Source of the DNA: Asparagopsis taxiformis
Lineage: Eukaryota > Rhodophyta > Florideophyceae > Bonnemaisoniales > Bonnemaisoniaceae
Length of the DNA stretch: 64,000 nt
Reading direction: 5' to 3'
Assembly: GCA_030407315.1 (NCBI GenBank)
Contig: JALQPE010000718.1
Coordinates: 1 to 64,000, forward strand
Part shown: piece by piece, positions 1-64,000 of the stretch
Position numbering within the stretch: the stretch's first letter is position 1
Layout: each line of letters starts with the position of its first letter
Program-made: the position numbers and the translations under genes
Notes under the pieces: generated by a model
What the model saw: only the letters and a program-made list of their open reading frames with translations
Told to the model about the DNA's origin: nothing
Database searches by the model: none

Positions 1-1040
1 ATTAATCACAGAACGCTCTCTACTGTTCACCATTTCGATGTTCACTGTTCTCAGAACTTCTCAGGCTCTTCTAGGTACGGTCCGTGATGTTCCAGGTTCA
101 GACTTTCTTACTTCGGCAGAACAGTCTACACCGCTCTCCCTCGGCTCCTCAAAACAGCGTTCTGGGAATTGTCCGCGGGTTTCCTGAATACACTTCTTAG
201 TATTCCTCTGCCGGTATGTGCTGTTCCTGGCTATATACTTCTTCATCTCCGGGAACAGTCTCTACTGAACCTCTCTACACTTATCACTGTTCATGGAACA
301 TCACTCATCGTCTCTATGTTGCTCCTTTGGTATTCGAAGAACAGTCTGTGATGATCCATGCCGTCTTTTCTGCTCTTCCGAGGACAGTATATGGTGTCCT
401 TGTTAGTTGGATTCATTGTTCCCAGGCCTTTCAACAGTGTTCCTGGTTTCTATGCATACTGGCCCGGATCAATCTTCGGTGATCCCAGTTTCCATCTATA
501 CCACTTCAGGGACTGTCTTTGCTGTTTTTGTTGCGTTCCATGTCTGCATTCGTATAACAATCGTGTCGTTCCTGTTTCCAAGTTCACTGTTCCACGAACG
601 CTATGTTCCGTTTTGCTCCTCTCAATACATTGCTCCACAGAACGGTTGTTATGTTCGCAGTTTCGATATTACGTCAGACTACACCGTTCATGTGGTGTCG
701 TTTGTATAGTTCCTGGAGTATTCGAAGCTGTTCCGGGTACTCAACCACACTGTTCCCAGAACAATGATTACTGTCCCAGTATGTAAACATAGTGTTCTTA
801 GAACAGTAGGATTACTGTCCCAGGATGTAAACATAGTGTTCTTAGAACAGTATGATTGGTTACTGGCTGTCCAATACAGCACTCTCAGGAACGGTCTTCA
901 TCGTTTCTCATGTTTGAAATATCGTTCTGGACATTGTCCGTACTGTTCTCAGTTTTAAATATATGTTCTCTGAACAGTGCTCTTCTTGTTCCATGAACAG
1001 TGTTTGGTGACACAATAAAACACTGTTTCACTGTTCTCAG
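1..1040. repeat. Field of degenerate CTGTTC/GAACAG dyads
   Basis: The sequence holds many imperfect copies of a short dyad made of CTGTTC and GAACAG half-sites around a 1-3 base centre. Clear copies are GTTCTCAGAAC at 47-57 and GTTCTTAGAAC at 794-804 and 838-848. The last two lie in a 44-bp direct duplication (770-813 and 814-857). Many other half-sites (TGTTCC, GGAACAG) are scattered between. Reading frames here are short and mutually overlapping, with no recognisable protein. The field ends where similarity to the methyltransferase-SET gene begins, so it occupies the place where that gene's ParB-like 5' end should be. Confidence 0.7.
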
Positions 1041-1050
1041 CGCATTTCGT

Positions 1051-4000
1051 GCCTTCCTAGTGTCTCAGAGACGAGTACTGGGTCCAAACGGAAAGGACAA
1101 GTACGCTCATATTTCGTCTGTGAGGATGGCTGATGTGTTGGGCTGGATCAAATCCTGCGATCCAAGCGGCCAAATTGCTTCAAGCCTGAGTGGTAAACCG
1201 CAGTACAGCTCATGCATGTCTATCCTGGCTGTGCTTCGGCCGTATCACCGAGCAGAAGATTCGAGCTCTATTGATTTGCGTCTGTGGCAAATGTTTTGTC
1301 ATGCATGGGGACTCAATGCAGAGATGGGTGATTCTCCGAGGATGGTTGAGTTTCCGAAACAGGTGGGGGTGACTAGTTCTCGTGCCGTCGAAATGTTTGG
1401 CAAGACACCCCGCGGAGAATTGTCCTCTCCACTGAACCGCGAACTGCTTTCGAGCAGGTACTTTCTGGACGGCGCTACATCCGACATGCAAGATTCTTTG
1501 CAGGCTAGCCAGAAGCGGTTCAGGAGGCTGATGGTTATGATGTGCCAGTGTATCTTGGCTATTCGCAGTAAGGAGATGGGCAGTGTGCCATCTAGGCGGG
1601 CCAGAGCCACATCCGGGGCCATGGTGGTGGTGGAATGGTTGGAATTGCAACATCCAGTGCGCAAGCCAACCAGCTTGGATTTGTTGTCGACCGTGTGTTA
1701 GCTGCGTGGGATACCGGGGCAAGAGTGTTGGGGTATGAGGATGTTGAATCGATGTGCTGGCCGTTCATGGTATTCGATCCTGCGAGCCTTTGCTCCAGGT
1801 CACTCCAGAATCGGTCTGATGGCTGCGCGGTCGAGGAGCATCGGAAAAACCTGACCATTGTCCCGAAAACTGTAGACAGTGAAAACGGGTTCTGTGCCGA
1901 CCTTCCAGTGGCTGTGGATGCAAGGCTGCGATCATTGACAAGCGCCTTCCTGCTGTCGATACGCCAATGTGTCACTGAGGTGAATGTGTTCACCGAGCGT
2001 GGTCAGCTGATGCAGAGACTTCGAGCCTTGCTTTTCGACACTCCTGACAAGTTCGGCTTGAACTCGTTCATGCGAGCCAAGTTGAACACGTCTCATGCCC
2101 TGGATGGTCAGAGGAGGCTGAAGGCTTGGTTATTGCGAACCCGAGAGCAACGAAAGCTTCCTCTGACCATGGATGAGTTGCACAGTCTTGAGGATACGCC
2201 CGAGCCTGGCATCCTTGAAGGTGCACCTGCGCAGATGGAAATATCCGCAGCAGTGCCAAACAATGGCACCGAGGATATAGAAGAGGATAGTCTGGAGCCA
2301 CAGAGGAAGAAGGTTAGGCTGGAGCGCGGTGGTGGAGAGGACGATAATGCGGCGGTTGCTAGCGAAACAAGAGAAGGTGCGGCCGAGGATGACGCTATGG
2401 AGGTTGACACTGTATCGCCTACAGAAGCATCGCTCGTTGACGTCGGAAAGGAAACCAAGCCAGAATATGTCACCAAGCTGGAAGCTGTGATGGGGCGTTA
2501 CATTCACACTGTGAATTGTGACGCCACTGATGTAGCCAAAGAGGTGGAGGACAAAATTAGTTTCCTGGAAGATGGCGTGTTGAAGGACAGTGTTCAGCTT
2601 GTGCTCACTGATCCTCCATTCAACACGAGGCGGGAAGGCGGCAGAGAAAACTCGGAGTACGATATTCTGGAGCCGGAAGAGTTGGCGAGTGTTGCGTGTG
2701 AAATAGTTCGAGTTCTTCGGCCTGGCGGTCATGCTCTGATCTATTCCAGCGTGCGCCAACTCGTGGCATGGATGGATGCAATCAGAAATGCCGAGCCTGG
2801 CAAGATGATTGTGGACAGTGTTCCAGTCGTGCTATCTCGCCGACCACACAGCTTTACGTCCAATCCATCGACGAAAACGTGCACACTGCATAATATGCAC
2901 GATTTCGTTATCCATGCGTATAAGCGGGGGAAGGGTATGGCTGCGTACGATATGGTGGATTACAGGTTGCACAATCCGGACATATCGAGGCACCCTGGGT
3001 TCACCAACGCGATTGACAACGTTCCGAGGTTGTCGGCTGGTGAAGCTCAATACGATGGGCAGAACAACCGACTGCGCCATGAGCAGAAGGCGTTGACCAC
3101 TCTTCGTGAGCTTCTGGAACGATTTTCGAAGCAGAACGATATCGTGATGGATTTCTTCTCGGGAACATACAGCACAGCCATAGCGTGTATGACGTTGAGG
3201 GATGGTACGTATCGTCGGTTCATTGGGTGTGAGAAGGAAAAAAGGTGCCACGATGCATCGCAGGAGTGGATACTGCATGCTTTCGTCAGTGAGGTGAAAG
3301 CCGGCGATATGGGGGGATCTTGCAGCGTGAGGTGGAGAGTATTCTTGGGGACGAGTCGGTACCGGTCACAGGAAAAGCTCCAAGGCTTCGTCAGAAGCAC
3401 ATCTTAGATGCACCAGAAGGTTTACCTGCTGTGACAGCATTGCCGAACCATCTGCTTGTGTTCGTTGCGTCAATGAAGAAGGACGGGTCTATGCTTCACA
3501 GATTGAGCGGGGTGCCTATGGACCAGTGGCCGGCCGAGGACATGCACTCGTTTTGGAGCATAGACCCGGACGCGATTCTGGCTGCTGATGCCGCATTCTA
3601 CGGTGTCTATGTTTCGCAATCGGAGGTAAGAGGTGGTGGGTTTGGCGTATTCGCGGCGAAGAAACTGAAGAAGGGGACGGTCATTGGCTGGTACAACGGG
3701 ACGATTTTCTATGCGAAGATTCGAGACTCAGAACCGCAGAGATCAGTGATGTACGCCGGAAGGATTTGGGTGCACAGGAGAGTGTAGTCCTGGAGGTTCC
3801 AGGACTACAACATGGAATTGGAAACCACGTACATAGGGAGGAGTGCACCTGTTCGGAAGGTCTGGCTCGTTCCAGCGGTCTATAATTGTACCAGCTACCT
3901 CAATGATTGTCGGGTCATTGACGGAACGGAGAAAGCGACCGAGGTGAGTCGAACACAGTCAGCCGAGTTTCGACAAGGCGATGCCATAGACAAACCGGAC

Positions 4001-4114
4001 TTTGCTTCAAATATCAAGAATCCCCATGCTGTCAAGGTCGTTCTGACCAGAGACGTTGAAGCTGATGAGGAGATATTTGCTGACTATGGTAGAAAATATT
4101 GCCCAGCTAACTGA
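1051..4114 (+). pseudogene. Decayed methyltransferase-SET 'writer', 5' truncated
   Basis: This is a broken relative of the intact protein at 24751-28260. Similarity starts in the helical region after the ParB-like domain (PQYSSCMSILAVLRPY matches PQYESCLSILRVLRPY), so the ParB-like part is missing. The beta-order methyltransferase core is present: motif IV LTDPPFNTRR near 2608-2637, then the AdoMet-binding FSGTYSTAIACM near 3155-3190. SET remnants follow (GGFGVFAAKKLKKGTVIGWYNG near 3635-3700, SYLNDCRVIDG near 3890-3925, DEEIFADYG near 4066-4092). Reading shifts frame at about 1600-1660 and again near a run of six G at about 3310. There is an in-frame TAG at 3785-3787 inside a short duplicated stretch (GGAGGTTCCAGG area), after which the frame resumes. 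At least three lesions plus truncation make it non-functional as read. Homopolymer sequencing error could explain the G-run lesion only. Confidence 0.85.
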
Positions 4115-4420
4115 GCTACTTTGATAGATTTGAGTAAACACGCATTGGCAGAGACAATAGACTGTGCATCATCTTGCAAGAGCGCTAGATATTATAGACT
4201 AGACTACAACAATCGTGACATGACTGCAGGAAGGCATCTGCGGCCTGGAGTGCAAACTATCTACTTTTCTACTGCTATACCTATGGATACGAAAAGAAGA
4301 GAAACTAGAAAGATGTGAGTGAGAAATTGTGTAGCAACGCAGCATGTAGAACACCAGTAAGAGAGCGATGTAGGAGAAGCAGTCACCCCATTACAGTGCG
4401 GGCCGTTTACCGGAGATGCT
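4115..4420. other. Spacer with no recognised gene
   Basis: This is a short AT-leaning spacer between the dead writer and the foldback repeat. The longest open frame (about 65 codons) has no recognisable feature. I see no RNA gene or promoter I can defend. Confidence 0.4.
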
Positions 4421-4673
4421 GACAGCAAAGTCATCGTTACGATGACTTTGCTGTAAGAAAGCAAATCATTACAGCGGCCACAATTTTTTTACCCGGTAAA
4501 AATTCTTGCTGATTTTTGCCGGGTAAAAATTCTTCGGCCACTGCAAGGAAACGGTTCCTTACAGCAAATCATTACAGCGGCCACAATTTTTTTACCCGGT
4601 AAAGAAATCGTGGCTGCTGTAATGTTTTCTTTTCTTACAGCAAAGTCATCGTAACGATGATTTTGCTGTAAGG
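4421..4673. repeat. Foldback repeat with terminal hairpins and a TACCSGGTA core
   Basis: The unit has near-symmetric structure. At each end is a 33-bp hairpin-type palindrome whose left arm is ACAGCAAAGTCATCG and whose right arm mirrors it. Inside are mirrored ACAGCGGCCA segments, and at the centre are TTTACCCGGTAAA and TTGCCGGGTAAAA dyads. Related copies lie at 61817-61969 and 62572-62750. The flank at about 4674-4760, containing CTTCGGCTGTAAGC and TTTCGTCC, reappears inverted at about 62490-62570, so the whole neighbourhood is a repeated element. Each large copy lies just 3' of, or next to, a dioxygenase gene fragment. No coding capacity is seen. Confidence 0.8.
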
Positions 4674-5119
4674 AACCCTGGTAAACAGCTTCGGCTGTAA
4701 GCAGCAGGGGGTTTCGTCCTTCTCCCATCGTGGTAAAGGTGAGAAGCGAAGTGTGAAGTCGGGTAAATTGCTCAGCAAAGGTCTGTACGGCTGTGAGCAC
4801 CTCTCAGGAGTATTTTACCTCACGTGGTCTCTGTTCAGTGTATACCCTGTATATGTATAGGTAGCCTAGTGTAGGTGGGAAGATAGACGAAAATTCTACC
4901 AAGAATTTATCACGGTGACGGCTCTCGTACTCGAAATCTGCGCGTTGTCAAGGGTTGAAACTAGTCTCCCCCTACGGGCTAGCTAGTAAAATTATACAAC
5001 GTTGTAGACTAATATTAAAAAGTAGCAAGCAATCTGCTGAGTAGCACTAAACTATGAGATGAAGGCCAGATGTATAGATGAAAATTGAAAAGTGAGCTAA
5101 GGTAACAATGTTGAGATGA
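4674..5119. other. Spacer, partly repeat flank
   Basis: The first about 90 bp belong to the flank of the foldback element, shared in inverted orientation with about 62490-62570. The rest is AT-rich and holds no recognisable gene. The extreme C-terminal extension of the neighbouring dioxygenase frame reads into its right edge. Confidence 0.4.
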
Positions 5120-5301
5120 GAAAGACAGAACTTTTTAGCAGGGAACAGTAGTATAGGTTTTAATACTTCTGGTGTGCTATCATTGCTCCTATCGTACTTG
5201 TAGTATTCGACGGTGTGGATGTGGTCCGTGAGGACGTCCTTCTCCGTCTTCAAGTAGATGTGGCCGCGCGTGGGCAGGCCATAGACTAACTTCTCGCCTG
5301 C

Positions 5302-5347
5302 AGGAAGATCTCTTCGGCTGAAGCAGGAAGATCTCCTCGGCTGAAGC
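5302..5347. repeat. 23-bp tandem duplication breaking the dioxygenase frame
   Basis: Two adjacent 23-bp copies (5302-5324 and 5325-5347) differ at one base, starting AGGAAGATCTC. The length is not a multiple of three, so the duplication shifts the minus-strand reading frame between the distal His and the Arg strand of the dioxygenase domain. Confidence 0.9.
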
Positions 5348-6293
5348 CGACCCCGTAATGGTAAAGGTCACCGCGACCAACCAATACGGAATAGGGTGGC
5401 ACCCAAAAGGTGAGAGGGGGAACCTTCCACATATCGGCGTCCGGATTGACCAGGCATACATGACTATAAGGGGCAACTACTATAAAGAACCCATCGGCTC
5501 CGCTCGACATCATGAAATATGATGGAGACTTGGTAGGACTTCCAACACTATTCGTCGTTACCTTGAAGTCTGTGTGCCCATCCTGGTCCGCAGCCCCATC
5601 TGCTGTAAGAAGCAGCCGCAATCCTGTCTTCGGGAAGAAGACAGGATCCTCACCCTCCATTCCCAGCTTGACAAAATCCGCACAAACACCAAGAGCAAGC
5701 TCTGCCACCAACTTGTTCTTGTACATCTCCAAATTTTCCTCCTCCAACTTGTCGCACAACTCACGCCGCGGCAGAGTGAGGCGCCCACGACCACCATCCA
5801 TGCGGTCCTTCGCATCACCCACGTTGTGGATGAACTGCCACGGCGAAGGATCGAAGCCGGCTTTGCGAAAGCTGGCGGCTCGTCCTGTGGCTCCCTGTCG
5901 TCATCGTTAGAATCAGACTGCTGGGAGGGTTTTTCAACCTCCTCAACCAGCGGGAACTGCCTAGCGAAGTGTCCGAACAACTCATGCGTCGCATTACCAG
6001 CCGTGGACGATGCCAACAGGCCTTCCATAACAATAACCCCCAAGTTTTCCAACAATGCCTTCTTCACCGCAAAGTACCTGTCCACCACCGTATCCTCAGC
6101 ACCCGGCGATACAGCTGCCTGGAATGCTGCCGCCCTCATTTCCGCCCGAACCGTCTCCACCGTCGTACTTTCCATATAGTACTTCATCCGGCTGCCAGAC
6201 GCAATTGCGCTGGGGAGAACGGCGGCCACATTCTCATCGACGATACTGTCGGGAATGGGATTCTCCTGGGCGTCGTCGAACTGGAGAACCGGC

Positions 6294-6326
6294 GTCTGTG
6301 TTTTCGGAAGTGGACGCGGACGTCCA
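6294..6326 (+). repeat. 33-bp inverted repeat, left copy
   Basis: This begins GTCTGTGTTTTCGG and ends GCGGACGTCCA. Its reverse complement occurs at 57907-57939 with 31 of 33 bases identical. On the minus strand it sits directly upstream of the surviving 3' half of a dioxygenase gene, and CTAGTAC-type repeats follow on its inner side. The other copy directly follows the surviving 5' half of a ParB-type gene. Together they look like the two ends of an insertion. Confidence 0.8.
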
Positions 6327-6600
6327 GTCTCTCTAGTACGGGTCCTAGTCGGCCCCGAGATTTACTAGAACAAATGAACGTCCGCGTCCAAAAAAAAATA
6401 AAAATTTTTTGGATGCGGACGTCCACTTTCTCTAGTACATATGGCGGAATACTAGGGCCCGACATCCACTTTCTCTAGTACATATGGCGGAATACTAGGA
6501 CCCGACATCCACTTTCTCTAGTACGTTTGGCGGAATACTAGGACCCGACATCCACTTTCTCTAGTACATATGGCGGAATACTAGGACCCGACATCCAGTA
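6327..6600. repeat. CTAGTAC/TACTAG repeats with four about 44-bp tandem units
   Basis: About four tandem units of 43-44 bp span roughly 6420-6598. Each carries CTCTAGTACATATGG then GGAATACTAGG, that is CTAGTA and TACTAG facing each other, plus CCGACATCCACTTT. The third unit has a variant centre (GTTTGG). Similar CTAGTA/TACTAG and GGACGTCC motifs occur on the inner side of the matching inverted repeat at 57.7-57.9 kb. No coding content. Confidence 0.8.
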
Positions 6601-6714
6601 TACAATATATCAGCGAAAACCGGGAGGGAAGAAATTACAGCGGATGGTAAATTCAGGGCCCATATCGGACCGTATTTTATTCTCTCATTTAGGAAACTGC
6701 TCGTATACAATACG

Positions 6715-6835
6715 TCTCTCTAGAATAGGGAATACATATCTGGTCAGAATAGGAAATAAATACCCGGTTAGAATAGGAAATAAATACCCGGTTAGAATAG
6801 GAAATACGTATCCAGCCAGAATACAAAATACCTGT
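6715..6835. repeat. Short tandem repeat with AATAGGAAATA units
   Basis: About four units of 21-24 bp are based on AGAATAGGAAATAAATACCC, decaying towards the right. This is simple tandem repetition with no gene. Confidence 0.7.
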
Positions 6836-8241
6836 CAGCATATCGTCGATCACCCATCTCCCTCACTATCGCGTTCTCCCTACCATCCGAACGCCATGCA
6901 CCACCATCCGCACATACTGCAAGAACCCTCACGACCTAGATTACAAAAAATACGCTCCTTCCCAATACCATCCCCGCTTTCCTCGACACCACCCCAGCCC
7001 ATTAAATCATCAAGACATCAAACACGAACATGGTCAGCAAAATCTTACACCACTTGAAACGCACTCTCACTTCTATCGTATGCCCCAAAATATACACATA
7101 CCAGAAACACCTCACAGCTTCATTCCCCATCTTCCTACATCCCTTCTTCACTCTCCTTCAGTCCTGCCGTTCCTGCTTCACCACTCCTGCATCACATACA
7201 CAACATCAGAATCAACCACAACAGTCAGACTCAAAAGCAACGCTTACCACGACAGATATCCTAGAAACTCCCTTACTTACCTCTCCGAGAGGATGACTGA
7301 ATCATCCATCCTACACAAAATACAAACCATGATCCAAAAACCTTGCAATGAATAATCAAAGTCAGCAGTCCATATCTTCGCAAAACAAGTCTTGGTGCTC
7401 AGTAAAACTTACCTTCTGTCATCAACATTCCTGCATCATCTACACAACATCGGAATCAACCACAACAGTCAGACTCAAAACCAACCTTCCATCACAGCAT
7501 ACTTTCAAAACTCGCACACTTACCTTCGCTCCACACAATACACACCATGACTCAATAGGCTTCCAATGAAAAATATCGCATCAACGGAAATAGTCAGACT
7601 CAAAACCAACCTTCCCTCGCTGCTTACTTTCAAAACTCGCACACTTACTTTACCTGTTCCATCCTGCACACAATAAAAACCATAAATCACGTAATCGTGT
7701 AGCCAAGAAAAGTAGTCAGCATTCCGCATCTTCGCACAACCGGTCTGGGCGCCCAATGTGACTTACCTTCCGTCATCACTATTCCTCCATCACCTACGCA
7801 ACATCGGAATCAATCGCAACAGTCAGATTGAAAACCAACGTTTCCCTCGCTACATACCCTGAGAACTCGCAAATGTACCTCTCATCCATCCTACACACAA
7901 TACAAACCATGATCCAAAAACCTTGCAATGAATAATAATCATAGTCAGCAGTCCATATCTTCGCAAAGCACATCTTGGCACTCAATGAAACTTACCTTCC
8001 GTCATCAACATTCCTGCATCATCTACACAACATCGGAATCAACCACAACAGTCAGACTCAAAATCAACCTTCCCTCACAGCATACTTTCAAAACTTCACG
8101 TACCTCTCTTCCATCCTCCGCTCAATACACACCATCAGTCAACAGGCTTCCCATGAAAAATATCGCATCAACGGAAATAGTCAGACTCAAAACCCACGCT
8201 TCCCTCAACGCATACCCTCGAGGGTAGAGGATGGAACGAAG
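6836..8241. repeat. Diverged pyrimidine/adenine-rich repeats, no gene
   Basis: Segments resembling TCCTGCATCATCTACACAAC, ACATCGGAATCAACC and CAGTCAGACTCAAAA recur near 7185, 7425, 7590, 7785, 8010 and 8165 at uneven spacing, with short insertions between them. The strand is strongly depleted in G. Open frames exist because stop codons are rare in this composition, and none resembles a protein. Confidence 0.65.
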
Positions 8242-8279
8242 GTACGTGCGCGAATCTTGATCAAGATTCGCGCACGTAC
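8242..8279. repeat. Perfect 38-bp palindrome
   Basis: The left arm GTACGTGCGCGAATCTTGA is followed with no loop by its exact reverse complement. It sits at the junction between the degenerate repeats on the left and the spacer leading to the Plavaka-like transposase on the right. It could be an element terminus, a protein-binding dyad or a cruciform-prone site, and the sequence does not say which. Confidence 0.9.
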
Positions 8280-8876
8280 AAAGCAAAGTCGGTCAAAGAA
8301 GATCAGTCGGTGATGAGGGCGGAGTGGAGCCTGCGGCGTCGACCGGACAGCTTTCTGCGTCCGCTTAAGTCTTGCTGTGCATACTCGAAATCATCGCCGG
8401 CAGTGAGATTGAGTATGGCCCAAGCCATGGTCTCTGATTCCCCGAACAAAGAGATCCGGATCGAGAACAACGAATATAAACATATAATCATATATATGAG
8501 AATCCATTTGCTTTCCTTACATGATCTGTGGCATATCCGCTGTAAAGCACATTCAGATTCCACGAAGTTTGGAAATAAAAAAGTTTATTATTACAAATGA
8601 ATTAATTGAAAATTCATCTCCCAGGGCAGTCGTTCGTCCTTCCATGCACACGTTGCCAGCACGCAATGTGATGTAACAGTTGGAAATGATTGAACTCTCG
8701 GTTAAATTCCACCGTTGGGATGTCAGCTGGAGTGAGCACAAAACTACTACCCAAAAAACTACGAACACGTTACATTCCAAGTCTCGAAAGCACCACAAAA
8801 ATAAAATTGGTCGCATCTGGACGGCACAGTCTCCCCTGTTCAGCTCGCAATCCTCCCTTTTGCGTCAAAACTCGAC
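8280..8876. other. Spacer upstream of the transposase; no gene recognised
   Basis: AT-rich in the middle (about 8460-8640). It presumably contains the promoter and 5' leader of the transposase gene at 8877, but I see no TATA-type or other element I can defend. Confidence 0.4.
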
Positions 8877-11800
8877 ATGGAATGCAAGTATGAAGGGTGC
8901 TTCTACTACTGCGTAGATGCTTATGCGCTCGCGCTGCATGAGCGAACGTGTCGCTACCGTTTCAACCCCTCTCCCCAACATTTCAACAACGCTCGTGTCC
9001 CTGCCGTCACCCATGAGCCTGCTCGAAACGGCGACCATGATTCCCCGCAACCCAGCTCCCCAGACCCAGAATCTGGTCGTGCTTCCTCCAGCGACTCACC
9101 CTGTGACGCTTCACTGCCACCAACCTCAACCCCCTCCCGCGCAGACCTCCTCGTGCAATCCCTCGCCGCCAGTCTCACAACCCTCGAGTACAAGGCCGGC
9201 GCTGGCCGCGTGAGCGAAGTCATCACCATCCTACAAGACCCCGCATTCTCCCTAGAAAAGTTCAACAGCGCCGTTCGCACCGTAGAAGAATGTCGCCACG
9301 TTACCGCTTCCATGGTCGAAACACATTTCCGCACCGAAGGTTACAAGAGCCACATCATTCCAGACAAAACTGGTAAGTACTCGGCACAGCTGTACCTCCG
9401 CGACCCAGTCGACATGCTCCGCAGGCAGTTAGCACTGGCTAACGACCAAAATACTCTCTTCCACCCCTCCCCACAGACCGCCCCAGACGGCACCGCAATA
9501 TTTTCTCATCCCCTACACACAGAATTCGCGAAAACGCTGCACCAGGTTACTAGACAGCGCGTGCAGCTCTCGGAAGATCCACAGGTCGTATGGGCAGAGG
9601 AAAATGATCCCACCGCTTCCTCCTTTGCCGGCCTCCTCCAAGTGTACTCCGACAAGAGCAGCACAAGCCTCAAGAGCTCCGCAATCGTCGCATACCCCAT
9701 ACACGTCACACTGCTCAACTTCTCCGCCCCCCTCCGTCGCCACTGCATCCGTACCGGCCTCACCATCGTCGGGTATCTTCCGTACATTGTTAACCCTTCG
9801 TCCAACGCCTTGTTCGGTGATGAAATGCCGACAACCTCTAGTTCTGCTAGTCGCGCTCGCAAAATTGATATTCTTCATAAAGCACTCGAAAAAGTGTTTT
9901 CGTCCCTATCCACCGCGTTCTCTTCCGGGTTCCCCTGCACAGACTCCACTGCAACTGCCCGCCAATGCTTTCCCATCCTAGCCAATTATTGCTGCGACTT
10001 TCCAGAGGCCAAAGAGCTGTCATGCACTCGCAACAGCACTACCACCACACATCCCTGCCACCGCTGCTACATCCCCGCCACTCAACTTGAATCCAGCGCG
10101 CCACACCAGCCCCGCTCCCTCGATGATACACGCTCTGCACGCCAAGAGAGCGCTCAGGAGCATACAACTGCTCCGCTCGAAGCTCTCTCCCTCCTCGAAC
10201 AACACTCTGTCCTCGAATCGACCGCTCTTTTACCCACCAACAGTCCCCTAGACCCCTACAACATTTTCTCCTTCGAGCCTCTGCACAATCTCCACCTCGG
10301 CATCTCAAAGCTCATCAAACAGTGCATTGTCCACCGCCTCAGCTCCCCAGACCTCACCACCACTGCCTCCCATTCCGGGACACCTCGCACCTTCAAGAAG
10401 GTGAAAAAATCCATCCTCGCCGGCTCAAACAGCATTCTGTCCGCTATCGAACGCGACTACTACATCACCGGTCTTCATGTCGACTTCTCCAAGGGTGAGA
10501 AGGGCACCAATTTGAACGGCCTCTTCACGGAGGACGGCATACGCGGCATGCTCGCAGCCAAAGACTATCACCATGTCGACATGGTGTTCCCTTTCATCGC
10601 AGCATTCATTGACACATGCTGTGACGAAGTAGATACAGCCCCCCTCACTTCCATCTGCACGCAATACTCTGACCTCGTCGCATGGGTCATGAAACGCGGT
10701 CGCATCAAGCACTGGACTGCCGCCGAACTAGAAAGCCTCCAAAACTCCATTTCCTATTTCAAACAATCAATGCTCTCCACCCTCGGCCCATTCCACACCA
10801 CAGGTCTCAAAACTTTCAAGTTCCATCTTCTAGACCATCTTCCCGGTGACTTGCAGAGATATGGCGCCCTGGAACACATTGATGCAGGCCCCTACGAACA
10901 CTCGCATCTTCTGTTCAAACAGAGTTATAGGAAAACCTCTCGAAGGCGCTCCACAGCCATGGAAGAGACTATTCGCCACATGGAATTCTCCTTGGCCACT
11001 CCAACTGGTCATACCCCATCGAACACATTGGGAAACGCACGCATGATATCGCCCACAGACGGTGCAGTACTCGTTCGCGACGGATTCACCGTTGCACTGC
11101 ACGACTTTGCCTCCCTGCTGCCCGATGCAACCCTCCTCGTTGCAGATATCGACGGACAGCCCGATCCTGCCACTCTTTTGCCTCTGCACAACTCCTCGTT
11201 CCCGTCTGGCACCATAACGCTATTCCAGCAACTCGGTGACACAGCTGCACAAGCGTTCCTCACCCTCGCTAGACTGCGCGCCACGGCAGAAGGCCCTCCA
11301 ATACATGACATGGACATTTCCGTCACCGTGGTAAAGTCCGCCTACGTCATGGGAGGGTACGTCCCAGATGCCGACGACTTTGACCCGCACAGTGGCATGC
11401 TTCGCCCCACAAACGTGTCGAGGCACAAGCAGCAGCGCGTCTTTGCAACTTCATCGTTCGGCCCCGCAAAGAGATCGCAGTACTCCTTTGTCGTCATCTC
11501 CGGAACTGCCGATGACTACAGAACCATATGGGTAGGGCGCGTCCTGGCACTGGTACGCCTGCAGTCTCCAAACCTGTTTCAACCTGTAGAACTCGCTTTC
11601 GTTCAGTATATGACCTGCTTTGCCCCAAAAACCGCTGTGGAAAAATCACTTGGGTGCATTTGTTTAAAGTGGTCCACATGGGACCCGGACAACGGATCCG
11701 TTGACAGCAATGACACTGCATCCCACAGTGCAGGTGGTCCTTGGTTTGACCTCATTCCTGCATCTACTATATCTGGCACCGTGCACATCGTACGAAGTAA

Positions 11801-11915
11801 CTTTCCAGTCAAGCCATTTACGAAACAAATGCACTGGTCGGACCACCGTTTCTATCTCAACCGCTTCTACACCAACACTGATTACCAATTCACAGATGAT
11901 AATGAAGAAGAATAA
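8877..11915 (+). CDS. Plavaka/KDZ-like DDE transposase with N-terminal zinc finger
   Basis: A 1,012-residue intronless frame. Residues 3-25 form a C-x4-C...H-x3-C zinc-finger-like segment (CKYEGC...HERTC). The core carries the signature of Plavaka-type elements of the Kyakuja-Dileera-Zisupton superfamily: VYSDKSST followed by VAYPIHVTLLNFSAPLRR and GLTIVGYLPYI (first catalytic Asp region), CDFPEAKELSC with HPCHRCYIPA (second Asp with a Cys cluster), FSFEPLHNLHLGISKLIK, and EHIDAGPYEHSHLLFKQSYR (probable catalytic Glu region). The ATG at 8877 is chosen because the zinc finger starts at residue 3. The family excises and inserts DNA by the DDE mechanism. The gene converges with the coiled-coil gene at 11993-14277 (77-bp gap), the usual two-gene layout of such elements. 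It is intact as read. Superfamily assignment is by motif reading only. Confidence 0.85.
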   Translation: MECKYEGCFYYCVDAYALALHERTCRYRFNPSPQHFNNARVPAVTHEPARNGDHDSPQPSSPDPESGRASSSDSPCDASLPPTSTPSRADLLVQSLAASLTTLEYKAGAGRVSEVITILQDPAFSLEKFNSAVRTVEECRHVTASMVETHFRTEGYKSHIIPDKTGKYSAQLYLRDPVDMLRRQLALANDQNTLFHPSPQTAPDGTAIFSHPLHTEFAKTLHQVTRQRVQLSEDPQVVWAEENDPTASSFAGLLQVYSDKSSTSLKSSAIVAYPIHVTLLNFSAPLRRHCIRTGLTIVGYLPYIVNPSSNALFGDEMPTTSSSASRARKIDILHKALEKVFSSLSTAFSSGFPCTDSTATARQCFPILANYCCDFPEAKELSCTRNSTTTTHPCHRCYIPATQLESSAPHQPRSLDDTRSARQESAQEHTTAPLEALSLLEQHSVLESTALLPTNSPLDPYNIFSFEPLHNLHLGISKLIKQCIVHRLSSPDLTTTASHSGTPRTFKKVKKSILAGSNSILSAIERDYYITGLHVDFSKGEKGTNLNGLFTEDGIRGMLAAKDYHHVDMVFPFIAAFIDTCCDEVDTAPLTSICTQYSDLVAWVMKRGRIKHWTAAELESLQNSISYFKQSMLSTLGPFHTTGLKTFKFHLLDHLPGDLQRYGALEHIDAGPYEHSHLLFKQSYRKTSRRRSTAMEETIRHMEFSLATPTGHTPSNTLGNARMISPTDGAVLVRDGFTVALHDFASLLPDATLLVADIDGQPDPATLLPLHNSSFPSGTITLFQQLGDTAAQAFLTLARLRATAEGPPIHDMDISVTVVKSAYVMGGYVPDADDFDPHSGMLRPTNVSRHKQQRVFATSSFGPAKRSQYSFVVISGTADDYRTIWVGRVLALVRLQSPNLFQPVELAFVQYMTCFAPKTAVEKSLGCICLKWSTWDPDNGSVDSNDTASHSAGGPWFDLIPASTISGTVHIVRSNFPVKPFTKQMHWSDHRFYLNRFYTNTDYQFTDDNEEE

Positions 11916-11992
11916 ATCTAAATCGCAGCACTCTATTGATAATGTACTACATGATAAACCTTCTAGTCAACGTCACATTTACTGCACTAATT

Positions 11993-14277
11993 TCAACCAT
12001 CCTCCATTACGCCAAAACCGTTATCAGCAGTGGCTGCATGGCGCCGCTCCATGCCCCCATACTGTGGGGCATTGATTTCGACATTCAGGTTTGCACTCAG
12101 GTGTCCAGCATATGGGTCAACGACGAAAAGTTCTGCGCCAATTAGTCCTTGCGCAATCACACAATCCATTACAGCACCGAGGTTTGACGTAATATGCGAT
12201 TGAATCCAATCCTCGGACACTAGAACAAGTGATGAGCAGCGGTTTACATCATCAACGACATGAACAATTCCAGACCCCTCTCCGCTTTGCCACACTTCAA
12301 CAGCCTCTCTCGTCACAGTACGGCTTGCAAACACATGCCGTGACTGTGCACTAGTCCGCTGTTCGCTCTCGACAACGTCCGTTTCTTCCCTTGCTTGCGA
12401 GCCTTGGAGACAAGACATGCAGTACACCACCATACCAACTAATTGCTGAAAAGCTACCCCCACATATTGACTGTACCGCCTTGTAAACTCCTTCTGCCGT
12501 GCACCTCCTTTCCCCTTCGGTTCATCCAAACACTCCACAGTAGTCACTAGCCAAGCATCCAGGCGCGCCAGCGTTAGTATGCTCGTCTCTATGTCCATTA
12601 CTTGTTCTGGTCGTATCGAATAACCCCTGAAGATGTCCAGCACATTCACAGCTACTCGGTTGTTAAACCATGCATCACCATTCACTTCCATTTCGAAGCT
12701 GTCAGGAACCAAGCCTTTGCTGTATCGCAGCTCTGAGAACGGTGCCGTTCGCCACCTCCCCATATCCAAATCACCGTTACTTTCCCGTTTCAAAAGCTTC
12801 TCAGACGCTTCGCGCTTTTGTTCCTCTCGCTCGTCCATCTCAGCTCGCGTCGTCAGCATCGTGCATCTAGACATTAATTTCGTGTACCCCAGCGAACCGA
12901 ACAATCTGTCCCTCGCATTACGCTTCCGTGCACTCATCACGTCGGACAGTTTCTGCGTCACCTTCACTTTCAATTCCTTGCTCCCCGCCACAGCCTCTTG
13001 ACAGCACACACGCTGCTCCTCATCGGAAAACACATCACACCACGGACTTTGACGCAGTACGTGTCGCACCAAGTCATTCAGCAGATCACTCTCGTCCCTG
13101 TACGAAGGTGTATACCACTGCAGATTCTTGATGATATAGCCCGGAGGGGTAGCAATATATCCTACACCGTTTTCGCTCCAAAGTGCCCCTTCTACCGGCT
13201 CTACCTCGATGGTACGTCCAGTCCAACGTCTCTGCGTTTGTTCCGCTATAGGGTCCAGCTCCATAGTCTCGTTCTTGCACCACTTTGTCAGGTTTTCCTC
13301 AACCGCCCTAAGAACTCCAAGGTATTTCACAGGAATGGCTTTCTGTATTTTCGACTTACCGCCACCGTGATCACTGATTCTACCTGTTCTCGCAATTGCA
13401 GTAAGGCTGGCATTTTCCGCCTGCAGAGTCTTCACCTTAGCCTCCAACGCAACAATCTCCGTGGTGAGCGCCTTGTTTGCTATGTCCTGGCTAAACACTT
13501 TTTTTTCCAGCTCCGCGATCTTCTTCTTCTGCGCATTGATGCGACTCGCCATTAAATCGATGGATTCCGGCGGATGCAACCTCTCTGCCCTCACCGTCCC
13601 CCCATCTCCCACGCTATCGGGAATATGATGTCCTCCATCGCCAATAGCCTGACGTCGCGGGGGCGTTACGCGCATATTTGGCACCAATGACAGTCTGTTG
13701 TGACGAGGCCCGCACTCCGGCTGCTCTCTCCCCTCAGTACCACCTGACCGCCGATGATAGTTGGCATCCTGTGAACGTTGCTCAGAAACAACATCCCTTG
13801 CCGCTATCCTCGGGTCCCTGACTGCATTACCTGCTGGGGCTGATGTACTCGGCATAGTTGGCGCAGTGGGGGTCACAGCCTCCAGTGTGTCGGAACCCCC
13901 GGCTGGGACTCCGTCTGCAGCACCTCCGCATCTGCCAACCCGGGAGGAACTACCTTTGCCATAGCACTCTGCCGCAATTCCAACATGTTTTGAGCCACTA
14001 TCATGTCATCATCATGATGTTCACTGTCCCTGCGAGCACGCTTGCCTCGGTCAAGCCCCATCTCTCTCCGCGCCGTTCCTCCTTCCTCACTTTCTCGCTG
14101 CGGATCCCCAGTTCTGCGCCGGTCCGTCTTGCGACTACCGGACCGCGGTTCAATGCTGCCGGTAGGCCCAGACCGCTTCTTCGCACGGGATTGTCGGGCA
14201 CTCGATACAGCAGCTGCTGACCGGGTTTTCTGGAGGCCCGGAGGCTTTGGAGCTTTCTTCGCAATACGCGGCGGCAT
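11993..14277 (-). CDS. Coiled-coil accessory protein of the transposon (one frameshift)
   Basis: Two minus-strand frames that read as one gene of about 760 residues. The 5' frame starts at the ATG at 14277 (basic, MPPRIAKKAPKPPG...) and runs into the second near 13.88 kb. A run of five C (plus strand) near 13895 is a plausible indel site. The second frame has a charged Pro/Arg-rich start, then a long coiled coil (about 13390-13560, MASRINAQKKKIAELEKKV onward), then a globular region with WYTPSYRDESDLLNDLVRHV and KRNARDRLFGSLGYTKL, and a C-terminal region containing VEVWQSGEGSGIVHVVDD. I do not recognise the family. By position (convergent with the transposase) it is probably the element's second, DNA-binding or oligomerising protein. 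The RxxxRDRLFxxLGY segment faintly resembles one in the protein at 20502-22025. Confidence 0.65.
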
Positions 14278-14514
14278 AATGAAGCCTTCCCGGAAGCGAT
14301 GGAAGGATTGAGTTGCACGAGATACAAAAAAGATTGCTGTATAGTGTCGGTAACCACAACGGTCTGCGATGAACGTTCAGGTCAGGTCAAGTACCGGAGA
14401 ATACGCCAACAGCCCAGATTGTATACGGTAGGCAGTCATCAACAGTATTTAATGAGGTACAATTACAGCTGTCGAGCTAGGCCGCGAGCACCCCTATGTC
14501 CGGAAGACGTCCTG

Positions 14515-14720
14515 ATTTGAATTAAAATTTGGGCTATTCTCAAAAACATGCACATGTGAACATGTTTTTGAGATGGGGGTGTGCCGTACGGCACAATCGA
14601 CCCGCTGAAATCGATGTTTTTTGCAATATTTTTTTCTGCCCTGAATTGTAGAATTTCTGGGCTGGACAGCAATGCAACTGAGCTGGACATCCACCGGGCG
14701 TCCATTTCAACTTGGTCGTG
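14515..14720 (-). repeat. Family-A dyad repeat, inverted copy left of the writer
   Basis: On the minus strand this reads as the family-A unit: GGGCGTCC...GATGTCCAGCTC, CCAGAAATTCTACAATTC, the 12-bp palindrome TGCCGTACGGCA, a 34-bp dyad with 12-bp arms CTCAAAAACATG (14539-14572), and AATTTTAATTCAAATCAGG. The same unit occurs in the opposite orientation at 18480-18682, so the writer gene lies between inverted copies. Further copies flank the dioxygenase gene at 50153-54109. Confidence 0.85.
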
Positions 14721-14936
14721 TATTTTGCATCTGCACGCATAACAGCATCCAAGCAGTCAGGTTCACTGCTCGGACGAAGTGCACCTAGAGTGTGAACGAT
14801 TGGTTTTTGACAGGCGAGTACTGCCAATAGGTTTCACCCTGGACTAATGGTGGCTGGACATGCTGCATTATATGATATACTTCAACTCTGGAACGTAGCT
14901 TTATTTGTAGTCGAAATGAAAACATCTTTCGTGACC
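14721..14936. other. Spacer 3' of the writer; no gene recognised
   Basis: Short spacer between the inverted repeat and the writer's stop codon. It presumably holds the 3' untranslated region and polyadenylation signals, none of which I can point to with confidence. Confidence 0.3.
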
Positions 14937-17900
14937 CTAATTCCATGCTCTAAACGCTGTCCCATAATGAACGTAGAGCTCCTGCCCTGGACGGATATCG
15001 CGGATTGCACGTACTACAATGATCTTCGGATTTTCTAGGTCCTTCGCCTTGAGCTTCTTCCCCGTCGAACCGCTGCTGTAGTTCTCGACAAACTCGACGT
15101 TGGCCATCCGCCTGGTGTCTTCCGCCGGAGTGTCCTCACCTCGCAAATACCGCGGGTCGTTGATGAACTGCGCCGAACAGAACGGAGCCGGAACAATCCA
15201 AATTGGATGCTCGATGTTTTCGTCGTCCTCCGCTGTTGCATACAGCTTGATGGCATACATCAAGAATGTTTCCTTCGTTATCGCCATGTGACCCTCTCCG
15301 TACGCGAACCTCATCGACTCCTTGCTCATATCAGAGTACACAACAGTTCCGTAGTATGCACATACTTCGTCGCCAACATTAAATGTCTGTTCAGCGAAGA
15401 GCCCTCTTCCTGCATTTGGATGCTTAATCAGCGATGGTCGAACGCTCAATTTTTTCGCAACACAATCGTGTGCCCGCATCACGCGAGGGTTTTCAGTTTG
15501 CAACCAGCGGCGCAGGGAAGGTGGCCAATAATGTACCGGTTTTTCCATGTGCTCGTGCGACGCAATCGACTCTGGGCACAGCTGCCAGAGGTACTGCCGA
15601 ATATATTTCGGGAACCTCTGGTACAGGGGAAGGCCAGGTGGGGGTTCGATGATCCTGCGTTCCCTCTGCGTACGCATCGTGACAGAGGGGGACGCCAAGA
15701 ACTTCTCAGCACTCTGTTTCGCTTCTGTCGTGACCCTCATGTCAGTGTTGTTTGAAAGAATTACACGTGACATGACTGCACACAGCTTTGGAAGCGATCG
15801 TGCCACACACAATTTGTCCATGTCACTGCCGACGAAAACACGGTGCTCAGGCAAGCTCATAGCTGCTTTTCCCGTTGCGAAAGTGCCAGAGAATGGATCG
15901 ACAACAATATCACCAGGCTGTGAATGCTGGCTGATCAACTCCATCATGAGAGCGACGCTCTTCTGCTCTGCACGAACTCTGACCGTAGCACCGGTTGTGC
16001 TCCTTGTTCGCCACACCATCTCATTCGAATCGATGGCGGGCATATTGATGGTGACGTTGCACCACGCCGGGTACGTGCCGTCCATGTATCCGTGGTTCCT
16101 ATAGGCCACCATCTCGCTTCCAGTCTTGAACGGAACACCTCGCTTCCAGAAGTGGATAGCGACCTCTGCCATGTTCATGCGTTGGTACCTCTTCCGCCCC
16201 GGCATTTGATAGAGGTGCCCAGGTAGTCGGACAAACAACAGAGGTACCTCGTCAACGAAGAAAACTGAATTCCGAACGACGTCCTCCTCCTCCTCGTCCT
16301 CCTCGTCCTCCTCGTCCTCCTCATCCGCACTTTCTTCGCCACTGTGCTGCGATGCTTCGGAGTCCGAATTCATGGACGTAACCTCTTCTTCATCCGACCC
16401 GTCATCACTGGCAGCAGCATCGGTTGGGCCTTCTGACTGCGGTCCTTTGTACGTTTCCAAGTAATGGAACCATTCGTAGAACTGCAAAACGGAGCAGAAC
16501 ACGATGCCGTGGCCACCGGGGCGCAACAGCTCGTCAAACACTTCGATGCTAGCCTGCATATCTTCTGCAGTTAGCCTGTCGTACGAAGAGTTGGAATCGT
16601 TCCTCTTACGACGAACATTGTAGGGCGGATCTGTCAGAATGAGCTGAACGTTGCCCGTGATGGGCACGTGTTCTCGGCTCTCGTCGGCACTGACCAAATC
16701 TTCGAAAGGGACGTCATACACCCGGCAATACTGACTCATTTTCGAAAGAAAGTCCTTTGCGAGAGCCTGCCCTTCACTTTCCTGCTCTTCTGTCGCATGG
16801 GGTGACGGTGACGGGGGAGACGGCCCTTGGGCAGTAAGACTGGTCCTCCCAGGTCCAAGTTGAAGCCTGGTTGTGTGTCTTGTCGACGGAACCAAACCTC
16901 TCCCTCCTGTGTTGCGACGAGTGGGAGTGTCATCAACCGGCTTGGGGACCTTTTCTGCGTCCGCGGCTTGTGGTGCCGGGCGGAGGACAGCCATAACGTC
17001 TTCGTCGAGGGTGTCAAAGTACGCTGGCAGCTTGTCCGGATTTCCGCTTGACAAGTATATTTCCAGCGCCCCCCAGCGGTCGGACTCCGGCCAGGTGTAC
17101 AGGTCCGGGTTGACGATAAGAAACTGCAACCGGTCGAAGAACTTCCTCACAAGGTCCCTAAATGCACTGTGCTGCGCACTGGTTCTTGTCTCTACTTTTC
17201 CACCATATCCATCAGGATGAGATAGGGGAGCTTTGTCGTGGTAGAGATCTAGCTTCTGCTCTATCGGTGCGAATAGACCTTCATCGAGCACGTCAAACCA
17301 ATGCTCACTGCTGTCGAAAATGATGTACGGCGCCATCAACTCTTCGAAGCTGGAAAACTTTGCGGCGAAGGCCACATCGGTCCAAGCATGGTATAAAACT
17401 TGAACCACGTAACAAGCTCGATTAGTGCTTTTCCGATGGGCTGGGACGCGTGCGGCTTCGTTCCCCTCCTCGGCCGCGTCGCCTATTCGGCGACGCGGCA
17501 GGTTCTTGTTGTGATTTCGGATGATAGACAACGCTTGGAAATACATCAATACCTCGAACGTTTCCGGTGGAGCAAGAACGAAGGCGCTTGGTTCCCCGCG
17601 CTGCGGCGCCTGTAGTGGCGAAGGAAGCATGTTACATCCAATAAGGAAGGTCTGCGGCACGATCCCAGAAAGGATGCAGTGCTCAACCCATTGCCCGATA
17701 CGCTCATCCTGTCTTGAAAACTCGGCAATCGGTAATGCCAGACGAACAATCTGCTTGGCTCGCTCAACGTTCATCTCTGCCATGACGATTTCGGCAACAT
17801 CCGCCTCGACTCCAGCATTCTTCGAACGACCGCTGAAGGCCATGCTGAGTCGACCTTGCAGCGCCAGAAATTGTTCTTCCGTGCCCTGCGCAACCCAAGC

Positions 17901-18149
17901 GCCAAGGTCCGCGTATGTGAAACCTCCCGGCTTGTCCGTCAAGTCTGCGAAACTTGAGTGGGCGAACAAATCCAGCAAGAGGCGGAGGAAGTCTTTGCCA
18001 GCGAGAGTAGTTTCGCGGGCGGCGCGACCTACGTTTCGACGTGTACCCATGTCACTAGAATCCTCCCAAGGGCTAGCGGGTTCGCGCAGAATTGGCACGG
18101 TTGCGTCGTCAACGATCGGATTGCTGTTGCGCCTGCGCTTATTCGTCAT
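14937..18149 (-). CDS. DNA methyltransferase-SET fusion 'writer' without a visible ParB domain
   Basis: A 1,070-residue intronless protein. The first about 480 residues are mostly helical with no DGxHR motif. The methyltransferase core has beta order: QLILTDPPYNVRRKR (Asp507) precedes the AdoMet site GDIVVDPFSGTFATG (Asp751), with AEQKSVALMMELI just before it, the counterpart of the HxTQKP segment in CcrM-type enzymes. A DPPY motif IV points to N6-adenine more than N4-cytosine methylation (family knowledge). A Glu/Asp run lies near residues 607-630. The C-terminal SET domain (about 905-1065) has NAGRGLFAEQTF, a degenerate NH motif AQFINDPRYL, ANVEFVENY and GQELYVHYG. It should therefore act in the nucleus on DNA and on a protein lysine, probably histone. 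The gene lies between inverted family-A repeats. The ATG at 18149 is the first Met, followed by a basic KRRR. Confidence 0.85.
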   Translation of the reverse strand: MTNKRRRNSNPIVDDATVPILREPASPWEDSSDMGTRRNVGRAARETTLAGKDFLRLLLDLFAHSSFADLTDKPGGFTYADLGAWVAQGTEEQFLALQGRLSMAFSGRSKNAGVEADVAEIVMAEMNVERAKQIVRLALPIAEFSRQDERIGQWVEHCILSGIVPQTFLIGCNMLPSPLQAPQRGEPSAFVLAPPETFEVLMYFQALSIIRNHNKNLPRRRIGDAAEEGNEAARVPAHRKSTNRACYVVQVLYHAWTDVAFAAKFSSFEELMAPYIIFDSSEHWFDVLDEGLFAPIEQKLDLYHDKAPLSHPDGYGGKVETRTSAQHSAFRDLVRKFFDRLQFLIVNPDLYTWPESDRWGALEIYLSSGNPDKLPAYFDTLDEDVMAVLRPAPQAADAEKVPKPVDDTPTRRNTGGRGLVPSTRHTTRLQLGPGRTSLTAQGPSPPSPSPHATEEQESEGQALAKDFLSKMSQYCRVYDVPFEDLVSADESREHVPITGNVQLILTDPPYNVRRKRNDSNSSYDRLTAEDMQASIEVFDELLRPGGHGIVFCSVLQFYEWFHYLETYKGPQSEGPTDAAASDDGSDEEEVTSMNSDSEASQHSGEESADEEDEEDEEDEEEEDVVRNSVFFVDEVPLLFVRLPGHLYQMPGRKRYQRMNMAEVAIHFWKRGVPFKTGSEMVAYRNHGYMDGTYPAWCNVTINMPAIDSNEMVWRTRSTTGATVRVRAEQKSVALMMELISQHSQPGDIVVDPFSGTFATGKAAMSLPEHRVFVGSDMDKLCVARSLPKLCAVMSRVILSNNTDMRVTTEAKQSAEKFLASPSVTMRTQRERRIIEPPPGLPLYQRFPKYIRQYLWQLCPESIASHEHMEKPVHYWPPSLRRWLQTENPRVMRAHDCVAKKLSVRPSLIKHPNAGRGLFAEQTFNVGDEVCAYYGTVVYSDMSKESMRFAYGEGHMAITKETFLMYAIKLYATAEDDENIEHPIWIVPAPFCSAQFINDPRYLRGEDTPAEDTRRMANVEFVENYSSGSTGKKLKAKDLENPKIIVVRAIRDIRPGQELYVHYGTAFRAWN

Positions 18150-18479
18150 AATGGAATGAGTGGAAATTCGGTACAGGATGGCGACCGCTCGGCGAGACAG
18201 TCAAATTTGACGACGTATCTCGTGACGTTTGCACTCTTTCGTGAGGAACACTGGTTGATATCGAACGGAACAGAGTATACGGGTACACAGCACTGGAAAG
18301 GTCTTGAAACCCGTAACCGGTGTAGGTAATAAGTTGTGACGGATACGTGGTAGACAAAAATTTTAAAAAGATTGTGATTCCCTGTCTTTGAGGGTTGTAC
18401 TGCACGGCCGCCATGGCGGCTGTGACTGCAGTCACATAGGTTGTCACAGGTGCATCACGCTTACCAGGTGAGCGACATC
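18150..18479. promoter_or_regulatory. Probable 5' region of the writer gene
   Basis: 330 bp between the writer's start codon and the right-hand family-A repeat. It must contain the writer's promoter if the gene is expressed. I see a short GCCGCCATGGCGGC palindrome near 18407-18420 and no other clear element. Confidence 0.35.
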
Positions 18480-18682
18480 CGGACGGCCACTGGACATGGG
18501 GATGTCCAGCTCAGATGCATTGCTGGCCAGACCAGAAATTCTACAATTTCGGGCAGCAAAAATATTGCAAAAAAACATCGATTTGGGCGGTCGATTGTGC
18601 CGTACGGCACACCCCCATCTCAAAAACATGTTCACATGTGCATGTTTTTGAGAATAGCCCAAATTTTAATTCAAATCAGGAT
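18480..18682 (+). repeat. Family-A dyad repeat, right copy
   Basis: Plus-strand unit: GGGGATGTCCAGCTC, CCAGAAATTCTACAATTTCG, TGCCGTACGGCA, the 34-bp dyad with CTCAAAAACATG arms (18619-18652), AATTTTAATTCAAATCAGG. It is the inverted partner of 14515-14720. The pair delimits about 4.17 kb containing only the writer, which looks like a discrete mobile or amplified unit. Confidence 0.85.
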
Positions 18683-18949
18683 GCAGATATTCGTCTTCTA
18701 GCATTGTCAGAACACATTCGTATAACCACATTTGGAGAACCTGAGCCCAGAGCTATCGGTTTTGGCGGGAGCTAAGCCATATCTCATATAATCAGTAACT
18801 ACTTCCCGCCAGCTGAGTGGTGGAACCCCTGCTATTTCTACCAACGAGACATACGGGGTGTCAACTCGGCAATCGTATATGATTTGGGTGCTAAATTTAT
18901 TCAAGAGACGAATGGGCTTCGAAAAGGAGCCCAACAACGTCTTCTTGTG

Positions 18950-19215
18950 ATCCATGGGTATAGGACTACTCTATTCTTCTCCAGGCTTCCACCATAGCCT
19001 CCTCCACCACCTCCGTTAATGGATCGAATATCCGAACCGCACCTCAACATGCTTTTCTTCTCATCCATGGGTACTGACATCTGCGAGATGTGAGTCACAT
19101 GTTCTCCAGGCTTGCACCATAGCCTCCTCCACCACCTCCGTTAATGGCAACATGTGAGATGTCAGTACCGGACAAGTTCTCCAGGCTTCCTCCGTAGCCA
19201 CCTCCTCCACTTCCG
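18950..19215 (-). repeat. Three copies of a Gly-rich coding-like segment
   Basis: Three direct copies of a segment of about 45 bp containing TTCTCCAGGCTT, AGCCTCCTCCACCACCTCC and, in two, GTTAATGG (near 18977, 19101 and 19171). On the minus strand it encodes INGGGGGGYGGSLE, typical of Gly-rich low-complexity protein. Flanking CATGGGTA and GACATCTGCGAGATGT/ACATGTGAGATGTC stretches are also repeated in part. No long open frame joins the copies, so this is probably a relic or a local tandem expansion. Confidence 0.6.
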
Positions 19216-19714
19216 TCTGTGGGAATCAACACAACATCACCACTGCGTCTTACCTCACATCCACATCTCTCCGGGATGAAAACGGACGGACGACATAGGG
19301 TTTGTAGACGTTTAGAATCTTGTTAGAAAAAAGTAAACGAAAGAGAAGTTCTCTTTCATGGAATGATATCTCGTCCCTGTCGCAATATGTTCCATTTTCA
19401 TTTTCTCGGGTTGCACACCCATCATGGGTGATCAAGGCCTGGATCGAACCCTCCGAGGGTCTTCGATGGATAGGACAGATAGTGGAAGGCTTTTAAGCCT
19501 GTGACCAAGCGGCTATTGATTGGTTGGAGGAAGGAAATTACAGAGGAAATATAGCTGAGTACGGTGCTCGCGATAGCTGTTAGGTTAAAGTCAAATATGT
19601 TTTTCGATTATTTTTCGTACGGAAATGGCTTCGAAAAGACGATGGAGAGCATCGTCATGAAGGAGAGGATTCTTTCTGCTTGTTAGAATCGGTTTAGAGG
19701 AGATAGCTAATGCA
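19216..19714. other. No gene recognised
   Basis: About 500 bp with short frames only and no repeat or RNA gene that I can identify. Confidence 0.4.
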
Positions 19715-19806
19715 TTACTGGCCAGCCCAGAACTTGTAGAATTTCGGGCAGGAAAAAAATTGCAAAATTTTATCGATTTAGGCGGTCGAAAGTGCCGTAC
19801 GGCACC
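19715..19806 (+). repeat. Partial, diverged family-A repeat
   Basis: Retains GCATTACTGGCCAGCCCAGAA, AATTTCGGGCAG and TGCCGTACGGCA, but the CTCAAAAACATG dyad is missing and the sequence runs directly into the TACTGCC field. Confidence 0.7.
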
Positions 19807-19814
19807 ACTACCGA

Positions 19815-20195
19815 GTTTGAGATTAAAAATGTAGTAAATTTACTGCCTGAGGCAGTAAAAATCACTGCCTGAGCAATGTAGTGCCTGAGGCAGTAAAATT
19901 ACTATTTTAATTTTTTCAGTTCTAGTGCCGCAGGCAGTAAAATACAAAATTTCCTGGCAGTACGGTATGTAGCAGAATTCAGTACTGTACGATAGCAAAT
20001 TCTAGTAATTTTTGCTGGTACCACAGGGCAGTAGTGCAATGCAGTGATTTTTGATGATTTCTGCAATGGAATGTACTGCCGTACAGTACTGCCCTGGCAA
20101 ATGACCTGGCATTAGAATCAGGCAGTAAAATATACTGGCTCCGGCAGTGAATTGTACTGCCTGCAAGTACTGCCTTGATAGTAATTGGTGATTGG
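19815..20195. repeat. Field of ACTGCC/GGCAGT dyads
   Basis: Many copies of ACTGCC and GGCAGT face each other across 1-3 bases, for example ACTGCCTGAGGCAGT and CTGCCGTACAGTACTGCC, mixed with AT-rich spacers ending TAAAAT. The same field occurs on a larger scale at 47640-48835. No coding content. It lies upstream of the coiled-coil gene at 20502. Confidence 0.75.
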
Positions 20196-20501
20196 TATTT
20201 TCTGAGATTCAATGTTGCAATAGTTGTCCAGGATAGGGTTGTACAATGTGTTCGCATGTGAGTTCAAGTAGAGAAGAGAGGAAACTATTCTGAAGCTACT
20301 AGTAGTGAGAAGTGTAGAGGATGCATGGTCACATGGAAATGACCGTTACAAAAAAGGTAGGAGAAAATCGGTCGTTTTCCGAGGATATGAGTAGAGTAGT
20401 TGGCATTATTTGTTACTATTGCTAGCATTCTAGTTCAGGAAAAGCGTTTGGAGTGACACTCTGCGATTGGAACGAGAGGCGAAGGCGAATTTTGACGGAA
20501 G

Positions 20502-22025
20502 ATGGAATCTCAGCGTCGTGAGGAAAATCCAAATGACTGCCTAGCAGGGATTATTCGAGAGGGATTCAGGACAGTGACTGGGGAAGTTCGTCGTATTGGG
20601 GAGAGGATGGATGAAATCGACGATGATCGAACGTCCCAACGCCAGCAAATCGAAAAGCTGATGAGTCGCGTCGAGTTTATTGTAACGGAACTACAGGGTG
20701 TGAAAGACATCTGTGATGGTTTATTACAGCAGAGTCAGGGCACTTCGAAGAAGGGGATGACTGACAAGGACAGGGACCGTTTGCGCATCTCGCAGTCAGC
20801 AGAACTATCGTTTTCTTACAATTTTCTGTGTGCAGTATTTGGAACTGTTGTACCTTTGCTGGTCGACAAGATTGATGCTGGGGCGACAATTTACACCAAC
20901 CAAGGAATCTACGACCTCCGTGGTTGCAGGTTGCTCTCTGCAATGATGTTTGCGAAGCAGAGCAATGACAAGAGGGATGTGTTCCAATCAAACACCGGGA
21001 AGAACAACATCGAGCTTCGATTCCAAGTGGTGATGTCTCTCCTGCGGAACATTCAGAAGGAAAAGTCGGGTACAGGCCGTACAGTGGAAGGCTCGAGCTC
21101 TGGACGCGATTCGAATGCGTTCAACGTCTGGAAGGAGAACAAGTACATTCCGGACAAAATAATCGAAGAAGTTGTTTATGGTGCCACTGGCGATGGCCGA
21201 AACCAGCCTGCAGGAAGCATTGACGGAGGGGCTAGGAAGCGGAGGAAAACAGATGGAAATGGTGGACAGTTGAGCAAGCGTGAAATATCTTTGGCTGTTA
21301 CGAAAGTTGCGCTGACAAAGGTGCTCGGTTTCCTGAACAAGTCTAGAGAGCAGGTGCGCCATCGATTCCTTGTCGAACTGGGGTTCGCTCTAGTGTTGGA
21401 AACGGACGCCTCTATCACTTTCGAGTTTCCAACTCACGATCTCATTCGAGATATGGATGTTATCCCCGATACCCGTGTGACCAACGGAAATCTAAGGCCT
21501 GAGGAACGGAAAGTTGTGGATGACAAGAATTCCGAGATCTTGATACAATTCATCGCTGAGCGGAAAGAGATGGTTGTCATCATTCAGTACGAAGTCGAGA
21601 TATCGGGATGTGTGGCCAAAAGGATGATTCGAAGGAGAATCAATATCCTGGAGGTAGCCCTGAACACTGCAATTGCTTTCCTTCAATGCACGAGTAGAAT
21701 GGTTTTCCTGCGACGTTCCTGCAATTCACTCAGATTTGTCTATGCAATCGCTTCCGGGATTCTAGGAATTTTCAAGGTACAATCAGGTCAGACCTTCGAA
21801 GAAAGTGTACAAGACGAGCTCAAACAATTAGGAAAGGCGATGTTGCCGAGTGACCGAATCTGTAAGAGGCATCTCTGTGAAGATGTACTGACAATTACTA
21901 ACGAAAAATTCGATGAACAACACTTGGAACAGCGTAGTACCGCGTTTGAGGAGGATAGCGGACATGGAAATGAAGAAGATGGGAGTGAAAGCTACGTTGA
22001 AGTTTTCCTTGATGAGGAAGATTGA
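20502..22025 (+). CDS. Unknown coiled-coil protein, probable transposon accessory
   Basis: A 507-residue frame. Residues about 15-85 are heptad-rich (VRRIGERMDEIDDD, IEKLMSRVEFIVTELQ), predicting a coiled coil. A helical region follows, then a basic RKRRKTD stretch (likely nuclear localisation) and a segment ending REQVRHRFLVELGFALV that faintly resembles KRNARDRLFGSLGYTKL in the accessory protein at 11993-14277. The C terminus is acidic (EDSGHGNEEDG...). I do not recognise a family. It converges with the gene at 22631-24019, and the 605-bp gap between them carries two dyad sites of the AATAATACC type. A role as a structural or DNA-binding partner in a transposon is inference from layout only. 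The ATG at 20502 is followed immediately by the coiled coil. Confidence 0.6.
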   Translation: MESQRREENPNDCLAGIIREGFRTVTGEVRRIGERMDEIDDDRTSQRQQIEKLMSRVEFIVTELQGVKDICDGLLQQSQGTSKKGMTDKDRDRLRISQSAELSFSYNFLCAVFGTVVPLLVDKIDAGATIYTNQGIYDLRGCRLLSAMMFAKQSNDKRDVFQSNTGKNNIELRFQVVMSLLRNIQKEKSGTGRTVEGSSSGRDSNAFNVWKENKYIPDKIIEEVVYGATGDGRNQPAGSIDGGARKRRKTDGNGGQLSKREISLAVTKVALTKVLGFLNKSREQVRHRFLVELGFALVLETDASITFEFPTHDLIRDMDVIPDTRVTNGNLRPEERKVVDDKNSEILIQFIAERKEMVVIIQYEVEISGCVAKRMIRRRINILEVALNTAIAFLQCTSRMVFLRRSCNSLRFVYAIASGILGIFKVQSGQTFEESVQDELKQLGKAMLPSDRICKRHLCEDVLTITNEKFDEQHLEQRSTAFEEDSGHGNEEDGSESYVEVFLDEED

Positions 22026-22307
22026 TAATGGAGGCGTAGAAGTAAAGTTTCATAGCCTTTGAAGGGAACCGACTACTACGAGAGACTTAAGAGAAATAAA
22101 AACCTTTAGATGTGAAACTGTCTAGGATGTGCGTGGAAAAGGTGCACCGCAGCATGCTACGTACTACATGGTGTACTGGAAACAATAGCTATCGTTCTTT
22201 TTTTTCAGCTCACTCTGCGACTAGAAAGCGTCATGTCTACTACGGTTAAGAGTTTTACCCTGTCATTGAGCACGCCTCTAGTACCTTCGGGGCCTGTGCA
22301 GTCCCAT

Positions 22308-22395
22308 CCAATGCCGTAGCTCCACCTGGCAGAGTAGTGCGGAAAATAATACCGGGTATTATTTTGAGGAATATTTTGCCAAGTGGAGGGCAATC
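22308..22395. promoter_or_regulatory. Single-copy three-layer dyad site (AATAATACC-G-GGTATTATT)
   Basis: Reading outward from a central G at 22354: AATAATACC/GGTATTATT, then 15 bases on each side, then TCCACCTGG (22321-22329) facing CCAAGTGGA (22379-22387), then CCAATG (22308-22313) at the same distance as in the satellites, with a degenerate mirror TCATTCG on the right. This is the same layout as the 114- and 117-bp satellite units although the spacer sequences differ. It lies between two convergent genes, so it is not an obvious promoter. Confidence 0.8.
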
Positions 22396-22399
22396 ATTC

Positions 22400-22540
22400 G
22401 TACCGACTACAGGCGATCCCTGGACGAAACCTAAGAATAATACCCGGTATTATTTTCAGGGATATTTTGCCAAGTGGAGAGCAATCATTGTTACAGAATG
22501 CAGACAGTCCCTGGACGAAGGAACAGGCCAGAAAGATACG
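22400..22540. promoter_or_regulatory. Second dyad site, right half intact
   Basis: The AATAATACC-C-GGTATTATT dyad (22436-22454) is followed by 15 bases, CCAAGTGGA, six bases and TCATTG, matching the neighbouring site at 22308-22395. The left arm is degenerate. The two sites are direct copies about 91 bp apart, sharing GATATTTTGCCAAGTGGA-type sequence and CCCTGGACGAA. Confidence 0.7.
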
Positions 22541-22630
22541 GAGCATGTATCGATGGATACCATCGACTTAATCGAGGTTGACTAACTCTAAACAGTCTTG
22601 TAGACCCATCTAGAAAAGATAGAAAACGTT

Positions 22631-24019
22631 TTACTCGGAGGCGACATTGTGTACGGTAGGATGAGGTGCATCGACAGGGGAACTATTCTGTCCAACGATA
22701 ACGTCATGTCCAATTGTGTCTAGCTCGCTGCAGATGGTGTGTCCACTGAAAATGCATGCTGGGAGGTTCAAGTATGCAGTTCCCAACACAACATTCTTGA
22801 GAACGCGCTCGAAAGTTCCATATGGACGAGGGCCTTGAACAGGTTTCCAGGTCAGTGAGAACGAGTTGGCCAGTTTGAAATTTTTGCTGTCCGGCAGCTC
22901 AAAGTTCTCTTGCATTTCTCGACTTGAGAGGAAGCGAGCTTCCAAAGGATACGAATAGCTGCAATTGACATAGTCGTACTCATCAGATTCTCGAGTAAGA
23001 ACGACAGTACTACTCATGTTTTCAGATCTCCTGTATAAAGAGGAACCAACAAGAACAGCCTTTGTAGATGGAATAGAATCTTCTGAAGCACTGTCTGCTA
23101 GAGTTCCCAAAACTCTAATGACAGAAGACCCAGAATCGTGTCGTGTTTTCTTCCACTTGAGGATAGTAGAGTTCGTGCATGTAGACATGGAAGGAGCTAA
23201 AGTATTGCAGAGGTCATAGTATGTTCCAAAGTGGATCGATAGCTCTTTATCTCTCCCAGTTGAAATTCGAACCGCCTCGACGCTCGGCAGGAAAATTGTG
23301 TTTGGGTTGTTCTTCTCTTCGCATAGCCTGGAAAGTTGTAAAAACTGTTCAAGCGAGCAATCTGCTCTTGCCGTCACATAGTCTTGCACCAAGGAGCTCA
23401 CTTCCCGGCCTGTTTCAGACTTCGTGATTTTGGAGGACAGGGGTTTGTCCAGTTTTAAGCCAACTCTCTGGAACAGGTAGTCGCACACAATGTTTCCGAA
23501 GATGGGTCCAGTAGCGCTTGATGAACCGCGACAGTTGAAAATCTGCCTTTCGAGGTAGGATACCTTTTGAAACAGCTTGGATATGTCCTCATTGATGTTA
23601 GGACCAGGAGGACTCTCATCGCAAACTAAGCGCGGCTCGGACTTAGATCGACTCAACATGTTTTCTTTGCAGTCTTTTTTATGGAAACTGTCTTCACCCG
23701 CCGACGAGATCGTCTGCTCTAGTGCTAGTTGCTCTCCAAACCTCCAACGTAGCATGTTTCCAGAGTCAATGTCCAGCAGCGAATTGTTCTTGAATAATTT
23801 TGCTGTAGAGACTGACTGGTCGAAACCGTGTTCAGATTGATATTGCAGCGTAACAAACAAGTTTCCAGTCAAACGATGTTCTCCGGACGCGTCCGGCTTG
23901 GCAGTACTCAAAACTTTGGCGCCCCACCAAACCTTTTTCTGTTTCCTTCCTCTCGTTCGTAAACTCCATTCTACTTCAATGACTGATCCTTCGGAGACAA
24001 ACTCTGTTGGGTCTTGCAT
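22631..24019 (-). CDS. Unknown protein with a Tudor/PWWP-like N terminus
   Basis: A 462-residue frame. Residues about 8-60 (GSVIEVEWSLRT, KKVWWGAKVL, LFVTLQYQSEHGF) have the Trp-rich beta pattern of Tudor/PWWP/Agenet-type barrels, which bind methylated histone or DNA-associated proteins. This is a resemblance by eye, not an assignment. The rest is not recognised: a Ser-rich middle, then YEYVNCSY-like beta segments and a C-terminal region (RPYGTFERVLKNVVLGTAYL). It is convergent with 20502-22025. Both may be accessory genes of a transposon whose transposase is elsewhere, possibly the type at 42535-46236. The start at 24019 is the first ATG. Confidence 0.5.
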   Translation of the reverse strand: MQDPTEFVSEGSVIEVEWSLRTRGRKQKKVWWGAKVLSTAKPDASGEHRLTGNLFVTLQYQSEHGFDQSVSTAKLFKNNSLLDIDSGNMLRWRFGEQLALEQTISSAGEDSFHKKDCKENMLSRSKSEPRLVCDESPPGPNINEDISKLFQKVSYLERQIFNCRGSSSATGPIFGNIVCDYLFQRVGLKLDKPLSSKITKSETGREVSSLVQDYVTARADCSLEQFLQLSRLCEEKNNPNTIFLPSVEAVRISTGRDKELSIHFGTYYDLCNTLAPSMSTCTNSTILKWKKTRHDSGSSVIRVLGTLADSASEDSIPSTKAVLVGSSLYRRSENMSSTVVLTRESDEYDYVNCSYSYPLEARFLSSREMQENFELPDSKNFKLANSFSLTWKPVQGPRPYGTFERVLKNVVLGTAYLNLPACIFSGHTICSELDTIGHDVIVGQNSSPVDAPHPTVHNVASE

Positions 24020-24436
24020 AATGGGTATTCCCAGGAAAAGAATGGAAGAGGTATCGACTGAGGAAACAGGAAAGATGACGAAACTGTACAGCTTGTATCC
24101 GTGTGGAATGATAGAGAGAAAATTGGTAGGTTACTATTTTTATACTTGCATAACTCGTAACGGTTATAAATTACTAACACCTGTCCCAAGCGACATGGGA
24201 GACCAACATCGTGATGATCATCTCTCTTGAACATTCATCACCATATAATAAAGATCTTATTCCGAGCTGCTCGAAGCCATTACCAGTAGATTGGGTGTAT
24301 TTTTCGCTGTGGCAATATAACGGAACCTAGACGTGTATGTATAAAGAGACGCAGGGATCGAGAATGATGCAGTGAAATCAATGTGTATATTTATATACTG
24401 GTTGTAAGAACGAGTCTACAAGTTCGAACAGAAGAT
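24020..24436. other. Spacer; no gene recognised
   Basis: AT-rich intergenic sequence between divergent genes (22631-24019 on minus, 24751-28260 on plus). It must hold the minus-strand gene's promoter. No element stands out. Confidence 0.35.
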
Positions 24437-24508
24437 GAAGTCCTCTCAAGAGATTGGTTTTGAAATCTCCGATGGCAGATTTCAAACTCAATCTCTCGAG
24501 GGGACTTC
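24437..24508. repeat. 32-bp imperfect inverted repeat (hairpin) upstream of the writer
   Basis: The left arm starts GAAGTCCTCTCAAGAGATTG (24437-24468). After 8 bases the mirrored arm ends CTCTCGAGGGGACTTC (24477-24508), with few mismatches. It lies about 240 bp before the start codon of the ParB-methyltransferase-SET gene. It may be a protein-binding dyad or a small foldback element. Confidence 0.75.
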
Positions 24509-24750
24509 AAATTCAAAACAAAAATGGAAATGTCCGTTGGCGAAATAATTGTATTGAAAGGCCGCCGAAGAACCTAATTATTCCTCATTACGTACCCTAC
24601 CTAGCCAAAGTATACCTGAAAATATTCAGGTTAACTCTTTAACTGTGCATTTAAGGTTTATCAAGATTGTTGCCGAAGGTTTTTAACGCCAGGTAGGAGA
24701 GAAGATTGTTTTCTGCTGGTGGCTGATTGAGGTGAAGAATCTATTTCTCG

Positions 24751-27700
24751 ATGGCCTCTGAGAAGAGAAATCCAGCGAGCACCTCTGGGCGTCCCCTTCA
24801 TGGTGAGCGGCGCAATGGGCTATTGCACATCGACCCATTCAAGATCAAAAGATATGTCGAGATTCGAGAAATCGACTACAGGCACGTCGATGTTATTGCC
24901 GAGAGCATTCAGGTTTACGGCTACAATGACAACAACCCAATTACCGGTCGGATCATTGCCGGTGAGGTAGAGGTGCTGGATGGTGCGCATCGTTCGAAAG
25001 CTGTAATCAAGCTCATAGAGAACGGTGAGCTTCCGCGTGATTTCACTGTTCCTATGATTGAAGAAGAAGTCGACATATCTCCGATTACAAGTGCTGCTTT
25101 CCTTCTAGATAGTGTGAAAGCATCAAACGCGAACGATATGGCATCCAGGCAGAAGAGGATGACTTTCATTGAGTACCTGAATCTTACTTTGGATCTTAGA
25201 GATGGGTACTGGGAGCGAAACGCAGGTGAAAAACAAGGGAGCTCAAGCATGGTTACAATTCGCGACGTGAATATGCCATCCATTAGGCGATGGCTCGCCG
25301 TGGGATCTCAGCGCGAAGATTTGGCAGAAACTGTGCTGAGGCAGCCACAGTACGAGAGTTGCTTGTCAATTCTTCGTGTGCTTCGCCCCTACAGTCGCAT
25401 AGAAGAACCCAATCCCAAAATGGTTCGCTGTCTGTGGCAGTTGTTCTGTATTGTATGGGGAAGGCCGGTTGAAGTTCAGAACAATTTTGCGATGAAGGAG
25501 TTTCCCACATCTCTCGAGAAAAGAGCATCAGTCGGCGAGCAGTTGTTTGGGATGTCTACAAGTGGTGAAATTGCTTCTCCATTGTGTCGCGAAGTCCTCA
25601 CCTGTGAGTATTTTCGTTCTGGAAGAAGTGCACAGGGTAGAACATTAACAGAAGAAGACAAAGTATTTGGAAGGCTGATGTTTATGATTTCATTTGTGCA
25701 CATTGCCCTCACTAGACGCAGAAATGCACCCATTCGCCGGGGTAGGAAGCGTCGTAGAACTGGGAGGGATACAGAGACTTCTACATTCGCCCCTTTCCAG
25801 CGCACAAGAGCAAACGGAGAGTCTGTGGGTGTCGTTTTGGAAAGGGTCATGTCTGCCTGGGATACAACAGCGATGATTCTGGGCTTCGAAAGCGCCTACA
25901 TGATGTGTCGCCCATACATGGTTTTCGACTCTGAGAAATTCCAATTCATCTGTCTTGCTAATCGTACTGACGGGTGGGCACATCCTGACCACTACTCAGA
26001 TCTTCTGCTTCCGTCCCCGGTAGTGAAACTCCGCGAGAATGCAGGTTATCCAGGCACTTTGGATATCTCTGTTGATGCAAGGTTGAGGTCTTTGACAGAA
26101 GCCGTACTAGTGTCTGTGTATGACTGTATGATAGGCATTGATGTATTCGGATCAAGTACGAACCAGATGGAAGGGCTGCGCACTAAATTTTTCCATCAGC
26201 CTGACCGGTTCGGATTGAACGCCTTCATCGAAGCAAGAATAGAACAATCCATCGCATTGGATGGTCACGAAAGACTCAAGGTATGGAAGAACTGGAACCG
26301 TGAAATGCGTGTGAAGCCAGTTGATGTCTGCGACTTGAAAATTCTCTACGAGACTGAACAGCGCAACGCAGCATCCAGATCTCTTTCTCGAGAAAGAGAT
26401 CGTCTTGAGTCGAATGAATCAATGCAGCACAGCACTCGCCGTTTAGGTACAGGTGGAAGGAAACCTACCAATGACTCTGGATCCCAGTATACATCCAGCA
26501 TGGATGGGAGGGCTTCGTCCGCAGTGGACACGGTTATGCAAGATGTTGCGGAGGATACACCGTCAGCGGAGGCAGTGGGTGAGGAAGAGGGGGTACCGGA
26601 TCATATTGTGCAATTGAAAAAGGTCATGAAGAGATTTTGCGTGGCTTACAACTGTACAGCCTCGAGGTTAGTGCACCGGGTTAACACTGATTCCATTGGC
26701 ATGCTTTCAGGGAATACTATTGATGGACAAGCACAACTTGTGCTCACCGATCCACCCTTCAACACGCGGAGGGAGAAAGGCAAGACCAATTCAGACTATG
26801 ATGACATCAATAGCGCACAAATGTTTCGTACTGGAAAGGACATTTCTCGAATGCTGCGCCCTGGAGGACATGCCCTGATATTTTCCAGTATCAAACAGTT
26901 GGTTGGGTGGGGAGAAGCTCTTCAAAATGCAGAAAGCGGGGAACAATCCATGCGTACAGACGATGTTCCTCTCATTCTAAGCCGTCGTCCCTACGTATTC
27001 ATCCAAAACCCAATGAACAAATCGTGTTCATTACACAACATTCACGAGTTTGTTGTGCACAGTTTCAAACGTGGGATGGGAGCTGCCGCGTTTGAAATGG
27101 TTGATTATTCTTTGCATAACCGTGACCTTTCACGACATCCAGGGTACGTGAACGCAATCGACAACTGCCCAAAGCTCGGACCTGGTGAGTCATTGAACTT
27201 CGAAGACAAAAGGCTACGTGCGGAGCAGAAGCCTCTGTCCATACTTCGAGAGCTTATTTCAAGGTTTTCAAAGCCAGGAGACATTGTGGTAGATCTATTC
27301 TCCGGAACGTATTCTACTGCAATAGCTTGCATGACAATGAGAGATGGTCTGTATCGCAAGTTTATTGGATGTGAAAAAGACGCCACATGCCATGGATCAG
27401 CTCAGCCGTTGTTGCTGGATTGCTTTGTTAGGCAAGGTCGAGATGGAGTTTTTGGGGAGGCAACCAAAAATGACATATCGAGTATTCTCGCTAACAAAGA
27501 ATGGAATTACTCGATAAGGAGCAATGTAGGAAGTGAAAGACTTCGACATCGAAGTGATGCGCCTGATGGATTCCCGTCGGTATCTTCACTACCACTGCAT
27601 ATGTTGCGATTTGTCTCCTCTGTTGCGCGGGATCAAAGCATGCTCCGAAGACTTGCCGAAGTCCCAATGAATGAATGGGGCGTAGAAGATTTAGGCAAGG

Positions 27701-28260
27701 TTTTCTCCGTTGACCCTGAGATGATGCTTGCAGTAGATGCCTCCTTTCACAACGTTATTGTTGCTGCATCGACAGTTCGAGAGGGAGGATTGGGGGTTTT
27801 TGCCGCAGAAGATTTAGAGAGGGGCTCTGTTGTTGGATGGTATAATGGGACAATTTTATACGGGAAGATTGGGGAGAATGAACCGCAACGCAGTCGCTTG
27901 TACGGACCGGACGGGTTCGGTTGTACTGGTGAAAGATTCCAAAACTTCAACATGGAGATGGAGACCAGTGTCATCGGAGAAGAAGCACCGGTCGACAAGA
28001 TATATCTTGTACCAGCGGAATACAATGTCTGCAGCTACCTCAACGACAGTAGGACCATTGACGGAATGGAGAGAGTTGCAAATGTGCAACGCAGAAAAAA
28101 TGCAGAGTTCCGAGTTCACAAAGACGTCAATCCTACTTGCGACTTCAAGTATGCAGTAGCAAAACCTGATCTCATCCTAGCGCAGGTTGTAGTAGATGTT
28201 CGAGCTGGGGAAGAGATATTCGTTGACTATGGATCGCGCTACTGGACTGCAGAGAAGTAG
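24751..28260 (+). CDS. ParB-like/DNA methyltransferase/SET triple-fusion 'writer'
   Basis: A 1,169-residue intronless protein. Residues about 25-155 form a ParB/sulfiredoxin-like domain (HVDVIAESIQVYGYND, IAGEVEVLDGAHRSKAVIKL with the DGxHR signature). A helical region leads to a methyltransferase of beta order: QLVLTDPPFNTRREKGK (Asp667-Phe670, motif IV), LRPGGHALIFSS, AEQKPLSILRELI, then GDIVVDLFSGTYSTAIACM (Asp848, AdoMet site) and FIGCEKD. DPPF favours N6-adenine over N4-cytosine as target, by family knowledge. The C-terminal SET domain (about 995-1165) has EGGLGVFAAEDLERG, GWYNGTILYG, SYLNDSRTIDG in place of the canonical NHSC motif, NAEFRV and GEEIFVDYG. Expected role: bind DNA through the ParB-like domain, methylate it, and methylate a chromatin lysine. 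A 34-copy dyad satellite starts 125 bp downstream, followed by a ParB-dioxygenase gene. The start Met is the first in frame. The TAG stop is ordinary. Confidence 0.9.
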   Translation: MASEKRNPASTSGRPLHGERRNGLLHIDPFKIKRYVEIREIDYRHVDVIAESIQVYGYNDNNPITGRIIAGEVEVLDGAHRSKAVIKLIENGELPRDFTVPMIEEEVDISPITSAAFLLDSVKASNANDMASRQKRMTFIEYLNLTLDLRDGYWERNAGEKQGSSSMVTIRDVNMPSIRRWLAVGSQREDLAETVLRQPQYESCLSILRVLRPYSRIEEPNPKMVRCLWQLFCIVWGRPVEVQNNFAMKEFPTSLEKRASVGEQLFGMSTSGEIASPLCREVLTCEYFRSGRSAQGRTLTEEDKVFGRLMFMISFVHIALTRRRNAPIRRGRKRRRTGRDTETSTFAPFQRTRANGESVGVVLERVMSAWDTTAMILGFESAYMMCRPYMVFDSEKFQFICLANRTDGWAHPDHYSDLLLPSPVVKLRENAGYPGTLDISVDARLRSLTEAVLVSVYDCMIGIDVFGSSTNQMEGLRTKFFHQPDRFGLNAFIEARIEQSIALDGHERLKVWKNWNREMRVKPVDVCDLKILYETEQRNAASRSLSRERDRLESNESMQHSTRRLGTGGRKPTNDSGSQYTSSMDGRASSAVDTVMQDVAEDTPSAEAVGEEEGVPDHIVQLKKVMKRFCVAYNCTASRLVHRVNTDSIGMLSGNTIDGQAQLVLTDPPFNTRREKGKTNSDYDDINSAQMFRTGKDISRMLRPGGHALIFSSIKQLVGWGEALQNAESGEQSMRTDDVPLILSRRPYVFIQNPMNKSCSLHNIHEFVVHSFKRGMGAAAFEMVDYSLHNRDLSRHPGYVNAIDNCPKLGPGESLNFEDKRLRAEQKPLSILRELISRFSKPGDIVVDLFSGTYSTAIACMTMRDGLYRKFIGCEKDATCHGSAQPLLLDCFVRQGRDGVFGEATKNDISSILANKEWNYSIRSNVGSERLRHRSDAPDGFPSVSSLPLHMLRFVSSVARDQSMLRRLAEVPMNEWGVEDLGKVFSVDPEMMLAVDASFHNVIVAASTVREGGLGVFAAEDLERGSVVGWYNGTILYGKIGENEPQRSRLYGPDGFGCTGERFQNFNMEMETSVIGEEAPVDKIYLVPAEYNVCSYLNDSRTIDGMERVANVQRRKNAEFRVHKDVNPTCDFKYAVAKPDLILAQVVVDVRAGEEIFVDYGSRYWTAEK

Positions 28261-28384
28261 GACAGTATACGCGTCCAATTACAGATATCAAGAGTACCAT
28301 CAGCAATAAAAAGTCTTGCATCTGAACTCGTACAACGTTGTAGTACTACAATCTACCTGAGCGATAATAACAGACTTTCATTTG

Positions 28385-31300
28385 CTGAGCGGTGCCAGTC
28401 AGCCCACGCCCAATGATAGTGCTGCACCTGGGCTTTGCCATACCAAAATAATACCGGGTATTATTTCGGGTGTGGCCAGCCCAAGTGCAGCTCTGCCATT
28501 GGCTGTCATGAACGCAGCGGCAGCCAATGGAATTGCTGCACCTGGGCTTTGCCATGCCAAAATAATACCGGGTATTATTTTGGGTGTGGCCAGCCCAAGT
28601 GCAGCTCTGCCATTGGCTGTCATGAACGCAGCGGCAGCCAATGGAATTGCTGCACCTGGGCTTTGCCATGCCAAAATAATACCGGGTATTATTTCGGGTG
28701 TGGCCAGCCCAAGTGCAGCTCTGCTATTGGCTGTCATGAACACAGCGGCAGCCAATAGAATTGCTGCACCTGGGCTTTGCCATGCCAAAATAATACCGGG
28801 TATTATTTTGGGTGTGGCCAGCCCAAGTGCAGCAATTCTATTGGCTGTCATGAACGCAGCGGCAGCCAATGGAATTGCTGCACCTGGGCTTTGCCATACC
28901 AAAATAATACCGGGTATTATTTTGGGTGTGGCCAGCCCAAGTGCAGCTCTGCTATTGGCTGTCATGAACACAGCGGCAGCCAATAGAATTGCTGCACCTG
29001 GGCTTTGCCATGCCAAAATAATACCGGGTATTATTTTGGGTGTGGCCAGCCCAAGTGCAGCTCTGCTATTGGCTGTCATGAACGCAGCGGCAGCCAATGG
29101 AATTGCTGCACCTGGGCTTTGCCATACCAAAATAATACCGGGTATTATTTCGGGTGTGGCCAGCCCAAGTGCAGCTCTGCCATTGGCTGTCATGAACGCA
29201 GCGGCAGCCAATGGAATTGCTGCACCTGGGCTTTGCCATGCCAAAATAATACCGGGTATTATTTTGGGTGTGGCCAGCCCAAGTGCAGCTCTGCTATTGG
29301 CTGTCATGAACGCAGCGGCAGCCAATGGAATTGCTGCACCTGGGCTTTGCCATGCCAAAATAATACCGGGTATTATTTTGGGTGTGGCCAGCCCAAGTGC
29401 AGCTCTGCTATTGGCTGTCATGAACACAGCGGCAGCCAATAGAATTGCTGCACCTGGGCTTTGCCATGCCAAAATAATACCGGGTATTATTTTGGGTGTG
29501 GCCAGCCCAAGTGCAGCAATTCTATTGGCTGTCATGAACGCAGCGGCAGCCAATGGAATTGCTGCACCTGGGCTTTGCCATACCAAAATAATACCGGGTA
29601 TTATTTTGGGTGTGGCCAGCCCAAGTGCAGCTCTGCTATTGGCTGTCATGAACACAGCGGCAGCCAATAGAATTGCTGCACCTGGGCTTTGCCATGCCAA
29701 AATAATACCGGGTATTATTTTGGGTGTGGCCAGCCCAAGTGCAGCTCTGCTATTGGCTGTCATGAACGCAGCGGCAGCCAATGGAATTGCTGCACCTGGG
29801 CTTTGCCATACCAAAATAATACCGGGTATTATTTCGGGTGTGGCCAGCCCAAGTGCAGCTCTGCCATTGGCTGTCATGAACACAGCGGCAGCCAATAGAA
29901 TTGCTGCACCTGGGCTTTGCCATGCCAAAATAATACCGGGTATTATTTTGGGTGTGGCCAGCCCAAGTGCAGCTCTGCTATTGGCTGTCATGAACGCAGC
30001 GGCAGCCAATGGAATTGCTGCACCTGGGCTTTGCCATGCCAAAATAATACCGGGTATTATTTTGGGTGTGGCCAGCCCAAGTGCAGCTCTGCTATTGGCT
30101 GTCATGAACACAGCGGCAGCCAATAGAATTGCTGCACCTGGGCTTTGCCATGCCAAAATAATACCGGGTATTATTTTGGGTGTGGCCAGCCCAAGTGCAG
30201 CAATTCTATTGGCTGTCATGAACGCAGCGGCAGCCAATGGAATTGCTGCACCTGGGCTTTGCCATACCAAAATAATACCGGGTATTATTTTGGGTGTGGC
30301 CAGCCCAAGTGCAGCTCTGCTATTGGCTGTCATGAACACAGCGGCAGCCAATGGAATTGCTGCACCTGGGCTTTGCCATGCCAAAATAATACCGGGTATT
30401 ATTTTGGGTGTGGCCAGCCCAAGTGCAGCTCTGCTATTGGCTGTCATGAACGCAGCGGCAGCCAATGGAATTGCTGCACCTGGGCTTTGCCATACCAAAA
30501 TAATACCGGGTATTATTTCGGGTGTGGCCAGCCCAAGTGCAGCTCTGCCATTGGCTGTCATGAACACAGCGGCAGCCAATAGAATTGCTGCACCTGGGCT
30601 TTGCCATGCCAAAATAATACCGGGTATTATTTTGGGTGTGGCCAGCCCAAGTGCAGCTCTGCTATTGGCTGTCATGAACGCAGCGGCAGCCAATGGAATT
30701 GCTGCACCTGGGCTTTGCCATGCCAAAATAATACCGGGTATTATTTTGGGTGTGGCCAGCCCAAGTGCAGCTCTGCTATTGGCTGTCATGAACACAGCGG
30801 CAGCCAATAGAATTGCTGCACCTGGGCTTTGCCATGCCAAAATAATACCGGGTATTATTTTGGGTGTGGCCAGCCCAAGTGCAGCAATTCTATTGGCTGT
30901 CATGAACGCAGCGGCAGCCAATGGAATTGCTGCACCTGGGCTTTGCCATACCAAAATAATACCGGGTATTATTTTGGGTGTGGCCAGCCCAAGTGCAGCT
31001 CTGCTATTGGCTGTCATGAACACAGCGGCAGCCAATAGAATTGCTGCACCTGGGCTTTGCCATGCCAAAATAATACCGGGTATTATTTTGGGTGTGGCCA
31101 GCCCAAGTGCAGCTCTGCTATTGGCTGTCATGAACGCAGCGGCAGCCAATGGAATTGCTGCACCTGGGCTTTGCCATACCAAAATAATACCGGGTATTAT
31201 TTCGGGTGTGGCCAGCCCAAGTGCAGCTCTGCCATTGGCTGTCATGAACACAGCGGCAGCCAATAGAATTGCTGCACCTGGGCTTTGCCATGCCAAAATA

Positions 31301-32275
31301 ATACCGGGTATTATTTTGGGTGTGGCCAGCCCAAGTGCAGCAATTCTATTGGCTGTCATGAACGCAGCGGCAGCCAATGGAATTGCTGCACCTGGGCTTT
31401 GCCATACCAAAATAATACCGGGTATTATTTTGGGTGTGGCCAGCCCAAGTGCAGCTCTGCTATTGGCTGTCATGAACACAGCGGCAGCCAATAGAATTGC
31501 TGCACCTGGGCTTTGCCATGCCAAAATAATACCGGGTATTATTTTGGGTGTGGCCAGCCCAAGTGCAGCTCTGCTATTGGCTGTCATGAACGCAGCGGCA
31601 GCCAATGGAATTGCTGCACCTGGGCTTTGCCATACCAAAATAATACCGGGTATTATTTCGGGTGTGGCCAGCCCAAGTGCAGCTCTGCCATTGGCTGTCA
31701 TGAACGCAGCGGCAGCCAATGGAATTGCTGCACCTGGGCTTTGCCATGCCAAAATAATACCGGGTATTATTTTGGGTGTGGCCAGCCCAAGTGCAGCTCT
31801 GCTATTGGCTGTCATGAACGCAGCGGCAGCCAATGGAATTGCTGCACCTGGGCTTTGCCATACCAAAATAATACCGGGTATTATTTTGGGTGTGGCCAGC
31901 CCAAGTGCAGCTCTGCTATTGGCTGTCATGAACGCAGCGGCAGCCAATGGAATTGCTGCACCTGGGCTTTGCCATGCCAAAATAATACCGGGTATTATTT
32001 TGGGTGTGGCCAGCCCAAGTGCAGCTCTGCTATTGGCTGTCATGAACGCAGCGGCAGCCAATGGAATTGCTGCACCTGGGCTTTGCCATGCCAAAATAAT
32101 ACCGGGTATTATTTTGGGTGTGGCCAGCCCAAGTGCAGCTCTGCCATTGGCTGTCATGAACGCAGCGGCAGCCAATGGAATTGCTGCACCTGGGCTTTGC
32201 CATGCCAAAATAATACCGGGTATTATTTTGGGTGTGGCCAGCCCAAGTGCAGCTCTGCCATTGGCTGCCAGGTTT
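28385..32275. repeat. Satellite, 34 x 114 bp, with six-unit higher-order repeat
   Basis: 34 palindrome centres are spaced exactly 114 bp apart (first AAAATAAT at 28445, last at 32207). Each unit is a three-layer dyad: GCCAATGG, 6 bases, TGCACCTGG, 15 bases, AATAATACC, G, then the mirror image with 15- and 6-base spacers and CCAAGTGCA. Variant bases (GCCATTGG or GCTATTGG; AATTCTATTGG; AACGCAGC or AACACAGC; TTTCGGG or TTTTGGG; CATACC or CATGCC) recur in a six-unit cycle (684 bp) over units 4-25, with a four-unit step near the right end. Since 114 is divisible by three, both strands stay open for over 1,260 codons. I treat that as a by-product of repetition. Confidence 0.95.
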
Positions 32276-32280
32276 GCATC

Positions 32281-32598
32281 TCAACTACAGTTAGTATACT
32301 AAGAAGAACAATTCAAGACCTTGGTTACTCGAGTGATGTGGAATTGTGGCAGTCTTGCAAAACTGTGCCATGCATGTAGGAAAGGAAAAGAGATCAGTCT
32401 GTACGATGTAAGGTGTAGAAGCTATGCGGGGTGAGAGGTAGAGGAACTCTAATAGTGCAGTAGACTGACCGTGCTAATATTTTCAAAGTCGTGAATAGGA
32501 GTAGATTTAGTTGTGGTAAAGGAAGTATACTACCGAAGCTAGCTTAGGATTGGCAGATGCTGCCTGTAGAGGGAGAGGCAAAGCAGTATTCTTGCAGA
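32281..32598. other. Spacer 3' of the eraser; no gene recognised
   Basis: About 320 bp between the satellite and the stop codon of the dioxygenase gene. It probably includes that gene's 3' untranslated region. Confidence 0.35.
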
Positions 32599-35577
32599 TT
32601 ATCGCGCACTAGGTGCATCCCAGTAGTTGACTGTTTCGATAGCATCCGCCAATTCTTCTTCGTCACTTAAAAGGTAGAGATGAGAACGAACCGGAAGACC
32701 ATATGTTAGGCGATTTTCCGCTGAACTACTGAATCCCTTGCCTCCATGGTAGAAGTCACCACGACCGATGAAGAGAGAATACGGTGGCACGTAGATGTCC
32801 ATAACAGGCGTCTTGTACTTCTCAGCGTCTGCACGCGTCAAACAGACGTGGCTGAAATACGCTCCACGAAGCCAGAACCCATCAGCCGCGCTTGCCATCA
32901 GAAAGTACGATCTTCCAGGTGGGAAATCGGAATCATTGATGACCACCGGTAGGTCTGTGTGCAAGTCTTGATCTGGAGCACCATCAGAGGTCAGCAAAAG
33001 ACGTAAACCGGTTTTAGGAAAGGCCACAGGCTCATGGATTCCTAGGCCCAAGTACATTAGCTCGGCACAGATTGCTTTGCCGACCTCGAGAATCATCTTG
33101 TTCTTGAATTGATGTTCATCCATCTGCTCGAGATCGTCGCAAATCTTCTTCCTTGAGATAGAGAACCTTCCCAAACGAGAGGCCTGTTGCTCTGCTGTTA
33201 CCTCACCCTTGTTTCGAATCTGATGCCAGGGATCATTGGAACTGTCTTCAGCAGAAGAATGAACAGGTTTGAACTTCTGGGCGTAGAACGTGAACAGTTC
33301 ATGTGCTGCGTTGCCCACAGTCGAAGAACGGAAGATACCACTGAGTACATGGGCACCCAAGAGATTGAGAGTTGACCTAGCTGTTGCAAAGAACTTCTCT
33401 GCACAGCAAGCTGGACCACTGCACGCTATACAATTCATATCGGCAGCAGCTGCACTCAAAATCTCCTGTCGGATTGTTTCGTACAGCTTGCTGTCGATAT
33501 AGTACTTGACCCTAGAGTCTGACGGTATGGTGTTCGGGAGAATATCCATAATCCGTTCATCGACTACCCTGTCGGGGAGGGGATTTTCCTGCTCATCGCT
33601 GAACAATGGAATCTCCTCGGTTGAACGTTTCACCGTACGGTTAGCTTCCAGTCTTCCGCGCTTCGGAAGGGGCTCTTCGGACTCTTCTTCTACCTCCGAC
33701 TCTGCCTGACTGTCGCCGCCAACCCGTAGACTCTCCGTTCTCTGCCGTTTCGACCTGCGAAGTGTCTCGACTGGCTCATTCACCGCAAGCGGTGGTGCAT
33801 TGAGAGGGAGACGGAGGAGAACAGATCCCAATTGCTTCTCAGAACCTGCCACAGTGGCATCAGGGGTTCCTTGAGCCTGCTCAACTGCAGGAACGGAAGT
33901 GGCAGGAGCAGGAGGGGTAGCAGGAGGGGTGGAAGGGGCGGGAACGGAAGCGGCAGGAGGAGGGGTAGCAGGAGGGGTGGAAGGGGCGGGAACGGAAGTG
34001 GCAGGAGGAGGAGGGGTAGTAGGAGCAGGAGTAGAAGGGGTAGAAGGGGTAGAAGGGGTAGAAGGGGTAGAAGGGGTAGAAGGAGTAGAAGGGGTAGAAT
34101 GAGCACGAGGAGCAGGAGGGGTAGAAGGAGCAGGAGGGGTAGAAGGGGCAGGAGGAGTAGGACCAGAACGGGTAGAAGGGGTAGAAGGCTCATCTGATTG
34201 GGGCGTAGATGGCTTCGGCGCATCTTCAGATGGCTGTTCATTGTGAACAATGACCCTTTGGTCTTCTTCCATGTCCACAACGCCCGTGGAAAAGCGAAGC
34301 TGCTCATACATTTCGTCGGAGACGAGAGCATGCTTCGTACCGCTGTTATCGTCGGTATTGAAGTGCAGGAGGGTCTCCGCGATACTGTTCGCAATAACAG
34401 TCTCCTTTCCTGACCCAGTGTTCTTGAGCTCGGAGTAGAAATGGTCGAGCGGAGGCTCCATCATTTTGTGAGCAGCAACCGGCTCGGACATCTTGAACAC
34501 TTCAATCAAAACACGAACGAAAGGATTACCAAATCCTCTTGTCGTCCTACTCAACTGACGCAGATCTCGCATGCGTGTCCAGAGAGCTGTTATGAGCAAG
34601 ATGAACCTTTGCTGATACTCCGAGCCGCGACGGAAGTCTGCCATGAAAACGAGATCCATGTTGCAGCCATACATGTCTACGGACTGCTTGAAGACATCGT
34701 CGTTGATGTCACGGCCTTCTTTAACGGCCCTTTCCTGTTCCGCAGCGAGAATTTCCTTGGTGAACATGCTCGGTACGGAACTCCAGAACTCAAGCGCTTT
34801 GTTGTTCACAGTCCGGAAGCCTTTCGCAGCAGTCACGTGCTTGTTGATGGCTTGGTAGCCCAGTTTCGATATCGACAACTGGCTGTCCATGATGACCTGA
34901 ATGCACTTCCGATTCGGTTCACCCAACATGTCCTTGGTCGTGAGCAGTTGGACCACAGAACACACTCGGTCTGCCAAAGAAACAAGGGCAACATCATGCG
35001 TGAGTGTGTTTGCTTGAATGGACAGCCCGAGTACTTCAAAAGGTGTGAAGTACTCATCGGAAACTTCTTCTGTCCCTGGGCGCCTGATCAAAGCCACATC
35101 GATGTTCCTGAATGACGCAGCATACGGATGTTGCCCTTCCGGGTCTTCACGAATGCACTTCTGGAGAGCCGCAACGCGATGGCCACCATCGATGTAGAAC
35201 GTTTGAAGGGTGGGGGTTGTGCTGCCTTCACTGGGAAGGAGCATTTTGCAGGCAAGGATTCGGGAGATTGAGGAGGTGAATCCTTCCCTCAGGAACTTCT
35301 CCTTCAGCTCAAGCACTCTCCCTTCCCTAATATGACGAGAGAATAGGGGGGGTCTGTGCAAATCCAAGGGAGACAGCCTGTGGTCAGCTTTGGGACAGTC
35401 TGACAACTGAACCTCGGCGGTGACAGAGTTATCGTGACCAGGGCTGCGAGAAGGGGCGCGAGAGCGAGAAGGGGCGCGAGAGCGAGAAGGGGCGCGAGAG
35501 CGAGCGGAGGCCCGACCGCGAGTCGAAGCGCGAGCAGGGGCGGGGGCAGAGGGTTTGGAGCGAGTGCGAGGAGCCAT
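32599..35577 (-). CDS. ParB-like/2OG-Fe(II) dioxygenase fusion 'eraser'
   Basis: A 992-residue intronless protein. A basic start (Ser/Arg/Ala repeats, RSRAPSRSRAPSRS) leads to a ParB-like domain (about 70-175) with FYIDGGHRVAALQKC. A helical region follows with VTAAKGFRTVNNKALEFWSSVP, conserved in the other erasers. A Ser/Thr-Pro linker (about 455-585) then precedes the dioxygenase domain: DEQENPLPDRVVDERI, FPKTGLRLLLTSDGAPDQ, iron ligands His873 and Asp875 in DLHTDLP, YFSHVCLT, distal His944 in GDFYHGGKGF, and Arg964 in YGLPVRSHLYL for 2-oxoglutarate. All key residues are present, so it is probably active. The expected reaction is oxidation of a methyl group on DNA or protein. The substrate cannot be read from the sequence. 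It sits between the 114-bp and 117-bp dyad satellites and points towards the writer at 24751. The ATG at 35577 opens a clean basic N terminus. Confidence 0.88.
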   Translation of the reverse strand: MAPRTRSKPSAPAPARASTRGRASARSRAPSRSRAPSRSRAPSRSPGHDNSVTAEVQLSDCPKADHRLSPLDLHRPPLFSRHIREGRVLELKEKFLREGFTSSISRILACKMLLPSEGSTTPTLQTFYIDGGHRVAALQKCIREDPEGQHPYAASFRNIDVALIRRPGTEEVSDEYFTPFEVLGLSIQANTLTHDVALVSLADRVCSVVQLLTTKDMLGEPNRKCIQVIMDSQLSISKLGYQAINKHVTAAKGFRTVNNKALEFWSSVPSMFTKEILAAEQERAVKEGRDINDDVFKQSVDMYGCNMDLVFMADFRRGSEYQQRFILLITALWTRMRDLRQLSRTTRGFGNPFVRVLIEVFKMSEPVAAHKMMEPPLDHFYSELKNTGSGKETVIANSIAETLLHFNTDDNSGTKHALVSDEMYEQLRFSTGVVDMEEDQRVIVHNEQPSEDAPKPSTPQSDEPSTPSTRSGPTPPAPSTPPAPSTPPAPRAHSTPSTPSTPSTPSTPSTPSTPSTPAPTTPPPPATSVPAPSTPPATPPPAASVPAPSTPPATPPAPATSVPAVEQAQGTPDATVAGSEKQLGSVLLRLPLNAPPLAVNEPVETLRRSKRQRTESLRVGGDSQAESEVEEESEEPLPKRGRLEANRTVKRSTEEIPLFSDEQENPLPDRVVDERIMDILPNTIPSDSRVKYYIDSKLYETIRQEILSAAAADMNCIACSGPACCAEKFFATARSTLNLLGAHVLSGIFRSSTVGNAAHELFTFYAQKFKPVHSSAEDSSNDPWHQIRNKGEVTAEQQASRLGRFSISRKKICDDLEQMDEHQFKNKMILEVGKAICAELMYLGLGIHEPVAFPKTGLRLLLTSDGAPDQDLHTDLPVVINDSDFPPGRSYFLMASAADGFWLRGAYFSHVCLTRADAEKYKTPVMDIYVPPYSLFIGRGDFYHGGKGFSSSAENRLTYGLPVRSHLYLLSDEEELADAIETVNYWDAPSAR

Positions 35578-36008
35578 TGAAGGATGATGGAAAGCAGGAA
35601 TGGAGAGAAGCTTGATTGAGTGTACGACCCCGATAACGACGATACAGAGACGATTAAGATAGATTTATTTCGCTACTGCAGTCTGATAAAGGATCAAACG
35701 TGAACAATCCGTTTCAACTCTGATTTCAATTTTTTGTTTATTTCTAGACCACTTGACTCAGATCAAGAGTAATACTCGAAATTCAGTTAATTTCTGCGGC
35801 CAAATACAATCGCTATACGACGAGTTCACACTCAAAGTGGCTAAACAGGTACGAGTTGGTCATGGTGATTACCCCAAAACCACTCAAGTAATAACTACAT
35901 AATGCTGAAGTCACATACTTCCCAGCATTTTGCACCAACTCGTGGAGCTGATGCGTACATACCAAATGCATCTGTATTCAACATGAACCACGAATAAGTG
36001 GGCTTCGG
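35578..36008. promoter_or_regulatory. Probable 5' region of the eraser gene
   Basis: 430 bp between the eraser start codon and the 117-bp satellite. It should contain the eraser promoter. It is AT-rich around 35640-35820, with no element I can identify. Confidence 0.35.
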
Positions 36009-37450
36009 CCAATGAGTGCACTGCACCTGGCTTGAGAAACTAGGAATAATACCCGGTATTATTTTGGCCTCCCAAACGCCAGGTGCACCAACGCCATTGG
36101 CCGGTGGTAGTTTGGACAACCTCGGCCAATGGGGTTGGTGCACTTGGTCTATACCGACCCAAAATAATACCGGGTATTATTTTGGCCTCCCAAACGCCAG
36201 GTGCACCAACGCCATTGGCCGAGGGTATCCGGCTACCACCGGCCAATGGGGTTGGTGCACTTGGTCTATATCGACCCAAAATAATACCGGGTATTATTTT
36301 GGCCTCCCAAAAGCCAGGTGCACCAACGCCATTGGCCGGTGGTAGTTTGGACAACCTCGGCCAATGGGGTTGGTGCACTTGGTCTATACCGACCCAAAAT
36401 AATACCGGGTATTATTTTGGCCTCCCAAACGCCAGGTGCACCAACGCCATTGGCCGAGGGTATCCGGCTACCACCGGCCAATGGGGTTGGTGCACTTGGT
36501 CTATACCGACCCAAAATAATACCGGGTATTATTTTGGCCTCCCAAACGCCAGGTGCACCAACGCCATTGGCCGAGGGTATCCGGCTACCACCGGCCAATG
36601 GGGTTGGTGCACTTGGTCTATACCGACCCAAAATAATACCGGGTATTATTTTGGCCTCCCAAACGCCAGGTGCACCAACGCCATTGGCCGAGGGTATCCG
36701 GCTACCACCGGCCAATGGGGTTGGTGCACTTGGTCTATATCGACCCAAAATAATACCGGGTATTATTTTGGCCTCCCAAAAGCCAGGTGTACCAACGCCA
36801 TTGGCCGGTGGTAGTTTGGACAACCTCGGCCAATGGGGTTGGTGCACTTGGTCTATACCGACCCAAAATAATACCGGGTATTATTTTGGCCTCCCAAACG
36901 CCAGGTGCACCAACGCCATTGGCCGAGGGTATCCGGCTACCACCGGCCAATGGGGTTGGTGCACTTGGTCTATACCGACCCAAAATAATACCGGGTATTA
37001 TTTTGGCCTCCCAAACGCCAGGTGCACCAACGCCATTGGCCGAGGGTATCCGGCTACCACCGGCCAATGGGTTGGTGCACTTGGTCTATATCGACCCAAA
37101 ATAATACCGGGTATTATTTTGGCCTCCCAAAAGCCAGGTGTACCAACGCCATTGGCCGGTGGTAGTTTGGACAACCTCGGCCAATGGGGTTGGTGCACTT
37201 GGTCTATACCGACCCAAAATAATACCGGGTATTATTTTGGCCTCCCAAACGCCAGGTGCACCAACGCCATTGGCCGAGGGTATCCGGCTACCACCGGCCA
37301 ATGGGGTTAGTGCACTTGGTCTATACCGACCCAAAATAATACCGGGTATTATTTTGGCCTCCCAAAAGCCAGGTGCACCAACGCCATTGGCTGAGGTTAT
37401 CCGGAGTACCCCCAGGCAATGGGGTTGGTGCACTTGGTCTACACCCACCC
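36009..37450. repeat. Satellite, about 12 x 117-118 bp, same dyad layout
   Basis: Twelve AATAATACC-S-GGTATTATT centres run from about 36055 to 37340 at 117-118 bp, with a decayed thirteenth edge near 37455 (TATACCCGGCC). Each unit reads GCCAATGG, 6 bases, TGCACTTGG, 15 bases, AATAATACC, G, then GGTATTATT, 15 bases, CCAGGTGCA, 6 bases, CCATTGGC. These are the same motifs and spacings as in the 114-bp satellite, with unrelated spacer sequence. Two inter-dyad variants alternate: GGTGGTAGTTTGGACAACCT, and GAGGGTATCCGGCTACCACC. Confidence 0.95.
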
Positions 37451-37775
37451 AACTTTATACCCGGCCAGACTCCTGTTCTCAGGAACTGAAAATTTTACCG
37501 GGGATAGTAAACGATGTATTATAATACCAGGTTTTACTATCTGCTATCGTTTCTCGCATCTAATGAAGAGGTTTAGAATTTGCAGCTCTTGTAGCTAGAG
37601 CTTTCTGTGGAGAATAGCTTTCTGCATGTGGTGTTTGTTACATTTGTGAAGTTGATCTGACTATATAAAGAATCCATGCAGTATCTCTTTTATCATGTTC
37701 TATTGGAATTGTGTTTATTACTCTACGGATTCATACCCAACTAAGGCTTCAACACGGCTGGACAGATGCCCTTCA
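37451..37775. other. Spacer; no gene recognised
   Basis: About 325 bp between the satellite and the 3' end of the next eraser. Nothing recognisable apart from a decayed half-site (TTTATACCCGG) at the left edge. Confidence 0.35.
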
Positions 37776-40700
37776 TCACTTCAATTTCGAATTGCCCTCC
37801 CAATGTCCAACGACATATTCTCCTTCTTCACTTTGATGCTGCTCAGTTTTGAGGAATATGTGAGATCGGATCGGGAACTTGTATTGAAGACCCTTATTGC
37901 TCTCAAATCCTTCCTCGTGGTGATAAACATCCCCTCGGCAGACAAGAACAGAATATGGTGGTACTTCACACCTCTTCATTGGAACTCTGTATAACTCTCT
38001 GTTGGGATGGGATAAACAGACATGACTGTAGGGTGCAAGCACGAGGCCGAATCCATCTGCGCCGCTTGACATCATGAAGTAGGATGGCGGAGAAGGGGGA
38101 CTGTTAACTTCATCGATTCCCACTTCATAGTCTGTATGTCCAGCACGAGGTTTAGTCCGCTCTCCAGTCAGCACTAAAGTAGTTCCAGTGCTGGGGAAGG
38201 CCATCGGGTCCTTCCCACTAGTCCTCAATTCCAAACATTCCGCACAAATACCTAGACCGAGCTCAACAATCATCTTCTTCCGATAGAGATTATTATTGTT
38301 ATCCTCGAGGTCATCACATAAGCTCTTCCGCTTTGTTATAAAGATTCCTCTGCCCTTCTCACCTTCTTCATCAGAGTTTTTCCCATCCATCATAGCCATG
38401 CACCACGGTGTCCAGTCCGGATCTCTGCGGGTGTCACCGGATTCAGAGTTCTTCTTGGCATCCTCGAGACGTTCCTCAAACAACGCAGAAAAATGAAGGA
38501 GCAGTTCGTGGATCGCATCTGCAGTAGTAGAAGACTTGAATATTCCGTCCAGAATTGTAAACCCAACCAAGTCTATTTCATTTCGTTTCTCTCGGAAATA
38601 AGCCCTCGAGAGAAACTCAGCGGAAACATTTTGTGCCGAATAGGCACTCGCTGCTGCTTCAGCGACCTCGGCTCGAAGCGTATCGACCAGTTTCCCATTC
38701 ACATAGTATTTCACTCGACTGTCGGGATGAATGATAACAGGCAGTTTCGCTTCTATACCTTCCTCCACATCTTTGTCAGGGACATCATTTTGTTGCCTGT
38801 CCGAATACTGACCTCCTTGAACCGCGTGGACTGCAGCGTCTTTGCCGGATTGCAAATTTGCGTCTTCACGCATCTTTTGCTTCTTCTTCTGCCGCGGCCT
38901 GCTGGTATCCTCTCCCACCAGGTCAATAACCTCTTGAGGGGTGACATCCACCAATTTCCGTTTGGATCGTAGAATCATTGGCGGCGTCTCCGTATTCCTC
39001 GGCTTTGCCTTTAAGGGCACGAAACCACTGCTGTGCTTGGCTGTCATCAACTTCCTAGGCGTAGAACTGGTAACAGGTGTTTCCGTGTCCTCCAGCTCAG
39101 GTAAAACAGGTAGGCCGACATCCGCTGTAGATAACATAGCGTCTCCAGTGCCATCACCCTGATTTCGTACACCTTTCATCGGGTCCTCCGTTGTCCTTCC
39201 AGAAGAATGTTCGGGACATTCTTCGCGGACATCTTTCGTTCCAGACCCATCGCTCTTCCTAGATTCAGGACCTCCTTCACCATCTCGACCAGTTCTTGGA
39301 TGACCAACTGACATATTCGCCGGCGACTTTCCACCCTGCTCTGGTCTGAGCGTGGCACTTCCGGCTGCCACTGGGCTAGGTGATTGTTGCAGGTCATTTT
39401 CATCACCGTGGTCATTTCTTCCTCGATTTGCACCAGCTGGTTCAAGCTCTGGAGTTCCTACGTTCTTCTGCAACACATCCCCAACTTCACAATCTCCAGG
39501 TTTCGAAGAATTGTTCTCGGTAGGCGCAGTAGGCACTGCGCGGTCCGTTGTAACCTGCTTTGCGCTTTCGGAATCTGCCGCTTTCCCTGTCGCCTCTTCA
39601 CCAACCTGTGTTGCAGCACCGACCTCAGCGTTAACACGATCCGATATTTCCAGACTGCCCTGTGTCTGCTGTTGGGTAAGTACATTTGGACTCTGTACCA
39701 CGTCCGAGCGATCAATGGCAGCATTTGAAGTATCACCATACGATGCGGATTGTTGTCGTGGTTGAGGTGCAGTATTCCCTTCCAAGGATTTTCGCCTAGT
39801 CCGCCTTTCCTGCACACCTATTTCAGGCGCGACGGAATGGTCGAGAGAGTCATCCGATAGAATTGGGCCGTTGAAAACCACATAACGGATTTCTTTCATC
39901 ATAGACCGCGTCAATGCTGCACGTATACCTCTCCCAGTTGGTGCGTCGGAAGGATAGAAATCTTTGAGGACAGTCAAAATGCGATATCGTATGGTTTTTC
40001 GTGTTCGTCCACCTGGCTCCGGTACTTCATGTAACTTCCTGAAACATGGATGAGGTGAGGAATGCCAGGAGTTTTCTTTTCTTTCCGTACAGCTTTCTCA
40101 AGTATGTCATATATTTCACACATGCTGTAGCACCACTTTTGCGCGCATGTCTTTAGACTTATACCACCATCTCCTTTCCTACGTTTCCACATCGTCCACA
40201 TTGCAGTGAGCTCTAGAATGACAAGTTTGGTGTCCACCGAAGCTTTTCGAAACGCAGAAGCGAATAGGACGTCCACAGTGCATCCCTGCATATTCTTCGA
40301 GTCTGGCGGACTAGTTTCAGTTGCAAATCGACTTGGGATAGCTGACCAATGTTCGAACGCCGGGTTATTTACGTCTCCGAAGCCCTGCGCAATCGAAACG
40401 TACTTCATCATGATTCCTTCCTGACAACCTGGAATGACCTTGTTCTCGACTACAACTTTTGTGCACACATTTACCTTCGCCTTCATCAAGCCCTTCATCA
40501 TCATGAACTTCATGACCGTACAGACGTGGTCAGCAATAGAAACTTCTATCACGTCATGAGTCTTTTCGTTCAGCTTCTGCGATATTCGCATCACTTCAAG
40601 AGGATGAAACATTTCACGGGTTCCAGGTGGTCGGATGAAGTCAACGCTAATGCTCCTCAGTCTCCATCGATCAGCAACTGTCGGTTTGTTTTCCACAATC

Positions 40701-41305
40701 GACTGCAAAGCGCTGATACGATGACCTCCATCAATGCACTGCAGTTTCTTCCGTCCGTCTGACCCCATTGTTTCACAGATGGTCATTCGGGTGCCAGTTT
40801 CCAGAAACCCCTCGGTAGATATTTTGCTGACCAGATCGCGCACTCTGGCCTCCTGCACAAGACGAGAAGTTGATTCCGGTTTGGCAACATCTAGCGGATT
40901 GATCATTTTAGGTTCAGTCCTGCATTCGACAATGTTGATGTCAATCCCCATCACAGACTCTTCTGATGCTTCCATGCCAGCAGGACTCCCCTCGCCTTCA
41001 CGGACGTTAGACCTCTCCCTGTTTTTCGATTTCACCGTCCCAGGAGTAGATGGAAAGCGTAGAGTGTTTTTCCCAGATGGTGATATATCACCAAGGGTTT
41101 TTGCTGCCTCTATCATGGCAGCGTCTGCTCCCTGAATGGGTGTCTGGCTATCTGCCGTCTCCCTTCCCGCTGCAGACGGAGTCCCTCCATCACCAGAACC
41201 TCCGGAGGGTGTTTTATCACCGCCTACCGTCGTTGCAAGTCTCTCTGCAACGCTTTCGACGGTATCCTTTGGTTCCGCAGCGCGCTCAGTGTCGCTTCCG
41301 GCCAT
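37776..41305 (-). CDS. ParB-like/dioxygenase 'eraser', one frameshift at about 39975
   Basis: Two minus-strand frames read as one gene of about 1,175 residues. The first (41305 to 39974) has a charged start, a ParB-like domain with CIDGGHRISALQSI, DHVCTVMKFMM, and the helical motif VSIAQGFGDVNNPAFEHWSAIP shared with the other erasers. It ends four bases inside the second frame, at a TTTTGA next to a T-run. The second frame (37776 upstream to at least 39977, no ATG at its edge) has a long Ser/Glu/Asp linker and the dioxygenase domain: FPSTGTTLVLTGERTKPR, His and Asp ligands in AGHTDYEV (codons at 38136-38138 and 38130-38132), YSHVCLSHP, distal His in GDVYHHEEGF, and FPIRSHIFL. The absence of a natural start and the matching homology on both sides favour a one-base indel (mutation or sequencing error) over two genes. 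It lies between the 117-bp and 104-bp satellites. Confidence 0.82.
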
Positions 41306-41565
41306 TGCAAAGATTTGGACGCGTAGAGAAGCCGTTCAGGATGACAAAGACACCTTTTCTCTCCGACTACACGATCAAGAGATATTCCTCTTTCAAGGTG
41401 GTATTTGGCGGGAAACGATCTCCCTACACGTTTAAACGTGAAATATCAGTTATTGATTCACCTTCCACGCGCTCCAATTGTATTCGGCCATCTGTCATTC
41501 CTCGACGAAGGACTTCCCACACACAATTCCTTCGTTCCCAAAACCATCCCATTGCCATGAATCAT
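41306..41565. promoter_or_regulatory. Probable 5' region of the second eraser
   Basis: 260 bp between the start codon of the eraser and the 104-bp satellite. No element identified. Confidence 0.3.
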
Positions 41566-42275
41566 AGTACTCCACTTGTCACTGGAGCCAGAAAACTATA
41601 CCGGGTATTATTTTCCACTGCATTGGCCAGGTGCCGGCTCCCCATTGGCAGCAGACAGCAATCAGTCACAATACTCCACTTGTCACTGGAGCCAGAAAAC
41701 TATACCGGGTATTATTTTCCACTGCATTGGCCAGGTGCCGGCTCCCCATTGGCAGCAGACAGCAATCAGTCACAATACTCCACTTGTCACTGGAGCCAGA
41801 AAACTATACCGGGTATTATTTTCCACTGCATTGGCCAGGTGCCGGCTCCCCATTGGCCAGCAGACAGCCATCAGTCACAATACTCCACTTGTCACTGGAG
41901 CCAGAAAACTATACCGGGTATTATTTTCCACTGCATTGGCCAGGTGCCGGCTCCCCATTGGCAGCAGACAGCAATCAGTCACAATACTCCACTTGTCACT
42001 GGAGCCAGAAAACTATACCGGGTATTATTTTCCACTGCATTGGCCAGGTGCCGGCTCCCCATTGGCCAGCAGACAGCCATCAGTCACAATACTCCACTTG
42101 TCACTGGAGCCAGAAAACTATACCGGGTATTATTTTCCACTGCATTGGCCAGGTGCCGGCTCCCCATTGGCCAGCAGACAGCCATCAGTCACAATACTCC
42201 ACTTGTCACTGGAGCCAGAAAATTATACCGGGTATTATTTTCCACTTCATTGGCCAGGTGCCAGCTCTCCATTGG
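41566..42275. repeat. Satellite, 7 x 104-105 bp, looser version of the dyad
   Basis: Seven units have centres at about 41600, 41704, 41808, 41913, 42017, 42122 and 42227 (TATACCGGGTATTATT). The left arm is degenerate (AACTATACC). The second layer is CCACTTG and CCAGGTGCC at 14 rather than 15 bases, and the third layer is CCATTGGC on the right only. The shared motifs at nearly the same spacing link this array to the 114- and 117-bp satellites. Units differ by presence of GGCAGCAG or GGCCAGCAG. Confidence 0.93.
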
Positions 42276-42534
42276 ATTATGCGAACTCAACTTTGTGGAA
42301 CTAGGAGTCCTGCAACTCGCGGCTCCATCTCTAGTACCAATGGCATCATACGTACGTAAGTGCGTACGCTCTTCGCAAAACACACTTTATTTGTGCGCAT
42401 GGAACAAAATCCCACACTATTCTTCAAACGACATGTACAAATTTTGTATAGCATTTGTTGGAAGACTTGATCAGGACTGCTGCTAAATGAATTACGAAAG
42501 TTTACTGATGTAATAAACACTGTGCTGGAACACT
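42276..42534. other. Spacer between satellite and transposase; no gene recognised
   Basis: About 260 bp with a CGTACGTAAGTGCGTACG palindrome near 42350. No gene recognised. Confidence 0.4.
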
Positions 42535-45500
42535 CTATGCTGAACGTGGTGGGTATCCATCTTCTCTAGTTAAGACGCTCACTTCACCACCAGAAAGAAT
42601 ATCACTATTGTGCTCTACAATGCCACTTTGTCTATCGTATGAACAAACTCCTGACTCGCAGTTATGTACGTGCAAAACTTCTCGGACCCCGTCGTTCATT
42701 TCAACGTGAACTATAGTATCATTCCCACCTTTCCGGTACATACCGTCTCCAGTGCATGTCAAGGGAATGCAGACAGCATATGGAGTTTTCTGCTTCCATT
42801 TCTTTGCCTTCTTCTCCTCTCCTTGCCCTACCACAATAAAAAAGGACAATGTGACGAAAAGGACACGTCTGGAACATGTGAATTCCTCCATGCTCGTCCT
42901 GCTATGGGCGGGTACTACTATACCAGCATCATACCATCCATCTTTGCACACTGCTTGAATGATGCTTCCAGGTTCAGCACGCCCTAACCTCGATTCGCTC
43001 TCAGATCCCTCATGACTAGTGCGCACTCTTTGTGCAGCAGTGAGCCACCATAGTCGTTCACCATGTTGAGACCCGTTTACCTGTCTGGTTCTGAGAAAAG
43101 TTTCAGAAGCTTTACGTATCCTTGCCATCATGACGGTTTCTTCTGCCGGAACATTTTTCGCGTCTTCAACAGATTCCCCTCGCCACCGCGTGATTGGACA
43201 GTGGGTGCTCACCATAGTACTGCTCCTCTCTGATATGAGATGGAATACAGGACTTAAGAAGCATCTTTTTGCTGCCTCTTCTGTCGCATGTGGACTCTCC
43301 GAAATTCCTTTTCCTAGTGCAAAATACACGCGTCTGCAATCGGCAGACGTCCATTGTTTTGTATTGTGACCTACCGCACCCAGCGTGATGGCTATTCGTG
43401 CGAGCCAGTCATCGGCCATGATGAGCTCCATTGATGACAGATGTTCATTCTTATGGTTCGAGTTTCGAACCCCTCTTTTAAGAGGCTGGTGCATTCTCTC
43501 GAATAAAAGCTCTTCCACATGTTTCGCAGCTCCAAAAGCTGGTAATGTATGTACGCAAAATTCTATCAACCGATGCATGTTCGGTTTGTCCAGATGTTTC
43601 ATTGCAATAGGATCCTTCTTGCATACCTCATGCAGTTCTTTCATATAGTCTGAAACAAGAGCTAGAATGTGGTCATGACGTCCGCCATTCTCGGCCTCGA
43701 ACCTCCTGGTTGACTCAAGTCCATCTATCCACCATGTTGGGATGAATCGAATGCTGGCAACAACCATTTGAAACTTTTTCAGCAAACGAAGAATACGTTC
43801 AAGTTTTTCATACCCGTCCCAAGAGTTCCCGATGACGATACGAAATGCCGAATAAAATGCTTGGGGAGCTACAACGAGAACAGCGAATATATCGCTCATG
43901 TTCATCGATAATAGGTAGTTCTGCCCGAATACCTGACTCTGACTACTCAAACAGAACATTCGGAGGGTATTCAGTAGAACTGTTTCCGCAACATTTCGAA
44001 GTACAGGTGTTGCTGCGGTGATTGTGGCATTCATCACATCTTGAGCCAGTCCGGAGAGCAGATGGTCTGGGGCAACTACAGCAGAGCGATATGGATCGAA
44101 TTGACAAGGAACAACTGGAACTCCTTCTTCGTTTGTAGGAACTCCTCTCCGCACACGATTAAGGGATTCACTCAAATTATGGAGTGCCTTATTCTCAATC
44201 GGATCTAGGCTTAGTCCAAGAACTTTGAGCTGATCTTGCGATGCGACTTCCCTCACAAGCTTGTTTCGGTGCATTCCTCGGGCATGCGTACTCATCTGAC
44301 TGTTTAGCAATGCTGTGTATGCATTTCGTGAACCTCCACTGCTGCTCATATCTTGCTTTTCGAAAATGCAGCTATGGCATGGTGTATTACTGGTGTGACC
44401 ACGGACATCCAGAGTATGCGAAACAGCTGGGTAATCTCCGATAAATCCAACAGGATCCAGGAATATGACCACATCTTCTCCATTTGCATCTTTCGCTGGA
44501 AAACCGTCTGTACTTCCCTTCACAATGTCGGGTACAACTCTCTCAATTACAACATTTGTTGAAACTCCCGGGGGAACGAATCCAAGAACGCGGACTGCGT
44601 GGAAGCTTTCTCTCTTGCTTGGCTGTATGCCTAATGGAAGCATATAGCAGCCACCAAAACTTCCTTTCCGGCTTGTGAACGGCTGGAAGTCATCAGCATA
44701 TAGCAGAAATCGGTATACGATATATTTCCTGCCATCTGAAAGATTCCCCTCACTGCAGGCATCCATACGTTTAGAGCCGGGGTGCCATCTAGACCTCTTG
44801 TCTGGAGCTCCTATGAGCTGGACGTCTTTCACCCGAATTTGTTCGCGATGTAGCTGCCCAGTTGCTCCCCTTGTGGAGCAAATGAGAAAAGTCGCATGTT
44901 CAGAGCGTCCCTTTTTCAGATGTCTGTTCACGAGTAGTAACTCTTCAAATGTGCTCCCATCAGACTTACTTTTTGGCCGAAACAGAGTGATAGCGTCACC
45001 TGCCCGAATATCATTGTTGCAATGTTCTCCGTCGAGCGTTGTGGTGGAGACGACACGCCTCGCATTTCTTTTCTCAGTTTCTTCCATTGCATCGATTTGC
45101 GGGTCTATCACATCTTCCATATTTGATTCTTGTTGTTCTTCTCCGGTTGCAAGATAACTTGCAATGATGATAGCTTCAATTCTCCAGTCACTCCTTGCTG
45201 TAAAACTTCTTCTGCTCCTAGAATTCTTTCCAGTTTCGATGTTCTTTCCCTGTTTCGTTCTGGCTCCTCCCAGCTTAGCCACCAGGGCCTCTTGATTTGT
45301 CGTCGGCATACATATGATCCTCAACTCGTCTCCATGTCGGGCGTATACCTTTCTGTGCATCTTGTGACCGTCATGATCTGATGCACTTACCGAAATGCGA
45401 TGGAATGGGTCATTCAGAACAGCTGAACGGCATTTGACAATGAAAGAGTTTTCAATACTTTCTGAAGCAATTTGATATGCTTCATCTTCTCTTTCATCAC

Positions 45501-46236
45501 TACTATCCCTTTTACTAGACTTTATGCAGTCCAGAATGGGTCCGGTCTGTATATCCCTTTCCGCCCATGTGCTCGGTAGCACGACTCGTACCGATGTAGT
45601 ACAATGAGCTCTACGGCTACTAGACAGTCCTGGAGACATCTTTCCAAGCCTAGAGCCGCTTTTTGTTACATCTATTTCACACGTTGTATCCATGCTTTGT
45701 GGGAAACATGTTTTCAGAATGAACGGTAAAATGACTTTCCTCATGTACGAGTCGCTAGGTGCTTGATCCGAAATGTCCCGCTTGAAATTAGACATCTCAC
45801 GCATACCTTCATAGTCCTTGCGTTTCATCCGTAGCGTTCCACTAAGCAATATTATTGCAGAGAATACTGGCCAGGTCAGCAGTTTATCCACAAGTCTGCG
45901 GTCATCTTCCGCTGCCTCTTCTCCGTCGTGGTCATCACAGCTCTCGGCCGAGCTTTCCTCAGAGCCTATAGTTTCTTCTTCTCTCGTAACTTTTCCAGCC
46001 TCAAAAAATGCAATGTGCTCTTCTCCATTGCCACTAGAAATATTCTCGTCTTCAGCAGATGCTTTTCCGACGTTTTCGTCCGGTATATCGGCGTGAACCT
46101 CGAATGTTTCGTTCGAAACTAGCGGGGTTTCCCCATTTTCGTGCCTTGTCCCACTTTCGTATGGGATTGGCAATGATTCAAACCTTCTCCGGGTTCTTCG
46201 AGGTGTACCTTTCTTCCGAACAGCTGTTCGTTTCAT
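42535..46236 (-). CDS. Large DDE transposase of the Plavaka/CACTA-like group
   Basis: A 1,233-residue intronless protein. The N terminus is basic (TAVRKKGTPRRTRRR), then acidic. The core shows a DDE pattern: YRFLLYADDFQPFTS with YMLPLGIQPSKRES and VRVLGFVPPG (first Asp region), IFLDPVGFIGDYPAVSHTLD with GHTSNTPCHSCIF (second Asp and Cys pair), VVAPDHLLSGLAQDVM, and HVEELLFERMHQPLKRG with NHKNEH (probable Glu region). These match the block order of tnp2/Plavaka-type transposases. The C terminus (VCKDGWYDAGIVVPAH) resembles a Tudor/Agenet-like beta barrel. It is intact as read, and the ATG at 46236 precedes the basic segment. It lies next to the 104-bp satellite and is one candidate for having moved the writer/eraser genes, though no terminal repeats or target duplication were found. 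It differs clearly from the transposase at 8877. Confidence 0.78.
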   Translation of the reverse strand: MKRTAVRKKGTPRRTRRRFESLPIPYESGTRHENGETPLVSNETFEVHADIPDENVGKASAEDENISSGNGEEHIAFFEAGKVTREEETIGSEESSAESCDDHDGEEAAEDDRRLVDKLLTWPVFSAIILLSGTLRMKRKDYEGMREMSNFKRDISDQAPSDSYMRKVILPFILKTCFPQSMDTTCEIDVTKSGSRLGKMSPGLSSSRRAHCTTSVRVVLPSTWAERDIQTGPILDCIKSSKRDSSDEREDEAYQIASESIENSFIVKCRSAVLNDPFHRISVSASDHDGHKMHRKVYARHGDELRIICMPTTNQEALVAKLGGARTKQGKNIETGKNSRSRRSFTARSDWRIEAIIIASYLATGEEQQESNMEDVIDPQIDAMEETEKRNARRVVSTTTLDGEHCNNDIRAGDAITLFRPKSKSDGSTFEELLLVNRHLKKGRSEHATFLICSTRGATGQLHREQIRVKDVQLIGAPDKRSRWHPGSKRMDACSEGNLSDGRKYIVYRFLLYADDFQPFTSRKGSFGGCYMLPLGIQPSKRESFHAVRVLGFVPPGVSTNVVIERVVPDIVKGSTDGFPAKDANGEDVVIFLDPVGFIGDYPAVSHTLDVRGHTSNTPCHSCIFEKQDMSSSGGSRNAYTALLNSQMSTHARGMHRNKLVREVASQDQLKVLGLSLDPIENKALHNLSESLNRVRRGVPTNEEGVPVVPCQFDPYRSAVVAPDHLLSGLAQDVMNATITAATPVLRNVAETVLLNTLRMFCLSSQSQVFGQNYLLSMNMSDIFAVLVVAPQAFYSAFRIVIGNSWDGYEKLERILRLLKKFQMVVASIRFIPTWWIDGLESTRRFEAENGGRHDHILALVSDYMKELHEVCKKDPIAMKHLDKPNMHRLIEFCVHTLPAFGAAKHVEELLFERMHQPLKRGVRNSNHKNEHLSSMELIMADDWLARIAITLGAVGHNTKQWTSADCRRVYFALGKGISESPHATEEAAKRCFLSPVFHLISERSSTMVSTHCPITRWRGESVEDAKNVPAEETVMMARIRKASETFLRTRQVNGSQHGERLWWLTAAQRVRTSHEGSESESRLGRAEPGSIIQAVCKDGWYDAGIVVPAHSRTSMEEFTCSRRVLFVTLSFFIVVGQGEEKKAKKWKQKTPYAVCIPLTCTGDGMYRKGGNDTIVHVEMNDGVREVLHVHNCESGVCSYDRQSGIVEHNSDILSGGEVSVLTREDGYPPRSA

Positions 46237-47074
46237 CTCTTCTCTTTGGATTCGAGAGAACTTTGCACAAATTGTAGATTAATGTCAACTAGTAGGCAAC
46301 TAATGAGATGGTATCCGTCTCTTTTTAACCAGGCCACTGTAATAGTTTATAGTACCTATATTTTCTTACCGTTACATCTTATCGAAAACTTCACACTGAA
46401 TAGTGTCCTACCTAACTCAAGGAACAGGTGACTTGATTTCCCATGTTGGGTTCTTCAGCGATCTTTAATGCCTCCAACGATTCCTGCTTCCTTTTCTGAA
46501 TGAAATACACGAATCATTTACAATTTAGCTTCAGTACATGGTATAATAGGCCTCAATAGTAATCTTGTTATGGTAATAAACTATATATAGATGAGAACAC
46601 GGTTGCAATTCTCTTTCGGATTGTCTACTACTCTAATTTACAGCATTTATTCGATGTTTCTCCTTCAGTATGCAGCTAAACATCAATACCAAGACTTTTA
46701 GGTTGGTTTGACATTGCGTAGGGGCATGATTTCTATTTCTGCTAATTTATCACGTCCAGAAAATTTGACAGATCATCCGCTGCCAAATCATCTGCCACAT
46801 CATCGTCTGCCAAATCATCTGCCTTCCAGTTACGACGAGGTCATTATGAGTGGATGAGCTGTCTATTTAAGGCTGTTGATGCGCGACGTATAGGACCATT
46901 TCATCATCCGGTTATCATGAAGATGACAGGTAAGGCTGGTACGTTGTCGAGTAGGTATCTTTCCCCTCTCTCATTTCTTTCCACATGCTTTCCATGAAAG
47001 ATAGTGCACTAACCATAAATATCGTTCTTCGCTGATCCTATTCTAGTCTATTGATTGCAAATGATTCTGGCATA
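46237..47074. other. No gene recognised; short repeats at about 46765-46825
   Basis: AT-rich spacer. Near 46765-46825 the short motifs GCCAAATCATCTGCC and CATCATCGTCTG are repeated several times. No protein or RNA gene found. Confidence 0.45.
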
Positions 47075-47142
47075 GGTATTGGTTATAGGTTGGAATGACG
47101 AAAGCTTGCAAGCTTTCGTCATTCCAACCTACAACCAATACC
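47075..47142. repeat. 68-bp palindrome with a single mismatch
   Basis: The left arm (47075-47108) begins GGTATTGGTTATAGG and ends AAAGCTTG. The right arm (47109-47142) mirrors it with one A/G mismatch and no loop. This is a strong cruciform candidate, perhaps the fused ends of two element copies. It is unrelated in sequence to the other dyads. Confidence 0.9.
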
Positions 47143-47639
47143 TTTGCACGCAAAAATAGTTCAATGATGGTAAGTTTGTTCATTCCATTCATACTCATGT
47201 TCTTCTCATCCTTTACAATACTTTTCTATATCCGATTGCTAACCTGTTGCAAATCATCTGTAATGGTGTTTATTTCCCTCCTGTCTGAACATCACATGTA
47301 GTTTTGAAACAGCGAGGAACTCGATTTGCTTGCACAATAGTCCTGGTTGTAGAGATAGTAAGATTTTAGATACGATAGTTCGATTTAATGAGTAGTCTAG
47401 TCTAATGATAGAACTGAAACATTCCTTCAGGCATCGTTGTCCTTGCTACATAAAAATTCTGACATCCTTTTAGATCACACTTGGTTATCCCTACACACTT
47501 CTATGAAGACCACCGAGAGAGATACTCCATTCTGCCCGACATTTCGTAGCCAGATGCCTGAACATGCGGCTGGAATGGCATTTCCACCTCATTCTATCGT
47601 CCTGAACATCAATTGTAGGCACTAGAAAGTATTACCCTA
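47143..47639. other. No gene recognised
   Basis: About 500 bp with only short frames. Nothing identified. Confidence 0.4.
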
Positions 47640-48838
47640 GGCATCATATTCTACTACTTTCCCGTTCTGTCCGAGTCAGTACCGCCAGGCACTACAATTT
47701 ACTGGTTCAGTATAGACTTCCCGGCAGTAAATTGTACTGTCTCAAGCACTAGTTCCAGGTAGTGAAATGTACTGCCACAGGTAGCACTTCCAGGTAGTAC
47801 ACTGCACTGCCACAGGCAGTAACTGGTACTGTCCTATGCCCCTGTCGAGTACAACACTATCAGACAGTACTTTACGCTGATCTGGACAGCTCTATAATAC
47901 ATCAAAATCTACTACTTTTTGTAGTGCTGTGGGGCAGCAATTCACATATCCTGGAGCAGTACAGCGTGGCAGTGATTTACACATACGCAAGTAGTAGAGC
48001 ACGGCAGCACTTTCCACCACGGCAAGTAGCACGGTACGGTAGCACTTTTCGTATCATAAAGCAGTACTATCAGGCAGCTTTTCCCAGAGACTATCAGCAC
48101 CTCATTTCATTGCTTTCACACATTTCGTCAGACATCATAATTTACTGTCCCCACTCGCTTCCACAGGCAGTAGAATACACAGCCTCGAAGCATGTCTGCT
48201 GTCATCATATTCCACTGCATTACTCTACTGCCAGAACATAGACTTGTCACTACCTGTAAGTACAAAAAAAAGCAGCACCACACAGCAGCAGAAATTACTG
48301 CTTTGTCCAATAATAGAATACAGTACATTTCTCTGCCTCTGCCATGACCTGCAGGCAGTATCATACAGTACATCGGGGCACTACCTAAATATAGCAAAAT
48401 GTGCTGCCGTCATTCGGGCCCGCAGCCAGCACAGAACGCTGCCGGAAACACTAGCTTCTACTGCCACACGGTGCATCCCACGCCACCAAATAGTACTGCC
48501 GTGGGCCATATTCCTGGACAGCATATTTTACTCCCTCCCCGTGCTGCCCAAGTCAGCACAATATACTACTTTATTTTACAGGCCAATGTAGCACAAATCA
48601 CTGCCAGAAAGACAATCTAAATCCAGCAACTATCACTGCCTCCCACCACTGCCTCACCTCATACATCCAGGCAGTACTTTCTACTGCCGTCGGCAGCACA
48701 TGGCCACTGCCTCCGGGCAGTGCACTGTACTGCCGGCAAGTAGGGCATTAATTTATATTTTTACAGTACTAAATTTTACTGCCTCAGGCAGTAAATTTTA
48801 CTGCCGTACAGTACTGCCCCAGGCCCGATTTCAGACAC
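47640..48838. repeat. Large field of ACTGCC/GGCAGT dyads
   Basis: About 1.2 kb in which ACTGCC, GGCAGT, GGCAGCA and TACTGCC half-sites recur every 20-40 bases, often facing each other (TTTACTGCCTCAGGCAGTAAA near 48775-48797). Spacing is irregular, unlike the satellites. The same field occurs at 19815-20195. No coding content. It runs directly into family-A repeats at the right. Confidence 0.8.
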
Positions 48839-49815
48839 AGTAGTGACACCCCCATCTCAAAAACATGTTCACATGTGCATGTTTTTGAGAATAGCCCAAA
48901 TTTTAATTCAAATCAAGGTGTCTAATTTGGCCAGAACGGCCCCAGGCACCGGCCGCCGCCCCGAGTGGGGTTGTCACTGGCTTCTGTAGGCACTAACTGT
49001 AAGGCTAAATGGCGTCTGACGAAGGGTCAATTTCAGGCTCAATACGCCAGGGACAGGTCTTGGTCCTTGTTCCATCATGGTCCCGCCTCACTCTCTCACG
49101 ACCAACCTGAAATGGACGTCCGGTGGATGTCCAGCTCGATTGCACTGCTGGCCAGCCCAGAAATTCTAAAATTTCGGGCACAAAAAATTGTAAAAAATCA
49201 ACGATTTGGGCAGGTCGATTGTGCCGTACGGCACACCCCCATCTCAAAAACATGTTCACATGTGCATGTTTTTGAGAATAGCCCAAATTTTAATTCAAAT
49301 CAGGGTGTCTAATTTGGCCACAACGGCCCCAGGAACCGGCCGCCGCCCCGAGCGGGGCCATCACTGGCTTCTGTAAGCACTAACTGTAAGCCAAAATCGC
49401 GTCTTACGAAGGTTCGATTCCAGGCTTGAAGCCTAAGTTATGCTAGGTACGCATCTTCTTCCGTGTTTCATAATGGTCCCGCCTTACTCCCTCAACACAA
49501 ACACTACTCACCCATCACGTTACTCATATTCCGTGCACTTTATATTAGTAGTGATCCCGCCTGCTTAGTTACTGCAATGCGTGGATGTAGGCAGCACACG
49601 ATCAACCTGAAATGGACGTCCGGTGGATGTCCAGCTCGATTGCACTGCTGGCCAGCCCAGAAATTCTAAAATTTCGGGCACAAAAAATCTTGCAAAAATC
49701 AACGATTTGGGCGGGTCGATTGTGCCGTACGGCACACCCCCATCTCAAAAACATGTTCACATGTGCATGTTTTTGAGAATAGCCCAAATTTTAACTCAAA
49801 TCAGGGTGTTCCCCG
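48839..49815 (+). repeat. Family-A repeats, three direct copies left of the eraser
   Basis: Copies of the 34-bp dyad with CTCAAAAACATG arms lie at 48856-48889, 49243-49276 and 49744-49777, two of them preceded by TGCCGTACGGCA and GATGTCCAGCTCGATTGCA. Between them lie CAACGGCCCCAGGAACCGG, GCACTAACTGTAAGCC and GGTTCGATTCCAGGC stretches. The units are in the same orientation as those at 54.4-56.3 kb, so the eraser gene lies inside a direct-repeat array. Confidence 0.9.
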
Positions 49816-50152
49816 GATAAAGGGGTGCTCGCAGCCGCCCCAAAAGCCGCCTAGCTTGACAGCTGTAATTTTAACACATTACACATCAAGGACACTGCCT
49901 GCTTCACGCCACCTCGTCAGGTTTCGAGAGCCCGACTCGGGCCCGTTCCGAACGGACACTCACATCTCGATTGCCTGTCTTGCATTCCAGCGGTCACGAT
50001 AGGTGTGTACCTAACAAAATTTCGGTTGTATTGTGTTATTATTTCCAGCGATTGGCGTTCACGACCATTCTTCAAGCAACGTGAAACCTACCATCCACAT
50101 CACTCGAATACGTCAACGTCAACCATCTCTTTTACTTTCCAACTCAACAATC
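49816..50152. promoter_or_regulatory. Probable 5' region of the eraser at 50153
   Basis: About 340 bp between the last left-hand family-A copy and the start codon. The reading frame is open upstream of 50153 but begins only with a TTG, so the ATG at 50153 is taken as the start. No promoter element identified. Confidence 0.4.
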
Positions 50153-53100
50153 ATGGCGGATACGCATTTCAGCAGTTTGTTTTCAACGGTTTGCGGCGAT
50201 CAAGTGAGCGCGTCAGCGGAGTCGCGCGGACTCAAGCGCGGCGTCGATGTCAATTTGTTTGCGGACGTGGACGGTGCGGCTGTGCATATTGGGACGGCTT
50301 CGGTGAGCACTGCTGGTGGCGATGTTGGCCTTCCGCGCACGCTGCACAACCACAAGCTGCCGGAAACCGACGAGGCCGACTACATCGTCGTGCGCAACAT
50401 TGCGACTAAGGACAAGTTCAAGGACCTCCCGTTCCCGTACATGTTTGATGGCGCCGAGGGACCGCCGGAGACGATGGGTGGAGCATACGCCGCGGCGTTT
50501 TACCCTTGGGATACTCGGATGATGCGCCCCGCTGCGGAGGATGGCCCTAGCGACATTCGTACCCCTGCTGCAGCGTCAAACTTCAACGCAGCGACGAACC
50601 AGGCCAGCTCGGGACGGATGCCCAGTACCGGTCCGGCAGGCGAAATCACTGGTTCGGGGGGTACGAAGCATCCAGCACGCTCCGTCCCGGTTTCGGGAGG
50701 CACGAAGCGCCCTGCTCGCTCTGCAAGACCCTCCAGTGGAGGCACGAAGCACCCTGCTCGCTCCAACGTCACCGAAGCTACTACGCAGGACGTAACCGAA
50801 GTGGACGACGAACCGGAGGTGGCGGAAAGCATTCGTGAGCAGCAGGGGACGCAAATTACGGTGCCCAAGTTTGTGACGTCGGATTACGTCGGAGAAGGAG
50901 CGACTGTGTTGGTGAGGCAGCTAGTGGAACCGGCCGTGACCCTTCGGGATGTGAAAGAAGACCACGTGGAGGACCTGCGCAACAATATGTTGGCTGTGGG
51001 GTATGTGAGCTCTTCGCGTATCACTGTGACGGTGCTGAGGTCGCAGAACACGCATCTGCCCGCCGACACGCGTCTGTTCCAGAATGGCAAATTCCATGCC
51101 AATGCGAACGTGACCGTGATCGACGGACTGCATCGTCTCAATGCTATGCATAGCATTGCCGATGACTTCACGCGCCTCACCCGTATGCACAGAACCAAGC
51201 TGCCACAGGACGCAAACCGCTTGCGCTGGGTTACTCAGCCTCTGGATGTGTACTACCTTCGCCGCAAGGACAACAGTGATCTTCAGCCTCATGAGATCAT
51301 CCACAAGAGTGCAGAGTCGAACCATACGACTGGGACGCAACTGACGGAGCGCTCCCTGGTTCGAATCTTGTCGTCCATCCAGCAGTTCATCCGTACGATT
51401 GCTGTTGCAAATAACGTGGAAAACGCTGGCGACTTGCGTGAGTCTGATGTCATCCGAACATTGTTCGAGGCGCAGTTCATGGGGATGATGAATTCAACGA
51501 ACACGGCCCGGCGGTGGACGCGTTTGGCTATAGCAACGCTGAAGCATCCTGTTCTCGACGAAGTGTTGCGTGAGCTGAACAATTCCGAGCGCCGCAACGA
51601 GATTGGGATAACGCACCTGGACCACAAGATAGTGCGCGAGTTGCTGGAAGAAAACTTTGTCTTCGTCTTGCGTGGTCTTTCGGAGTACTTGAACCCTGCT
51701 CATGGTGGACGTCCGGATGGACGCTTTGACGTGAACGACTTCTATACATACGTCCGTCGCGTGACTGCAATAGCAAATTCTCTGTACGCTGCGTATGGGC
51801 GCCCAAAGAGTATTATGCGCAAGTCATTTCTGAGCACAGAGATGGCAATTGGGTCGGTTAAGCAGCCGAAGGAGTTGCAATGGCATCTCACCAATGCCAT
51901 TGCAATGTATAGAGGGGACGACCGGAGCAGTGAGGTTCGAATGCGACGGAGAACCACGCGTTTACAGGATTTGGAAACCAACTTGAAAGAGTTTTTCAAT
52001 CCGACATTGAAGAAGAAGACTAAGGCTCGACGCAAACGCCGCCCTTCTGCTGCCAATGTGAGACTCACTCACAAGAAGCAGCGGAATGTCGAACATGAGC
52101 CTGCTTCGCATGGCATCCGCCGCCGTTCACAGCGACTTCGCTCGACGGGGAGCACACGCCTCGAGGAAGAAGAGCCGGTTGTGGTACAACAATCCGCCGG
52201 GGAAGAAGAGCAGGCCGTTGTTGATAAACCCACCGATCAACAACAAGCCACTGCTTCCGGTGATGAGGTTGACGAAGACTCCGCCCGTTCCCCCGATTCT
52301 GCCGTTGAGATTGTCCCCCAAGATAACCAACGTGCTGGTGCGACTCCCTCCAACCAAGAATCTGTCCATACCGCTTCGGACGAGGAAGACAAACAGGGTG
52401 CAGACGTGGGCCAAGTCGAAAGCAAGGGGGTCCGCGAAGTGACAATTACACTCACTGTTCCGGAAGGAGTCGAAGTCGATGAAGACGGTTACATCGTTCG
52501 TGACTCTCCTTCTGAACACGACCTCCTGTTCGACGACCGGATGCCATCTCTTCCCGACGATTTCGAAGTCAAAGACCGAGCTGAAGGGCATCATCTGGCG
52601 CAGCGTCCCGCGGACGTCATCGCATCGGTGAGGGTTGGTTGTCTGCCCCCGATTGAGCTCAGGTTGTTATTGGAGAGTGTGGAAATCGATGAGGAGGGCA
52701 GAGAGGTGAGGTATTTGAAGCAAGTGGCGATGGACCCTGTGTTTGAGGGGCTGCATATTCCGGAACAACATCGGGCTCGTCATCTTGTTTTCGAGATCGA
52801 CACCATCTATCCGATGTTTTTCGCAGCGTGGAAGATGGCTGCCAAGGCGATGTGTGAGCCTACATCGACGTTTCTACCCTCGAGGCTGGACTTCGCCCAG
52901 GTTGCGCGAATGTCTACAAGCTGGAAGGATTCGTATGAGGCCGGCACTGGTATGGCGTACTTCCACAATTGCCGAACGGAAATCAACGAGCGAGGGTATA
53001 CGGTGATGCACAATTTCGCGGATGTAAGCTACCTCGATGCGTCGGACAAGTTCCCATTTGACTTGGGTCTCATGGAAGAAATTCCTAACCAGGAATTGTT

Positions 53101-54109
53101 TCGGTACTTTTTGGGAACGTGGGAGGGGGAGGAGGTGCACAAGGACCCTGGGAACCGGCAGCTGTGGAGTCCCATTGTCAATACTGGGGACGATGAAACA
53201 GATGAGAAGAACCGGAATGAGGGGAGGGCTCGCTTCACGTCTACGCGCCACTGCCTGGTTGACTATGCCGAGAACGATGAGACGCATATCGACCGGTTCA
53301 AGTTTGTGACGCGGCGAGCCCTGCTGGATGTGTGGTTGGGAATCCTTGTCCGGCTGATAGGGCTGGAGGAGTGCGGTTTACCGGGAGAAAAACTTGTCAT
53401 GCCGGCATCTGGGGGACGGTTTTTGATAACGGGAAAGGGGTGTCCTCGGCAGGTCCCACACAATGATTTCCCTGTTCCTCCTCGCGACCGCAAAGATCAA
53501 CTTCCGGGTTACTTTGTTATTGCCAACGGAGATGACCCATTCCCTATCTGGGTGTGTCCAGGGTCCCACAAGTACGTCTTTTCCAAAGCGCTGGAATTAG
53601 ATATGTACGCCAAGACGATGAAGCTGAAGAAGGTAATCGTTCCGCCACGTTCAGTCTTCATCGGTCACGGCCATGTACAACATGCCGGGGCAGGGCATGT
53701 CGACAGAGTTGTGTCACACACGACAACGAGGTATCACACGTATTTCAGGAATGCGTCGTATCCGATTCCCGACAATGTTTCGTTTGGTTTCATCAGGCGG
53801 TTGGGATTCGAAGAAGAAGTAATCGCCAATGCTCCGCGCCGGTCTGCCAGGCAAAGTCAACCGGCACCTGTCAATGTTCGCCACAAGACAGTTGTTCCCA
53901 TCCCGGTCAAGAAAGATCGTAGGCCGAAGACAGGGCAACTCGGAATCATGCGGATGAAGACGACAGAAGCTCCCAAGAAGAGAACCCTCACACCGGGTCA
54001 AAAATTCTTCTTGAGCTATTCAACTCCACAGTTGCCGATAACGCCTATTCTGCCGGGAGATCCTGAATATAGTGAGGACGAAGAGGAAGAACAATTTTCC
54101 GACGGCTAG
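50153..54109 (+). CDS. ParB-like/2OG-Fe(II) dioxygenase 'eraser' in the family-A array
   Basis: A 1,318-residue intronless protein. Residues about 165-210 hold three copies of a GGTKHPARS-type peptide. The ParB-like domain (about 250-400) has TVIDGLHRLNAMHSI (Asp324, His327, Arg328). A helical region follows, then a basic stretch (KKKTKARRKRRP, likely nuclear) and an acidic linker. The dioxygenase domain has RFLITGKGCPRQ, iron ligands His1103 and Asp1105 (VPHNDFPV), FPIWVCPGSHKYVF, VPPRSVFIGHGHVQHAGAG (distal His1177), and TTTRYHTYF (Arg1193). It is clearly more diverged from the other erasers than they are from each other, and its domain lacks the DEQENPxPD lead-in. It is intact as read. It is flanked on both sides by the same family-A repeats that bracket the writer at 14937-18149, suggesting a matched pair. 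The start is the first ATG. Confidence 0.88.
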   Translation: MADTHFSSLFSTVCGDQVSASAESRGLKRGVDVNLFADVDGAAVHIGTASVSTAGGDVGLPRTLHNHKLPETDEADYIVVRNIATKDKFKDLPFPYMFDGAEGPPETMGGAYAAAFYPWDTRMMRPAAEDGPSDIRTPAAASNFNAATNQASSGRMPSTGPAGEITGSGGTKHPARSVPVSGGTKRPARSARPSSGGTKHPARSNVTEATTQDVTEVDDEPEVAESIREQQGTQITVPKFVTSDYVGEGATVLVRQLVEPAVTLRDVKEDHVEDLRNNMLAVGYVSSSRITVTVLRSQNTHLPADTRLFQNGKFHANANVTVIDGLHRLNAMHSIADDFTRLTRMHRTKLPQDANRLRWVTQPLDVYYLRRKDNSDLQPHEIIHKSAESNHTTGTQLTERSLVRILSSIQQFIRTIAVANNVENAGDLRESDVIRTLFEAQFMGMMNSTNTARRWTRLAIATLKHPVLDEVLRELNNSERRNEIGITHLDHKIVRELLEENFVFVLRGLSEYLNPAHGGRPDGRFDVNDFYTYVRRVTAIANSLYAAYGRPKSIMRKSFLSTEMAIGSVKQPKELQWHLTNAIAMYRGDDRSSEVRMRRRTTRLQDLETNLKEFFNPTLKKKTKARRKRRPSAANVRLTHKKQRNVEHEPASHGIRRRSQRLRSTGSTRLEEEEPVVVQQSAGEEEQAVVDKPTDQQQATASGDEVDEDSARSPDSAVEIVPQDNQRAGATPSNQESVHTASDEEDKQGADVGQVESKGVREVTITLTVPEGVEVDEDGYIVRDSPSEHDLLFDDRMPSLPDDFEVKDRAEGHHLAQRPADVIASVRVGCLPPIELRLLLESVEIDEEGREVRYLKQVAMDPVFEGLHIPEQHRARHLVFEIDTIYPMFFAAWKMAAKAMCEPTSTFLPSRLDFAQVARMSTSWKDSYEAGTGMAYFHNCRTEINERGYTVMHNFADVSYLDASDKFPFDLGLMEEIPNQELFRYFLGTWEGEEVHKDPGNRQLWSPIVNTGDDETDEKNRNEGRARFTSTRHCLVDYAENDETHIDRFKFVTRRALLDVWLGILVRLIGLEECGLPGEKLVMPASGGRFLITGKGCPRQVPHNDFPVPPRDRKDQLPGYFVIANGDDPFPIWVCPGSHKYVFSKALELDMYAKTMKLKKVIVPPRSVFIGHGHVQHAGAGHVDRVVSHTTTRYHTYFRNASYPIPDNVSFGFIRRLGFEEEVIANAPRRSARQSQPAPVNVRHKTVVPIPVKKDRRPKTGQLGIMRMKTTEAPKKRTLTPGQKFFLSYSTPQLPITPILPGDPEYSEDEEEEQFSDG

Positions 54110-54380
54110 ATAGCTTAACAACTACTACTTTGGTAAACAATTATCGAGAATATAATCATCTCCTTTATCACTTCCAATCTATGAACCTAGTATAATGTAC
54201 TTCCGTTCCATGCTTTCAAACTAGATTGTCCATTCCCTCGTGGGTTGGAGCATGATTTCCAGGACGATTCCCTCACATCTCTAGACTCGATGGTCTATGG
54301 TAGAAATAGCAGAACAATTGGGTTTGTACGTGCTTCATCGCCTACTTGCTTCCGGTAATGGGTGGACGTGCACGATACAC
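54110..54380. other. Spacer 3' of the eraser
   Basis: Short AT-rich spacer, no gene recognised. It probably contains the 3' end of the eraser transcript. Confidence 0.35.
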
Positions 54381-56300
54381 GATCAACCTGAAATGGACGT
54401 CCGGTGGATGTCCAGCTCAGATGCATTGCTGGCCAGCCCAGAAACTCTACAATTCAGGGCAGAAAAAAATATTGCAAAAAACATCGATTTGGGCGGTCGA
54501 TTGTGCCGTACGGCACACCCCCATCTCAAAAACATGTTCACATGTGCATGTTTTTGAGAATAGCCCAAATTTTAATTCAAATCAGGGTGTCTAATTTGGC
54601 CACAACGGCCCCAGGAACCGGCCGCCGCCCCGAGCGGGGCCATCACTGGCTTCTGTAAGCACTAACTGTAAGCCAAAATCGCGTCTTACGAAGGTTCGAT
54701 TCCAGGCTTGAAGCCTAAGTTATGCTTGGGTGACATCTTTTTCCCTGTTTCATCATGGTCCCGCCTTACTCCTCAACACAAACACTACTCACCTATCACG
54801 TTACTCATATTCCGTGTACTTTGTATTAGTAGTGAACCCGCTGGCTTAGTTTCTGCAATGCGTGGATGTAGGCAGCACACGACCAACCTGAAATGGACGT
54901 CCGGTGGATGTCCAGCTCAGATGCATTGCTGGCCAGCCCAGAAATTCTAAAATTTCGGGCACAAAAAAATATTGCAAAAAACATCGATTTGGGCGGTCGA
55001 TTGTGCCGTACGGCACACCCCCATCTCAAAAACATGTTCACATGTGCATGTTTTTGAGAATAGCCCAAATTTTAATTCAAATCAGGGTGTCTAATTTGGC
55101 CACAACGGCCCCAGGAACCGGCCGCCGCCCCGAGTGGGGCCATCACTGGCTTCTGTAAGCACTAACTGTAAGCCAAAATCGCGTCTTACGAAGGGTCAAT
55201 TTCAGGCTCAATACGCCAGGGACAGGTCTTGGTCCTTGTTCCATCATGGTCCCGCCTCACTCTCTCACGACCAACCTGAAATGGACGTCCGGTGGATGTC
55301 CAGCTCGATTGCACTGCTGGCCAGCCCAGAAATTCTAAAATTTCGGGCACAAAAAATTGTAAAAAATCAACGATTTGGGCAGGTCGATTGTGCCGTACGG
55401 CACACCCCCATCTCAAAAACATGTTCACATGTGCATGTTTTTGAGAATAGCCCAAATTTTAATTCAAATCAGGGTGTCTAATTTGGCCACAACGGCCCCA
55501 GGAACCGGCCGCCGCCCCGAGCGGGGCCATCACTGGCTTCTGTAAGCACTAACTGTAAGCCAAAATCGCGTCTTACGAAGGTTCGATTCCAGGCTTGAAG
55601 CCTAAGTTATGCTTGGGTGACATCTTTTTCCCTGTTTCATCATGGTCCCGCCTTACTCCCTCAACACAAACACTACTCACCTATCACGTTACTCATATTC
55701 CGTGTACTTTGTATTAGTAGTGAACCCGCTGGCTTAGTTTCTGCAATGCGTGGATGTAGGCAGCACACGACCAACCTGAAATGGACGTCCGGTGGATGTC
55801 CAGCTCAGATGCACTGCTGGCCAGCCCAGAAATTCTAAAATTTCGGGCACAAAAAATCTTGCAAAAATCATCGATTTGGGCGGTCGATTGTGCCGTACGG
55901 CACACCCCCATCTCAAAAACATGTTCACATGTGCATGTTTTTGAGAATAGCCCAAATTTTAATTCAAATCAGGGTGTCTAATTTGGCCACAACGGCCCCA
56001 GGAACCGGCCGCCGCCCCGATCGGGGGCTATCACTGGCGTCTGTAAGCACCAACTGTAAGCCGGAGCCGGCTGCCGCCCCGATCGGGGCTATCACTGGCT
56101 TCTATTAGCACCAACTGTAAGCCAAAATCGCGTCTCACGAAGGGTCGATTTCAGGCTCAACACGTCAGGGAAAGGTCTTGGTCCTTGTTTCATCATGGTC
56201 CCGCCCCACCCTCTCGCGACCAACCTGAAATGGACGTCCGGTGGATGTCCAGCTCGATTGCATTGCTGGCCAGCCCAGAAATTCTAAAATTTCCGAAAAA
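54381..56300 (+). repeat. Family-A repeats, four full copies and one partial
   Basis: Direct units of 390-500 bp. The 34-bp dyads with CTCAAAAACATG arms lie at 54525-54558, 55025-55058, 55412-55445 and 55912-55945, each preceded by TGCCGTACGGCA and followed by AATTCAAATCAGGGTGTC and CGGCCCCAGGAACCGG. A fifth unit (about 56220-56300) stops after AGAAATTCTAAAATTTC. The units alternate between two spacer types (GAAGGTTCGATTCCAGG and GAAGGGTCAATTTCAGG), showing recent duplication. Confidence 0.92.
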
Positions 56301-56600
56301 TCAATTTGGTGGCCCAGCATCTCCTGTGCCGAAAATTCCCGCACTCACTTCTGATATACGTCTAGACTTGTTTCCCACTTGTACGCATCAGGGAAGGCGT
56401 CACGGAAGGTTGACACTACGCTACTTGTGTACCGCGTCGTCTGAAATAGCGAGTAGTGTTTGTTGTATAGTTGTGGAGTATGCGTCTAGTGGTTTGTAAA
56501 GCTTGCAGAACGGGATAGGGATGTGGGTGGCCCTATTTTATGAATACATGAGTACCAATATTCAGGGTTGACAAAGCGGAAAGGCATAGGCTCATACATG
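56301..56600. other. No gene recognised
   Basis: Spacer between the family-A array and a purine-rich segment. Nothing identified. Confidence 0.35.
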
Positions 56601-57600
56601 TTTGAGATTGCATAGTAGAGAAAATATTTTCATCGAAATTTACATGGAGCTGATGGAGGTTTTAAGGATGAGGTATGAGAGGAAGAAAATTCTTCTGTGG
56701 TATGAGGATGTGTTCTGTGGGGGGATGGAATCTTGGGATGGTACAGGGGGAGGTGGAAATGTACGGAGTGCGGGTTTAGAATGGATTGTGATTCGGAGAG
56801 GAGTGCCGACAAGCATATTATGGGGATTGGGGAGACGCTGCGGGGTGTTGGGGTAGTGAGGGCGGAGGAGGTGTTTAGGTGGGACCGTAGGAGGGTGCGG
56901 TTGAAGGCGCCGAGAGGAGGGGTTTTTAGGAAAGTGAGGAGAAAGAAGGGGAGGGGGTGGCGTCTGTTCTGGCTGTGGTGAGTGGGGATGTGATGGAGAA
57001 GAAGGGGTTTATTGTATTTGGGGAGGGAGGGGAGTGGGAGGAAGGGTGCGAAGTGGGGGGTTGATATGTGTTTCAGAGCGGGGAGGTTTCTGGGGAGACG
57101 GCGGGGGAGCCACCCCGCAGTGCGGGAGCGTGGGCCGGTGGTGGTGGTGTATACGGTATCGAAGATGCGGATGGCGTGGGGGCATGGAGCAGCTGAGGGA
57201 GGGAGGGGTGGAGCAGGTCGGGTACGGGATGGGGAGTGAGAGGTTTTGGAAGAGTAAGCTGCAGGGGAAGTTTGTGTAGAGGGCGAAGGAGAGGGGTTGA
57301 GGGTAGAGGAGAGAGGGTACTGAAGAACAATACGTTTCAAAGGTGATGGGGGAGAGCATGGTCGAGGAGATAGGGGGTGTTTTGCCCTATTCTGAGGTAG
57401 TATGAGGACTGGTTATACGAAATCTGTACGGTAGAGCAGAAAAGTAGGTATGGAATGGAGGTGTGCACCGTGGAAGCGGGGATAGGTATCTGAAAATGCG
57501 TGCTAGAGTGGTATTGGGGGTGTTTGAGGTACAGTACGGGGGAGGTGAGCACCAACAGGAAGGGGGTGTGAGCGAGAGGATGAAAAAATTAAAGACGAAA
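56601..57600 (+). pseudogene. G-rich segment with a possible zinc-finger gene relic
   Basis: The plus strand is strongly G-rich. One frame near 56755-56810 encodes WKCTECGFRMDCDSERSADKHI, which looks like a C2H2-type zinc finger, but open frames are short and interrupted, and the following frames are Gly/Arg-rich composition. The minus strand stays open for 236 codons as a Pro/Ser/His-rich sequence, which I read as a composition effect. At best this is a decayed gene, and the boundaries are uncertain. Confidence 0.3.
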
Positions 57601-57639
57601 TTGGAGTCGACCGACAATGAAAAATAGAGTGGTCGCCGT

Positions 57640-57906
57640 GATGGATGCGGACATCCATGTCGAGCACGGCGGCAGAAATTTCTGGGGTCGAAATTTTTGA
57701 ATTTCTGAACCGGCGCCCGTCCTAGGTGGGCATAGACATGGCGGAAGTCCATCCCGAGGGGGACATCCGTGGTACTAGAAACATTGAATGTCGCCCTAGT
57801 AATACTAGACGTACTAGACCGCATGGACGTCCAGTTCTAGGCGGACATCCAAAAATACTGGAGAACATGGACGTCCGCCTAGTAATACTAGGTGTACTAG
57901 AGGTTG
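57640..57906. repeat. GGACGTCC and CTAGTA/TACTAG dyads at the right boundary
   Basis: Repeated ATGGACGTCC, GGCGGACATCC, CTAGTAATACTAG and GTACTAGA motifs face each other on the inner side of the inverted repeat at 57907-57939. Related CTAGTAC/TACTAG units occur on the inner side of the left copy at 6327-6600. No coding content of its own. Confidence 0.75.
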
Positions 57907-57939
57907 TGGACGTCCGCGTCCATTTCCGAGAACACAGAC
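57907..57939 (-). repeat. 33-bp inverted repeat, right copy
   Basis: The reverse complement begins GTCTGTGTTCTCGG and ends GCGGACGTCCA. It matches the left copy at 6294-6326 at 31 of 33 bases. It directly follows, on the minus strand, the last homologous codons of the 5' half of the eraser. No clear target-site duplication is visible outside the two copies (CCGGC on the left, GGGCT on the right). Confidence 0.8.
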
Positions 57940-60010
57940 GGGCTCCCGAGAGCGACCTCGGGAAGCCGACTTGGATTTCTTTGACGACAACTTTGATGAA
58001 GTCTCACCGAGCCTTCTCTTTTTGGTAGAAGGCTCGGGCGTCGCAGAAGGCGCATCCAAGTTACGCTTCCCGAGGATGGAGTTTTCACCCGCATCCTCGG
58101 GGGCGCTCTCCAGCTCGACGACCTCCACAGCACCACCCGCCGTTCCACCACGACCGGAACGACTCGCTTGCAGGCGGGTACTCCTTCTGGGCATCACTTT
58201 CCTCCCAGAAGTTTCCACTCCGGGCGGTGCAGAATCACTGACTTCAATGACATCTTCGTCAGGATCTGCACCGCCCTTCGCACTGCTGCCCTCGACCACA
58301 TTCTCGGGAGTAGGGCCCTCCGTCGAAATCCTTGCAACCGTCTTCTGTCCAACCCCACCGGATGGTGAAGGGACGAAACTTTCATCGCTGGAGCTTCCCG
58401 AACTGCTAGCAGATGCAGAACGGGAAGCTTCGACAGCGGGGGCCGGAGCAGCAGGGTGCTGCTCCGCAGCCGGAGTCGCAGGCTCAGGCTGCGAAGCCGG
58501 TGAGACCTGCTCCTGCGCGGCTTGGACAGGACGGTTGGGGGTACCAGTCCCGGCGTGGGAAACTGGACCAGAGCGTTCGCTGCCATCCTGGGGACCACGC
58601 GCAGTCGGCTTGACCGGGGTCACCGCAGGGGAGGATGCAGACACGGCAGGGGTAGTGAGAGGAAGAGGGGCAGCCTCAGAATCGCTGGAAGATTCCAGTT
58701 GAGGTGGTGGGGGCAAAGGAATGGAGGATGAAGGGATGGGCAAGGAATTGGAAGAGGAAGGGATGGGGGCATCATCACCACATGTGGCTGGGAGCGCAGC
58801 ATGTGGGATGTCTGGGTACATCGCGTGAAAGCGTTTCCGCATTTGCATGTCGCGGTACCCAGTGACGTGCAGGAGCATTTTCCTGGCGTCCTTCCCGAAG
58901 ACAGACTTCTTACGGGGAAAAATGTGTTCGTAACTGTAACCATCGGGGGGGCCTTCCTTGGGACGGAAGTCTGCCCAACACCCCTTCTTGGGGACCATCT
59001 GAGCAAGAACTTCGACGACACGCGAGCGAATGTCGAAGCTCTTGCTCGGGTCACCCCGGCTGGGAATTGAGCCATCCAGCATCCTCAACACATCCGACAC
59101 GTTCCAATACTCGGCCACCTCCTTCACGTACCCGAAGGTTTCCAACAAACCAGCAATCCATTCCTGCCCAATGGTACCAACCGAGTACGGTTTCAGCCCG
59201 GCCGACCGACGGCTACAAGTGTAGCGCGCCGTCATCTCAAGGATGAAACACTTTTGCACGTCCGGCGCACTCCTGAACGACCCATTGAACAACAAGTTCA
59301 CCGTACACCCAGCCAGATCTTCAGTTGAAGAAAACTGCACGAACTCCGGCCTGTTCGGAATACTCGACCAGTACTTGAAAGCAGGGCTTTCAATGGTCTT
59401 GAACCCTCGCGCGATCGAGACATAGTGCATGAGCTGTCTTGGACGAATCCAGCTCAGCGCTTTCCGTTCTTTGATGTATTGAACGGTCGGCTCGATCTTC
59501 TTCTTTCCCAGGCGGTGGATATTGATGAACTCCATCACAGAGCACACATTGTCAGCAACTGTTAAACTCCTCCCACTCTGGACTGTCCTTCGCAGGAGCA
59601 GGTCCAGCTCCAGCCGACTCGAGAATGGCCTTCAACGCGGTCACTCGGTGAGATCCATCGACGTATTGCAGTCGGACTTTGGCATTGGAATCAATCACCT
59701 CGCAAACGGACACGCGTGAAGCAATCACGGAAAATCCTTGAGTGAGAAACGTTTTCTTCAACTCATCAACGCGATGCGGCCTGACCATCCTGGACACGAC
59801 TGCCGGAGGAGAAACATCCAGAGGGGAAATGAAAACTGGAATGTTTCGGCAGCTCTCCGGACTTATGTCGTAGTCCACATCCACCGGGATGGGCACTGTG
59901 CCAGGGTAGGCCAGCCTGGTGCTGCGGAGAGGCTTGTTCGGTACGATGTCACGAGCGTTGTGATCATCGACCTTCTCCGCATCCTCTGTGTAGTGCAATG
60001 CCCGAGCTGT
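57940..60010 (-). pseudogene. 5' half of a ParB-dioxygenase 'eraser', truncated and frameshifted
   Basis: Reading from 60010 leftward, a ParB-like domain (VDELKKTFLTQGFSV, QYVDGSHRVTALKAIL) is followed by a break near 59550, where about 40 residues present in the 39974-41305 relative are missing and the frame changes. The next frame carries DNVCSVMEF, the helical motif VSIARGFKTIESPAFKYWSSIP shared with intact erasers, a Pro/Ser/Glu-rich linker, and KKRRLGETSSKLSSKKS. It stops at the 33-bp repeat just where intact homologues go on to the dioxygenase domain. The continuing half, on the same strand, is at 5120-6326. The 5'-most codons are displaced to 61200-61584 by a repeat block. Confidence 0.83.
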
Positions 60011-61190
60011 CGATTCGACTTAGGGTAGTGAGCCGATTCGGCTAAGCACCGCGAGGTGTTCGAGCCCTCCTGTCTCGGTAGTCAAGCTCAGGTTAGAGGT
60101 GGTAGAGCTAAGACGGATCGCCTGCTTGACTGTGGGTTGTAAGGCCACACAGACGATACGTCGAGAATCTTAGTTCAAGTGATACTGCTATGCAGGTGAG
60201 AGGTTGGCTTGTCAGGCCAACCCTAAAGGGGTATAAGGGATGGCGCAACACTGGATCAGTGGTACACTGAAGCGGTAGTGTGTGACGGTGATACACCGGA
60301 TGTCAACTGACACTTAGTGTGTGAGGGGAGTGACCAACGGTCGAGAAGGAGAAGAAGGGGAGCTGATACAGCGTGAATGGTGGTCCCCAAGTAGGCGAGG
60401 GTACCAGGTAGGGGGAAAAGGGTGAGAGGGCACGTGTACCACTGGTGGCACGTGCAGGGAAGAGACCCTGAAGGGTAGAGGAGAAGCTGGTACAGCGAGA
60501 CGGCGATGCCGGAGGCGCTGATACAGCGGCAAGAGTACGGCCTGACTGGTACCACGCACTATAGCCACAGGCGGAGTAGGCAAACAGTTACTGCGATCCG
60601 CAGGATGGGAGCGAAGCGACACGATCAGGTCCGGTGGTACACCAAGAGGCTGAGACTCCTGATAGAGGGGCACGCGCGCCACAGGCTGCGCGTGGTAAGG
60701 GATAATGCTGATACAGCGGGTGGAGTGCCAAGGGCAAACGCTGGATCAGCGACGAACGGGTACCGGAAGGGTGCCAAGTACTATAGCCAAGGGAGAAGCA
60801 GGCTGACTCAGACGGCGAAACGCACCTTGGGAGCAAAAATGACAACCGAACTTCCGGTGACTTTACAATCGAAGAACTGGGCGATCCGCCGTCGAATAAA
60901 TACTATGTTACAGAACGGTGGTCAGCCCTAAGTGAACTTCTACGGTTGTCAGTGGATAGGCTAAATACTGGTACAGTAGGGCGATCGGAAAAACCCTAAG
61001 TGGCCGGGGCGACCGGGTGTGGTAACCCACTGTTAGTGTAGTATACAACAGTTAGTGCTGGTGTAAAACTTCAGTGTACCACTGAGTCCAAGTGTACTGC
61101 GTTCAGTGATTCACTGTGGACGGGTAAAGAATCCAAAATGTGGTGGGAATTAAAGTTTCAAAAATATATGCAAAATATTTGTTGTTTCAC
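60011..61190. repeat. Field of CTG-NTA-CAG dyads inside the eraser gene
   Basis: About 1.2 kb in which CTGATACAG, CTGGTACAG and CTGGATCAG recur irregularly (for example near 60253, 60366, 60490, 60519, 60708, 60742 and 60968), together with TGGTAC, CACTGG and GTACCA half-sites. It interrupts the minus-strand eraser between its first codons (61200-61584) and its ParB-like domain (59560-60000). No frame crosses it, and splice sites that could remove it were not found, so I read it as an insertion. Confidence 0.7.
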
Positions 61191-61194
61191 CGTA

Positions 61195-61584
61195 AAAGGC
61201 GGTTCGCCACGTGGCATTGCACCACACTCTGCCAAGTCGCTGCCGGACGCGATGATCATGTCCGGAGCAGGCGAGCTAGGCAGAGGAGCACCAGATCCCT
61301 CGACGTCTGGCGCTGCTTTCGGCAGATTGAGCCGGAAGCGGAGTTGCGGGAACGCCAGCGTCGATTATCGGGACAACCGCGGGATCGGAAGCCGAAGGGG
61401 GGGAGGGGACGGGCTTAGGTGCTGGGCTGAGCTGGGTCAGCGCTGCAGCAGCTTCGTAAACGTCCATGGGGACAGGGGGGGCCAGAGAAGGAGAAGGAGA
61501 GGGAGAAGGAGTGGGAGAATCGTTGTCACGGCGGCTGGCAGAGCGCACCTGGCGGTCGAAAGCGTTGGAAGATTGTTGAGCCAT
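61195..61584 (-). pseudogene. Displaced 5' end of the same eraser gene
   Basis: From the ATG at 61584 the frame gives MAQQSSNAFDRQVRSASRRD, a Pro/Ser-rich stretch and PMDVYEAAAALTQLSPAP, which resembles the AAMIEAAKTLGDISPSG segment before the ParB-like domain of the eraser at 41305. The frame shifts near 61310, after which DVEGSGAPLPSSPAPDM continues to about 61195. It belongs upstream of the ParB-like domain at 59560-60000 but is separated from it by the repeat field. Confidence 0.65.
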
Positions 61585-61816
61585 TGCTTTGATGAGTGAT
61601 TGACAAACGAAGAGTGAAAGATTGAGAAAGAGAGAAGAAGATCTGAACGACAACCTGTTTTGCTGCGTAAGCTGAGTAAGATAGGCGAAACTCAGAGAAC
61701 TGACATATTCCTATTAGTAGACACCCTGGTAATGATATTCAGCGGTTGACCAATCCGAACCTTCTACATCACTTTTCGTTGTACGACAATTACAGCTTAG
61801 GCAGTTTACCAAGGAT
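61585..61816. other. Spacer 5' of the broken eraser; no gene recognised
   Basis: Would have held the promoter of the gene starting at 61584. No element identified. Confidence 0.3.
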
Positions 61817-61969
61817 CCTTACAGCAAAGCCATCGTTACGATGACTTTGCTGTAAGGAAACGTTTCATTGCAGCGGCCAGGAATTTTTTACCGGGTAAAG
61901 AAATCATGGCCACTGTAATGAAACGTTTCCTTACAGCAAAGTCATCGTAACGATGACTTTTCTGTAAGC
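61817..61969. repeat. Foldback repeat, short copy
   Basis: A near-perfect 153-bp palindromic unit: hairpin (arm ACAGCAAAGTCATCG), AAACGTTTCATTGCAG, GGCCA, then the centre TTTTTTACC-G-GGTAAA and the mirror image. It has the same design as 4421-4673 and 62572-62750. Confidence 0.88.
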
Positions 61970-62571
61970 ATCCCTGGTGAACTGCTCCATCTGTAAGCCC
62001 TTGGTCTCCACCCTCGCTCTCATTTCTGTTGTCCTCCTTCATCATCTCCACCTACCTTCCCCCTACACACCACGTCTCTACAGTCACTCTGCCCGCCTCT
62101 TTGGTGCATGAAATATTTTCTTACCACTGCCATGGTCTACACATACTGCTGCCTTCATACTTCTGCATGCCTACCCTTCAATCTTTCTTCCATCTTTCTC
62201 TACCGTGCTAGGCTTAGACCATGCTCTGTGCACATCTGACTTACTTAATATCATTGTATAGTTAGAAACTAGAATAATAATTACATCACTAGAGTACACT
62301 GCAAATGTTAGTAGCTATGGTTGGTGTGGTACACAACACCCTACCTCCTTCATGAGTAAACTTTGCGCACAGAACCGTTCAATACCAGGTAGTGCAGCCA
62401 GCGCAAACCAGGCTTGCACGACGCACGCAGAGTGCTCCCCAGAGCCGTCAAAAGCTGTCCAAACCATCGTTGTACGATGTTCCCGGCTCCACACTTCCCT
62501 TCTCACCCTTCCCAGGGTGGGAGACGGACGAAACTCCTAACCGCTTACAGCCGAAGCCGTTTAACCGGGAT
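61970..62571. other. Spacer between two foldback repeats
   Basis: No gene recognised. The right-hand 80 bp (about 62490-62570) match the flank of the foldback element at 4674-4760 in inverted orientation. Confidence 0.4.
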
Positions 62572-62750
62572 GCTTACAGCAAAGTCATCGCTACGATGAC
62601 TTTGCTGTAAGGAAAGGATTGATTACAGTGGTGAGAAAATTTTACCGGGTAAAAAATCAGCAAGAATTTTTTACCCGGTAAAAAATTGTGGCCGCTGTAA
62701 TGATTTGATTTCTTACAGCAAAGTCATCGTAACGATGACTTTGCTGTCAG
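62572..62750. repeat. Foldback repeat, long copy
   Basis: Terminal hairpins with arm ACAGCAAAGTCATCG, inner GATTACAGTGGTGAG and GGCCGCTGTAATGATT, and two central dyads TTTTACC-G-GGTAAAA and TTTTACC-C-GGTAAAA. It lies 3' of the eraser remnant at 62999-64000, as the 4421-4673 copy lies 3' of the 5120-6326 remnant. Confidence 0.88.
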
Positions 62751-62998
62751 CACCCCAGCGGAACTGCATCATCTGTAAGCCTCCCTCACCTCAATGTTGC
62801 AACCAAAGACGACTGCGATATTACCTTGTTCTATTCTAGTAGTGCCCGCCATAGTTTCCCCCCTTCTCATATTAAATTGAGTTTTGTATATCTCCTGACC
62901 CGTCTACATACCCAAACGTCATGTACTAGCCTAACTTTCATCGTTTACTTGAAGGCGGCCTTGATGCCTGCCATAGAATGCTATTAAGAACTAATTTC
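62751..62998. other. Spacer; no gene recognised
   Basis: AT-rich sequence 3' of the eraser remnant. Nothing identified. Confidence 0.3.
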
Positions 62999-64000
62999 AT
63001 CAGATATCTAAACGCTCCCAGTAGTTGACATTGAAGGGAGGCTGTAGCAACTTCTCCCTGGAAGTTCGAAGTGATAGATGGGACCGGATGGGATGCTGGT
63101 ACCTCACCGAAGAACGACCCTCCGCGAATCCCATTCCTCCGTGGTACACGTCCGTTCGGCATACAAGCAAGGAATACGGTGGGATGCGCACGTTCGTCAC
63201 TGGCTCGCGCTACTTGTCTTTCGCTGGATGACTTAGGCACACATGGCTGAACTTGGCGATACGAATGATGAACCCATCCGCACCAGCAGCCATCATGAAA
63301 TATGATGGCGAGTTGAGAGGACCAGTTCCAGTTCCCTCACGGACGGGAACATCGGTATGAATAAGTTGCTCCTGACTACCTTCTGCGGTCAAAATCAGAC
63401 AAAGACCCGTTTCTGGAAAAACCACCGCTTCTTCTCGTCCAAACCCGAGCTTCAGGTTCTCCGCACAAATCGCCTTACCTAGCTCCAGAACCAGCTTGTT
63501 CCTGTACTGCCGCGCGCTTTCTTGCTCAAGGTCATCGCAGATGCTTTTCCGGTCCGTCTTGAATACACCAGTGCTGTCTTTCGGTCGAAGTGGTTTCCAC
63601 GGGTTCTTCTGACTTGCACTTGAGCCACTTGTAGTACCTTGGAATGTGTTGGCCATCTGTGTGAATAACTCGTGCGTAGCTGCTCCCACTGTAGTAGAAG
63701 AGAAAATGTCTTGCAACACCACGTAACCAAGCTCGTCGATCATTCTCCTCTGGTAGCTGAAGTATTGTTGGCTTTCACAAGAACCGAGGGACATACCAAA
63801 GTAGAGTAGCCTGCAGCTGCTTCCATTATCTCCGTCCGGATTGTATCAATGTCTTCTTTGTGATATAATACTTCATTCTCGAGTTGGAAGGAACGCATAA
63901 AGGCAGCTTCTCAGGTATCTCCTCTGCGAATGTGCGGTCTGGAAGGGAGTTTTCTTGCTCGTCAGTGAAGAGTGGTGCTTCTTCTCCAGTCGTTCGTTTT
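62999..64000 (-). pseudogene. Decayed dioxygenase 'eraser', 5' end beyond the window
   Basis: Only the 3' part is in the window. Reading from 64000: EEAPLFTDEQENSLPDRTF and PSNSRMKYYI match the lead-in of the intact eraser at 32.6 kb. The frame shifts near 63865 and again near 63800. The dioxygenase domain follows: FPETGLCLILTAEGSQEQ, His and Asp ligands in IHTDVPV, SYFMMAAGADGF, FSHVCLSHP. An in-frame TAG at 63210-63212 replaces the Tyr of homologues (KDK-stop-REPV against EKYKTPV), after which the same frame continues with VRIPPYSLLV, distal His in DVYHGGMGF and HPIRSHLSL, ending at about 62999. Three lesions make it non-functional as read. Confidence 0.82.

Follow-up and report, generated by a model that had tools for sequence, protein, structure and literature searches.

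What are the concentric palindromes that recur in satellites of different unit length within this 64,000-nt window (the whole stretch of DNA analysed), and what might read them? The core of each dyad is AATAATACC-N-GGTATTATT, of which the window contains 48 exact copies and 7 with one or two mismatches (55 dyads), compared with none in 100 shuffles. The three-layer concentric arrangement described in the first-pass annotation is real. The second layer, CARGTG, is present in 109 of the 110 halves, at an offset of 25 bases from the core in 94 halves and 24 bases in the other 15, with no other value. The third layer, CATTGG, lies at +15 from CARGTG and has at most one mismatch in 101 of the 109 halves (exact in 63, one mismatch in 38); of the 8 halves with three or four mismatches, seven are left halves in the 104-bp array and the remaining one belongs to a 117-bp unit whose spacer is one base shorter. 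Scanning the window without a preset distance, with CARGTG sought 10-40 bases out, gave 113 core-like halves, 109 of which possess CARGTG in this range. Of the four exceptions, three are chance half-core matches (502, 17553 and 46690) and the fourth is the left half of the dyad centred at 22445. None of the 109 halves combining core and CARGTG lies outside the arrays, and 20 of 20 Markov-randomised windows lack any such half.

The dyads are located in four places. Array A, annotated earlier as a single site, consists of two cores 91 bp apart: dyad 1 (22307..22401, centre 22354) has three layers on both sides, with one mismatch in the right CCAAT layer, and dyad 2 (22436..22492, centre 22445) has layers 2 and 3 on the right only. 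Array B (28409..32265) includes 34 dyads in 114-bp units (centres 28456-32218), and array C (36008..37391) includes 12 dyads in 117-bp units (centres 36054-37344). Array D (41557..42276) contains 7 dyads in 104/105-bp units (centres 41603-42230); its layout at 14 bases is as previously described, but the CCAAT layer is missing on the left. Two long ORFs across array B (28382-32302 and 28399-32208) were rejected as genes, because the 114-bp unit has a length divisible by 3 and is free of stops.

Exact copies of the core number 2343 in the 141-Mb genome, with equal counts on both strands since the core is a palindrome, and the reversed control gave 0. The spaced patterns GCACYTGG-N(10-18)-AATAATACC and CCAATGG-N(2-9)-TGCACYTGG occur at 4215 and 2389 genome places, respectively, and their reversed controls at 0. 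Among the 100 matches listed for each pattern, which come from few contigs and are non-independent, the core-proximal spacer is 15 bases in 85 and 14 in 15, and the distal spacer is 6 bases in 99 and 5 in 1. Layers 2 and 3 are thus almost rigid relative to each other, at the 6 bases proposed before. The proposed distance of exactly 15 bases between the core and layer 2 holds as the commonest value (94 of 109 halves in the window), but 14 also occurs, and in the F arrays the two sides of a single unit may differ, with 15 and 14 bases. Arrays in other parts of the genome were sought with nothing but the core; in the seven array consensus units obtained, all 14 halves have the same layout.

All four dyad places sit within one CACTA-type transposon of 29,040 bp (19806..48845, plus strand), and the window dyads are confined to its inside. 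The element starts with CACTACCGAG at 19806 and ends with CAGTAGTG at 48845, other copies have the same ends, and the empty target form GCCGTACGGCAC-ACCCCCATCTC is present elsewhere in the window. On the left, the match of 9 scored copies begins between 19799 and 19806, and in 7 copies it begins at 19806. The right-terminal 23-mer was found at 293 genome places, and the exact left-end pattern matches only the window, because the other copies examined differ by one A. The target duplication is 2 bp in three of the four copies with both flanks (AC in the window, AT in C582 and TG in C337; none in C75), a count that leaves out C107, where the left end was missed, and C385, C142 and C522, which have no left flank. 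This length falls within the 2 to 5 bp given for the wider clade in the accessible text of PMC12730594 and differs from the 3 bp of classical EnSpm; therefore, the element is CACTA-type or CMC-type and not EnSpm proper. The family is young, with at least 46 scored genome copies of one gene, P0002 (96-100% identical, 44 without stops in the matched part), and at least 40 of another, P0001, where 40 of 40 among the matches listed are about 100% identical and without stops. Judging by the distances between genes on 21 contigs, array B comprises roughly 2 to 34 units. Among the fetched copies with available flank, at least one exact B core is present in 29 of 29 and at least one C core in 28 of 29.

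Within the element of the window, dyads are found in all four internal intervals with an incoming gene 3' end and in none of the three other intervals (Fisher 0.029, post hoc). Symmetric dyads in a CACTA element might bind a transposition protein, such as a TnpA-like transposase partner, and act in synapsis or excision. TnpA binds repeated motifs near En/Spm ends. However, the termini of this element have different, dense ACTGCC/GGCAGT repeats of their own, where transposase sites are expected (19822..20200 on the left, with inverted repeats in the sequence, and 47640..48843 on the right), and the dyads are at least 2.5 kb away from the ends; we consider a role in transposition improbable.

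To compare layers with spacers, the satellites were divided into the groups A (22.3 kb), D (104 bp), F (116 bp) and B/C/E (114, 117 and 118 bp). Between non-homologous groups (37 array pairs) the identity is 0.74-0.91 within layers and 0.20-0.38 in the remainder, and the mean outside layers is 0.287 versus 0.283 in shuffles. In the genome search with a spaced pattern, as suggested in the first-pass annotation, the spacing is fixed; in the group comparison the layers are 74-91% identical and the remainder is at the shuffled level. The same annotation called the satellites unrelated and named full-length homology as the observation that would reduce the layers to common descent. Such homology was detected for the 114- versus 117-bp units only, with 42% identity outside layers once one of the two is reversed in orientation (a value attained in 0.5% of shuffles), and we read them as diverged homologues; they share 48-57% identity outside layers with 118-bp units elsewhere. 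The description as unrelated stands for A, D, F and the B/C/E group, which are at the shuffled level outside layers.

The satellites could have no function, having expanded in one element and sharing their layers by descent only. The homology of B, C and E units (42-57% outside layers) fits this explanation, as does the pattern within young arrays, where no clear excess of layer over inner-spacer conservation was found (layers versus inner spacers 0.026 versus 0.027 in array B, 223 kept of 240 units, and 0.007 versus 0.024 in array C, 129 kept of 164 units). Repeat expansion inside transposons is also a known theme in the part of PMC9659126 available. However, the contrast between layers and remainder among A, D, F and B/C/E is left unexplained, and tandem descent does not account for mirrored layers with unlike spacers in one unit, which makes this explanation distinctly improbable.

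Left-right identity over 11 arrays is 88% in the core, 92% in layer 2 and 86% in layer 3, versus 30% in the main spacer and 62% in the short spacer. The contrast is smaller in the four window arrays alone, with 95, 82 and 72% in the three layers, 39% in the main spacer, 35% in the short spacer and 46% outside. The layers would be most simply explained by a reader of duplex DNA with two-fold symmetry. The symmetric multi-contact protein postulated previously agrees with layers that are conserved in randomised spacers and that are mirrored where the main spacer is not. The low symmetry of the main spacer speaks against the idea that the units are RNA or DNA hairpins, which could end transcription, signal 3' ends or give rise to small RNA where genes converge. 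The position of arrays at gene 3' ends is in line with hairpins, and the A, B, C and F units fold at -36.4, -57.5, -56.1 and -47.7 kcal/mol, compared with -20.5, -24.6, -22.5 and -18.9 kcal/mol for 100 mononucleotide shuffles. However, the D unit folds at chance (-20.1 versus -17.7, sd 3.1), one-sided changes at core positions 6-8 are left uncompensated in the D and F consensus and in one of E, and the layers are fixed in letters rather than merely in pairing. Hairpins are thus a rather improbable explanation.

The transposon encodes several proteins that could be involved in reading the dyads, among them the ParB-like proteins that the first-pass annotation named as candidates; their role as binders is putative. 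P0001 (24751..28260, plus strand) combines a ParB-like N part (~38-131, PHROG only), an N6_N4 DNA methyltransferase domain with a DPPF motif (662-879) and a SET domain (1013-1161). Its ParB-like label is based on one PHROG ParB-like family (E 6.3e-6), with four more at 0.047-0.21, and no ParB domain was found by Pfam. P0002 (32599..35577, minus strand, 992 aa) consists of an N part with a DGGHR motif, a Pro/Ser/Thr linker and a C part with an HTD...YH...RSH pattern, which by eye looks dioxygenase-like; this part had no useful PDB or Pfam match and no homologue match, and a search for relatives of residues 60-460 and 640-992 gave none. P0003 (37776..39977, minus strand, 733 aa) shares 37% identity with P0002 in the C part, and P0004 (39974..41305, minus strand, 443 aa) shares 31% with the P0002 N part; P0003 probably continues P0004, as one gene split by an intron or a frameshift. 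The ParB-like label of P0002 and P0004 comes from the DGGHR motif by eye, with no Pfam or PHROG ParB match, and profile comparison of these two proteins with P0001 gave 10% probability (E 0.003). No DNA-binding domain was identified in P0001, P0002 or P0004.

P0006 (42535..46236, minus strand, 1233 aa) is a probable CMC-type transposase. A C(2)C motif lies at 620 and an H(3)H motif at 928, and the protein has no Pfam match; the C(2)C and H(3-4)H rule is taken from the accessible text of PMC12730594. The P0008 (20502..22025, plus strand, 507 aa) and P0007 (22631..24019, minus strand, 462 aa) ORFs are below every Pfam cut-off.

Seven relatives of P0001 were found, including an identical one. P0010 (43%) and P0011 (33%) have the ParB-like end, and P0012 to P0015 are devoid of it. 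Next to the 118-bp arrays on contigs C9 and C59 lie decayed remnants of an N part like that of P0001; the two relics represent one lineage and not two independent cases, because their changes are shared. None of P0001-P0008 matches a 6.5-kb piece that lies beside arrays on C393. A viral origin was considered and rejected: the core occurs in two stretches of viral contigs, a set from which records of the own genome are possibly absent, and neither stretch has the layers (L055 lies inside a long ORF, and L056 was judged on 221 bases). No relative of P0010 was found in viral contigs.

A ParB-like N part next to iterated palindromes is reminiscent of bacterial and phage ParB-parS, and the dyads could be partition or centromere sites by which ParB-like proteins keep the element, or an episomal form of it, in dividing cells. 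However, this is a eukaryotic transposon whose copies are inserted in differing flanks, with target duplications in three of four; neither an HTH nor a ParA had a profile match in Pfam or PHROG scans, and no segregation role was found. We regard partition as very improbable.

The arrays could also be enhancers composed of host sites, with NF-Y on CCAAT, bHLH on CARGTG and a third dimeric factor on the core, so that no element protein is needed. Layer 3, GCCAATGG, is a CCAAT box, whose flanks we take to fit the NF-Y consensus, and layer 2 corresponds to CANNTG. The genome encodes one NF-YA locus (83 bits) and four HLH loci; to our knowledge, no known host factor matches the core. The host factors that bind CCAAT and E-box sites compete seriously with the reading favoured below, although we hold this explanation to be somewhat unlikely. 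The CCAAT box and E-box are at a fixed distance in the dyads (15 bases start to start in the 101 halves mentioned above, 15.5 bp between centres), as in co-bound sites of human cells, for which the available text of PMC7046753 gives precisely 17 or 18 bp; the dyads differ from these composites in spacing, in being mirrored round a third motif and in lying in satellites. Furthermore, the arrays are at gene 3' ends, with none in the divergent promoter gap 24020-24750, and all arrays examined are on contigs carrying the right end or genes of the transposon. The resemblance of the layer letters to host-factor sites is an observation that speaks against the reading favoured below.

We propose that the dyads are target arrays of a self-recognising epigenetic system, comparable to VANC/VANDAL anti-silencing but with other proteins, and assign this reading a probability of about 0.4. 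In its favour, the methyltransferase-SET gene is carried by the same transposon as the dyads. The dyads would be cis-acting targets, in arrays, and a protein assembly with two-fold symmetry would mark the transposon as self by binding them. A dimer may read the palindromic core of 19-23 bp, and the same protein or its partners the nearly rigid block CARGTGCAG-N5-CCATTGGC, 24-25 bases out on each side, giving a complete site of about 95 bp. The arrays occupy noncoding intervals at gene 3' ends and could lengthen and shorten because every unit is a complete site. Candidate addressees are the ParB-like/DNA methyltransferase/SET fusion and one or two paralogues with the dioxygenase-like pattern. 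The assembly would most likely concentrate the encoded enzymes on the transposon, so that its chromatin stays expressed against host silencing; the complex perhaps helps the transposon to control its own switching on and off. A more specific version is tentative and rather doubtful in its entirety: recruitment of the fusion, its ParB-like part being bacterial in type and its SET part a histone methyltransferase, together with dioxygenase-like erasers, to the 95-bp site in 3'-end arrays of variable number would place a combined DNA and histone mark on the element, by which silencing is escaped or controlled.

Several known systems share components of this proposal. According to the accessible parts of PMC5735166 and PMC10398659, tandem repeats in the noncoding parts of VANDAL transposons hold short motifs to which VANC proteins bind, removing silencing, and in Arabidopsis VANDAL21 and VANDAL6 these repeats evolve rapidly around the motif; the dyads likewise lie in fast-diverging noncoding tandem repeats. 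In contrast to VANDALs, which are Mutator-type elements with a VANC protein, the present element has CACTA ends, a 95-bp three-layer mirrored site instead of a 9-base motif and a methyltransferase-SET fusion whose dyad binding is putative, and neither P0007 nor P0008 reaches a Pfam cut-off. It resembles En/Spm in its CACTA ends, subterminal repeats and putative transposase motifs, and differs in its 29-kb length, in the dyad arrays inside it, in a gene that joins methyltransferase and SET to a ParB-like part and in the 2-bp duplication. Large En/Spm (CACTA) families of 16-20 kb with 4-5 ORFs are described for the red alga Chondrus crispus in the text seen of PMC6431247. DNA transposons with DNA- or histone-modifying genes include fungal elements with TET/JBP dioxygenases and HarbingerS and MuDR with SET genes (PMC12730594, accessible text), compared to which this element has a methyltransferase-SET fusion, merely dioxygenase-like patterns and dedicated repeated sites. 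In the literature searched, with subscription papers mostly outside its scope, we met no description of the dyad or of a ParB-methyltransferase-SET transposon protein.

If the proposed self-recognition is true, this transposon would join VANC/VANDAL as an example of sequence-addressed control that an element exerts over its own chromatin, and the DNA-methyltransferase/SET fusion would be a likely effector. Since the layers persist in groups whose spacers are randomised, it is possible to reduce the site to a minimal sequence that is directly testable. A long specific site with an epigenetic writer could serve as a tool, and the origin and length variation of transposon-internal satellites become testable. 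Finally, GGTATTAT happens to look like YAGTATTAY, the motif of VANC21.

The core search of the window (C718:1-64000) identified 55 dyads, mirror-symmetric sites of ~95 bp that all lie inside one CACTA-type transposon; the 19-base palindromic core is exact in 48 of them and carries one or two mismatches in seven. Two outer layers, an E-box-like CARGTG (layer 2) and a CCAAT box, CATTGG (layer 3), became visible by eye once 51 bases on either side of the core were printed. Using a scan in which the core-to-layer-2 distance was not preset and CARGTG was accepted 10-40 bases out, we found 113 core-like halves in the window, 109 of which possess CARGTG, at an offset of 25 (94 halves) or 24 (15) and at no other. 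The four halves lacking it are the left half of dyad 22445 and three chance half-cores; layer 2 is present in 109 of the 110 halves of the 55 dyads. CATTGG, 15 bases beyond CARGTG, is exact in 63 of the 109 halves, has one mismatch in 38, and has three or four in the remaining eight, namely seven left halves of 104-bp units (array D) and one 117-bp unit (array C), where the spacer is one base shorter. The fixed spacing of three layers proposed in the first-pass annotation is thus borne out, and its statement that the 104-bp array keeps the layout holds for layer 2 and fails for layer 3 in the seven left halves.

Two spaced patterns, of the kind suggested in the same annotation, were searched in the whole eukaryotic assembly (141,494,207 bases, 3156 contigs) and matched at 2389 places for layer 3-layer 2 and 4215 for layer 2-core. 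Among the 100 matches listed for each, the layer 3-layer 2 gap is 6 bases in 99 and 5 in one, and the layer 2-core gap is 15 bases in 85 and 14 in 15; at least half of the listed places belong to a single array on contig C19. Further arrays, reached via the exact core (contig C9) or a core variant (C59, C393) and then fetched, are 118-bp (E) and 116-bp (F) satellites. All 14 half-sites of seven E/F consensus units carry CARGTG at 24 or 25, a position left open only within the 20-30 bases searched by the script, and an ATTGG-like box 15 beyond, some with one change. Across 11 arrays, 22 half-sites give the logo GGTATTATTTT, ~13 free bases, CCARGTGCAG, 5 free bases, CCATTGGC. One type of copy, in which 116-bp cores face opposite ways ~7.4 kb apart, occurs repeatedly, on C59, C181, C206, C212, C238 and C422. 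On the fetched C393 stretch (C393:5000-11500), a frame at 5899-6501 beside further dyads resembles phosphofructokinase by eye, and is perhaps a captured or host gene.

By aligning the arrays at the centre in the better of two orientations (55 pairs), we classified them into four groups: A (22.3 kb, dyad centres 22354 and 22445), D, F, and B/C/E (114-, 117- and 118-bp units). In the 37 between-group pairs the layers are 0.74-0.91 identical, versus 0.20-0.38 for the remainder, whose mean of 0.287 compares with 0.283 for shuffled letters. Among B, C and E the remainder is 0.42-0.57 identical, which makes the 114- and 117-bp units old relatives, one of them turned round. The satellites are therefore unrelated outside the layers between groups, as had been claimed, and related within B/C/E, the only place where homology along the full length, which would reduce the shared layers to descent, was found. 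Comparison of units inside the young array families revealed no clear layer constraint, so the argument for constraint rests on the between-group comparison.

Left-right agreement within the unit is 88% in the core, 92% in layer 2 and 86% in layer 3, with main-spacer, short-spacer and outside values of 30, 62 and 39%; for the four window arrays alone the values are 95, 82 and 72%, and 39, 35 and 46%, respectively. This anatomy of mirrored layers and unlike spacers would ask for a two-fold symmetric reader of duplex DNA, in agreement with the symmetric protein envisaged from the conserved motifs. If the units acted as hairpins or terminators, the folding seen for A, B, C and F would be explained, but the D unit, the one-sided core changes and the unlike spacers would not. 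The strongest rival is an enhancer bound by host factors: layers 2 and 3 can be read as E-box and CCAAT box, NF-YA and HLH genes are present in the genome, and PMC7046753 describes a comparable fixed CCAAT/E-box pair in human cells.

The element's genes and arrays follow the order P0008 (forward), A, P0007 (reverse), P0001 (forward, 24751..28260), B, P0002 (reverse, 32599..35577), C, P0003/P0004 (reverse), D and P0006 (reverse, probable transposase). Dyads occur in every internal interval that receives a gene 3' end and are absent from the divergent gap and both ends (Fisher 1/35, post hoc and on small numbers). The number of 114-bp units, estimated via the P0001-P0002 distance on 21 contigs, ranges from ~2 to 34, the window copy being highest; estimates of 1.7, 3.4, 5.5 and 15.3 are not close to integers, which means that the interval varies in length in other ways as well. 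In the flanks examined of 29 other fetched copies, the exact B core is present in all 29 and the C core in 28. Long frames across array B, 28382-32302 (+) and 28399-32208 (-), each over 1260 codons, were not taken as genes; the array is open in one frame per strand because its unit equals 38 codons without a stop.

In Arabidopsis, according to PMC5735166 and PMC10398659, VANC proteins remove silencing from the transposons that encode them by binding motifs in tandem repeats located in noncoding stretches, and the proteins and target repeats change together. By analogy, the dyads would be the element's own repeats, read by other proteins to remove silencing, a reading to which we give a probability of roughly 0.4. 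The VANC21 motif YAGTATTAY, given in PMC5735166, differs from a core half of GGTATTATT by one base over eight, a resemblance that is probably due to chance.

P0001 combines a ParB-like part (PHROG profiles; no match in the Pfam profile scan), an N6_N4 methyltransferase and a SET domain; the methyltransferase carries DPPF, which we take to mark the adenine type. Seven relatives were found, three of which, including an identical one, have the ParB-like end. P0005 (14937-18149), just outside the element, is a methyltransferase-SET protein without this end, 23-28% identical to P0001, and the core scan of the window found no dyads near it, a single case in line with a ParB-dyad link. On C9 and C59 the E arrays adjoin decayed P0001-type N parts (55-56% identical) that have changes in common and lack the DGAHR motif, the C59 one with stops; a C393 piece next to arrays matched none of P0001-P0008. 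An N part containing DGGHR is common to P0002 and P0004/P0003, as is a C part whose HTD...YH...RSH pattern was read by eye as a putative 2-oxoglutarate dioxygenase, for which the libraries searched (Pfam, PDB, homologues) gave no support. P0003 (37776-39977) and P0004 (39974-41305) are read in different frames with a four-base overlap, jointly match P0002, and are probably joined by an intron or frameshift.

The left terminus of the transposon, beginning with CACTACCGAG, is at 19806, where seven of nine scored copies start matching, all nine within 7 bases of one another; the element closes at 48845 with CAGTAGTG. Four copies could be compared on both sides, and three of them are flanked by a 2-bp target duplication. 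At least 40 scored copies of P0001 (40/40 stop-free) and at least 46 of P0002 (39 single-piece, 7 two-piece; 44 stop-free across the matched part) were found. A 23-mer of the right end occurs at 293 genome places, including contigs with older arrays (C9, C59, C393), and so extends to copies beyond those of the window family. Inverted repeats within the element include one of 38 bp with an 8-base loop (24431-24514), where P0007 and P0001 diverge, and one of 39 bp without a loop (47070-47147, 95% complementarity), located past the probable transposase gene towards the right terminus. The repeat that received the insertion itself recurs in the stretch 48846-56062 as extended direct copies, for instance 48846-49809 and 55015-55977 (97%).
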